Shown: one piece after another, positions 1 to 40,993 of the stretch | How the letters are laid out: every line of letters starts with the position of its first letter | Position numbering within the stretch: the first letter of the stretch is position 1 | Assembly: GCA_027487675.1 (NCBI GenBank) | Contig: JAIYDD010000119.1 | Location: forward strand, 1 to 40,993 | DNA length: 40,993 bases | From: Acetobacteraceae bacterium | GTDB lineage: Bacteria; Pseudomonadota; Alphaproteobacteria; Acetobacterales; Acetobacteraceae | Direction of reading: 5' to 3' | Made by a program: the position numbers and the translations under genes | Notes under the pieces: generated by a model | The model's database searches: none | What the model was told of the DNA's origin: nothing | Seen by the model: the letters and a program-made list of their open reading frames with translations, nothing else

Positions 1-1
1 C

Positions 2-295
2 GCGGCGACGGGCGCCTTCGCCGCGCCGCGCCCCGCCGCCCCGCGCGGCGCCGCGCCGGCCGAGGCGGCCGGGCTGGTGCAGGTGGCGCTGCGCCTCGAA
101 CTGCGGACCGACCACGCGACGCTGTCGCGCATCCTGGCGGCGCTGGAGGCGCACCGGCCCTTCCTGCTGGTGCGCGAGGCGCTGGTCGCGGCGCCGCGCG
201 ACGGCGCGGCCGCGGCCGGACCCGGCGGGCCGCCGCTCGCCGTCCGGATCGACGTGATGGCCCCGGCGCGCATCGGGGGCGAGCGGAATGCGTGA
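2..295 (+). CDS. gspM: Type II secretion system protein M, subtype b (3' part only)
   Basis: The reading frame is open from the left edge of the window to a TGA at 293-295, so the start and N-terminal half (including the expected membrane anchor) lie outside. The visible roughly 97 residues contain an alternating strand/helix region with LRLELRTDHATLSRILAALE followed by a strand ending RIDVMAP. This resembles the C-terminal ferredoxin-like domain of the T2SS protein M subtype b family. GspM is an inner-membrane platform component that works with GspL to couple the cytoplasmic ATPase to pseudopilus assembly. The stop overlaps the ATG of the next gene by 8 bp, and gspC/N-like, gspD and gspK genes follow, which supports the assignment. 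Identification is by context and general fold pattern rather than a strongly diagnostic motif. Confidence 0.7.
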   Translation, partial: AATGAFAAPRPAAPRGAAPAEAAGLVQVALRLELRTDHATLSRILAALEAHRPFLLVREALVAAPRDGAAAAGPGGPPLAVRIDVMAPARIGGERNA

Positions 296-854
296 CCCGC
301 TGGCCGCCCGCGCCCGGCGGGAGATCCTGATGCTCGGGCTGCTCGCCGCGACGCTGGCGGGGCTGGCGGCCTTCCAGCTCGCCGCCGGGCTCGAGGAGGA
401 GGCGCCGGGCGGCGTCGCCATGCCGGTGCGCCCGCCCGCGGCCGCGCCCTCGCCCGCGCCGCGCCCGGCCACGGCCAGCCTGGACGAGATCCTGGAACGG
501 CCGGTCTTCGCCCCATCCCGCCGGCGGGTGCTGCCGATCGCCGAGGCGCAGGCCGCCCCGCCGCCCCCGCCGCCGCCGGCCGAGGACCCGCCGCTGTCGC
601 AAGGCTTCGTGCTGCTCGGCATCGTGCAGTCGGGGGAGGAGGTGGCGGCACTGCTGCGCGAGACGCACAGCCGCGCGCTGCACCGGCTGCGCCGTGGCGA
701 GGCGCTGCAGGGCTGGACGCTGGCCGGTGCCGCCGGGCGGCGCGCCCTGCTGTTCGAGCGCGAGGGCGAGCGGCAGATCCTCGAAATGCCGGCCGGCACG
801 CCCGCCGGGCCGGCAGCCTCCTCCGATCCGGGCCAGTCCGAAAGCGACGAATGA
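288..854 (+). CDS. T2SS GspC/GspN-like inner-membrane protein with homology-region domain
   Basis: 188 residues. A short basic N-terminus is followed by one hydrophobic segment (about residues 13-34), a Pro/Ala-rich linker and the signature LDEILERPVFAPSRR (about 64-79). A compact beta-rich domain (about 105-168) contains FVLLGIVQSG, an RRGEALQGW turn and a final ALLFEREGERQIL strand. This is the layout of the periplasmic homology region of GspC, which contacts the secretin's N0 domain and links the inner-membrane platform to the outer-membrane pore. Annotators variously call such short alphaproteobacterial proteins GspC or GspN. There is no PDZ domain, unlike enterobacterial GspC. The ATG at 288 overlaps gspM, and the TGA overlaps the gspD start in an ATGA, so translation is probably coupled. 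Confidence 0.72.
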   Translation: MRDPLAARARREILMLGLLAATLAGLAAFQLAAGLEEEAPGGVAMPVRPPAAAPSPAPRPATASLDEILERPVFAPSRRRVLPIAEAQAAPPPPPPPAEDPPLSQGFVLLGIVQSGEEVAALLRETHSRALHRLRRGEALQGWTLAGAAGRRALLFEREGERQILEMPAGTPAGPAASSDPGQSESDE

Positions 855-3244
855 TCCCCACCCCGCGCCGCCGCGCCGCCCGCAGCCTTGCGCTTCCCCT
901 CACGCTGCTGGCGCTGCTCGGCGCCTGCGGCCGGCCCGCCTCAGACGCGCCGCTGCCCGACGCCGCGCAGCTGGCGCAGGGCGCGCTGGCCGAGCGGGCG
1001 GCGCGCGCCGCAACACCCGCCCCGGCACCCGCCGCCCCGATCGCCGCCGCGCCGGCCGCGCCGCGGCTGCGCAGCGCCGTCTTCCCCGCCGCCGGCCCGG
1101 TGGTGGGCCAGCAGCCCGTGGCCGCCGCGGCGCGCGCCGGTGGCGTGCGCGCCCGCGGCGGGGAGGTGGAGCTGAGCTTCGACAACGTCGACATCCGCGA
1201 CATCGCCCGCGCGGTGCTCGGCGACCTCCTCGGCCTGCCGTTTGCGGTCGATTCCAGCGCGACCGGGGAGATCACGCTGGAGACCGCCGGGCCGATCCCG
1301 CGCGAGCAGGTGCTGCCCGCCCTCGAATCGGCGCTGCGCCTGACCGGCTTCGGCCTGTCGGACCAGGGCGGCGTCTTCACCATCCAGCCGCTGCCGAACG
1401 CCGTGCGCGGCGGGCTGCTGGGGCGCGGCCAGCGCGGCTTCGGCACCGAGGTGCTGGTGCCGCGCTTCGTCGGCGTGGCGCAGCTGCGCCGGCTGCTCGA
1501 ACCCGTCCTCCGGGAAGGCGCCATCGCCAATTCCGACCCGTCGCGCAACATCCTGCTGGTGACCGGCACGGAGCCGGAGCGCCGCGCGGTGCGCGAGATG
1601 GTGGCGCAGTTCGACGTGGACTGGATGCGCGGGATGTCCTTCGCGCTCTACGCGGCGCGCCACGTGCAGGCGCGGCGGCTGGCCGCCGACCTCAACCAGC
1701 TGATCGGCGGTGAGGGCGCGGCGCTGGCCGGGCTGGTGCGCATCGTGCCGCTGGAACGGCTGAACGCCGTGCTGACCATCTCGCCGCAGCTGCGCTACAT
1801 CCAGCAGGTGCAGGTCTGGGCCGAGCGGCTGGACGCCGAGGGCCAGGGCGACGAGCGGCAGGTCTTCGTCTACCGCGTGCAGAACGGCCGCGCCGCCGAC
1901 CTGGCGCGCGTGCTGACGCGGGCCTTCGGCGGCGGCGGCGGCGGAGCGCAGGACGCGGCGCAGCGTGGCGGGCAGGCCGGGGCGGGGCCGGGCGGGCTGT
2001 TCGGCGGCGCCGGCGGGCGCGGCGGGGTGCCGGGGCTCGGCGGGCTCGGCGGCGCCGCGCGGCCACTGTCGCAGGGCGCATTCGCGCAGGAAGCGGTGCC
2101 GCTGCAGGCAGCGGGCGGGCTGCCGCCGGAGGCGGCGCCCTTCGAGCCGGCGCCGGGCGGCATCCCGCCGGCGCTGGCCGGCCCGCTGCCTGGTGCCGCC
2201 GCCGCCGGCCCGGCGGCCGGCATCGCCATCACCAACGACGAGGGCAACAACGCGCTGGTCATCGTCGCCACGCCCCGCCAGTACGAATTGCTGCAGGCGG
2301 CGCTGCGCCAGCTCGACGTGCTGCCCCTGCAGGTGGTGATCGAGGCGGCGGTGGCCGAGGTCTCGCTCTCCAACGACCTTCGCTTCGGCCTGCAATGGGC
2401 GCTGAACTCCGGTCAGAGCACCGCGGTCTTCAACCGCCGCACGCTCGATCCGGCCACGCAGGGCAGCGGCACCGGCGGCTCGGCAGCGCTCAACGCGTTG
2501 CGCGGCGCGCTGCTGCCGCAGGTGCTGAACGCCGCCGTGCCGGTGCCGAGCTATCCGAACTTCTCCTACGTCTATTCCGCGCCCTCCATCACGGTCGTGC
2601 TGGAGGCGCTGGACGCGGTGACCAGCGTCAACGTGCTCTCGGCACCGCAGCTTCTCGTGCTGAACAACCAGACCGCCTCGCTGCAGGTGGGCGACCAGGT
2701 GCCGGTGCAGACGCAGTCGGCGCAGTCCGTCGTCTCCCCCGGCGCCCCGCTGGTCAGCGCGATCGAGTACCGCGACACCGGCGTGATCCTGCGCGTCACG
2801 CCGCGGGTGAACGAGAGCGGGCTCGTACTGCTCGACGTCGCGCAGGAGGTGAGCGCGGTGGTGGATTCGCAGAACAGCACGGTCAGCGCGCAGCTCTCGC
2901 CCACCATCCAGCAGCGCCGCATCGCCAGCAGCATCGCCGTGCAGGATGGGCAGACGATCGCGCTCGGCGGCCTGATCCGCGACGGGCGGAGCCGCAACCG
3001 CGGCGGCGTGCCCGGCCTCGCGGACGTGCCGGTCCTCGGCTACCTGTTCGGCCGCGCCTCGGACCAGATGGAGCGCACGGAGCTGCTGGTGCTGCTGACG
3101 CCGCGCGTGGTGCGAAGCCAGGGCGATGCGCTGGCGGCGACGGAAGAGCTGCGCGCGCGGATGCGCAACCTGACCCCGATCAGCGAGCCCTTCCCGCGCG
3201 CCCCCGGCTCCGGCCGGCTGCGCGACGGCGCGCCGCGGTTCTGA
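851..3244 (+). CDS. gspD: T2SS outer-membrane secretin GspD (lipoprotein)
   Basis: 797 residues, the pore of the type II system in the outer membrane. The N-terminus has a basic stretch, a hydrophobic core and a lipobox-like LLGAC near residue 25, so it is probably a lipoprotein able to self-target. An N0 domain (about 106-180; SFDNVDIRDIARAVLGDLLG) is followed by N1-N3 repeats (NILLVTGTEPERRAVREMV; VPLERLNAVLTI). The C-terminal secretin domain (about 490-775) carries VVIEAAVAEVSL, VGDQVPVQTQS, YRDTGVILRVTPRV and TIALGGLIRD, all standard secretin landmarks. Between about 359 and 456 there is a roughly 100-residue Gly/Ala/Pro-rich insertion, apparently within the last N-repeat, with a GGGGGG run. 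No separate pilotin gene is visible, which fits a lipidated secretin. Confidence 0.95.
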   Translation: MIPTPRRRAARSLALPLTLLALLGACGRPASDAPLPDAAQLAQGALAERAARAATPAPAPAAPIAAAPAAPRLRSAVFPAAGPVVGQQPVAAAARAGGVRARGGEVELSFDNVDIRDIARAVLGDLLGLPFAVDSSATGEITLETAGPIPREQVLPALESALRLTGFGLSDQGGVFTIQPLPNAVRGGLLGRGQRGFGTEVLVPRFVGVAQLRRLLEPVLREGAIANSDPSRNILLVTGTEPERRAVREMVAQFDVDWMRGMSFALYAARHVQARRLAADLNQLIGGEGAALAGLVRIVPLERLNAVLTISPQLRYIQQVQVWAERLDAEGQGDERQVFVYRVQNGRAADLARVLTRAFGGGGGGAQDAAQRGGQAGAGPGGLFGGAGGRGGVPGLGGLGGAARPLSQGAFAQEAVPLQAAGGLPPEAAPFEPAPGGIPPALAGPLPGAAAAGPAAGIAITNDEGNNALVIVATPRQYELLQAALRQLDVLPLQVVIEAAVAEVSLSNDLRFGLQWALNSGQSTAVFNRRTLDPATQGSGTGGSAALNALRGALLPQVLNAAVPVPSYPNFSYVYSAPSITVVLEALDAVTSVNVLSAPQLLVLNNQTASLQVGDQVPVQTQSAQSVVSPGAPLVSAIEYRDTGVILRVTPRVNESGLVLLDVAQEVSAVVDSQNSTVSAQLSPTIQQRRIASSIAVQDGQTIALGGLIRDGRSRNRGGVPGLADVPVLGYLFGRASDQMERTELLVLLTPRVVRSQGDALAATEELRARMRNLTPISEPFPRAPGSGRLRDGAPRF

Positions 3245-3252
3245 GCGCCCCG

Positions 3253-4101
3253 GTGCGCCGGCCGCCGCGTGCCGCCGCCGGCCAGCGCGGCGTCGCGCTG
3301 GTCGCGGTGGTGTGGGTTGTCGCGCTGCTGGCGGTCATGGGCCTCGACGTGCTGGCCATCGCCCGGCAGGAGGACCGGATGGCGCAGGACCTTGCCGTCC
3401 GGGCACGGATGGCGGCCGCGGCGGATGCCGGCCTCGCGCTCGGCATCCACGACCTGCTGGCCGCGTCCGGGCGTCCCGGCCGCCCGCCGGGCCATCCCGA
3501 GGCGCCGGCGCGGGAACTGGTCTTCGACGGCACGCGCCTTCTGATCCGCGTCGAGGACGAGGCCGGCAAGATCGACCTGAACGAGGTGCAGCCCGCCCTG
3601 CTCGGCGCCCTGTTCCGCGCGCTCGAGGTGCCGGGCCCGGCGGCGGAGCTGCTCGCCGCCGCCATCCTCGACTGGCGGGACGAGGACGACCAGCCGCGCC
3701 CGGGCGGCGCCGAGGCGAACGAGTACCGCGCCGCCGGGCTCGGGGTGCCGCCGCGGGACGGCGGCTTCCGCTCGGTGGCGGAGCTGGCGCATGTGATGGG
3801 CATGACCCCGGCGCTGCTGGCCCGCGCAGAGCCGCTGCTGACCGTGCATGGCCGCCGGGCGGAGCCGGACCGCGAGGTGGCGCCGCCCGCCGTGCAGCGC
3901 GTCATGGCAGGTGCGCCGCGGCCACCAGCCGGGGCCGGCCGGGCCGCGACCCCGGCCGAGTTGCGCGACCCGCCGGTGATCGGCCGCGCCTACCGGATCA
4001 CGGTGCTGGCCGAGCGGCCGGGCGCGCGGCGGCGGCTGAGCGCGGTGGTGCGGATCACCGGGGACCCGGCCGATCCCTACTGGATACAGGAATATCGGTA
4101 G
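3253..4101 (+). CDS. gspK: T2SS minor pseudopilin GspK
   Basis: About 282 residues from the GTG at 3253; no ATG lies upstream of the conserved N-terminus in this frame. The start is type IV pilin-like: a basic leader, then QRGVALVAVVWVVALLAVMG, where the prepilin peptidase would cut after the Gly. The body carries RVEDEAGKIDLNEV and AILDWRDEDDQPRPGG followed by NEYR, hallmarks of the GspK family (large alpha domain and metal-binding loop at the pseudopilus tip). GspK caps the pseudopilus together with GspI and GspJ and is thought to mark its end at the secretin. It lies 8 bp after gspD. The frame is also open upstream through gspD, but that part is a shadow of the secretin. Confidence 0.9.
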   Translation: MRRPPRAAAGQRGVALVAVVWVVALLAVMGLDVLAIARQEDRMAQDLAVRARMAAAADAGLALGIHDLLAASGRPGRPPGHPEAPARELVFDGTRLLIRVEDEAGKIDLNEVQPALLGALFRALEVPGPAAELLAAAILDWRDEDDQPRPGGAEANEYRAAGLGVPPRDGGFRSVAELAHVMGMTPALLARAEPLLTVHGRRAEPDREVAPPAVQRVMAGAPRPPAGAGRAATPAELRDPPVIGRAYRITVLAERPGARRRLSAVVRITGDPADPYWIQEYR

Positions 4102-4182
4102 CGGGTTCGCAAGGCACGCCCCGGCCGTTGGTCCGGCGTTCGATGCGTCGCCCGGGGCGAATGCGCCGTCCCGGATCTGGCG

Positions 4183-4932
4183 CTACGGGGCCACCGGCGG
4201 TCCGTAGAGCCAGACCAGCCAGATCCCGGCGGCCAGCCAGGTGCCGAAGGCGATCCGCTGCCCGGCCTCGAGCGGCGCACCGCCCGCCAGCCGCACCGCC
4301 AGCGCCTCCGCCAGGCCGAGAAGCGCCGCCGCCAGCACTGCCCCCGGCAACCCCGCCGGGCCGAGCCAGGCGCCGCCGGCGGCCAGCAGCTTGGCATCGC
4401 CAAGACCGAGCCCCTCCCGCCCGCGCAGCCGGCGGTAGAGCAGCGCCAGCCCCGCGAAGCAGGCCCAGCCCGCCGCCGCCGCCAGCGCATGCGCCACCAG
4501 GCCCGCCGGGTCGAGCAGCGCCGTCGCGCCGAGGCCGAGGCCGATCATCGGCAGCGTCAGCGCGTCTGGCAGCAGGAAATGCCGGCGATCGATCAGCGCC
4601 AGGGCCAGCAGCCCCCAGCCGAGCAGGCATGAGGCCAGCAGCGCGGCGCCCGAAGCCTCCGTCCAGGCCCAGAGCGCGACGCCGAGCGCGGCCAGTTCCA
4701 TCGCCGGATAGAAGCGCGGGATCGGCGCCGCGCAGTGCCGGCAGCGCGCGCCGAGCAGCGCGCGGCCGACCAGCGGCAGCATGTCGCGCGCCGACAGGGC
4801 ATGGCCGCAGGCCGGGCAGGCCGAACGGGCGAAGCCGACCGGCCGGCCCTCCGGCAGGCGCAGCACCAGCGTGCCGAGGAAGCTCCCGATGAAAGGCGCC
4901 GCTGCCAGGGTGCCGAGACTGATCGGGTCCAT
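4183..4932 (-). CDS. gspO: Prepilin peptidase / N-methyltransferase (PilD/GspO family)
   Basis: 249 residues with seven to eight hydrophobic segments: a polytopic inner-membrane aspartyl protease that removes the leader of pseudopilins and methylates the new N-terminus. The N-terminal cytoplasmic loop has the zinc tetracysteine pattern CPACGHAL...CRHC (about 39-69). The catalytic aspartates are visible in LALIDRRHFLLPD (about 110-122) and in the GLGLGDAKL motif (GxGD, about 173-181). It is encoded convergently with gspK (81 bp between stops) and divergently from tpsA. It most likely processes GspK and the other pseudopilins encoded upstream of the window. ATG at 4930-4932. Confidence 0.93.
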   Translation of the reverse strand: MDPISLGTLAAAPFIGSFLGTLVLRLPEGRPVGFARSACPACGHALSARDMLPLVGRALLGARCRHCAAPIPRFYPAMELAALGVALWAWTEASGAALLASCLLGWGLLALALIDRRHFLLPDALTLPMIGLGLGATALLDPAGLVAHALAAAAGWACFAGLALLYRRLRGREGLGLGDAKLLAAGGAWLGPAGLPGAVLAAALLGLAEALAVRLAGGAPLEAGQRIAFGTWLAAGIWLVWLYGPPVAP

Positions 4933-4961
4933 GCAGGGCGCCGCTCCGGTGGGACGGGTGA

Positions 4962-4975
4962 TGACGGGACGGTGA
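4962..4975. promoter_or_regulatory. Imperfect dyad upstream of tpsA, possible operator
   Basis: TGACGGGACGGTGA lies about 90 bp before the tpsA start, in the 131-bp divergent gap between gspO and tpsA. It resembles, with one inserted base and a degraded right arm, the perfect dyad TGACGGACGTCA upstream of tpsB (25,320-25,331). No convincing -35/-10 pair was found in this gap. The likeness is suggestive only and could be coincidence in such GC-rich DNA. Confidence 0.2.
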
Positions 4976-5063
4976 AATTCGCCGCTGACGCCCCGGCGGG
5001 AGGGATCGGCGAGGCTGGTCGTGGAACAAGGGCTGCCTTCCGAACCTCCAACCTGCAGTGCAC

Positions 5064-8000
5064 ATGTCCGCCCCGTCCAGCCTGCCCAACCCCGCCATCG
5101 GCCGCCGCCTGCTGCTGCTCGCCTCCGTGAGCCTCCTCGCGCTGTCGGCGGCCAGCCCCGCCGTGGCGCAGTCCGGGCCCTTCGCCCGGCGCGGCGCGGC
5201 GGCGGACCCGGCGGCCGCCGCGGCGCGCAACCTTCAGGTGCAGGCGCAGGAAGCCGCAGCCGCCCAGCAGCACGCGCAGGCCGCGCTGCAGGTCTTTGCG
5301 CGCGCCGCGCAGACCCAGGCGGCGATGGCCGGCCTGCAGGCGGCGGCGCGCGCCGCGGCGCAATCGGCCGCCGTCACCGTGCCGAACGGGCTCGAGGCGG
5401 GCGGTCTGGTGCCGCAGACCGGCGCCTCCACCTGGCGCGGGGCGGAGGCGCCGGTGCAGGGCGCCGGCAGCGCCGCCGACCGGATCCGCGTGACGGTGCG
5501 CCAGACCGAATCCCGCGCCATCCTGACATGGCAGAGCTTCAACGTCGGGCGAGAGACCGATCTGCGCTTCGACCAGTCCGCCGGCGGGACGCGGGCGCGC
5601 GAATGGGCGGTGCTGAACCGCGTGGAGGACCCGACCGCGCAGCCCAGCCGCATCCTCGGCTCGATCACCGCCGAGGGTCAGGTCCTGGTGATCAACCGCA
5701 ACGGGGTGGTGTTCGGCGGCGCCTCCCAGGTCAATGTCTCGACGCTGATCGCCTCGGCGCTCGATCTCGGCGGCTGGGGGGATGCGGTGCAACTCCGCGA
5801 CCAGCGCTTCCTCGACGGGTTGCTGACGGCGCCGAACCAGGCCGGCAATCTGGCGCCGACGCTGTCGCACGACATGCCGGCACGGCTGCGCGACGGCAAT
5901 TCCCCGCGCCGGATCGCAGTGGAGGTGGAGGCCGGCGCGCGCATCACCCTGCGCGAGGAGGGATCGGCGATCCTGGCCGCGCCGGTGGTGGTCAACGCGG
6001 GCAGCATCACGGCGCCGCGCGGACAGGTGATGCTGGCCGCGGGCGCCGGACTGCGGCTCGACACGCCGCCTGTATCCCGCTTCGGTGCGCGCATCGGGCT
6101 GGTGGCGGAACCGCTGCGCCGCGGCGAGGGGACCGACACGAGCCGCCTCGACGCCTATCCCTTCGAAGCGCGCAACGAAGGCCTGCTCTCCGCGCCGAGC
6201 GGCAACGTCACGCTTGCCGGCTATCTCGCCACCAACGCGCCGGGCGCGGTGCTCTCGGCCACCACGGCGAGCAACCGGCCCGGCTCCATCACCATCCAGG
6301 CGCGCGATTTCGGCGGCGCCGCATCGGCCAACACCAGCGGCAGCCCCACCACCGTCCAGGGGTTCCGCTTCGGCGTGGCGACCCTCGGCCAGGGCAGCCT
6401 GGTCACCGTGACGGCCGAGACCGGCGCGGACCAGGTGGTCTTCAACACCGCCACCACGCCCTTCGAGCAGTCTCGCCTGTACCTGATCGGGGCCGCGGTG
6501 CGGATGGAAGCCGATGCGGTGGTGCGGGCACCGGCGGGCGGCATCCGGATCGCCGGCGACCTGCCGCAGCGGCTGTTCGGCAACGCCACCAGCGGCGGGC
6601 GGCTGCAGACGCTGCTGATGGAAGCCGGCTCGGTGATCGATGTCGGCGGCCTGAAGGACCTGACGGCGCCGGTGTCGCGCAACATGATCGAGGTGCAGCC
6701 GCTGCGCAACGAACTGCGCGACGCGCCGCTGCAGCGCGAGGGCTGGCTCTATTCGTTCGGCCAGCGCGGCGAGCGGGTGACCGTCGATACCCGGCTCGGC
6801 AGCGCCATCCTGGACTGGCAGCCCGTCGCCAATGGCATTCCGGTCAGCGTGGCGGAGCGCCAGGGAACCGGCGGCTCCATCGAGATCGCGGCGGAGCGCG
6901 TGTTCGCCCTGCAGGGCTCGCGGCTCGACGTGTCGGGCGGGCTGATGACCTGGCAGGGCGGCGAGCGCGCGGCGCAGACCCGCCTGCTCGGCGCGGATGG
7001 CCGGGTCTACCGGATCAGCGACGCCTCGGCCGATGTCGAGTATGTGGGCCGCGCCGGCGACCATGCCGCGACGCAGCCGCGCTGGGGCGTGCGCCAGAGC
7101 TTCGCCGCGCCCGTCCAGGCGCAGCGGCGGGAGACCGAAGCCGGCTATGTCGAGGGCTTGGACGCCGGCTCGGTCAGCATCAGCGGCCGCTTCTACGGCG
7201 ACGGCGTGGTCCAGGGCGGCGCCTTCACCGGGACGCGCCAGGCCAGCGCCGGGCGCGCGAACGACGCCAACCCGATCACCACCACGGACCTGCCCTCCGG
7301 CGGCGCGCTGTCGTTCCTCGGCTTCCGGCCGGTCGACTCGACCGATCTGCCGGTGACCCGCACCAGCGGCATCGGCGGCCTCGTCAACCCGACCTTCGTC
7401 ACCGCGGTCGAGACGCCGCTGCCCGCCGATCTCGGCACGCGGCTGGACGGCCCGGCTTCGATCAATGCCGCCGACCGGCGCCTGCGCCTGATCGGCGACC
7501 CGCTGCCGGTCGAGCGCTTCGACACGCAGCTTTCGACGCGCGACGTGATCAACCGCGGCTGGTCCGCCGTGACGATCGAGGCGGATGGCCGCGCCACGCT
7601 GGCCGAAGGCGTCGCCATCTCGCTGCCCGCCGGCGCCCGGTTCGGCCTGAACAGCTGGAGCGCGAGCATCGCCGGCAGCATTGCCGCGCCTGCGGGCGCC
7701 ATCGCCATCGCCGCCAATGCCGGAGACCGGGTGACTGCCGCGGCGGAGACGCTGGCGGCGCCCGCCCTGAACCGGATGCCGGAAGGCGCGCCGGCCGGGC
7801 CGATGGACGGCGCGATCGAGATCGCCGCGGGCGCGGTGCTGTCGGTGGCGGGGCTCTGGGTGAACGACTTCCTGGCCGCGAGCGAGGGTGGGGCGCCGTC
7901 GGGGCCGGCCTTCCTGTCGGGCGGCAGCATCACCCTGCAGACGCGCTTCGCGCCGTTGCGCCCGCAGCGCGGGCAGACGCCGAGCGAGATCCCGCCGCTG

Positions 8001-11000
8001 CCTGCCGGCGCGGTGGTGGACAGCCTGGCCGTGGCGGTCACGGGGCGGGAGATCCGGCTCGGCGAGGGGGCGCTGCTCGACGTCTCGGGCGGCGGGCGGA
8101 TCGCGTCGAACGGCCGGACGCTGACCGGCGCGCGGGGCGGCACGCTGACGCTGGCCACCCATGCCGGCCGTGCCGCGAGCCCGACCGGCGCGCCGCTGGT
8201 CGCCGGCGCCATCGCGGAGGGCCTGGTCGGCTACTACATCGCCGGCGCCCATGCGGGCGTCGCCGATGCCGGGGCGGTGCTGCGCGGCTTCGGCACGGGG
8301 CGGGAGGGCGGCGGCGCGGCGAACGGGCTGGGCGGCGTCTTCGCGCTGGCCGCGCCGTCCCTGGTCGTCGGCCGCGCGCCGACGGAGGCGGAGGCGGCGC
8401 AGGGGACGCGCCGGGTCGACCTCGACGCGCTGGCGGCCGCCGGCTTCAGCGACCTGCGCCTGTCCGCCCCGATCGCCGGGCGCGTGCCTTTCCAGGGCCT
8501 GCCGGCCGGGCGCATCGTCATCGCCGACGGCGCCGAGATCGCGCCGCTGGCGGCGAGCCGCATCCTGTCCGCTGACAGCCGCGCCGCGCCGACCGGCGCG
8601 GCGGCCGAGGCGTGGAGCCGCACCGGCGTGGCGGCGCGCGAGGACCGCGCGCCGATGCGGCTGAGCTTCCACGCCGGCTCCACCCTGTCGGCCGGCGACG
8701 CGGCGACGCGGATCGCCGCCGATCCCGGCGCTGCGCGCCCCGACAGCGCCGCGCTGGTCAGCCTGGCCGCCGCGCAACCGATGCTGCTGCGCGGCACGCT
8801 GGAAGCGCCGGCCGGCGCGATCGAGGTCACCGGCACCGGGCCGTCCGGCATCTACGGCGTGATCAGCGGCGATTCGATCCTGCGCGAGGTGCGCGGCGGC
8901 GAGTTCTCGCTCGGCCACGCGCTCTGGCTGGCGCCGACCGCGCGGCTGCTGGCGCCCGGCGTGGCGGACAGCGTGACGACCTCGGCCGGGCTGGTCGCCG
9001 GCGGGGTCCGCGCCGGCGGCAGCGTGACGCTCCAGGAGAGCCGCGGCTACCTGGTGATCGAGCAGGGCGCGCTGATCGACGTCTCCGGCGTGGCGGGCCG
9101 GACCACGCTGCTGACCGGCGCGCTGCCGCCCGACGCCGGCGGCAGCCTGGCCCTGTCGGGCGATGCCGGGTCGATCACGCTGTCCGGCGCGCGCGGCGCC
9201 TTCCTGGACGGCACGCTGCGCGGCGAGGCTGGCGGGCCGACGGCGCGCGGCGGCACGCTGGTGCTGCGCTCGCCCGTCCCGGTCTTCATCGAGACGGCCA
9301 CGCTCGCCTTCCCGACGCCCACCATCAGCGTGCCCTTCAACCTGACCGGCTTCACCGGGATCGTGGTGCGCCAGGCCGGGTCGTTCCTGCCCGCGGGGCT
9401 CGGCTTCGGCGACCGCATCGATGCGAGCCTGGTGCGCAGCGGCGCCATCGCCTGGTCGGGCGGGGCGCTGACCGGCCAGGCCTTCCTGGCCGCCTCGGGC
9501 CTGGACGGCAGCGGCATCGACAGGCTCTACCTGGCCGGCGTCAACCACCCGGTCCGCTTCGAGGGCGCCGTGACGCTCTCCCTGCCACGGGCGTTGCAGA
9601 TCGAGGCGGCGCAGATCGAGGCGGGGCCGCTCGGCGGCGCGGCCCCGGACATCCGCCTCTCGGCCGGCTACATCCTGCTGAACGGCGCGATCGTGGAGCC
9701 GCTGCGGGCCACCGCGCCGGCCAGCGGCACGCTGGAACTGGCCGCGGGCTGGATCGACGTGCTCGGCGGCGTCGCGCTGCGCGGCGCCGCTTCGGTGACG
9801 CTCGGTTCCGCCAACGACATCCGCCTGGTCGGCACGGTGCCGGACGTGACGGACCGCGGGTTCGGCCGCGTGCGCGGGGCGCTCGACAGCCAGGGCGACC
9901 TGACGCTGCGCGCCGCGCAGGTCTACACCGCGACGGGGACGGCGTTCCAGGTGAACGCCATCGGCGCGCCGGGCGAAGCGGCCCGGACGATCCGGATCGA
10001 GGGGCCGGGCGGCGCGCCGCCCGCGGCGCCGCTGTCGGCCGGCTCCATCCTGACGGTGACGGCCGCCCGCATCGAGCAGGCCGGCGTGCTGCGCGCGCCG
10101 CAGGGCCTGCTGCGCCTGCGGCCGGCGGAACGGCTCGACCTGCTGCCGGGCAGCCTGACCTCGGTCTCGGCCGAGGGCCGCGCGGTCCCCTATGGCGAAC
10201 TCGTCTCCGACCAGGGTGCGCTCGGCGTGGCGCTCACTCCGGCCAGCTTCGGCCCGCTGGCCGTGGGCAGCGGCGGGATCGCGGCCCCGCCGCCGCGCGC
10301 CATCGAGATCGACACGCGGGAGGTCCAGGCCGCCGCCGGCGCGGTGCTCGACGTCTCCGGTGGCGGCGAGCTGCTCGGCGTCCGCTTCGTCAGCGGCCCC
10401 GGCGGCTCGCGCGACGTGCTCGCACGTGCCACGGTGACGGTCGGCCCGGGCGGCGACCCGGTGCTGTCGAACTACCAGTTCGCCGACCGCCGCGACGTCT
10501 TCGCCATCCTGCCCGGCGTGCAGCCGGGGGCGGCGCCGGTCTCGCCCTACATCGTGGACAGCGGCACCTCGCTCGGCCGCGGCGACGTGACGGCCGACCT
10601 GCCGGTCGGGAACCGCAACGTCTATGGCCAGCAGGTCAGCGGCCTGCTGCCGACCATCGGCGACCAGATCCGCGTCCCGGGCGGCATCCCCGGCCTGCCG
10701 GCGGGCAGCTACACGCTGCTGCCCGGCCGCTACGCGATCCTGCCCGGTGCGTACCGCGTGGTGCTCTCGCCCGGCCAGGCCGGGCCGGCGGTGGCGCGCG
10801 CCGAGGTGGCGCCGGTGGCGCGCCCCGATGGCAGCTGGCAGGTCGGCGTCAGCCGCGCGGTCGCCGGCAGCGCGCTGGTCGAGGATCGCTGGCGGGTGGC
10901 GGAGATCGCGCCCGCCTCGACCTGGCGGCGCTATTCCGACCTGACCGTCACGGCCGCCACCGCGTTCTTCGCCGCCCGCGCCGCCGCGCTGGACGAGGCG

Positions 11001-14000
11001 CTGCCGGTCCGGCCGGTGGATGGCGGACGGCTGACCCTGGTCGCGCGCAACGCCCTGGTGCTGGACGGCACGTCGCTGTTCGGGCGCGGCCCCGGGGGCC
11101 GCGGCGGCGAGGTGGAGATCTCCGGCGACCGCATCGCCGTCACCCGCGACGGCGCGCCCTATTCGGCGGACGGCATCGCCTATTTCGCGGTGTCGGACGC
11201 CACGATCGATGCCCTGGGCGCTGAGTCGGTGACCATCGGCGGCCTGCGGCAGGCGGAGGCGACGGGCCAGCGGCTCGACATCCGGGCCGCCGCGGTGGCG
11301 ATCGGCGAGGGGGCGCGGCTCAGCGCGCCCGACCTGCTGCTGCTGGCCCGGCGCCCTGCCGGCAGCGCGGCGCGGCCCGGGGACGGCATCACCATCGGCG
11401 CCGGCGCGGAACTTTCGGCCGAGGGCGCCGGCGGCGGGACCGATCTGCTGCTCGGCCGCGTGCCGCAGAACCTGTTCGATGCCGGCCTGTCCGGCGCGGG
11501 GGCCGTGCTGCGGCTGACCGGCGCCCCCGGCGGCGCGCTGCTGCGCGAGAATGCCGGCACCGGGACCGGCACCGGCGTGGTGCTCGGCGCCGCGGCGCGG
11601 CTCGAGGCTGGCAGCGTGCTGCTCGACGTGACCGGCGCCTCGACCGTGGCGGGGGACACCCGCATCGCCGCCGCGGCGCTCGATCTCGGCGGCGCGTCGC
11701 TGGTGCTGGGCGATCCGCCTTCCGGCACGGCCACGGGCGGCATCGGGCTCGGCAACCAGGTGCTGGCGGGCCTCGCCGGCATCGAATCGCTCACGCTGCG
11801 CAGCCGCGGCGCGATCGACGTCCACGGCCAGGTGGCGCTGTCGGGCGGCACCGTGCTGATCGACGCCGCGGCGCTGCGCGGCTTCGGCGACGCCAGCCTG
11901 TCCGTCACCGCCGCGCGGGTGGCGGGCCTGCGCAACTCCGGCGCCGCCGCGGCCGGCGCGGCGCCGGCGGGCGCCGGCACGCTGGCGCTCGCGGCGGCGG
12001 AGGAGATCCGGCTCGGCGGCGGCGCGGTGGCGGTGTCGGGCTTCGGGACGACGCGGCTGGAGACGCCGGGGGCGCTGGTCGCCGCCGGCACCGGCAGCCT
12101 GGCGCTGCCGGGCGCGCTGCAGGCGCAGGCGGCGCTCCTCGCCGGCGCGCCGGGCGCCGACCTTACCCTGCTGCTGCCCGGGGACGCCGCCTTCGCCCGG
12201 CCGGCGAGCGCCGCGCCCGCGTTGCCGCAGGCCGGGCTCGGCGCGCGGCTGGCGGTCGAGGCGGGCGGCGGGATCACGCTGGACACCAACCTGGCCTTGC
12301 CCGGCGGCACGGTGGTGCTGGCCGCCGGCACGGGCGACGTCCGGCTGGGCGCGGCGGCGGCGATCGACGCGCGCGGCGCCGAGCGGGCCTTCTTCGACGC
12401 GGTGAAGACCGCGCCCGGCGGCATGGTGACGCTGCGCTCCGTCGGTGGCTCGGTGCTGGCCGAGGCCGGCGCGCGGATCGACGTCTCGGCGGCGGCGGGC
12501 GGCGAGGCGGGCGAGATCGCCCTGCTGGCCCAGCGCGGCGCGGTGGAGGTCGGCGGTGCGGTGCTGCTCGGCGCGGCCGGGCCGGCGCAGGCCGGCGGCG
12601 GCTTCCTGCTCGACACCGGCGGGGCGGTCGACCTCGGCGCGCTCGATGCGCGGCTCGACGCCGCCGGCTTCTTCGGCCGCCGCGTGGTGCACAGCCGAAC
12701 CGGCGACCTCGTGCTTGGTGCCGGCAGCGTGTTCCGCGCCGCGGAGATCGGGCTCACTGCCGATGGCGGCAGCCTGCTGGTGGGCGGCACGCTCGACGCC
12801 AGCGGCGCGCGTGGCGGCCGCGTGGCGCTGTATGCCCGCGACCAGGTCGAGCTGGCGCCCGGCGCCCGCATCGAGGCGCGCGGCACGGAAGCCGGCCGGC
12901 CGGGCGGTACGGTGGAGATCGGCACCGCGCTGGGCGCGCTCCGCCTCGACGGCGCGACGATCGACGTCACCGGCAACGACCCGCTGCGCGGCAGCCTGGT
13001 GCGGCTGCGCCTGCCGGAGGCCGCGCTGGCCGGAAGCGGCTTCGGCGTGGTGGTCGCGGGCGCGCGCCGCGTGGAGGTCGAGCCGTTCCGGCAGATCACC
13101 ACCGCCCAGCTGGGCCAGAGCGCCTTCAACGCCGCCTTCAACGCCGCGGCGGCCGTCGATGTCCGCGGCCTGTACCTGGCGGACAGGCCAGCCGGCTGGC
13201 GGGTGACGCCCGGCCTCGAGCTGCGCGTGGACGGCCCGGTCTCGCTCGCCGCGGCGCTCAACCTCGCGGCCCTGCGCAGCGCGGCGGGGGATCCGGGCGT
13301 GCTGACGCTGCGCGCCGCCGGCGACCTCGAACTGCTGGCCTCGATCAGCGACGGCTTCGCCGCCGCCGCGCCGAACGCGCTGCACGCCGCCGGCCGGTCC
13401 TGGTCCTACCGGCTGGTCGCCGGCGCGGACCTGGCCAGCGCCAACCCGATGGCGACGCGCTCGGCGGCGCCTGGCGCGGGCGGCAGCGTGCTGGTCGGCC
13501 GGCCCTGGACCTTCGACCTCACCCGCTTCGTCAGCAACAACGCCGGCAACCCGGCGACGGCGCCGGTGACGGTGCGGACCGGCACCGGCAGCATCGACAT
13601 CGGCGCGGCGGGCGACGTGCTGCTGCGCGACCCGGACGCCACGGTCTACACCGCCGGCCGGCCGGTCGCCGAGCGCAACACCGTCACCGCCACCGGCCCG
13701 GACGGCACGACGGTGACGGGCCATTTCTTCGACCCGGTCGCGCCGACCTACGCCGCCGCCGCGCCGAGCCTGGCCGACATCTTCACCGACCCCTCGGTGC
13801 CCGAGAACGACCGCGCCTATCCGGCCGGCTATCCGGTCGAGGGCGGCGACCTGCGCATCGCCGCCGGGCGCGACATCCGCGCCACAGTGCTCGACGCCGG
13901 CGGCAACAATGCCGGCCAGGTGGCCAGCGCCTGGCTGTACCGCCAGGGCGCGGTGGACGCCGAGACCGGGCTATTCATCTACCGCCCCGCGATCACCGAG

Positions 14001-16811
14001 ACGTGGCAGATGCTGGACGCCAGCGGCAGCCTGCCGGCGGTGGGGGAGCGCAGCAGCCAGACCAGTTGGTGGATCAACTTCAGCCGCTTCAACCAGAATT
14101 TCGGGCTGCTCGGCGGCGGCGACGCGACGCTGCGCGCCGGCCGCGACTTCCAGGGCTCGGTCTCGATCCCGACCACCGGCCGCGTCGGCGGCGGGCTGGC
14201 GCCGAGCTACAGCCTGGCCTATCGCCAGACCACCGCGGGCAGCCCGGTCCGCGTGCTGTCCGGCACCACGCCGCGCGGCACCGGCCCGGCGGTGCTGAGC
14301 GTGGATGGCGGCGGCGACCTGGTGCTGGTCGCCGGGCGCGACGTGGGCGCGGCCAGCCAGTTCCTGCTCGGCCGCGGCGAGGGCACGATCCGCGCCGGCG
14401 GGTCGCTGCGCGAGGCATCGGTCGGCGCCATCGACAAGACCTTCGGGTTCTCGGTCGTGCGCGCCGATGTCGGCAGCGTCTTCGCGCTCGGCGATGCGCG
14501 GCTGAGCGTGACCGCCGGCGGCTCGATGGCGGCCTCGGTCTACGACCCGCTGCTCGCGCCGGCGGGCCGTTCGCAGTCGATCTCCGACGCCTGGACCTTC
14601 GGCGGCACCAGCGCGGTCGGCAGCTTCAGCGCCATGACGCCGGCATCCTCCATCGCGCTCGCCGCGCTCGGCGGGAACATCGAGCTGATCGGGGCGACCA
14701 ACTCGGCCGAGCCGATGGGGGCGGTGACCGCGCTGCGCGCGGCGCCGCGCAGCATCGGCCGGTCCCGCACCCTGCTGTACCGGGGCCTGGTGCTCGAATC
14801 GGTCTACGAGACGCGCACCAACGCGCTGACCGACGGCGACGGCGAGGTCAGCCGGCAGGCGCTGCCGGCCAATGTGACGCTGGCCGCCTATGGCGGCGAC
14901 CTCGGCTTCCAGCGCGCCGGCGCGCCATCCGAGGGGCGCAGCATCCTGCTGGCGCCGGATCCCGCGGCGAGCGGCCGCTTCGAGCTGCTCGCCGGCGGCA
15001 GCATCCTGCGGCCGGCCGTGCAGCTGGCGGATGCCGCCCCGGGCGCGCTGGCCCGGCCGCTCCGTCCCTTCTACGAGCCGGAGACCATCAACGTCAGCGG
15101 GCGCCGCGGCGCCGACGGGCGCGAGCTGCTGCGCAATTCGACGCCCGACCCGGTGCTGGACGGGCCGCGGCGCGGCCTCGATCCCGAACGGGCGCTGATC
15201 TACGCGGTGGAGGGCGACATCAGCCGGCCGCAGGTCGAATCGGCCAAGCGCATCGGCATGCGCAGCGGCGGCGACATCTTCGACATGACGCTGACCGTGC
15301 AGCACGCGCTGCCCGGCGACATCTCCTTCGTCTGGGCGGGCGCGGATATCGGGACGGTCGAGGACCCCGCCCTGGCCGGCAGCATCTTCGGCAACGCGAT
15401 CGAGCTGCGCGGACCGGGCCGCCTGCAGCTTCTCGCGGGCGGCAACATCGCCGCGATCCGCCCGGCGAGCAACGTCGCCAGCCCCAGCCTCGGGGCGATC
15501 GCGGCCGACAACGGCATCCGCACCACCGGCAATGCCGCGAACCCGGCCTGGCCGGAGGGCGGCGCCGGGATCGACGTGCTCTACGGCATCGCCTCGCCAC
15601 GGGGCATGGACACGCTCGGCTTCCTCGACCGCGTGCTCGGGCCGGGCAACACGCGCCAGCTCTACCGCGTGGAGCTGACGGACACCGCGAATGGTGGCGT
15701 CACCTGGGTGATCCAGGCCAAGGCCCCGGCCGGCACCGATGCCGCCACGCTGGCCCGCATCCGCGGGCTGCCGATCGCCGAGCGGATCGCCCTTTCGGCC
15801 GACCTGCTGATGCGGGAGCTCGCCGCGAGCGGCGCCGACACGCGCTCCTCGCTTTCGGCAGAGCGCGCCGATCCCTACACGCGCGGCTACGCGGCGATTG
15901 GCGCGCTGTTCCCCGACAGCCCGGGCTGGCGCTGGGACGCCGAGCGGGGCCGCGGCGAGCTGGTCGGCCGCCCGCTCTACGCCGGCAACCTGAACCTGCA
16001 ATCCACCTACATCCGCACGGAGCAGGGCGGCGACATCAACGTGCTCGGGCCGGGCGGCGACTTCCTGCTCGGCGCCATCTCCGGCACAGCGGACCGCTTC
16101 CCCGACCGCGTCGGCCTGCTGACGCTGGCCTACGGCAACATCAACATCTTCGGCCAGGGGGACATTCTGGCCGGGCAGAGCCGCGTGATCACCGCCGATG
16201 GCGGCGACATCCTGATGTGGTCGTCGAGCGCCGACATCAATGCCGGCCTCGGCGCCCGTACGGCGCGCTTCGTGCCGCCCTTCCGGGTGACCTACCTGTC
16301 GGACGGCACGCGGCTGCCGGACCGGGCCGGCCTGGTCACCGGGTCGGGCATCTCGGCCTACACGCCCTTCACCGACCCGGACACGGTGGCGGCCCTGCTG
16401 CGGACGCCGGCGACGCCGGCCGAGGCGGCGGCGCAGGCCGAGGAGCGGCGGCGCCGCACCCGGCCCGGCATCACGCTGATCGCGCCGATCGGCACCGTCG
16501 ATGCCGGCGACGCGGGCATCAGCGCGGCGGCGGGCAACATCGTGGTCGCCGCGCAGGCGGTGGCCAACGCGGCCAACATCGCCGCCGGCGGCTCGACCAC
16601 CGGCGTGCCGGTGGTGGCCGCGCCGAACGTCGGGGCGGCGGTCTCTGCGGCGGCGAGCGCCGGCTCCGCTTCCGCCGCGGCGGCGGATGTGGCGCGGCAG
16701 GCGACCCAGCCGGCGGCGACGACGCCGGCCCAGGCGGCGCCCGCGGTCATCACCGTGGAGATCCTGGGCTTCGGCGGTTCGGAGCAGGAGGCCCAGCAGC
16801 TGTCGCAATAG
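5064..16811 (+). CDS. Giant filamentous-haemagglutinin-family exoprotein (TpsA) with TPS and DUF3739-type domains
   Basis: About 3,915 residues. The first part is a signal peptide (RRLLLLASVSLLALSA...AVAQ), then an Ala/Gln-rich helical stretch. The two-partner-secretion (haemagglutination activity) domain spans roughly 110-260, with LTWQSFNVGRETDLRFDQ and INRNGVVFGGASQVNVSTLI. Next come some 2,600 residues of beta-helix-like repeats in which short turns such as LDVSGG and IDVSG recur. A C-terminal region from about 2,930 carries DLRIAAGRDIRA and WWINFSRFNQNFGLLGGGD, characteristic of DUF3739 haemagglutinin-family proteins, and ends near IGTVDAGDAGI and an Ala-rich tail. I see no cysteine and only about five lysines. 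It should be exported by Sec and moved across the outer membrane by a TpsB protein, here encoded at 23,572-25,164. A GTG six bases upstream (5058) is an alternative start; neither has an obvious ribosome binding site. The ligand or role (adhesion, biofilm, competition) cannot be read from sequence. Confidence 0.92.
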   Translation: MSAPSSLPNPAIGRRLLLLASVSLLALSAASPAVAQSGPFARRGAAADPAAAAARNLQVQAQEAAAAQQHAQAALQVFARAAQTQAAMAGLQAAARAAAQSAAVTVPNGLEAGGLVPQTGASTWRGAEAPVQGAGSAADRIRVTVRQTESRAILTWQSFNVGRETDLRFDQSAGGTRAREWAVLNRVEDPTAQPSRILGSITAEGQVLVINRNGVVFGGASQVNVSTLIASALDLGGWGDAVQLRDQRFLDGLLTAPNQAGNLAPTLSHDMPARLRDGNSPRRIAVEVEAGARITLREEGSAILAAPVVVNAGSITAPRGQVMLAAGAGLRLDTPPVSRFGARIGLVAEPLRRGEGTDTSRLDAYPFEARNEGLLSAPSGNVTLAGYLATNAPGAVLSATTASNRPGSITIQARDFGGAASANTSGSPTTVQGFRFGVATLGQGSLVTVTAETGADQVVFNTATTPFEQSRLYLIGAAVRMEADAVVRAPAGGIRIAGDLPQRLFGNATSGGRLQTLLMEAGSVIDVGGLKDLTAPVSRNMIEVQPLRNELRDAPLQREGWLYSFGQRGERVTVDTRLGSAILDWQPVANGIPVSVAERQGTGGSIEIAAERVFALQGSRLDVSGGLMTWQGGERAAQTRLLGADGRVYRISDASADVEYVGRAGDHAATQPRWGVRQSFAAPVQAQRRETEAGYVEGLDAGSVSISGRFYGDGVVQGGAFTGTRQASAGRANDANPITTTDLPSGGALSFLGFRPVDSTDLPVTRTSGIGGLVNPTFVTAVETPLPADLGTRLDGPASINAADRRLRLIGDPLPVERFDTQLSTRDVINRGWSAVTIEADGRATLAEGVAISLPAGARFGLNSWSASIAGSIAAPAGAIAIAANAGDRVTAAAETLAAPALNRMPEGAPAGPMDGAIEIAAGAVLSVAGLWVNDFLAASEGGAPSGPAFLSGGSITLQTRFAPLRPQRGQTPSEIPPLPAGAVVDSLAVAVTGREIRLGEGALLDVSGGGRIASNGRTLTGARGGTLTLATHAGRAASPTGAPLVAGAIAEGLVGYYIAGAHAGVADAGAVLRGFGTGREGGGAANGLGGVFALAAPSLVVGRAPTEAEAAQGTRRVDLDALAAAGFSDLRLSAPIAGRVPFQGLPAGRIVIADGAEIAPLAASRILSADSRAAPTGAAAEAWSRTGVAAREDRAPMRLSFHAGSTLSAGDAATRIAADPGAARPDSAALVSLAAAQPMLLRGTLEAPAGAIEVTGTGPSGIYGVISGDSILREVRGGEFSLGHALWLAPTARLLAPGVADSVTTSAGLVAGGVRAGGSVTLQESRGYLVIEQGALIDVSGVAGRTTLLTGALPPDAGGSLALSGDAGSITLSGARGAFLDGTLRGEAGGPTARGGTLVLRSPVPVFIETATLAFPTPTISVPFNLTGFTGIVVRQAGSFLPAGLGFGDRIDASLVRSGAIAWSGGALTGQAFLAASGLDGSGIDRLYLAGVNHPVRFEGAVTLSLPRALQIEAAQIEAGPLGGAAPDIRLSAGYILLNGAIVEPLRATAPASGTLELAAGWIDVLGGVALRGAASVTLGSANDIRLVGTVPDVTDRGFGRVRGALDSQGDLTLRAAQVYTATGTAFQVNAIGAPGEAARTIRIEGPGGAPPAAPLSAGSILTVTAARIEQAGVLRAPQGLLRLRPAERLDLLPGSLTSVSAEGRAVPYGELVSDQGALGVALTPASFGPLAVGSGGIAAPPPRAIEIDTREVQAAAGAVLDVSGGGELLGVRFVSGPGGSRDVLARATVTVGPGGDPVLSNYQFADRRDVFAILPGVQPGAAPVSPYIVDSGTSLGRGDVTADLPVGNRNVYGQQVSGLLPTIGDQIRVPGGIPGLPAGSYTLLPGRYAILPGAYRVVLSPGQAGPAVARAEVAPVARPDGSWQVGVSRAVAGSALVEDRWRVAEIAPASTWRRYSDLTVTAATAFFAARAAALDEALPVRPVDGGRLTLVARNALVLDGTSLFGRGPGGRGGEVEISGDRIAVTRDGAPYSADGIAYFAVSDATIDALGAESVTIGGLRQAEATGQRLDIRAAAVAIGEGARLSAPDLLLLARRPAGSAARPGDGITIGAGAELSAEGAGGGTDLLLGRVPQNLFDAGLSGAGAVLRLTGAPGGALLRENAGTGTGTGVVLGAAARLEAGSVLLDVTGASTVAGDTRIAAAALDLGGASLVLGDPPSGTATGGIGLGNQVLAGLAGIESLTLRSRGAIDVHGQVALSGGTVLIDAAALRGFGDASLSVTAARVAGLRNSGAAAAGAAPAGAGTLALAAAEEIRLGGGAVAVSGFGTTRLETPGALVAAGTGSLALPGALQAQAALLAGAPGADLTLLLPGDAAFARPASAAPALPQAGLGARLAVEAGGGITLDTNLALPGGTVVLAAGTGDVRLGAAAAIDARGAERAFFDAVKTAPGGMVTLRSVGGSVLAEAGARIDVSAAAGGEAGEIALLAQRGAVEVGGAVLLGAAGPAQAGGGFLLDTGGAVDLGALDARLDAAGFFGRRVVHSRTGDLVLGAGSVFRAAEIGLTADGGSLLVGGTLDASGARGGRVALYARDQVELAPGARIEARGTEAGRPGGTVEIGTALGALRLDGATIDVTGNDPLRGSLVRLRLPEAALAGSGFGVVVAGARRVEVEPFRQITTAQLGQSAFNAAFNAAAAVDVRGLYLADRPAGWRVTPGLELRVDGPVSLAAALNLAALRSAAGDPGVLTLRAAGDLELLASISDGFAAAAPNALHAAGRSWSYRLVAGADLASANPMATRSAAPGAGGSVLVGRPWTFDLTRFVSNNAGNPATAPVTVRTGTGSIDIGAAGDVLLRDPDATVYTAGRPVAERNTVTATGPDGTTVTGHFFDPVAPTYAAAAPSLADIFTDPSVPENDRAYPAGYPVEGGDLRIAAGRDIRATVLDAGGNNAGQVASAWLYRQGAVDAETGLFIYRPAITETWQMLDASGSLPAVGERSSQTSWWINFSRFNQNFGLLGGGDATLRAGRDFQGSVSIPTTGRVGGGLAPSYSLAYRQTTAGSPVRVLSGTTPRGTGPAVLSVDGGGDLVLVAGRDVGAASQFLLGRGEGTIRAGGSLREASVGAIDKTFGFSVVRADVGSVFALGDARLSVTAGGSMAASVYDPLLAPAGRSQSISDAWTFGGTSAVGSFSAMTPASSIALAALGGNIELIGATNSAEPMGAVTALRAAPRSIGRSRTLLYRGLVLESVYETRTNALTDGDGEVSRQALPANVTLAAYGGDLGFQRAGAPSEGRSILLAPDPAASGRFELLAGGSILRPAVQLADAAPGALARPLRPFYEPETINVSGRRGADGRELLRNSTPDPVLDGPRRGLDPERALIYAVEGDISRPQVESAKRIGMRSGGDIFDMTLTVQHALPGDISFVWAGADIGTVEDPALAGSIFGNAIELRGPGRLQLLAGGNIAAIRPASNVASPSLGAIAADNGIRTTGNAANPAWPEGGAGIDVLYGIASPRGMDTLGFLDRVLGPGNTRQLYRVELTDTANGGVTWVIQAKAPAGTDAATLARIRGLPIAERIALSADLLMRELAASGADTRSSLSAERADPYTRGYAAIGALFPDSPGWRWDAERGRGELVGRPLYAGNLNLQSTYIRTEQGGDINVLGPGGDFLLGAISGTADRFPDRVGLLTLAYGNINIFGQGDILAGQSRVITADGGDILMWSSSADINAGLGARTARFVPPFRVTYLSDGTRLPDRAGLVTGSGISAYTPFTDPDTVAALLRTPATPAEAAAQAEERRRRTRPGITLIAPIGTVDAGDAGISAAAGNIVVAAQAVANAANIAAGGSTTGVPVVAAPNVGAAVSAAASAGSASAAAADVARQATQPAATTPAQAAPAVITVEILGFGGSEQEAQQLSQ

Positions 16812-16834
16812 GATGCGTGCGGCGACGGTCCGGG

Positions 16835-16856
16835 GCGGCGCGAGGTTTCGCGCCGC
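16835..16856. terminator. Stem-loop between convergent tpsA and the TPS operon, probable bidirectional terminator
   Basis: GCGGCGCGA, a GGTT loop and TCGCGCCGC form a perfect 9-bp stem 23 bp after the tpsA stop and 69 bp after the end of the opposing operon. There is no T-tract on either side, so termination may be weak or Rho-assisted, as is common in very GC-rich genomes. Confidence 0.5.
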
Positions 16857-16925
16857 GCGGCCCGGCCCGCACCGGCCGCGGCGCAGCGCCGGCCCGCCTG
16901 TCGCCTGGCGGCGGCGCCGGCCTTC

Positions 16926-17867
16926 CTATCGGGCGGAGGCGCTGCCCGCCGCGACGCGGCCGAGCTGGATCTCGTCGATCTGGATCGGCTCGCGCCGCAG
17001 CAGGTCGGCCACCGCCAGGCGCGAGAGTTCCTGCGCGCGGGCCTGCCGCAGCGCGGCGACCAGGCGGTCGCGCACCTCGGCCAGTGGCGCCGGCGCGGCC
17101 GGGCGGGTCGCGTCCAGGCGCAGCAGGTGCCAGCCGGTCTCGCTGCGCACCGGCTCGCTGATCCCGCCCTCCTCCAGGCCGGACAGCGCGGCGCGGATCG
17201 GCTCGACCACGCGGTCCTCGGCCACCCAGTCGAGCGCGCCGCCACGAGGGGCGGAGGCGCGGTCCTCGGAATGGCGGCGGGCGAGTTCGGCGAAGTCGGC
17301 GCGGTTGCGCGCATTGGCCGGCGCCGTGGCCTGCGCGCGCAGCTCGCGCAGGCGGCGCTGCGCCGCCTCGTCCTGCTCGCGAGGGGCGCCCTGCGGCACG
17401 GCCATGAAGAGCTGGGAGACGCGGAACTGGCGCGGCTGCATGAAGCGCGTGCGGTTGGCGTCGTAGGCGGCCTGGATCTCCGCCTCCGACGGGAAGGCGG
17501 CGGGCGGATCCGACATCGCGTCGAGATAGGCCTCGGCCAGCGCGTCGAGCCGCGCCTGTTCGAGCCGCGCGGCGACATCGGGCCGCTGTTCGAAGCGCTG
17601 CGCCCGCGCCTCCTCGACCAGCGCCATGCGCAGCATGCGCGCGCGCACGAACTGCGCCAGCGCCTGGGGGTCGCGCCGCAGCGCCTCTCGCGTCTCGGCG
17701 GGCTCGCGCGCCAGGATCTCGCGCAGCTGCGCCTCGGTCAGCGTCGTGGCGCCGCGGCGGGCGACCAGCGGCGCGGGGGTGGCGGACGCGCCCGGCGCGG
17801 GCGCCTGCGCGGCCGCCGGGCTCGCCGCCAGCGCGAGCAGGAGCGGCGGCAGCAGGACGATGCGCAT
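16926..17867 (-). CDS. Periplasmic parvulin-type peptidylprolyl isomerase
   Basis: 313 residues from the ATG at 17,867: a signal peptide (MRIVLLPPLLLALAASPAAAQ), then a SurA/PrsA-like helical N-domain (TLTEAQLREILAREP ... LRMALVEEARAQRF). A parvulin PPIase domain (about 140-255) has RQFRVSQLFMAVPQG, ELARRHSEDR, GGALDWVAEDRVVEPI and ETGWHLLRLD. The C-terminal helix follows. Such enzymes catalyse cis-trans isomerisation of proline bonds and chaperone outer-membrane or secreted proteins in the periplasm. It is the last gene of the - strand operon, 2 bp after the coiled-coil gene. A role in keeping the giant TpsA or the barrel proteins export-competent is an inference from position. The open frame continues upstream through the preceding gene, but only this part has coding character. 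Confidence 0.85.
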   Translation of the reverse strand: MRIVLLPPLLLALAASPAAAQAPAPGASATPAPLVARRGATTLTEAQLREILAREPAETREALRRDPQALAQFVRARMLRMALVEEARAQRFEQRPDVAARLEQARLDALAEAYLDAMSDPPAAFPSEAEIQAAYDANRTRFMQPRQFRVSQLFMAVPQGAPREQDEAAQRRLRELRAQATAPANARNRADFAELARRHSEDRASAPRGGALDWVAEDRVVEPIRAALSGLEEGGISEPVRSETGWHLLRLDATRPAAPAPLAEVRDRLVAALRQARAQELSRLAVADLLRREPIQIDEIQLGRVAAGSASAR

Positions 17868-17869
17868 TC

Positions 17870-18598
17870 TCAGTTCGTGCCGCGCCGCGGCCGTTCCTGC
17901 GCCGCCGGCGGCAGGGGCGTGGCGGGCGGCACCGGCGGGATCGGGAAGCCCGCGCGGTGGAAGCGCCCGTCGCGGATGCGGTCCTCGTGCTCCTGCACGA
18001 TGTTCTCGAGCCGGGTGCGCCAGATGCCCAGCAGCGGCTCGCGGCTGCGGGTGAGGAGGGACTGGAAGTCCGGCGTCTGGTACAGGTTCAGGATCTCGGT
18101 CGCGGTGCGGAACAGCTCGGTGTTCTTCACCTCGCAGGCATCGATGGCGGCGCGGGCGCGGGTCAGCGCGGCCTCGGTCGCGGCGCGCTCGGCCTCCTTC
18201 TGGCGCGCCAGCTGCAGCGCCTCGGCCTGGGCGCCCGCAAAACGCCCGAGCGCCTGCTGCTGGGCGGCCGACTGCTCGGCCTGGGCGCGGGCCAGGCCGC
18301 GCAGCCGCTCGATCTCCTGCACCATCTCGGGCGGCGGGCCGGGCGGGCCGCGGTTCTCGAGCTCCGTGACGCGGGCGCGCGCCGCCGCCAGGTCGCGCTG
18401 CATCGCGTCGCGCTGGGCGCGCGCCTCCGTCGCCTCGGCCTGCAGGCGGGCCTGGGCGTCCTGCAGGCTGCGCAGGTCGGCGGTGGCGCGCCGCAGCGCC
18501 TCGCGCAGCCGCGCTTCCTGGTCGGCCTGGGAGAGCGCGGGCGCCGCGGGGAGGAGGGCGGCGAGCAGCGCGAGGGCGGGCAGGGCGTGGCGTCGCAT
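17870..18598 (-). CDS. Periplasmic coiled-coil protein of unknown function
   Basis: 242 residues with a clear signal peptide (MRRHALPALALLAALLPAAPALSQA). A long Ala/Glu/Arg/Gln-rich heptad region (about 25-145) is predicted by eye to be coiled coil. A conserved-looking block follows, with a single cysteine (CEVKNTELFRTATEILNLYQ, about 153-172), then WRTRLENIVQEHEDRIRDGRF and a proline-rich tail. I do not recognise a named family. The ATG lies 2 bp after the porin stop, and the stop lies 2 bp before the PPIase start, so it is firmly embedded in the operon. A periplasmic spacer, tether or holdase role for the secretion or TonB complex is possible but unproven. Confidence 0.75.
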   Translation of the reverse strand: MRRHALPALALLAALLPAAPALSQADQEARLREALRRATADLRSLQDAQARLQAEATEARAQRDAMQRDLAAARARVTELENRGPPGPPPEMVQEIERLRGLARAQAEQSAAQQQALGRFAGAQAEALQLARQKEAERAATEAALTRARAAIDACEVKNTELFRTATEILNLYQTPDFQSLLTRSREPLLGIWRTRLENIVQEHEDRIRDGRFHRAGFPIPPVPPATPLPPAAQERPRRGTN

Positions 18599-18600
18599 GG

Positions 18601-20388
18601 TCAGAACCGCGCGGTGAGGTCGAGCTGGATGACATCGGCCTTGTAGGCCGGGCCGGCGATCTCCTCGCCCGACATGTAGCGCAGCCGAAGCGCGGTGTTG
18701 TGCGCGATGCCGAGCGCACCGCCGATGATGAAGCCCTTGGAATTCGTCCCGCCCAGACGGAAGTCGCTGTCGGTGAACGCGTCGAGCACCGCGTCGGATT
18801 CAAGGTAGCGGTAGGCGAAGGAGACCTGCCAGCTCAGCGCGCTGTCCACGTCGGCGTGGCCGAGCGAGAGGCGCAGCAGGTAGCCCTCGCTGCCGCCGGC
18901 GAAGGTGCTGCCGGGGCCGATGTTGTTGATGACCCCGTTCGGGGATGCGGTGCCGAACACGCCGCGCGACAGCAGCCGGGCGCGGTCGAAGCCGATGTTG
19001 TTGACGTAGTTGCCTTCCGCCGTGACGCGGTAGGGCGCGAAGCCGGTGTAGTCGAGCCGCGCGTAGAGATCGAGGATCTCGAAGGGCGAGGCGAGGCCGA
19101 AATACTGCGGCTGCGGGTCGGTCGCCGGCCGCGGCGTCAGGTTGCGCAGCGGGCGAAGCGTGTTGGTGTTTTGCGTGAAGAAGGCGCGCGTGACGTCGGT
19201 GTCGCAGGCATCGGCCGCAGACGGCACCGCGCAGGGCGAGGAGACGGAGCCCTGTGCGCCGACGAAGTTGTAGTAGCCGGCGTTGAGGCCGATGTTCCAG
19301 TCGCGCGCGAAGCGCCAGTCGCCGCCGGCCTGCAGGCCGAGCAGGTAGCGGTCGCGGGAGCGGAACTTCTCCACCTCGGTCGAGCTGAAGTTGAAGTCGG
19401 TGTTGAAATAGGGGAAGGCGCCCGCCGTCACGTAGCCGCTCAGCCCTCGCGCCAGCTCGCGCCGGTAGCGCGCGGCAATGCCGTCGAAGCCGAGATCCTC
19501 GTCGTACAGGAGATCGGTCGAGACGAAGGGGTTCGGCATGCGCCCGGCATTCACCGTCAGCCCGTCGAGAGGCGTCATCCGAAGGAAGGCGCGGTCGAGC
19601 CAGATCGCGTATTTCGAGAAGCTGCCGAACTGCCCGGCGGAGGAGGAGACGGCGCCGAAGGTCTGGTTGGTCGAGACAGGGCTCGAATCATTGCCGGTCG
19701 CCAGCCGGAACTCGGCGCTGATCCAGCTGTCGATGTCGGCCTGCACGCCGAGGCGCGCGCGCAGGCGGTAGCGGGTGCGTTCCTCCTCCGTGTTCAGCAG
19801 CGGCGCGTTGGCGGTGCCGTTCAGGTCGAAGGCGGAGCCGTTGTTGATCGACTGGAAGTTCGGGAACTGGCTGGACGGGGCATTGCCCGACGGGAAGTGC
19901 GTGAATTCCGCGCGCAGCCGCACATCGCCCGACGGCCTGATGCGGTCGGTCCATTGCGGCGCGGCAGGCGTGGCAGCGGCGGCGGCGCCCTGCGGGCGCA
20001 GTTCGGCCATCACGTCGCGGCGCACTTCCTCGCGGATCTGGCGGCGCACGGTCTCGGGCACGAAGGTCACGCGCACCGTTCCAACCGGCACCTCCGCCGG
20101 GGCGACCGCATCGGCCGGTGCCGAAGGGCGCGTCGCCGGCCGTGCCGCTGCCGGGGCCGGCACGACGGCCGCCGGGCGGGCGGCCCGCTGGGCCGTCGCC
20201 TCGGCCTCCGCCTGGCGCAGCAGCGCATCGGCCTGGTCGCGCGTCAGCACGCCGTTCTGGATCAGGATCTCGATCAGCCGCACCGTGGTGTTGGCGGCCG
20301 CGGCGTTGCCCGCCGCATCCGCGGCGAAGAGCGCGCCTAGGGCGGCGATGAGCGCCACCGGCAGCCGACGCGTTCCGTTCCGAGCCAT
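18601..20388 (-). CDS. Putative outer-membrane porin (Porin_5-like)
   Basis: 595 residues from the ATG at 20,388, which has a GGAG about 9 bp upstream; an ATG at 20,430 would overlap tonB and spoil the signal peptide. After the signal sequence comes a short helical block, LIEILIQNGVLTRDQADALL, then an Ala/Pro linker. A second helical motif, VRVTFVPETVRRQIREEVRR, is typical of the putative-porin family. From about 170 the protein is beta-barrel-like, with many alternating strands (RIRPSGDVRLRAEFTHF, RYRLRARLGVQADIDSWISA, LDRAFLRMTPLDGLTVNAGR) and a C-terminal strand ending in Phe (DVIQLDLTARF), as required for BAM recognition. Substrate unknown. It sits in the TonB/TPS operon and may be an accessory outer-membrane channel for it. 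Confidence 0.85.
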   Translation of the reverse strand: MARNGTRRLPVALIAALGALFAADAAGNAAAANTTVRLIEILIQNGVLTRDQADALLRQAEAEATAQRAARPAAVVPAPAAARPATRPSAPADAVAPAEVPVGTVRVTFVPETVRRQIREEVRRDVMAELRPQGAAAAATPAAPQWTDRIRPSGDVRLRAEFTHFPSGNAPSSQFPNFQSINNGSAFDLNGTANAPLLNTEEERTRYRLRARLGVQADIDSWISAEFRLATGNDSSPVSTNQTFGAVSSSAGQFGSFSKYAIWLDRAFLRMTPLDGLTVNAGRMPNPFVSTDLLYDEDLGFDGIAARYRRELARGLSGYVTAGAFPYFNTDFNFSSTEVEKFRSRDRYLLGLQAGGDWRFARDWNIGLNAGYYNFVGAQGSVSSPCAVPSAADACDTDVTRAFFTQNTNTLRPLRNLTPRPATDPQPQYFGLASPFEILDLYARLDYTGFAPYRVTAEGNYVNNIGFDRARLLSRGVFGTASPNGVINNIGPGSTFAGGSEGYLLRLSLGHADVDSALSWQVSFAYRYLESDAVLDAFTDSDFRLGGTNSKGFIIGGALGIAHNTALRLRYMSGEEIAGPAYKADVIQLDLTARF

Positions 20389-20426
20389 GCGATCCGTCTC
20401 CGACTTCGATGTGTGCCGCGGCCGCG

Positions 20427-21242
20427 TCATCCGCGCGCCGCGACGCGCGCCACCATGGGCTGCGGCAGGTCCGCTGCCGGCGGCTGCAGCTGGCAATTGC
20501 GATAGACCTCGATGACGGCAGCGTCGCGGCCCTGGTCGCCCGTCGTGCCGACCAGCTGCACCCGGCTCGGCCTGCCGTTCGGTTCGATCCAGAGCCGCGC
20601 CGTCACCTGGTAGGTGCCGACGCGCGTCCGCTCGTTCTGCTGCAGGCAGCGCTGCAGGGCGGCGGAGGCGACGGCGGCATAGCCGCCGAAGCGGGAGCCG
20701 GCGCCGCCGCCCGGGCCCGTGCCGGTGCCGCCGATCACCCCTGTTGCGCTGCCGCCCGGCAGGCCGAAGGGATTGGCGCCGCCCGGGCCGGTCGGCAGGC
20801 CGAGCCCGGCCGGCGGCGCGGGCGCCTGGGGCTGAGGCGCCGGCTGGGGCTGCGGCTCCACCCGCTGCAGGGGCTGGTCCTGCACGCGCGGCTGGATCGC
20901 CGGCTCCGGCGGCGGGTCGGGGCGTTCCTGCGGCGGCGGGGGCGGCGGGGGCGGTGGAAGCTGCACGCGCGTGACCGTGGTGACCACCTGGCGCTGCTGG
21001 TGGTGGCCATCCGCTTCGAGCAGCGTCCAGCCGAGATAGCCGGCGCCGCCGAGAAGCAGAAGGCCGACGACGGACAGGCCCAGGCGGCGGCGGGCTGCGC
21101 GGCGCTCCTCCGCTTCCTCGGCGGCGATGAGTGCGGCGAAGCTGTCCTCTGCGGACGCGGCAGCCGGCGCGGCGGCGGGCGTCGCCGCCGGGCGCTCCGC
21201 CTCCGCCAGCCCGCCCGCGCCGCGATCCGCGCCGTCCGCCAT
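20427..21242 (-). CDS. TonB-like energy-transducing protein
   Basis: 271 residues. A cytoplasmic N-terminus of about 50 residues precedes one transmembrane helix (GLSVVGLLLLGGAGYLGW, about 53-70). Next is a periplasmic proline-rich spacer with a PPPPPPPPP run and PQPQPAPQPQ repeats (about 95-145), then a Gly-rich section. The C-terminal domain has TYQVTARLWIEPNGRPSRVQ, the strand-turn-strand pattern of TonB C-termini. Two cysteines flank that domain (LQRCLQQ and YRNCQL) and could form a disulfide in the periplasm. TonB proteins carry energy from the ExbB-ExbD proton channel to an outer-membrane partner. No TonB-dependent receptor gene lies in this window, so the partner is more likely one of the operon's own outer-membrane proteins, or an unlinked receptor. 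ExbD is encoded 20 bp upstream. Confidence 0.85.
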   Translation of the reverse strand: MADGADRGAGGLAEAERPAATPAAAPAAASAEDSFAALIAAEEAEERRAARRRLGLSVVGLLLLGGAGYLGWTLLEADGHHQQRQVVTTVTRVQLPPPPPPPPPQERPDPPPEPAIQPRVQDQPLQRVEPQPQPAPQPQAPAPPAGLGLPTGPGGANPFGLPGGSATGVIGGTGTGPGGGAGSRFGGYAAVASAALQRCLQQNERTRVGTYQVTARLWIEPNGRPSRVQLVGTTGDQGRDAAVIEVYRNCQLQPPAADLPQPMVARVAARG

Positions 21243-21262
21243 GTGCGCCCGGCCCGTCCCGC

Positions 21263-21673
21263 TCAGCGCGCCACGACGCGCTGCGCTGCCAGCCCGATGG
21301 ACTGGATGCCGACGCGCGCGCAGATGTCGAGCACCGCCATCACCTTTTCGTAGTGCGCGGTGCGCTCGCCGCGCAGCACCACGGGCAGGTCGGGCTGGGT
21401 GGCCTTCAGGTCGCGCAGCCGCTGCTCCAGCTCGGCGAGCGAGACGGGGATGGCGTCGATCGAGACCGCGCCGTTCTCCGACACGCTGATCACCTTGGTC
21501 CGCGGCACCGCGAGGCTGGTGGCGGAGGAGGCGGTCGGCAGATCCACCCGCATGCCCTGCACCGAGGCCGTCGTCATCAGGATGAAAATCACCATCAGCA
21601 CGTAGGCGAGGTCGAGCATCGGCGTGATGTTGATGTCGTCGTAGGGCTTGTCTTCGTCCTGGACCTTGGCCAT
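21263..21673 (-). CDS. exbD: ExbD/TolR-family biopolymer transport protein
   Basis: 136 residues. The cytoplasmic start is followed by the conserved segment DDINITPMLDLAYVLMVIFI, whose transmembrane aspartate (MLD, about residue 21) is the proton-carrying residue of the ExbD/TolR family. A roughly 90-residue periplasmic domain ends in the usual alpha/beta fold (HYEKVMAVLDICARVGIQSIGL). It forms the proton channel with ExbB and energises a TonB-like protein. The start ATG has a GGAG 9 bp upstream. It lies between the ExbB-like gene (51 bp) and the TonB gene (20 bp). Confidence 0.93.
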   Translation of the reverse strand: MAKVQDEDKPYDDINITPMLDLAYVLMVIFILMTTASVQGMRVDLPTASSATSLAVPRTKVISVSENGAVSIDAIPVSLAELEQRLRDLKATQPDLPVVLRGERTAHYEKVMAVLDICARVGIQSIGLAAQRVVAR

Positions 21674-21724
21674 CGCGTCAGGCTCCGCGGCGCGGGAGAG
21701 GCAGGGGAAGGGCGCGCATCGGCA

Positions 21725-23566
21725 TCACTCCGCCGCCGCGCGCAGCTTCGGCGCGTCGGGCGCGATGCCGCCCTCGCCGATGCGGGTGACCAGTTCGTCG
21801 GAGAAGATGCGCATGTCGGCGTTCAGGTCGCGGATGCGCGTCAGCAGGTAGTTGTAGGCGAACAGCGCCGGGATCGCGACGGCCAGCCCCGCGACGGTCG
21901 CCGCCAGCGCGGCGGCGACGCCGGGGGCGATCGCGTTCACGTTCACATCGCCCGCCGCGGCCACCGCGGCGAAGACGATCATCACGCCGACCACCGTGCC
22001 GAGCAGGCCGATGAAGGGGCCGCCCGAGATCGCGATGGTCAGCATCACGATCCCGCTGCTGAGCTTCTGCCCCTCCACCGTGATCTCCCGGTCCACCGAG
22101 GCGCGGATCGAGGCGAGCGAGGCGGCGGAGAGGTTGCCCGCGCGCGCGATGCCGCCGCGCGTGTCCAACTCCTCGAGCCCGGTCTGCCACATGCGGTAGA
22201 GCGGGGATTTCCGGTAGCGGCGATGCGCCAGCGGGTCCGACAGCCCCTCGACGCCGGCGATGCCGCGCGGGCCGGCCTTCGCCAGCGCCTCGCGGAAGGC
22301 GCGGCGGAAGGCGCGGTTCGCCTTGGCGGAGGCGCCGATGTAGAGCGCCTTGGCCGCGAAGATCAACCAGGTGATGGGCGCGATCACCGCGCAGATGCCC
22401 ATGACGATCCAGGCATCGATCGTCAGGTTGCGCACGATGATCGCCAGGTAGCCGGTGCCGAAGATGGAGCCTTCCTCCGGCACGTCGAAGCGCAGCAGGT
22501 CGCCGCGCGGCCCCTCGCCGCGCGCCGCGGCTTCCAGGAAGGCGCCGCTGCGGTCCGCCTTGGCGATGCGCACCACGTCGATGCGGCCGGCGAAGCCCGG
22601 CAGGGGCGAAGGCGTGGCGGCGTCGGGCAGCGGCCCGCCGAGCGCCGCGGCGCCGGCTGCGGCGGGCAGCGCCGCCGGCGCCTCCGCCTGCGGACGGCCA
22701 TCGAGGAACAGCCGCAGCCGCCCGCCCGCCGCGACGAGCGCGACGTGGCGCCAGGACTCCGCGGGGATCGCCGTGGCGCCGGCGATCCGCACCGGCTCCG
22801 CCCCCGCCGCGGCGAGGCTGGCGAAGGGCGCGCCCTGCGAGAGGCCGAGCGTCAGCAGCCCGCCATCGGCCAGCCGCGCCTGGTAGAGCACGCCCTCGGC
22901 CGCCGCGGCATCGGGGCGCACCCAGATCGACCAGGTCATGGTCTCACCGGCCCGCCAGCCGAGCGTCGGGCTGTCGTTCAGCTGGATCAGGTCGGTCCCC
23001 GACAGCGCCTGGCCGGAGGCCACCAGCCCGTCGTCGCGCCGCCCGCCGGCCGGGGCGGCGGGGTTGTTGCCATAGCCGGTCAGGTCGCGGAGCTGCCCGC
23101 CTTCCTCGCCGAAGTTCAGCGCCAGCACGGTCTCAGGGTCGAAGCTCTCGCGCGCGTTGCCGGCGGGCGGGGCGTTCCTGTTGCCCCAGTAGACGTAGAT
23201 CGGCGTGCCCTCGGCGCCCATCCGCAGGTCCGGGATGCTGACCCAGAACAGGCCGACCTGCTCCAGCAGGCTGTCGTAGCGCTCGACGTGGAAGCGCAGC
23301 GGCGTGCGGTCGTCGCCGGCGACGAAGCGCAGGTCGGTGCCGTCTTCCTTCGCGTTGTTGAAGTTGAAGACGCCGCCATGCAGGCGAACGAGCACCAGCG
23401 TGCGGCCGGCGCTGCGCGGCGGCGTCGCCTCAGCGCCCTGCGGGTCGGCGCCGACCACGATGCGCATGCGATAGGCCCAGTCGGCGTTCCACCATGCCTG
23501 CGCCGCCCCGGGCAGGACCCCGAGGCCTAGCAGGAGCGCGAGTGCGAAGACGAGGCGTCGTGTCAT
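21725..23566 (-). CDS. ExbB/TolQ-family proton-channel protein fused to DUF2341 and LamG-like domains
   Basis: 613 residues from the ATG at 23,566, about two and a half times the length of ordinary ExbB. The start is a signal sequence (MTRRLVFALALLLGLGVLPG) followed by WWNADWAYRMRIVV, the opening of the DUF2341 family. The next part has FNFNNAKEDGTDLRFVAGDD and IYVYWGN (about 26-135). A concanavalin/LamG-like section (about 140-350) contains MTWSIWVRP, ESWRHVALVAAGGRLRLFLDG and RIDVVRIAK. The first membrane helix lies at about 372-400. The ExbB core follows: TIAISGGPFIGLLGTVVGVMIVF (about 500-530) and APGVAAALAATVAGLAVAIP (about 545-570). The large N-terminal part should sit in the periplasm. 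It begins 5 bp after the tpsB stop. ExbB function follows from the family; a glycan- or protein-binding role for the extension is inference. Confidence 0.9.
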   Translation of the reverse strand: MTRRLVFALALLLGLGVLPGAAQAWWNADWAYRMRIVVGADPQGAEATPPRSAGRTLVLVRLHGGVFNFNNAKEDGTDLRFVAGDDRTPLRFHVERYDSLLEQVGLFWVSIPDLRMGAEGTPIYVYWGNRNAPPAGNARESFDPETVLALNFGEEGGQLRDLTGYGNNPAAPAGGRRDDGLVASGQALSGTDLIQLNDSPTLGWRAGETMTWSIWVRPDAAAAEGVLYQARLADGGLLTLGLSQGAPFASLAAAGAEPVRIAGATAIPAESWRHVALVAAGGRLRLFLDGRPQAEAPAALPAAAGAAALGGPLPDAATPSPLPGFAGRIDVVRIAKADRSGAFLEAAARGEGPRGDLLRFDVPEEGSIFGTGYLAIIVRNLTIDAWIVMGICAVIAPITWLIFAAKALYIGASAKANRAFRRAFREALAKAGPRGIAGVEGLSDPLAHRRYRKSPLYRMWQTGLEELDTRGGIARAGNLSAASLASIRASVDREITVEGQKLSSGIVMLTIAISGGPFIGLLGTVVGVMIVFAAVAAAGDVNVNAIAPGVAAALAATVAGLAVAIPALFAYNYLLTRIRDLNADMRIFSDELVTRIGEGGIAPDAPKLRAAAE

Positions 23567-23571
23567 GAGGA

Positions 23572-25164
23572 TCAGAACTCGCCGCGAATGCGGAACAGGG
23601 TGCGGAACGTACCGGCCGGCGTCAGCGGCCCGTCGAGCAGCGTCGCCGCGCCTTCGAGCGAGCCGTGCAGCCCGCCGAACAGCTGCACGCGCGTGCCGAC
23701 GCCGGCCGAGAGCAGCTGGCTGCCGGCGGATTGCTGCGGCAGCGGCCGATGGATGCCGAGGGAGGCGGCGTCGAGGAACGCGTGCACGCGCACCTCGTCC
23801 GCCCGCGGGCCGATGAGGCGCGCATAGGAGGGGCTGCGGATCTCGAGCTGCGCGGCCGCGCCGAAATCGCCCAGCGTCTCGACCTCGTAGTAGCCCCGTA
23901 CGCTGTCCACGCCGCCGGCGCCGAACTGCTCGTTGCTGATCAGCGGGTCGCGCGCCAGCTGGCCCTGCGTCGCGCCGTAGAGCTGCATGTCGTTGGCGAA
24001 GCGGCGCAGGTGCGAGCCTTCGGCGCGCAGATGCGTCCAGCTGGCCGAGGCGAAGGCGCGCTTCTGCTCGAACTCCGCCGTGTCGCTGCCGAAGCCGCGC
24101 AGCCCCGCGGTCAGCGAGGCGGAAGCCTGGGTGAGGGTCTGCTCGCCGCCCCAGGCGGCCTGCCAGGCGGCAGTGACCGGGTAGTAGGTGACGGGCACGT
24201 CGGTGCGGTCGGCGCCCTGGATCAGGCCTTCCTCGAAGGCCTTGCGGTCGATGCCGAACACCAGGCTGTGGTTGAACCCCGGCTCGGCGCCGAGCGGCAG
24301 CAGGCCGCGCAAGCCGACGATGGTGCCGCGCCCGACAACGGAGGTGCCGCCGACCGCGGCGACGTTGCTGTCGGAGCGCACGGCGGAGACCAGCAGCCCG
24401 GCGCCGCTGGCGCTGCCGGGGATGCGCCAGAGGTAGGAGCCGGAATAGACCGCGGCGTTGCGCGTGTCCTGCGGCGCGGTCTGGAAGCCGAAGCTGACCG
24501 AATCGCCGCGCTGCCAGAGGTTGTCGTAGCGGACATTGCCCGACAGGCGCAGCGGCTCTGTGTTGGCGCTGCGGCGGTTGTTGAGCTCGGCGCTGGCGCG
24601 CAGCGGCAGCCGGTCCTCGACGCGGAGGTCGACATCCACCGTGTCCGGCGCCGCGCCGGCGCGCAGCTCCGGCGTCACGCGGCGGTCGGGCGAGCGGTTC
24701 AGGGCGATGACGTCGCGCTGCACCGCGCCGAGGTTCGGCACCGTGCCCTCGGCGACCGAGGGCGCCTGGCGGCGCACCTGGCTTGGCACCGTCCATTCGG
24801 CGCCGACCACGCGCAGCCGCCCGACCGGCCGCTCCACCACCCGCAGCGTCACCACGCCGTCGTCCACGCGCTGCTGCGGCAACTCGACCGACACGGTGGC
24901 GAAGCCCGCCTGGGCATAGGCTTCCTCGAGCGCGGCCCGCGCGCGCTCGATGTCCGCCACCGTGCGACCGGGGCCGAGATGCGGATAGACCGCCTCCTCG
25001 ACCGCCAGCGGCGGCAGGGAGCTGTTCCCGACCACCCGGTATTCGAGGATGGCGAAGCGCGGCGATGCGGCCGGCTGCTGCGCGTCGACGCGTCCGGCGC
25101 CGAACACGGGCATGAGGCCGGCCGAGACCAGCGCGGCGAGGGGCAGCATGCGGGCGCACCACAT
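23572..25164 (-). CDS. Two-partner secretion transporter (TpsB, FhaC/ShlB/HecB family)
   Basis: About 530 residues from the ATG at 25,164; ATG 25,149 is an alternative, and the open frame to 25,239 adds an unlikely leader. The signal peptide is LPLAALVSAGLMPVFGAG. POTRA1 (about 35-110) has EYRVVGNSSLPPLAVEEAV and VSVELPQQRVDDGVVTLRVV. POTRA2 (about 112-185) includes RDVIALNRSPDRRVTPELR. The 16-strand barrel runs to the C-terminus, with the Omp85-superfamily VRGY motif (SVRGYYEVE, about 421) and a terminal Phe (FRIRGEF). This family recognises the TPS domain of a partner exoprotein with its POTRA domains and passes it through the barrel pore; the neighbouring 5,064-16,811 product is the obvious partner. 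It is the first gene of a seven-gene operon. Its mature part appears to lack cysteine. Confidence 0.92.
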   Translation of the reverse strand: MWCARMLPLAALVSAGLMPVFGAGRVDAQQPAASPRFAILEYRVVGNSSLPPLAVEEAVYPHLGPGRTVADIERARAALEEAYAQAGFATVSVELPQQRVDDGVVTLRVVERPVGRLRVVGAEWTVPSQVRRQAPSVAEGTVPNLGAVQRDVIALNRSPDRRVTPELRAGAAPDTVDVDLRVEDRLPLRASAELNNRRSANTEPLRLSGNVRYDNLWQRGDSVSFGFQTAPQDTRNAAVYSGSYLWRIPGSASGAGLLVSAVRSDSNVAAVGGTSVVGRGTIVGLRGLLPLGAEPGFNHSLVFGIDRKAFEEGLIQGADRTDVPVTYYPVTAAWQAAWGGEQTLTQASASLTAGLRGFGSDTAEFEQKRAFASASWTHLRAEGSHLRRFANDMQLYGATQGQLARDPLISNEQFGAGGVDSVRGYYEVETLGDFGAAAQLEIRSPSYARLIGPRADEVRVHAFLDAASLGIHRPLPQQSAGSQLLSAGVGTRVQLFGGLHGSLEGAATLLDGPLTPAGTFRTLFRIRGEF

Positions 25165-25288
25165 GCCGCGAAGCGCCTGTCGGGCGCCCGCGCCTCCACA
25201 AGCCGATCTTATCACCCCGAAGGTCCCGCCCATGAGCATCGCAGAGGCGGAGCGAGTAGCAGGCGTACCGAAGCGCGAAGTGTTGAAG

Positions 25289-25344
25289 TCTCGTGAAGTT
25301 TATACCGAGTTCAGAATTATGACGGACGTCAGAAAATCTCGTGA
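25289..25344 (-). promoter_or_regulatory. AT-richer promoter/operator region of the tpsB operon
   Basis: This is the only clearly AT-rich patch in the window, about 125-180 bp upstream of tpsB. Read on the - strand it holds two -10-like hexamers, CATAAT (25,316-25,321) and TATAAA (25,299-25,304), neither with a good -35 at normal spacing. A perfect dyad, TGACG-GA-CGTCA, lies at 25,320-25,331. The octamer TCTCGTGA occurs twice in the same orientation (25,289-25,296 and 25,337-25,344), 48 bp apart, bracketing the dyad and both hexamers. This looks like a regulated promoter for the operon, but no regulator is identified. Confidence 0.4.
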
Positions 25345-25662
25345 CAACGACCATAGGCAGCCGGGCCGTCTCGTCCGCGGCCACCGGGCGGGCCGGCACA
25401 TGCACCGCGTCCCGTCGCGTCACCGGCGCCCCGGCCCGGCTTGACGCGGGACGGACCTCGATCGGCCTTCGCAGCCCCGCCTGCTCCTGCGTCGTCCAGC
25501 GGGCTGGCGCACGGCGGCTTCCTCACCGGCGGGGCCTGCCGTCCGGCCAATGGCGCCCCCTCGCACCCGCCGGGCTGCCGGGAACGTGTAGCGCGCGCGA
25601 GGATCGCGCGGGCCATCGACGCGCTGCCGACCTCGTCGAACTTGCAGCGCGGAGAGAGCGGG
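25345..25662. other. Gap without recognisable gene upstream of the small disordered protein
   Basis: About 320 bp of GC-rich DNA between the presumed tpsB control region and the ATG at 25,663. Several frames are open on both strands, but they are Arg/Ala/Pro-rich, lack convincing starts and show no domain. It probably carries the leader and promoter of the 25,663 gene. Confidence 0.4.
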
Positions 25663-25995
25663 ATGGCGGAGGAAAGGCCACGGAAGGGCGGCAAATCCTT
25701 TCCCTGGGGACAGGATGGCCGGACGAAGACGGCCCGGCCGACAAGTGTCGGCCCCCACCATGCGCGCGACCACCAGGAGGATCCCGCCAACCCCGGCATC
25801 CGCCCGGAGGACGGCTATGGCGCCGAGATCGCACGCAACAACGCGGCGGCGGCCGAACAGCCGACCGGGCCGGGCGCGCGGCCGGTGCGCGCCCCCGCGC
25901 GCAAGCCGGGCAGCGAGATGACGGAAGAGGAGGCGAAGGGGGCCTCCGGCCCCGCGCGGGATGCGCCGCCGCTGCGCGGCACCTCGGGCGACTGA
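25663..25995 (+). CDS. Small hydrophilic, probably disordered protein
   Basis: 110 residues, starting at an ATG with GGAGAGAG 4-8 bp upstream. The open frame extends further 5', but this start has the best ribosome binding site and the composition changes there. The protein has no signal peptide or membrane segment. It is rich in Pro, Ala, Gly, Arg and Glu, with charged clusters (MAEERPRKGGK, SEMTEEEAKG) and no cysteine. I recognise no family. It converges on hrcA with a stem-loop between them. Confidence 0.5.
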   Translation: MAEERPRKGGKSFPWGQDGRTKTARPTSVGPHHARDHQEDPANPGIRPEDGYGAEIARNNAAAAEQPTGPGARPVRAPARKPGSEMTEEEAKGASGPARDAPPLRGTSGD

Positions 25996-26058
25996 TGCCA
26001 CCGGCCGCACCGCAGGGCCTCCGGTCGCCGCGGCGGGCCAGGCGGCCGCAAGCGGCGC

Positions 26059-26078
26059 CCGGCGCCCCTGCGCGCCGG
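26059..26078. terminator. Stem-loop between convergent genes, possible bidirectional terminator
   Basis: CCGGCGC, a six-base loop (CCCTGC) and GCGCCGG form a perfect 7-bp GC stem, centred between the stop of the 25,663 gene and the stop of hrcA. No T-tract follows on either strand. Confidence 0.4.
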
Positions 26079-26134
26079 ACGCGGGTGCCGGCGGTCACCG
26101 CGAGTAGCCGTTGGCAGGCGGCCGGGCCGACCGG

Positions 26135-27202
26135 TCAGCCGAGCAGCCGGCCGATCACCCGCGCCGTGTAGTCCACCACCGGCACGATCCGCCCGTAGTT
26201 GATGCGCGTCGGGCCCACCACGCCGATCGCGCCGACGATCTTCTCCTGCCCGTTGCGGAAGGGCGCGACCACCATCGACAGGCCGGTGGAGTCGAACAGC
26301 CCGCTCTCGGCGCCGATGAAGATCTGGACGCCTTCGCCGACCTTCGCCAGCTCCAGCAGGCGCAGCATGGTCTCCTGCGTCTCCAGCCGCTCGAACAGCG
26401 CCTGGATCTCGTGCACGCGGTGGAGCTGGTCGAGGTTCTCCAGCAGCCTGGCATGGCCGCGCAGGATCAGCGTGCCGCCGACGCCACCGGACCAGGTCGC
26501 CAGCCCCGCCGCGATCACCTGCTGGGTCAGCACGTCGAGCGCCGTGCGGTTCGCCGCGATCTCGCCCTGCACGGCGGATCGCGCCTCCTCCAGCGTGCGG
26601 CCGGACAGGCGGGCGTTCAGGTAGTTGCCGGCCTGGACGAGGGCCGAGGGCGGCAGGCCGGCCGGCACCTCGATGATGCGGTTCTCCACCTGGCCGTCGC
26701 CGGTGACCAGCACCACCAGCGCCCGGCCCGGGCCGAGCGCCACGAACTCGATGTGGCGCAGCGGGGCCTCGCTTTTCGGCGCGACGACCAGGCCCGCCGC
26801 GCCGGCCAGGCCCGACAGCATCTGCCCGGCCTCCGCCAGCGTGTCCTGCAGCGAGCGGCCGCCGGCGGCGCAGCGGGCGGCGATGGCGTCCCGCTCCTCC
26901 TCGTTCAGCGCGCCGACCTGCAGCAGACCGTCCACGAACAGCCGCAGCCCGCGATCGGTGGGCAGCCGGCCCGCCGAGGTGTGCGGCGCATAGAGCAGCC
27001 CCGCCTCCTCCAGGTCGGCCATGACGTTGCGGATGGTGGCGGGCGAGAGCACCTGCGGCAGGCGGCGCGACAGGGTGCGGCTGCCGACAGGCTCGCCGGT
27101 GGCGACGTAGATCTCCACCAGCTCGCGCAGGATCGCCGCGCCCCGATCGTCCAGCCCGGCGGGCAGCCTCGGTCCGCCGACGGGCAGGATCGGTTGGCTC
27201 AT
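26135..27202 (-). CDS. hrcA: Heat-inducible transcription repressor HrcA
   Basis: 355 residues from the ATG at 27,202, the usual HrcA length; upstream in-frame starts give a low-complexity leader. The N-terminal winged helix has DDRGAAILRELVEIYVATGEPVGS, typically followed by SRTLSRRLPQVLSPATIRNVM and LEEAGLLYAPHTSAGRLPTDRG (about 15-80), the family's strongest signature. The GAF-like middle and C-terminal region include VQIFIGAESGLFDSTGLSMV and VGAIGVVGPTRINYGRIVPVV. HrcA represses groESL and dnaK-type operons by binding CIRCE and is kept active by GroEL. I found no CIRCE element (TTAGCACTC-N9-GAGTGCTAA) upstream, and grpE is not adjacent in the window; its downstream side meets an unrelated small gene. 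Confidence 0.96.
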   Translation of the reverse strand: MSQPILPVGGPRLPAGLDDRGAAILRELVEIYVATGEPVGSRTLSRRLPQVLSPATIRNVMADLEEAGLLYAPHTSAGRLPTDRGLRLFVDGLLQVGALNEEERDAIAARCAAGGRSLQDTLAEAGQMLSGLAGAAGLVVAPKSEAPLRHIEFVALGPGRALVVLVTGDGQVENRIIEVPAGLPPSALVQAGNYLNARLSGRTLEEARSAVQGEIAANRTALDVLTQQVIAAGLATWSGGVGGTLILRGHARLLENLDQLHRVHEIQALFERLETQETMLRLLELAKVGEGVQIFIGAESGLFDSTGLSMVVAPFRNGQEKIVGAIGVVGPTRINYGRIVPVVDYTARVIGRLLG

Positions 27203-27372
27203 CGCAGGCGCCCTGGGCGGGCGCGGAGGTCGCGTCATCGGACCCATCGCCGTTTTCCCGGACCAGCCTGATTCTCTTCGCAAAAGGTAGGTAGCACCGG
27301 CGCATGGGTCAACCGGCTTCCCCCGCGGCGCGCCCGGTGGCACCCTATTCCCGGAAGCGGAGCAACCGCCTG

Positions 27373-27603
27373 ATGATGCGTCCTCTTCGTGCCCTGCTTG
27401 CCGCCGTCGTCGCCATGCTCGGCGCGGGCGGCGCTGCGGCACAGACCCTGCCACGCCAGCACCTGCCGCCGCCGCAGGTGCAGGCCGGACAGCCCGTGCC
27501 GCCGGCGCAGATGCGGGCGCTTCGGCAGGAACGCCAGCGCGAAGCGCAGCAGGAGAGGCAGCAGCGGCGCCTGGCGAACGATCTGGTGCGTCGGCGCGGC
27601 TGA
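27373..27603 (+). CDS. Small secreted/periplasmic Gln/Arg-rich protein
   Basis: 76 residues, starting at the first of two adjacent ATGs (27,373), with a GGAG about 10 bp upstream. It has a good signal peptide (MMRPLRALLAAVVAMLGAGG, cleavage near AAAQ). The mature part is about 52 residues, starting with proline-rich HLPPPQVQAGQPVPP and then a charged helix rich in Arg, Gln and Glu (RALRQERQREAQQERQQRR). Function unknown. It diverges from hrcA and converges on the metalloprotease gene. Confidence 0.55.
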   Translation: MMRPLRALLAAVVAMLGAGGAAAQTLPRQHLPPPQVQAGQPVPPAQMRALRQERQREAQQERQQRRLANDLVRRRG

Positions 27604-27669
27604 ATTCACCGGGCGCGGGCACGCGACGCATCCCGGCCGCAGGCCCGGACACGTCGCCGGGGCCGCGCG

Positions 27670-29418
27670 CTACAGGATGAGGTCCCGTGCCAGAAGTTGC
27701 GCGGGCTCGATGCCGACCAGCAGCAACCCGTCGCCGCCCCCCAGATCCACGAAGCTGCCGCCCGCCTGCGCGACCGTGCGGACAAGCAGCTCGGCCGCCG
27801 ACAGGCCGAACCCGGTCAGGATCAGGCGATCGGCGCCCGGCTCGAAGTCCTCGATGCGGTCGATGCCGTCATGGCGGCGCAGCACGAACTGGTCGGCACC
27901 CGGTCCGCCGTTCAGCGTGTCATTGCCGCGCCCGCCCTGCAGCACGTCGGCCCCCGCGCCGCCTTCCAGCCGGTTCGCGAACGGATTGCCGATCAGCAGG
28001 TTGGCGAGGTCGTTGCCGCGCCCGTGCTGTCCCTGCAGGCCCAGCAGCAGCATCTCGACATGGCCGGGCAGCGCGACAAGTCCGTTTCGCTCCGCGATGA
28101 TGGCGTCCAGGCCTTCGCCCGGGGTTTCGGTGACGAGGTCGCCGGCATCGTCCACCACGAACAGGTCGTCACCCGTGCCGCCGAGCACGGTGTCGGCCCC
28201 GCTGCCGCCGATCAGTACGTCGCTGCCGGCGCCGCCCTCCAGCCTGTCGGCGCCGGCCCGGCCTTCAAGGCGGTTCGCGGCCTGGTTGCCGAGCAGCGTA
28301 TCGGCGCCGACGCCGCCGATCGCGTTCTCGATCAGCGACGCCGTGTTGCCCTGGTGCAGCAGCGCGTTGAAGACGTTGCCGCGGGCCTTGGTGCCATCGC
28401 GCGTGTCGAGCGTGGCGAGCTGCGCCGCTGACAGCACCGACCAGCCGCCCGGCGCCAGGTCGGCCAGCACGCCGGTGGCGTAGTTCGAGAGGTCGTAGGT
28501 GTCGATGCCGCCGCCATCCCAGATGGTGAGGAAGACGCGGTTTGCGGTGCCGCCCGCGCCATCGCCCGGCGCGCCCTGGCCGATGCCGTCGATGAACGTC
28601 TCGCCGGTCAGCGGGTCCCACCGGTAGCGCGTGGCCGCCGGGCGCCAGCCGTAATCGGCGCCATACATCGCCTGCAGCGCGGCGATGTCGAGCATCATCC
28701 AGCTCTGCGCGTAGTCGAAGGTGGCGTTGGTGTAGCCGGAGGTCGTCGTGCCGCCGATCTTCGACCGGTAGGACATGACGGTGAATTCCATGCCGTCGCG
28801 GTCGAGCGGCAGCGCGGCGAAGCCGTTCGAGGTCTCGTGCGGATGCTTCAGGCCGAGGGCGTGGCCCAGCTCATGGGTGGCCACCATGAACTGGTAGGTG
28901 CCGAGGCGCGGCGTGTCGAAGGCGTGCCGGTTGCCGAACCAGACATCGCCGCCCTCTCGCCCGTTCGGATAGTACGCCCAGGCGGTGAAGGGCGCGGAGG
29001 ATCGGGCGATCCGGATGTCGGCCTCGCTGTCCTGCGGGCTTTCGAAGATCTGCAGGTTGGTGAAGGCGGTGACCGCGGCGCCGGGACTGCCGACGCCGCC
29101 CACGATGCCCGCGGCTTCCCCGACCAGCAGCTTCCGCACCACGTCGCGCATCGCCGGGCCGATCTGCGCGAAGCCGCGCGAGGGTTCGTTCGAGCCGTAG
29201 AACGGCTCGTAGTCGGACGGGCTGTCCGGGAAGGCGAAGGAGACGGGATCGCCCAGCGTCCAGGCGAAGCCGCTGAACAGCCCATCGAGGTTCGGATTGC
29301 CCGAGGTGGCGAGGAACAGCCGCGGCGCGGTGGGCTGCACCATCTCGGCCTGGAAGCGCGACGAGGTTTCCGGGAACGTCGCCACGGACCCGTCGGGCGA
29401 CCAGCACAGCCAGCACAT
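27670..29418 (-). CDS. Serralysin-like secreted zinc metalloprotease with RTX repeats
   Basis: Up to 582 residues. It has no signal peptide, as expected for a type I secretion substrate. The M10 catalytic domain (about 30-260) includes LDGLFSGFAWTLGDPVSFAF near its start, the zinc-binding HELGHALGLKHPH (about 178-190; HExxHxxGxxH) and the Met-turn VMSY. A peptidase M10 C-terminal region and glycine-rich calcium-binding nonapeptides follow: GGAGSDVLIGGSGADTVLGG (about 390-410) and GGAGADVLQGGRGNDTLNGG (about 485-505). A final beta-roll/secretion-signal section ends ARDLIL. The first ATG (29,418) lacks a clear ribosome binding site, and ATG 29,343 is an alternative. No ABC transporter, membrane-fusion or TolC gene is linked, so export must use machinery encoded elsewhere. 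Substrates are unknown. Confidence 0.9.
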   Translation of the reverse strand: MCWLCWSPDGSVATFPETSSRFQAEMVQPTAPRLFLATSGNPNLDGLFSGFAWTLGDPVSFAFPDSPSDYEPFYGSNEPSRGFAQIGPAMRDVVRKLLVGEAAGIVGGVGSPGAAVTAFTNLQIFESPQDSEADIRIARSSAPFTAWAYYPNGREGGDVWFGNRHAFDTPRLGTYQFMVATHELGHALGLKHPHETSNGFAALPLDRDGMEFTVMSYRSKIGGTTTSGYTNATFDYAQSWMMLDIAALQAMYGADYGWRPAATRYRWDPLTGETFIDGIGQGAPGDGAGGTANRVFLTIWDGGGIDTYDLSNYATGVLADLAPGGWSVLSAAQLATLDTRDGTKARGNVFNALLHQGNTASLIENAIGGVGADTLLGNQAANRLEGRAGADRLEGGAGSDVLIGGSGADTVLGGTGDDLFVVDDAGDLVTETPGEGLDAIIAERNGLVALPGHVEMLLLGLQGQHGRGNDLANLLIGNPFANRLEGGAGADVLQGGRGNDTLNGGPGADQFVLRRHDGIDRIEDFEPGADRLILTGFGLSAAELLVRTVAQAGGSFVDLGGGDGLLLVGIEPAQLLARDLIL

Positions 29419-29623
29419 GTCCAGTCCGCAGCGCGGCCGACGCTGTGGCGAGATGACGTGTCATCGGAGCGGAGCGTGCCCGCCGCGATGCGCCATCCGG
29501 CCTGCCCTCCACCTGTTGCGGGGCTTGCGCGGGGCCGTGCGTCGGTGCGCCCCGCGTGGTCTCAGAATGCCGCGATGAGCGTGAAGAGCCGGTGAACGGC
29601 AGGGCCGTTGTGCGAAGCCGCGC

Positions 29624-29645
29624 GCCGGGCTACCGAATGCCCGGC
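29624..29645. repeat. Perfect inverted repeat abutting the 5' end of tRNA-Gln
   Basis: GCCGGGC (29,624-29,630), an 8-base loop and GCCCGGC (29,639-29,645) directly touch the first tRNA base. A weak promoter pair overlaps it: TTGTGC at 29,608-29,613, a 17-bp spacer, then TACCGA at 29,631-29,636 in the loop. It could be a promoter-overlapping dyad or a leader hairpin. Confidence 0.45.
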
Positions 29646-29720
29646 TGGGGCGTCGCCAAGCGGTAAGGCAGCGGTTTTTGGTACCGCCATTCCCAGGTTC
29701 GAATCCTGGCGCCCCAACCA
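29646..29720 (+). tRNA. tRNA-Gln (anticodon TTG)
   Basis: Full cloverleaf. The acceptor TGGGGCG pairs with CGCCCCA (29,710-29,716). There is a D-arm with GCCAAGCGGTAAGGC. The anticodon stem GCGGT/ACCGC encloses the loop TTTTGGT with anticodon TTG at 29,678-29,680. The T-arm is CCAGG-TTCGAAT-CCTGG. The discriminator is A, followed by an encoded CCA at 29,718-29,720. It matches the usual bacterial tRNA-Gln consensus closely and reads CAA (and CAG by wobble). Confidence 0.97.
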
Positions 29721-30405
29721 GGCCTCCCGGCGCGTCAACGAACTCAGCAGGCGGGCTCTGCGCGCCGCGGGTTCGACAAGCGGGCCGCCGCGATGTCGCA
29801 GAACCCCATAGCACCGGACTGTCGCACGACCCCCTCGTCATTGCGCGCCCCATCGGTCACGCGGGCGCCTTGGCGTCCACGTCCCCTTGCGGGGAGGCCG
29901 GTTGGATTGGCGGCGTCGAGTCCCGTCGGCCCCGGCCGACGAAGCGAGGCACCGGCGCCGGTGGCGCGGTGCTGGGGCATCTGCATGAGCCTGGGGGAAC
30001 CGCCGATCTCGCTCTGCCCTGCCGGCGCGGCCTGTTCCCCGCCGCCGGCCAGCCTCTCCCGCCAGCGGGTTTCAGGCAGGGGCTGACGCGCCACGCCAGC
30101 ACGGCGGCCGATCCCGACGGCTCGCGGCGCTGCCGGGCAGCGCGCACAACACGCACTGGCCAGTGTCGCACGCGGTGCAGTTCCCCTTGTCTTGGCCGAC
30201 CCTACGTGGCGGCCCATCGACCACGGCGCCAGCCGCCCCGGCACTGCTTCCGCGGCGACGATGTCCCGGGCGGGTCGGCTTCGGCAGGCCGGCCTGGCCC
30301 GGCGACGACCGGCCGCTCCCGCGATCCGGCGCGCCCGCCGACGGCACGGAAGCGGCGTCGCAGGCCATCCGGCCCGGCCTGCCACCGGCGCCGCGGCAAG
30401 GCGGT
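29721..30405. other. Stretch of about 685 bp without recognisable gene between tRNA-Gln and glnD
   Basis: Frames are open on both strands but are Arg/Pro/Gly/Ala-rich, with no signal peptide, domain or credible start. No integrase, transposase or duplicated 3' tRNA end (att-like repeat) was seen. It lies downstream of glnD on one strand and of the tRNA on the other, so it must at least hold both transcript ends. Confidence 0.4.
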
Positions 30406-33204
30406 TCAGACGCTGCGGGACTCGCTCTCCTCGGTGGCCGCGGCCTCGCCGCCGAGCGCCGCCAGCAGCGCGGCGCGCAGCGCCGCCAGCTTGCGCTCGT
30501 TCTCCACCTTCAGGCCGAACACGTCCTTCACGTAGAAGACGTCCACCGCCCGCACGCCATAGGTGGTGATGTGGGCCGAGCCGATCTGCAGCCCGTGGTC
30601 GCTGATGGCAGCACCCACGTCGTGCAGCAGCCCCGGCCGGTCGCGCCCGTTCACCTCGATCACCGTGTGGGTGTTGGAGGCATGGTTGTCGATCACCACG
30701 CGGGGCGGGATCTGCACCGCGCGCAGCCGCGCCGGCTCGCGCCGCAGCTTGCCGATCTCGGCGTCCAGGCGCAGCCGGCCCGACAGCGCCTGCTCGATCA
30801 GCACCGCCAGCCGCGCCAGGCGATGCGGCGCGTCGAAGGCCCCGCCCGCCGCGTCCTGCACCCAGAAGGTGTCGAGCGCCATGCCGTTCGTCATGGTGTG
30901 GATGCGCGCATCCACGATGCTGGCGCCGGCCACCGCCAGCGCACCGGCGATGCGGCTGAACAGGCCCGGATGGTCGGTGCAGTAGACCGTCACCTCGGTG
31001 ACCGCGCGGGCCTCGATCACGCGCGAGCGCACCGTCAGCGGCGCCGCATCGGCCTCCGCGTCGCGCACCATGGCGGCGTGGCGGGCATGCGTGTCCGGGT
31101 CGAATGACAGCCAGTAGCCGGGATAGCCGAGGCCCAGGAAGCGCTCCACCTCCTCCTTCGGACGGTCGGCCAGCAGCAGCGCGGCGGCGGTGCGGGCGCG
31201 CGCCACGCGCGTGTCGCGTTCCGGCACCGAAAGCCCGCCGGCCAGCACCTCGGCGACCCGCCAGTAGAGCTCGCGCAGCAGCGTCGCCTTCCAGCCGTTC
31301 CACACCTTGGGGCCCACGGCGCGCATGTCGGCGACCGTCAGCACCAGCAGCAGCCTCAGGCGTTCCGGCGACTGCACCGTCTCGGCGATGTCGAGGATGG
31401 TCTTGGGGTCGTCGATGTCGCGCTTGAAGGCGGTCTGGCTGACCAGCAGATGGTTCAGCACGAGCCAGGAGACGGTCTCCGTCTCCTCCGGCGTCAGGCC
31501 GAGCCTGGGGCATAGCTCCAGCGCCACCTGCGCGCCGTTCTCCGAATGGTCGCCGCCGCGGCCCTTGGCGATGTCGTGCAGCAGCACCGCGACATAGAGC
31601 GCGCGGCGCGACTGCACCTGCCCGATCAGCTCCGACGCCACGGGCGCGATCTCGCGCAGCTCGCCGCGCTCCAGCTGGGTCAGCACGCCGATCGCCTCGA
31701 TCGTGTGCTCCTCCACCGTGAAGACGTGATAGGTGTCGAACTGCATCAGCCCGACGATGCGGGCCCAGTCCGGGATGAAGCGCGAGAGGAACCCCACCTC
31801 GTTCAGCGTGCGCAGCCAGCGCGCCGCGTCGCGCCCCGACAGCACGTCGAGGAACAGCGCGGCCGCCGCCTTGTCGTCGCGCAGCCTGACCGCGTAGCGC
31901 GCGTTGCGCACCAGCGCGCGATGCGCCAGCGGATGCAGGTCGAGCCCGCGGTCGCGCGCGGCGCGCACCAGGCGCAGCATGATGGCCGGATCCTCGGCCA
32001 CCGCGCGATCGGGCGCGAACAGCACCTTGCCATCGGCCAGCGCCACGCCGGCCTGCGCCAGCGCGGCATCGCCCGCCGGCAGCACCGCGGGCGGGCCGAG
32101 CGCCGCGCGCTCGATCGCCGGTTCCAGCAGCCGCGTCAGCCGCACCACGTCGCGCGCCGTCAGGAACAGGTGCTTCATGAAGCGCTCGACGCCGTCCTGC
32201 ACGCCGTGCCGCGTGTAGCCCATGCGGGCGCCGACCACCGGCTGCAGGTCGAAGGTCAGGCGTTCCTCGGCGCGGCCGGTGACGTAGTGCAGGTGGAATC
32301 GCACGGTCCACAGGAAATTCCAGGCGCGGCGGATGGCGCGCGCCTCCTGCGGCATCAGCAGCCCGCCGCCGGGGCTGTCGGGGCCGACCAGCTCCGGCAT
32401 GCGCTGCACGCCGAAGGCGTGACGCGCCAGCCAATAGAGCGTCTGCAGGTCGCGCAGGCCGCCGCGGCCTTCCTTGACATGCGGCTCCACCAGGAACGGG
32501 CTTTCGCCGTAGCGCGCATGCCGGGCGGTGCGCTCGGCGCGCTTGGCGGCCAGGAAGGGCGCCAGCCCGCCCTGCGCGCGGAAGGATGCGAAGGTGGCCT
32601 CGAAGCGCGCGAACACCGGCCGCTCCCCGGCCAGGAAGCGGGCATCGATCAGCGCGGTCTGGATGGTGACGTCGCCGCGCGCATCCTCCATGCATTCCTG
32701 CGCGCAGCGCGTGGCGTGCCCGACCTTCAGCCCGAGATCCCAGAGCAGGTAGAGCATGAACTCCACCGCGCGGCGCCCCTGCGGCCCGAGCGGCGCGTCC
32801 GAGAGGAACAGCAGGTCGATGTCCGAATAGGGCGCCAGCACGCCGCGGCCATAGCCGCCGGTGGCGATCAGCGCGAAGGGCGGCTCGGCCGCGCCGTCCG
32901 CGGCCGGCGGCACCATCGCCAGCGTGTAGGTATGGATCGTGCCGACGATCCCGTCCGTCAGCGCCGCCAGCCAGCGCGCGGCGGCCAGGCCCGACAGTTC
33001 ATGCGCCTCGAAGGCGCGCTGGACGCGGCCCTGCACCCGGCCGAGCTGCCGGCGCAGCTGGCCGAGCGCCAGGTCGCGCGGCACCGGCCGCCCCGCTTCG
33101 AACAGGGCGGCGAGGAGATCGGGCAGGACCTCCGGCGCATCGGGCATGGGCACGATGGTGGCCGCGTCCGGCGCATGGGCAAGGCGTGCTGGCATTTCCG
33201 TCAC
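30406..33204 (-). CDS. glnD: Bifunctional [protein-PII] uridylyltransferase / uridylyl-removing enzyme
   Basis: 932 residues, the normal GlnD length. Nucleotidyltransferase motif GGYGRGVLAPYSDIDLLFL (about 113-131) carries the paired catalytic aspartates. The UTase helper region follows. An HD domain around 490-600 has VEEHTIEAIGVL and LLHDIAKGRGGDHSENG. Two C-terminal ACT domains follow: about 735-800 (TVYCTDHPGLFSRIAGALAV) and about 846-905 (VNGRDRPGLLHDVGAAISDH). GlnD senses glutamine and adds UMP to PII proteins, or removes it, controlling nitrogen assimilation. The GTG start at 33,204 overlaps the mutS stop in GTGA, implying translational coupling; ATG 33,195 is an alternative. Confidence 0.96.
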   Translation of the reverse strand: MTEMPARLAHAPDAATIVPMPDAPEVLPDLLAALFEAGRPVPRDLALGQLRRQLGRVQGRVQRAFEAHELSGLAAARWLAALTDGIVGTIHTYTLAMVPPAADGAAEPPFALIATGGYGRGVLAPYSDIDLLFLSDAPLGPQGRRAVEFMLYLLWDLGLKVGHATRCAQECMEDARGDVTIQTALIDARFLAGERPVFARFEATFASFRAQGGLAPFLAAKRAERTARHARYGESPFLVEPHVKEGRGGLRDLQTLYWLARHAFGVQRMPELVGPDSPGGGLLMPQEARAIRRAWNFLWTVRFHLHYVTGRAEERLTFDLQPVVGARMGYTRHGVQDGVERFMKHLFLTARDVVRLTRLLEPAIERAALGPPAVLPAGDAALAQAGVALADGKVLFAPDRAVAEDPAIMLRLVRAARDRGLDLHPLAHRALVRNARYAVRLRDDKAAAALFLDVLSGRDAARWLRTLNEVGFLSRFIPDWARIVGLMQFDTYHVFTVEEHTIEAIGVLTQLERGELREIAPVASELIGQVQSRRALYVAVLLHDIAKGRGGDHSENGAQVALELCPRLGLTPEETETVSWLVLNHLLVSQTAFKRDIDDPKTILDIAETVQSPERLRLLLVLTVADMRAVGPKVWNGWKATLLRELYWRVAEVLAGGLSVPERDTRVARARTAAALLLADRPKEEVERFLGLGYPGYWLSFDPDTHARHAAMVRDAEADAAPLTVRSRVIEARAVTEVTVYCTDHPGLFSRIAGALAVAGASIVDARIHTMTNGMALDTFWVQDAAGGAFDAPHRLARLAVLIEQALSGRLRLDAEIGKLRREPARLRAVQIPPRVVIDNHASNTHTVIEVNGRDRPGLLHDVGAAISDHGLQIGSAHITTYGVRAVDVFYVKDVFGLKVENERKLAALRAALLAALGGEAAATEESESRSV

Positions 33205-36005
33205 AGTATCGCCTCGTCGCCACGAGCAACAGCTTTGTGTTGCTGCGGCGCAGCAACTTTCTGTGCCAGGGTTTTCAACCGGTAGAGGGCATCCAGCGCC
33301 TCGCGGGGTGACATCGCGTCAATGTCCAGGCCCTCCAGCGCCGCCGCCAGCGTCGCCTCGGCCGGGGCGGGCGGGGCGGCCGGTGCCGCGAAAAGCGGCA
33401 ACTCCTCGGCCAGCGCATCGCGCCCGCCGGTTCGCGCCCGGGCTTCCAGCGCGGCCAGCACTTGCGCGGCGCGGGCCAGCACCGGCTTCGGCACGCCCGC
33501 CAGGCGCGCGACATGCACGCCCCAGCTCTTCTCCGCCGCGCCCTCGCCGACCAGGTGCTGGAACACCACCTCGCCGCGCCATTCGCGCACCCGCATCGAG
33601 GCCAGCCGCAGCTCCGGCAGCCGGCCGGCCAGCGCGGTCAGCTCGTGGAAATGGGTGGCGAAGATGGCGCGGCAGCGGATGCGGTCGTGCAGCGCCTCCA
33701 GCACCGCCCAGGCGATCGCCAGCCCATCCCAGGTCGCGGTGCCGCGCCCGACCTCGTCCAGCACCACCAGCGAGCGTGGCGTGGCCTGGTTCAGGATCGC
33801 CGCCGTCTCCGCCATCTCGACCATGAAGGTCGATCGCCCGCCGGCGATGTCGTCGCCGCCCCCCACGCGCGAGAACAGCCGGTCCACCAGCCCGATCCGC
33901 GCCGCGGCCGCCGGCACGAACAGCCCGGCCTGGGCCAGCACCACGAACAGCGCGTTCTGCCGCAGGAAGGTGGACTTGCCTGCCATGTTCGGCCCCGTCA
34001 GCAGACACAGCCGCCGCCCGGGCGACAGGTCCGCATCGTTCGGCACGAAGGCCGGGCCGCGCGCGCGGCGCAGCGCGGCCTCCACCACCGGGTGGCGGCC
34101 GGCCTCGATGCGGAAATCGGGCCGGTCGGCCATCTCCGGCCGGCACCAGCCCTCGGTGGCGGCCAGCTCGGCGGCGGCGGCCTGCACGTCGAGTTCCGCC
34201 AGCGCCTGCGCGGCCTCCGACAGCGCCGGGCCGGCCTGCAGCAGCAGCTTGCGCAGGTGCCGCAGGCAGGCGCGCTCGCGCTCCGCCGCGCGGTCGCCGG
34301 CCTCGGCGACGCGGCGGTCGAGCTCCGCCAGGGCGGCACAGGTGAAGCGGACGGCATTCGCCATGGTCTGGCGATGGATGGGGGCGTGGTCCTTGCCGAT
34401 CCCTTTCGGCGGGTCGCGCAGCAGCTTCTCCGCCGGCGCCGCCGGCAGCTCCGCCAGGAAGCCGAATTGCTGGTGGTGGCGGATCTTGAGGCTCGCCACG
34501 CCCCAGGCCTGGGCGAGGTCCATCTGCAGCGCCGCGATCTGCTCCCGCGCCCCGTCGCGCAGGCGGCGCAGCGCGTCCAGCTCCCCGTCGAAGCCGGGCG
34601 CGATGGCGCCGCCATCTTCGAAGCGGGCGGGCAGGCGATCCGGCAGGGCGCGGGCGAGTTCCGCGGGCAGGGCCGGGTCCAGCCGCAGCGCGGCGGTGGC
34701 TTCCGCCAGCAGGGCCGGCGGCGGCAGCGGCGTGGCGGACACCGCCTCCGCCAGGCGCTGTGCCGCCTCCATCCCCAGGCGCAGCGCCGCCAGGTCGCGC
34801 GGCATGTGCCGGTCGAGCGCGAGGCGCGCCAGCGCGCGGGCGATGTCGGGCGCGCCCTTCAGCGCGGCCCGGATCGTGGCGCGCAGCGTCTCGGCACCGG
34901 CCAGGAACCCCACGGCGTCGTGGCGCGCGGCGATCGGCGCGGCCTCGGCCAGCGGGCAGGCCAGCCGCGCCGCCAGCTCCCGCGCCCCGGCCGCCGTCAG
35001 CGTGCGGTCCACGGCGGCGAGCAGGGTGGCCTCCGACCCGCCGCGCTGGTCCCGCAGGATCTCCAGGCTGCGCCGCGTCGCTGCATCCAGCGCCAGCACG
35101 CCGGACGCGCCCGATTGCGGCCGCGGCGGATCGAGCCGCGGCAGCGCGCCGGCCTGAGTCTCCCGCACATAGGCGATGGCCAGCGCGGCGGCGGCGAGCT
35201 CCGGCGTTTCGAAGCGCCCGAAGCCGTCGAGGGTCGCGACGGCGAAGGCGTCCCGCAGTTCCCGCGCCGGGTCGCGCGGGGCGGCGCGGTGGGCGATGCG
35301 GCCGGCCAGGCGCTGGGCGAGTTCCGGCGCCTCGGCGAGCGCGGGCGGCGCGACCGCCTCCACCGGCTCGATCCGCGCCAGGAGCGCGCCGAGGTCCGCG
35401 CGCGGCAGCGCCGCGGTCATGAAGCCGCCGGTCGAGACATCGAGCCAGGCGGCGCCGAGACCCTCCTCGCCCTCGGCCAGCGCCAGCAGCCAGGCCGGGC
35501 GCGTGGCGTCGAGCAGCCCGTCCTCGGTGACGGTCGCGGGGGTGACGACGCGGACCACCTCGCGCCGGATGGTGGGGGCGCGGCGGCGCTTCGCCTCCTC
35601 CGGCGTTTCCATCTGGTCGCAGATCGCCACGCGCCGGCCGGCGCGGATCGCCTTGGCGAGATAGGCATCGAGCGCATGCGCCGGCACCCCGGCCATCGGC
35701 ACGGGCTGGCCGCGATGCTCGCCGCGGTGGCTGACGGCGATGTCGAGCAGCGCGGCGGCCTCCTCGGCATCGGCGAAGAACAGTTCGAAGAAGTCGCCCA
35801 TGCGGAAGAAGACGAGCGTGTCGGGATGCGCGGCCTTCGCGGCGAACCACTGCGCCATCGCGGGGGTCGCGCCTTCGGCGGGCGGGATGCGGCTGCCTTC
35901 GGCGGGCGGGATGCGGCCGCCTTCGGCGGGCGGGACGCCGCCGGCCCCGCCCGGCAGGGCGCCGGCGCGCGGCATCCCCACGGGCTGGGCGGGAAGGCGG
36001 TCCAT
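33201..36005 (-). CDS. mutS: DNA mismatch repair protein MutS
   Basis: 934 residues from the ATG at 36,005. The mismatch-recognition domain begins around residue 49 (MAQWFAAKAAHPDTLVFFRM, then GDFFELFF with the mispair-wedging Phe-x-Glu near 66-68). The connector, core and clamp follow. The ATPase has Walker A GPNMAGKST (about 670), SRVGGGDDIAGGRSTFMVEM, Walker B LVVLDEVGRGT (about 745) and the ATHFHEL switch. The C-terminus carries the helix-turn-helix dimer region. MutS binds mismatches and starts repair with MutL. The first roughly 45 residues are an unusual extension containing three copies of an eight-residue repeat around IPPAEG. The true start could instead be the internal ATG at residue 49, because family members usually begin close to that point. 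The stop overlaps the glnD start. Confidence 0.96.
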   Translation of the reverse strand: MDRLPAQPVGMPRAGALPGGAGGVPPAEGGRIPPAEGSRIPPAEGATPAMAQWFAAKAAHPDTLVFFRMGDFFELFFADAEEAAALLDIAVSHRGEHRGQPVPMAGVPAHALDAYLAKAIRAGRRVAICDQMETPEEAKRRRAPTIRREVVRVVTPATVTEDGLLDATRPAWLLALAEGEEGLGAAWLDVSTGGFMTAALPRADLGALLARIEPVEAVAPPALAEAPELAQRLAGRIAHRAAPRDPARELRDAFAVATLDGFGRFETPELAAAALAIAYVRETQAGALPRLDPPRPQSGASGVLALDAATRRSLEILRDQRGGSEATLLAAVDRTLTAAGARELAARLACPLAEAAPIAARHDAVGFLAGAETLRATIRAALKGAPDIARALARLALDRHMPRDLAALRLGMEAAQRLAEAVSATPLPPPALLAEATAALRLDPALPAELARALPDRLPARFEDGGAIAPGFDGELDALRRLRDGAREQIAALQMDLAQAWGVASLKIRHHQQFGFLAELPAAPAEKLLRDPPKGIGKDHAPIHRQTMANAVRFTCAALAELDRRVAEAGDRAAERERACLRHLRKLLLQAGPALSEAAQALAELDVQAAAAELAATEGWCRPEMADRPDFRIEAGRHPVVEAALRRARGPAFVPNDADLSPGRRLCLLTGPNMAGKSTFLRQNALFVVLAQAGLFVPAAAARIGLVDRLFSRVGGGDDIAGGRSTFMVEMAETAAILNQATPRSLVVLDEVGRGTATWDGLAIAWAVLEALHDRIRCRAIFATHFHELTALAGRLPELRLASMRVREWRGEVVFQHLVGEGAAEKSWGVHVARLAGVPKPVLARAAQVLAALEARARTGGRDALAEELPLFAAPAAPPAPAEATLAAALEGLDIDAMSPREALDALYRLKTLAQKVAAPQQHKAVARGDEAIL
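35871..35940 (-). repeat. 24-bp tandem repeat (2.9 copies) in the 5' end of mutS
   Basis: Units at 35,871-35,894, 35,895-35,918 and 35,919-35,940. The first two differ at one base (the last), and the third diverges at its end. Each full copy encodes eight residues of the type (G/S)RIPPAEG, so copy-number change would keep the reading frame. Confidence 0.85.
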
Positions 36006-36053
36006 CCCCCTCTTCCTAGGGCGGGTGCCGCGCGCTGTCGAATGCGCAGGCGC

Positions 36054-36081
36054 TTGATGCAAGGGCCAACCGGCGCATAGC
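36054..36081 (+). promoter_or_regulatory. Possible promoter for the solute-binding protein gene
   Basis: TTGATG (36,054-36,059), a 16-bp spacer and CATAGC (36,076-36,081) lie about 55 bp before the ATG at 36,136, in the 130-bp divergent gap with mutS. Match to the sigma-70 consensus is moderate only. Confidence 0.3.
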
Positions 36082-36135
36082 CTGACGGCCAGGCGGACGA
36101 TGCGATCCGCCCGAAGGTTCGAGGACGCCCGGAAG

Positions 36136-37728
36136 ATGAGCCTGCACCGCCGCCACCTGCTGGCCGCCGGCGCCGCCGCCCTGGCCGCCGCCGGCCCCGC
36201 CCGGCCCGCCGTGGCCCAGAACACCCGCGCGGCCACGCTGCGCATGGTGCCGCAGGCCAATCTCAGCGTGCTCGACCCGGTCTTCACCACCGCGACCGTC
36301 ACCGGCAACCACGGCTTCTGCGTCTTCGACACGCTCTACGGCGTGGATGCCGAATTCCGTCCGCGCCCGCAGATGGCCGAGGGCCACGAGGTCTCGGCCG
36401 ATGGCCTCACCTGGCGGATCCGCCTGCGCGAAGGCCTGCGCTTCCACGACAACACGCCGGTGCGCGCCGCGGACTGCATCGCATCCCTCCGCCGCTGGTG
36501 CGCGCGGGAACCCTTCGGGCAGCTGCTGGCGCGTGCGGTGGCCGAATGGCAGGCGGCGGATGACCGCACGCTGCTGATCCGCCTGCACCGCCCCTTCCCG
36601 CTCCTGCTGGACGCGCTGGCCAAGCCCGACGCCTCCGTCCCCTTCATCATGCCGGAGCGGCTGGCGCAGACCGACCCGAGCCGCGGCGTGACGGAGATGG
36701 TGGGCTCCGGCCCCTATCGCTTCGTCGCCGCCGAGTTCAATTCCGGCAGCCGCGTGGTCTATGAAAGGTTCGACGGCTACGTGCCGCGCCAGGAACCGCC
36801 GGCCTGGACCTCCGGCGGCAAGGTCGCGCATTTCCGCCGGATCGAGTGGCACATCCTGCCCGACCCCGCGACCGCCGCCGCCGCGCTGCAGGCCGGCGAG
36901 GTGGATTGGTGGGAACGCCCCCACCCGGACCTGCAGCCGCTGCTGGCGCGGTCGCGCGACATCCGGCGCGAGGTCTCAGACCCCACCGGCCGCATGGCGG
37001 TGCTGCGGATGAACAACCTCCAGCCGCCCTTCGACGACGTGCGCATCCGCCGCGCCGTCCGGCTTTCGGTGGCGCAGGAGGACTACATGCGCGCCTCCCG
37101 CGGCGACGACCGCTCGGACTGGGCCGTGGGCCGCAGCCTCTGGCCGCGCCACACGCCCTATTTCGAGGACCTGGGCGAGGCGATGATGCCCGGCGACCTG
37201 GACCGCGCCCGCGCCGCGCTGCGCGAAGCCGGCTATGCCGGCCAGCGCGTGGTCGTGATCAACCCGACCGACTTCCCGGACATCGGCCCGCTCGGCCATG
37301 TCACCGCCGACCGCCTCAAGCGCATCGGCATGAACGTGGAGCTGGCGGAAAGCGACTGGGGCACGGTGGTGCAGCGCCGCGCCAACCGCGAGCCGGTGGA
37401 GCGCGGCGGCTGGTCCATCCTGCACACCACCGGCGGCGCCACCGCCTGGGCCAACCCCGCCACCTCCTTCCTGGTGCGCGGCCAGGGCGCGCAGGGCTGG
37501 TTCGGCTGGTGGGGCAGCAGCCGCGCCGAGGAGCTGGCCGAGGCCTGGCTCAACGCGCCCGACGAGGGCCGCCAGCGCGCGCTGGCCAGCGAGCTCGGCC
37601 GGCTGGCGCTGGACGAGGCGGCCTTCGTCCCGCTCGGGCAATTCGTCATCCGCACCGCCTTCCGCCGCGACATCACCGGCATCCTGGCCGGCAGCTCGCC
37701 CTATCCATGGAATGTCAGGCGCAGCTGA
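36136..37728 (+). CDS. ABC transporter substrate-binding protein, family 5 (peptide/opine/nickel type)
   Basis: 530 residues from the ATG at 36,136, with GGAAG immediately upstream; the in-frame ATG at 36,100 only lengthens the leader. The signal peptide has a twin-arginine-like start (MSLHRRHLLAAGAAALAAAG, cleavage near AVAQ). The family-5 fold shows FDTLYGVDAEFRPRPQMAEG, WRIRLREGLRFHDNTPV (the classic conserved motif), EMVGSGPYRFV, NNLQPPFDDVRIRRAV and VVVINPTDFPDIG. Such proteins capture peptides or other small solutes in the periplasm for a Dpp/Opp-type permease. No permease or ATPase genes are adjacent, so this is an orphan receptor; its ligand cannot be named. Confidence 0.92.
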   Translation: MSLHRRHLLAAGAAALAAAGPARPAVAQNTRAATLRMVPQANLSVLDPVFTTATVTGNHGFCVFDTLYGVDAEFRPRPQMAEGHEVSADGLTWRIRLREGLRFHDNTPVRAADCIASLRRWCAREPFGQLLARAVAEWQAADDRTLLIRLHRPFPLLLDALAKPDASVPFIMPERLAQTDPSRGVTEMVGSGPYRFVAAEFNSGSRVVYERFDGYVPRQEPPAWTSGGKVAHFRRIEWHILPDPATAAAALQAGEVDWWERPHPDLQPLLARSRDIRREVSDPTGRMAVLRMNNLQPPFDDVRIRRAVRLSVAQEDYMRASRGDDRSDWAVGRSLWPRHTPYFEDLGEAMMPGDLDRARAALREAGYAGQRVVVINPTDFPDIGPLGHVTADRLKRIGMNVELAESDWGTVVQRRANREPVERGGWSILHTTGGATAWANPATSFLVRGQGAQGWFGWWGSSRAEELAEAWLNAPDEGRQRALASELGRLALDEAAFVPLGQFVIRTAFRRDITGILAGSSPYPWNVRRS

Positions 37729-37736
37729 CACGTCTC

Positions 37737-37759
37737 GCGGCGGGCCTGACGCGCGCCGC
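37737..37759 (+). terminator. Weak stem-loop after the solute-binding protein gene
   Basis: GCGGCG and CGCCGC form a 6-bp stem around an 11-base loop, 8 bp after the stop codon. There is no T-tract. Confidence 0.28.
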
Positions 37760-37844
37760 TCTCGCAGCCGCAAAACCCCCCGCTTCCCCCCTCGGCCCTC
37801 GCGCCGCATAAGGGGCGGGACGATCGGGGAGGTTTCTGGCCATC

Positions 37845-40154
37845 ATGGACGACGCGCGCAAGACGACCGCCGAGGCGATGGGCGACACCCGCACCGCCCG
37901 CATCACCGCCGAGGAGGCGCTGGCGCTGCACTCCGAAGGCCGCCCCGGCAAGCTCGAGATCCGGCTGACCAAGCCGCTGACCACGGCCCGCGACCTTTCG
38001 CTCGCGTATTCCCCCGGCGTCGCCGAGCCCTGCCTGCACATCCACCGCGACCCGTCGCTGGCCTATGACTACACCTCGAAGGGCAATTTCGTCGCGGTGA
38101 TCAGCAACGGCACCGCCGTGCTGGGCCTGGGCAATCTCGGCGCACTCGCCTCCAAGCCGGTGATGGAAGGCAAGGCGGCGCTGTTCAAGCGCTTCGCGGA
38201 CGTCGATTCCATCGACCTCTGCGTCGGCACGGAAGACGTGGACGAATTCGTCAACGCGGTGCGCTTCCTCGGCCCCAGCTTCGGCGGCATCAACCTCGAG
38301 GACATCAAGGCGCCGGAATGCTTCGTCATCGAGCAGCGCCTGCGCGAGCTGATGGACATCCCGGTCTTCCATGACGACCAGCACGGCACCGCGATCGTCG
38401 CCGCCGCGGGCCTGATCAATGCCTGCCACCTGACCGGGCGCGACCTGCGCGAGGTGAAGCTGGTGATCAACGGCGCCGGCGCCGCGGCGGTGGCCTGCGC
38501 GGAACTCGTGAAGGCCATGGGCCTGCGCCCGCAGAACGTGATCCTGGCCGACACCAAGGGCGTGATCTGGCGCGGCCGCACCACGGGCATGAACCAGTGG
38601 AAGTCGGCGCATGCGGTGGAGACCACGGCGCGGACGCTGGCCGAGGCGCTGGACGGCGCCGACTGCTTCATGGGCCTGTCGGTCAAGGGCGCGGTGACGC
38701 AGGAGATGGTGCGCGCCATGGCGCCGAGCCCGGTGATCTTCGCCATGGCCAACCCCGACCCCGAGATCACGCCGGACGAGGCACGCGCCGCCCGCCCCGA
38801 CTGCATCATCGCCACCGGCCGGTCGGACTACCCGAACCAGGTCAACAACGTGCTCGGCTTCCCCTTCATCTTCCGCGGCGCCCTCGACGTGCGGGCCAGC
38901 ACCATCAACGACCAGATGAAGGTGGCCGCCGCCGAGGCGCTGGCCATGCTGGCGCGGGAGGACGTGCCGGAGGAGGTGGCCGGCGCCGGCGCCGGCAAGT
39001 CGCTGCGCTTCGGGCCCGAGTACATCATCCCCAACGCCTTCGACCCGCGCCTGATCAGCCGCATCCCCCCCGCGGTGGCCAAGGCGGCGATGGACAGCGG
39101 CGTGGCGCGCCGGCCGATCACCGACCTCGGCCGCTATGCGCGCGAGCTGACCAACCGCCTGGACGCCACCGCCGGCGCGATGGAAGCCATCGCCGAGCGC
39201 GTGCAGGCCAGCCCCCGCCGCGTGGTCTTCGCCGAGGGCGAGGAGGAGAAGGTCATCCGCGCCGCCATCGCCTTCCGCCAGGCGGGCTACGGCACGCCCG
39301 TCCTGGTGGGGCGGGAGGACCGGGTGCACGCCACCGTCGCCTCGCTCGGCATCCCGCTGCCGCACGGGATCGAGATCCTCAACGCGCGGCTGTCGGACCG
39401 CAACCGCGCCTATGCCGAATGGCTCTACGCACGCAAGCAGCGGGAAGGCTTCCTGCTGCGCGACTGCATCCGCCTGGTGAACCAGGACCGCAACGTCTTC
39501 GGCGCCTGCATGGTGGCGATGGGCGATGCGGATGCGATGGTCACCGGCGTGACGCGCAGCTTCGCCGCCGCGCTGGAAGGCGTGCGGCTGGCCATCGACC
39601 CGGAGCCCGACGCCGTGCTGTTCGGCCTGACCATCATGCTGGCGCGGCGTTCGGGCACCGTGCTGGTCGCCGACACCGCGATCCACGAACGCCCTGATGC
39701 CGCGACGCTGGCCGAGATCGCGATCCGCGCCGCCGCCGCCGCGCGGCGCCTCGGCCAGGAACCGCGCGTCGCCTTCCTGTCCTTCTCCACCTTCGGCGAC
39801 CCGAAGGGCAGCATCCCCGGCAGCATCCGCGATGCGGTGAAGCTGCTCGACCAGCGCGGCGTCGACTTCGAATACGACGGCGAGATGGCCGCCGATGTCG
39901 CGCTGGATCCGGCGCTGCGCGCGCAGCTCTATCGCTTCTGCCGCATCACCGGCCCGGCGAACGTGCTGGTGATGCCGGGGCTGCATACCGCGCATATCCT
40001 GACCAAGGCGGTGCCGCGGCTCACCAGCGCGCAGACCATCGGGCCGCTGCTGATCGGCCTCTCCGCGCCGGTGCAGATCGTGGGGATGGAGGCGGGGGTG
40101 AACCAGATCCTGGACATCGCCTGCCTGGCCGCGCACGCCGCCATCCCGAAGTGA
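37845..40154 (+). CDS. maeB: NADP-type malic enzyme with C-terminal phosphotransacetylase-like domain
   Basis: 769 residues, the usual length of the MaeB fusion. The N-terminal malic enzyme part (about 1-430) has LAYSPGVAEPCLHI with the catalytic Tyr, VTEDVDEF-like acidic loop GTEDVDEFVNAVRF, the metal/substrate motif FHDDQHGTAIV and the dinucleotide fold VINGAGAAAVACAEL. IFAMANPDPEITPDEA follows. The C-terminal part (about 440-765), starting VVFAEGEEEKVIRAAIAF, is phosphotransacetylase-like and in studied homologues mainly serves oligomerisation and acetyl-CoA-responsive regulation. It converts malate to pyruvate, supplying NADPH. GGGGAGG lies 12 bp before the ATG. The stop overlaps the next gene's GTG. 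Confidence 0.95.
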   Translation: MDDARKTTAEAMGDTRTARITAEEALALHSEGRPGKLEIRLTKPLTTARDLSLAYSPGVAEPCLHIHRDPSLAYDYTSKGNFVAVISNGTAVLGLGNLGALASKPVMEGKAALFKRFADVDSIDLCVGTEDVDEFVNAVRFLGPSFGGINLEDIKAPECFVIEQRLRELMDIPVFHDDQHGTAIVAAAGLINACHLTGRDLREVKLVINGAGAAAVACAELVKAMGLRPQNVILADTKGVIWRGRTTGMNQWKSAHAVETTARTLAEALDGADCFMGLSVKGAVTQEMVRAMAPSPVIFAMANPDPEITPDEARAARPDCIIATGRSDYPNQVNNVLGFPFIFRGALDVRASTINDQMKVAAAEALAMLAREDVPEEVAGAGAGKSLRFGPEYIIPNAFDPRLISRIPPAVAKAAMDSGVARRPITDLGRYARELTNRLDATAGAMEAIAERVQASPRRVVFAEGEEEKVIRAAIAFRQAGYGTPVLVGREDRVHATVASLGIPLPHGIEILNARLSDRNRAYAEWLYARKQREGFLLRDCIRLVNQDRNVFGACMVAMGDADAMVTGVTRSFAAALEGVRLAIDPEPDAVLFGLTIMLARRSGTVLVADTAIHERPDAATLAEIAIRAAAAARRLGQEPRVAFLSFSTFGDPKGSIPGSIRDAVKLLDQRGVDFEYDGEMAADVALDPALRAQLYRFCRITGPANVLVMPGLHTAHILTKAVPRLTSAQTIGPLLIGLSAPVQIVGMEAGVNQILDIACLAAHAAIPK

Positions 40155-40588
40155 GCGGCGGCCCGCCCGTCTTCACCATCGGCTACGAGGCCGCGACCCC
40201 GCCGCGCCTGACGGAGGCGCTGCGCGGCGCGGGCGTGGCGCTGCTGGTGGATGTGCGCGCGCTGGCCAACAGCCGCCGCCCGGGCTTCGCGAAGCGCGCG
40301 TTGTCGGCGGCGCTGGCCGAGGCCGGCATCGGCTACCTGCACCTGCCGGCGCTGGGCACGCCAGCGGCGGGGCGCCAGGCGGTGCGCGAAGGTCGCCCCC
40401 AGGAGATGCGGCGTATCTTCGCGGCCCATCTGGCGGGGACGGAGCCGCAGGCGGCGCTGGCCGGCCTGCGCGACCGCGCGCGCGGCGGCGGGGTCTGCCT
40501 GCTGTGCCTGGAAGCCGACCCGGCGCAATGCCACCGCACCCTGGTGGCGGAGGCGCTGGGCCTGGAGGTGCGGCACCTGGCGCCCTGA
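40151..40588 (+). CDS. DUF488 domain protein
   Basis: 145 residues. Family landmarks are the FTIGYE start, LLVDVRALANSRRPGFAK, YLHLPALGTP and the cysteine-containing CLLCLEADPAQCHRTLVA near the C-terminus. Biochemical function is not established for the family. The GTG at 40,151 overlaps the maeB stop (GTGA), indicating cotranscription and coupling. Confidence 0.88.
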   Translation: MSGGPPVFTIGYEAATPPRLTEALRGAGVALLVDVRALANSRRPGFAKRALSAALAEAGIGYLHLPALGTPAAGRQAVREGRPQEMRRIFAAHLAGTEPQAALAGLRDRARGGGVCLLCLEADPAQCHRTLVAEALGLEVRHLAP

Positions 40589-40589
40589 A

Positions 40590-40622
40590 GACGTCCGCGG
40601 CGCGCTGCCGGCGCGGGACGTC
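40590..40622 (+). terminator. Stem-loop terminator after the maeB-DUF488 pair
   Basis: GACGTCC (40,590-40,596) and GGACGTC (40,616-40,622) form a perfect 7-bp outer stem, with a GC-rich interior that can pair further. It begins 2 bp after the DUF488 stop. There is no T-run. Confidence 0.5.
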
Positions 40623-40662
40623 GAACCGGGCAGGCGCCGGCGCGCCTTCGCCGACAGGATTT

Positions 40663-40764
40663 TCATCGCCCCCGCATGTAGGCGCGCTCCGGCCGGTAGG
40701 TCAGCCGCCGGTGCAGCTTCCCGAGCCGCAGGTTCAGCCAGGCGAGCAGTCCAGGCACGGTCAT
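40663..40764 (-). CDS. Possible 33-residue basic small protein
   Basis: ATG at 40,764 to TGA at 40,663. The translation begins MTVPGLLAWLNLRLGKLHRR and ends RAYMRGR: an amphipathic-looking, arginine-rich peptide with a hydrophobic N-terminus. No strong ribosome binding site is visible. It lies in the roughly 400-bp stretch after the DUF488 gene, which otherwise holds only a stem-loop and the terminal repeat. It may be chance. Confidence 0.25.
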   Translation of the reverse strand: MTVPGLLAWLNLRLGKLHRRLTYRPERAYMRGR

Positions 40765-40910
40765 GGGTCGTCATCCATCGCCGTTGCGGAGGGCCGTCAT
40801 GGCCGGGCGGCGGGATTCGCCAGCCCACATTCCCATCCTGCGCAGCAATGGTTGACGAAGCCTTGGCGCGACGGTGGCCATGGCAAGGCATGCGTCGCGT
40901 TGCGTCGCCG

Positions 40911-40993
40911 CCCGCGGCGCGGCCGGCTGGTGTCCGCCCGCGGCGCGGCCGGCTGGTGTCCGCCCGCGGCGCGGCCGGCTGGTGTCCGCCCGC
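40911..40993. repeat. 26-bp tandem repeat running off the window end
   Basis: Three identical copies (40,911-40,936, 40,937-40,962, 40,963-40,988) plus the first five bases of a fourth. Each unit runs from CCCGCGGCGCGG to GGTGTCCG. A 26-bp period is not a multiple of three, so the array is unlikely to be coding; its full length is unknown. Confidence 0.9.

Follow-up and report, generated by a model that had tools for sequence, protein, structure and literature searches.

Two-partner secretion systems of the DUF3739 class are accompanied by a Ton-like module, with the tail of the secreted fibre as a candidate TonB client

What powers two-partner secretion (TPS)? Its energy source is called unclear in the available text of PMC8151025, and a locus that encodes a TPS gene pair together with an ExbB-ExbD-TonB module raises the question of whether a proton-driven motor serves this route and, if so, which protein it acts on. 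We analysed such a locus in a 40,993-nucleotide stretch, here called the window, from the draft genome (96.9% complete) of an Acetobacteraceae bacterium (GCA_027487675.1, contig JAIYDD010000119.1, positions 1-40,993).

We confirmed all eight genes of the locus: tpsA lies on the plus strand and faces seven genes on the minus strand, with 114 bp between its stop codon and that of the prolyl isomerase (PPIase) gene. The gene set, the single strand, the orientation towards the giant tpsA and the gaps of 5, 51, 20, 38, 2 and 2 bp, counted from tpsB to the PPIase gene, had all been given in a preliminary description and were reproduced when recomputed. TpsA (5058..16811, plus strand), a secreted fibre protein of 3917 amino acids, carries the N-terminal TPS domain of a type Vb substrate (residues 150-329; Pfam, 8.2e-16) and a DUF3739 domain (1e-26), and its type Vb partner TpsB (23572..25164, minus strand, in an ORF reaching 25239) matches POTRA_2 (4.4e-15) and ShlB (2.4e-18) over the Pfam cut-offs, the ShlB/FhaC barrel being assigned from sequence. 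The other minus-strand genes encode an ExbB of 613 amino acids whose ExbB part is preceded, in the same fusion, by periplasmic DUF2341 and LamG domains (21725..23566; Pfam MotA_ExbB 5.4e-26, Laminin_G_3 4.4e-14, DUF2341 4.7e-9), an ExbD with the channel aspartate (21263..21673; Pfam, 5.2e-27), a TonB with a transmembrane helix, a proline-rich stretch and a C-terminal domain (20427..21242), a Porin_5 outer-membrane porin (18601..20388; Pfam, 9e-181), a coiled-coil protein in the PA0697 position with no Pfam family over the cut-off (17870..18598), and a PpiC-type PPIase (16926..17867; Pfam Rotamase_2, 9.6e-20) whose N-terminus resembles a signal peptide by eye. An alternative ATG for the porin, at 20430, would overlap tonB.

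The neighbourhood is conserved. Of 93 related loci, 91 have a tps gene within the stretch retrieved, as against none of 20 other 20-kb stretches taken from other positions on contigs of the same genomes, which rules out a chance neighbourhood; the related loci elsewhere likewise rule out a locus private to this strain. (Locus L052, 3.8 kb, from genome G284, lies outside these counts.) In both loci that have no linked tps gene, DUF3739 is encoded elsewhere in the genome, and the coiled-coil position is kept in 74 of the 83 loci with room for it.

The association also holds across whole genomes. DUF3739 was present in 14 of 398 Pseudomonadota genomes, and an ExbB of the module type was present in the same 14 (Fisher P 4.4e-26, uncorrected for shared descent), including G284, where the contig starts inside the exbB gene and the protein is seen in part. 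All 12 genomes with a Pfam DUF2341 match fall among these 14. In a second phylum, that of locus L075 (titled Spartobacteria), module and DUF3739 occurred in the same 6 of 192 genomes, and the two co-occur in a genome even when they are unlinked. ShlB-type TpsB, by comparison, was found in 165 of the 398 Pseudomonadota genomes, 13 of them among the 14 with DUF3739, so TPS in general does without the module. Together, these results provide good support for a coupling of the Ton module to TPS of the DUF3739 class. The preliminary description had named a lack of conservation outside this strain as the observation that would undermine its reading; the linked loci and the co-occurrence in two phyla bear that reading out in this respect. 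A text search of the literature for DUF3739 found no paper.

The module itself has several features of a canonical Ton system. Its ExbB is predicted to place two beta-sandwich domains, DUF2341 and LamG, before the ExbB part (AF2 model, mean pLDDT 88.1, searched with Foldseek); the LamG domain, like the TpsA tail motif treated below, was absent from the preliminary description. The channel threonine (ExbB148 position) is present in 94 of 94 ExbBs and the channel aspartate in 103 of 103 ExbD matches (the ExbB alignment holds 37 rows, 40 having been named and L076, L086 and L097 left out). NCBIfam tonB_Cterm recognises the TonB C-terminal domain in the window (27.6 bits, just over the cut-off of 27.1), while the Pfam TonB_C match reaches just 0.04, below the cut-off; relatives of this TonB match TonB_2. 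A canonical feature missing from the window is the conserved glutamate (E. coli ExbB Glu176), which is replaced by alanine, glycine or serine in all 90 ExbBs readable at this site among the 94, the pattern having matched elsewhere in the other four, which were not parsed. Comparison TolQ/ExbB proteins carried glutamate in 15 of 15 parsed cases (17 loci scanned). With the glutamate replaced, the motor may be modified or inactive. Sphingobium SYK-6 ExbB3 also lacks this residue, and according to the part of PMC8599685 available its deletion mutant grew like the wild type.

Could the module be an ordinary Ton system that merely lies here and serves TonB-dependent receptors? Apart from a TolQ and a MotA, both identified by eye from their sequences and neighbouring genes, its ExbB is the only one that we found in this draft genome, and it may therefore also serve the single TonB-dependent receptor found there. 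No Plug domain was matched in Pfam among the eight locus proteins, and one Plug protein is encoded elsewhere. An ordinary system, however, would account neither for the co-occurrence with DUF3739 nor for the class-specific ExbB fusion and the missing glutamate, and the genome encodes another TonB, which matches TonB_C strongly. We consider this explanation highly improbable.

If the module serves the TPS system, its client could be TpsB, with TonB contacting the POTRA domains or the barrel and so energising translocation of the very long TpsA. The gene order lends this some support, since in 67 of 93 loci the first tps gene met upstream of exbB is tpsB, and ExbB and TpsB distances are correlated over 71 loci (Mantel r 0.94, a value in which shared descent and co-evolution are not separated). 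Against it, tpsA rather than tpsB is nearest in 21 loci, other genomes hold TpsB without the module, and inspection by eye of 71 TpsB matches revealed no common N-terminal box. We regard a TpsB client as improbable.

The C-terminal end of TpsA offers a further candidate. We modelled 330 residues of it with AF2 and found that the DUF3739 domain (residues 3715-3852; 16200..16613, plus strand) is strand-rich and beta-helix-like, with a pLDDT of 64-96 in ten-residue blocks; the model matched no PDB fold at E 0.001 or below. The domain is followed by a low-complexity linker (residues 3853-3895; 16614..16742, plus strand) and tail of low confidence, with pLDDT below 50 from residue 272 to residue 309 of the model. 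At this flexible end lies an 11-residue motif, AVITVEILGFG in the window (residues 3896-3906; 16743..16775, plus strand), which is kept in 44 of 47 distinct tails; the other three score below 12 bits. The distance of the motif from the C-end is 1-65 residues. Its information content is 2.38 bits per position, compared with 0.77 for the linker. The motif matrix was trained on 29 of 37 tails, retained after removal of near-duplicates. Of 18 'held-out' tails, six (L158, L159, L162, L167, L174 and L175) duplicate a training locus or are nearly identical to another tail; among the 12 from outside the training loci, 11 scored with a shuffle P of at most 0.005 and L170 with P 0.02. A second set gave P of at most 0.005 in 8 of 8 tails, one of which repeats L171.

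Outside TpsA, the matrix gave lower scores. The best-scoring other ORF of at least 130 amino acids in 94 loci reached 16.5, compared with a training mean of 26.2, and no TpsB (n=71) or porin (n=85) match reached 20, the best being 13.4 and 13.0, respectively; nor did any coiled-coil, PPIase, ExbD or TonB match reach 20 bits. As other carriers in the loci without linked tps genes we considered a 738-aa protein (L076) and a beta-helix protein (L043), neither of which shows the motif. We take the motif to resemble a TonB box. NCBIfam and PDB profile searches, in which 11-residue motifs rarely score, did not link it to TonB-dependent receptors, and just two receptor-like ORFs were found to score with the matrix, to no informative result. 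As judged from sequence, then, the TpsA tail is favoured as client at least as strongly as TpsB or the porin. The preliminary description had proposed a TonB-energised TPS, or a system energising display, release or use of the fibre, for example in nutrient capture through the porin: the association with TPS, of the DUF3739 class, stands in the loci and in both genome samples.

TpsB, the coiled-coil protein and the porin are other possible binding partners of the motif. Other TpsA proteins, such as HMW1 and CdrA, have short C-terminal anchors, and the position of the motif near the C-end would suit a stop signal or an anchor at the surface, with TpsB or the coiled-coil protein as its binding partner and the Ton module directed at another component of the pathway. 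Such a role leaves the co-occurrence of module and DUF3739 in both samples unexplained, and we think it rather improbable. A tail that just anchors TpsA would also fit a porin client, in which TpsA would catch a nutrient or a glycan and the motor would power uptake or gating through Porin_5. Of 83 loci with room, 81 have a porin gene downstream of exbB, a tighter link than that of the PPIase (35 of 77), ExbB bears a LamG-like domain, and PA0696 is, in the available text of PMC9769906, one of the most strongly enriched proteins of phosphate-limited P. aeruginosa. The window porin, however, has no plug-domain match, the first 170 residues of the porins score at most 5.5 for the motif, and the module of L043 has no porin (Porin_5 being surveyed inside the module) although its genome retains DUF3739. 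We judge a porin client unlikely.

Our preferred reading, for which we see an even chance, is that TPS of the DUF3739 class has its own Ton-like motor, which works on the tail of TpsA so that the fibre is completed, released or held. Somewhat more tentatively, we propose for Pseudomonadota and Verrucomicrobiota a Ton motor that acts directly on an exported protein rather than on an outer-membrane receptor: TonB would grip a box that the giant fibre carries in its C-terminal tail, and proton-motive force would finish its export, or release or tension it. We infer each mechanical step from the observed gene set, conservation, co-occurrence and tail motif and the predicted ExbB architecture. TpsB would export TpsA, with the P. 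aeruginosa PdtB/PdtA pair as precedent, and the C-terminal end, DUF3739 cap and then flexible tail, would stay in the periplasm or pass through it last. In the key step, the TonB C-terminal domain would bind the tail motif by strand addition in the manner of a TonB box, and ExbB-ExbD would use proton-motive force to pull on the tail. Pulling could unfold the DUF3739 cap and thereby allow export or release of the final segment of the fibre; alternatively, it could keep an anchored fibre under tension. Since TonB pulls inward, it could assist export in an indirect way only. The DUF2341-LamG domains of ExbB may form a collar through which the motor docks onto glycan, peptidoglycan or TpsB. Folding would be aided by the PPIase, and the porin and coiled-coil protein are constant partners in the system. 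Among the points against this model are the replaced glutamate, the three low-scoring tails, the weak TonB_C match of the window TonB and, in the available text of PMC2729926, the zebrafish virulence of P. aeruginosa PA0695 (tonB) mutants, which equalled that of the wild type, as did that of tpsA, tpsB and PA0696 mutants.

In neither of the two samples did we find DUF3739-class TPS lacking a proton-driven motor of its own, and the substrate of this class ends in a candidate TonB box; the TPS energy question thereby becomes testable by one small deletion. If the model is correct, a seemingly simple TPS export route may in fact draw on cellular energy, the Ton system would have a new kind of client, and roles would be suggested for the DUF2341 and DUF3739 domains.

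How does this locus compare with known systems? SiiAB is a dedicated proton-driven, MotAB/ExbBD-like motor for the giant adhesin SiiE, in a type I secretion system without TonB. The window resembles it, by description rather than by sequence comparison, in dedicating a putative proton-driven motor to one giant adhesin, and differs in using two-partner secretion and TonB; SiiAB is named a type I secretion motor in the part of PMC12204202 available. FhaB/FhaC-type TPS, said in the accessible text of PMC5422565 to be powered by no hydrolysable energy source or gradient, shares the TPS domain and the POTRA plus ShlB barrel with the window, which differs in also having DUF3739, the tail motif and a Ton-like module. 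In the same text, HxuABC of Haemophilus influenzae likewise ties a TPS pair to a TonB-dependent process, but encodes a TonB-dependent receptor (HxuC) where the window encodes the motor. The closest likeness is the P. aeruginosa pdt locus (PdtA/PdtB, ExbB2-ExbD2-TonB4, PA0696-PA0699), which we compared by its published description as available in PMC2729926, PMC4971064 and PMC7035377, Pseudomonas loci such as L079 standing in for its sequence. The order tpsB-exbB-exbD-tonB-porin-PA0697-PpiC is the same, tpsA is transcribed apart there and encoded apart here, and type II secretion genes lie beside tpsA in both; P. aeruginosa has PA0698 (YbjN) between the coiled-coil and PPIase genes, whereas the 2-bp gap in the window fits no gene. 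The preliminary description knew of no experimental description of this combination, yet PMC2729926 reports this order for PA0690-PA0699 with expression data and transposon mutants. The available sources put the pdt-type arrangement in print since 2009, term PdtB/PdtA a functional TPS system (PMC7035377) and, in 2020, call the Ton module "still uncharacterized". The gene arrangement is thus not new but of the P. aeruginosa pdt type; what is new is the co-occurrence, the TpsA tail motif, and the architecture and residues of ExbB.

On the minus strand of the window (G+C 75.0%) we found genes for TpsB, a DUF2341-LamG-ExbB fusion, ExbD, TonB, a Porin_5 protein, a coiled-coil protein and an isomerase of PpiC type. 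The gene for TpsA (3917 aa; TPS and DUF3739 domains) faces this row. The preliminary description had reported a one-strand row with gaps of 5, 51, 20, 38, 2 and 2 bp; the recomputed gaps are identical, and the locus anatomy is confirmed. The least secure assignment is TonB: Pfam TonB_C matched at E 0.04, the NCBIfam tonB_Cterm score was barely above the cut-off, and TonB_2 scored above its cut-off in four of five relatives scanned from the same position, that of locus L058 falling below. Flanking tpsA are two type II secretion genes, encoding a GspD secretin (851-3244, plus strand) and a prepilin peptidase (4183-4932, minus strand); GspD-like ORFs occur in 7 of 94 loci, the window counted. An RTX/serralysin-type protein (HemolysinCabind, Peptidase_M10) is encoded nearby at 27670-29418, and the contig end (40908-40993) holds 3.3 copies of a 26-bp unit with zero mismatches. 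FhaC possesses a plug helix; by eye, POTRA seems to lie close behind the signal peptide in many TpsB proteins, the window's (23572-25164) included, with a short low-complexity stretch between and seemingly little space for an FhaC-like plug helix.

DUF3739 was present in 14 of 398 Pseudomonadota genomes. The ExbB query matched 43 of the 398 at 1e-20, and its DUF2341-LamG part matched in 13 of those 43. In the surveyed genome G284 the query matched over residues 324-599, at a contig start; in the other genomes, among the matches listed, it matched from about residue 358 onward. The 13 genomes with the fusion, together with G284, are exactly the 14 that have DUF3739. A search with Pfam DUF2341 alone, which misses the window's own gene (at the DNA level) and G284, found 12 genomes, all among these 14. 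A second sample comprised 192 genomes from the phylum of L075, a related locus with the record title "Spartobacteria", which we take to belong to Verrucomicrobiota: DUF3739 occurred in 6 genomes, and in the same 6 the ExbB model was covered from position 8 or lower to its end, other matches, among those listed, spanning one part only. Fisher P for co-occurrence was 4.4e-26 (Pseudomonadota) and 1.6e-11 (second phylum), values resting on an assumption of independence between genomes that does not hold. ShlB-type TpsB was found in 165 of the 398 genomes, including 13 of the 14 with DUF3739 (G284 being without); with the module in 14, most genomes with two-partner secretion therefore lack it. The module goes with this DUF3739 class of two-partner secretion. 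The case for an energy supply coupled to the pathway is strengthened, the coupling step itself being putative.

Our comparison of neighbourhoods drew on an alignment (A1) of 13 ExbB sequences, the window's among them, and on a species-genome scan for ExbB relatives, of which the best 80 of 233 confirmed were used. Going by their record titles, these 80 come from alpha-, beta- and gammaproteobacteria and from Verrucomicrobiota-type taxa (some class names being presumptive). In the 93 loci formed by the best 80 of 233 and 13 other stretches, some from near-identical congeners, exbD lies downstream of exbB in 92; where there is room, tonB is present in 84 of 84, the porin gene in 81 of 83, the coiled-coil gene in 74 of 83 and the PPIase gene in 35 of 77. 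In 67 of these 93 the closest upstream tps gene is tpsB, and in 21 it is tpsA; L086, L101 and L117 contain tps genes within the stretch (in L086, tpsB immediately upstream, overlapping the extended exbB ORF), which brings the loci with a linked tps gene to 91 of 93. The other two, L043 and L076, have none, but each genome encodes a DUF3739 protein elsewhere. Twenty control stretches gave zero tpsB, tpsA, exbB, exbD, porin or coiled-coil matches, and one match each to tonB and PPIase. The porin, nearly as constant in the loci as TonB, is the strongest rival to TpsA as the Ton module's client.

Nine of the 93 loci (L050, L091, L099, L101, L112, L121, L127, L129 and L132) carry a tandem exbD pair, and in eight of the nine tpsA is the closest tps gene before exbB. 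Beside the module, L119 encodes a DsbC-like protein (9085-9852) and L076 a DsbA-like protein (10452-11549); in L043, a right-handed beta-helix protein (6052-7740) stands in the porin's place after the module.

After DUF3739, the TpsA proteins continue as a low-complexity linker, and close to the C-terminus comes a conserved stretch. Among 29 distinct tails, a motif search returned 11 residues with the outline S-[VI]-[IF]-[TS]-V-[EQ]-V-L-G-F-G. Shuffle P was at most 0.005 in 11 of 12 held-out tails not overlapping the training loci, that of L170 giving 0.02; eight further tails (L177 duplicating L171), six of them from second-phylum genomes, all gave at most 0.003. Across 47 distinct tails drawn from 62, training tails included, the motif scored at least 12 bits in 44, and information per position was 2.38 bits within it, 0.77 before and 0.88 after. 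It was particular to TpsA among ORFs of at least 130 aa in 94 loci. None of the matches to TpsB, porin, coiled-coil, PPIase, ExbD or TonB reached 20 bits. With AF2, the C-terminal 330 residues were modelled at a mean pLDDT of 77.6; the strand-rich part was mostly confident, and pLDDT fell below 50 at residues 272-309 and 317-320, framing the motif (309-319). We interpret this stretch as a short linear motif with an apparent likeness to TonB boxes, those of SusC-type receptors above all; profile searches with it (NCBIfam, PDB) gave nothing for or against such a likeness. In several tails (L095, L098, L079, L105 and others) a similar stretch, for example SPVQVLGAG, recurs some 20-40 residues after the first.

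TonB engages a TonB box by strand addition and then pulls. Contact of TonB with the TonB box of receptors is described in print (PMC2729926). We propose that TonB would seize the TpsA tail during its stay in the periplasm, and that force would be transmitted along the flexible linker onto the DUF3739 cap: unfolding of the cap would let TpsB complete or release the fibre, and pulling without unfolding would hold it. The draft genome (288 contigs, 96.9% complete) contains three MotA/ExbB-family genes (the window's and, by eye, one TolQ-like and one MotA-like), one Plug protein and a second TonB gene on a different contig, so the ExbB-ExbD pair may serve more than the fibre in this organism.

The AF2 model of the ExbB fusion (mean pLDDT 88.1) consists of two beta-sandwich parts followed by the channel-part helices. 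In Foldseek searches the front matched concanavalin-like domains (top match an arabinanase, E 1.9e-8) and clostridial neurotoxin binding domains, a likeness in fold only, and the back matched TolQ and ExbB. The Thr at the ExbB148 position is kept in 94 of 94 ExbBs, and every one of the 103 ExbD matches has the ExbD Asp. The ExbB Glu described as essential (PMC8599685) is replaced by A, G or S in all 90 parsed ExbBs, and is E in 15 of 15 parsed comparison proteins. The module is a Ton-like machine, not a canonical Ton system.

The arrangement in the window is that of the Pseudomonas aeruginosa pdt locus, where a type II system likewise lies beside pdtA. The preliminary description knew of no experimental account of this combination; the locus type is in fact already in print, with expression data and mutants, and is not new here. 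The term ExbB is absent from the main text of a two-partner secretion review (PMC5422565), and the open-licence literature searched, mostly at title level, yielded no functional test of the Ton module. In published work on P. aeruginosa, the sigma factor VreI upregulates PA0690 tpsA, PA0692 tpsB, exbB2, exbD2, PA0696-PA0698 and the PpiC isomerase, PA0695 is a tonB homologue, and homologues of the TPS, ExbBD and PA0696 genes occur together in P. fluorescens, P. entomophila, B. vietnamiensis, R. palustris and Janthinobacterium (PMC2729926); phdA, pdtB, exbB2D2, tonB4 and PA0696-PA0701 share a single promoter (PMC4971064); and PA0696 is a putative porin, with exbB2-exbD2-tonB4 described as still uncharacterized (PMC7035377). 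Zebrafish virulence was wild-type in tpsA, tpsB, PA0695 and PA0696 transposon mutants (PMC2729926). SiiAB, named as a proton-driven motor in type I secretion (PMC12204202), offers a precedent for a giant adhesin having a motor of its own; the pathway here is two-partner secretion.
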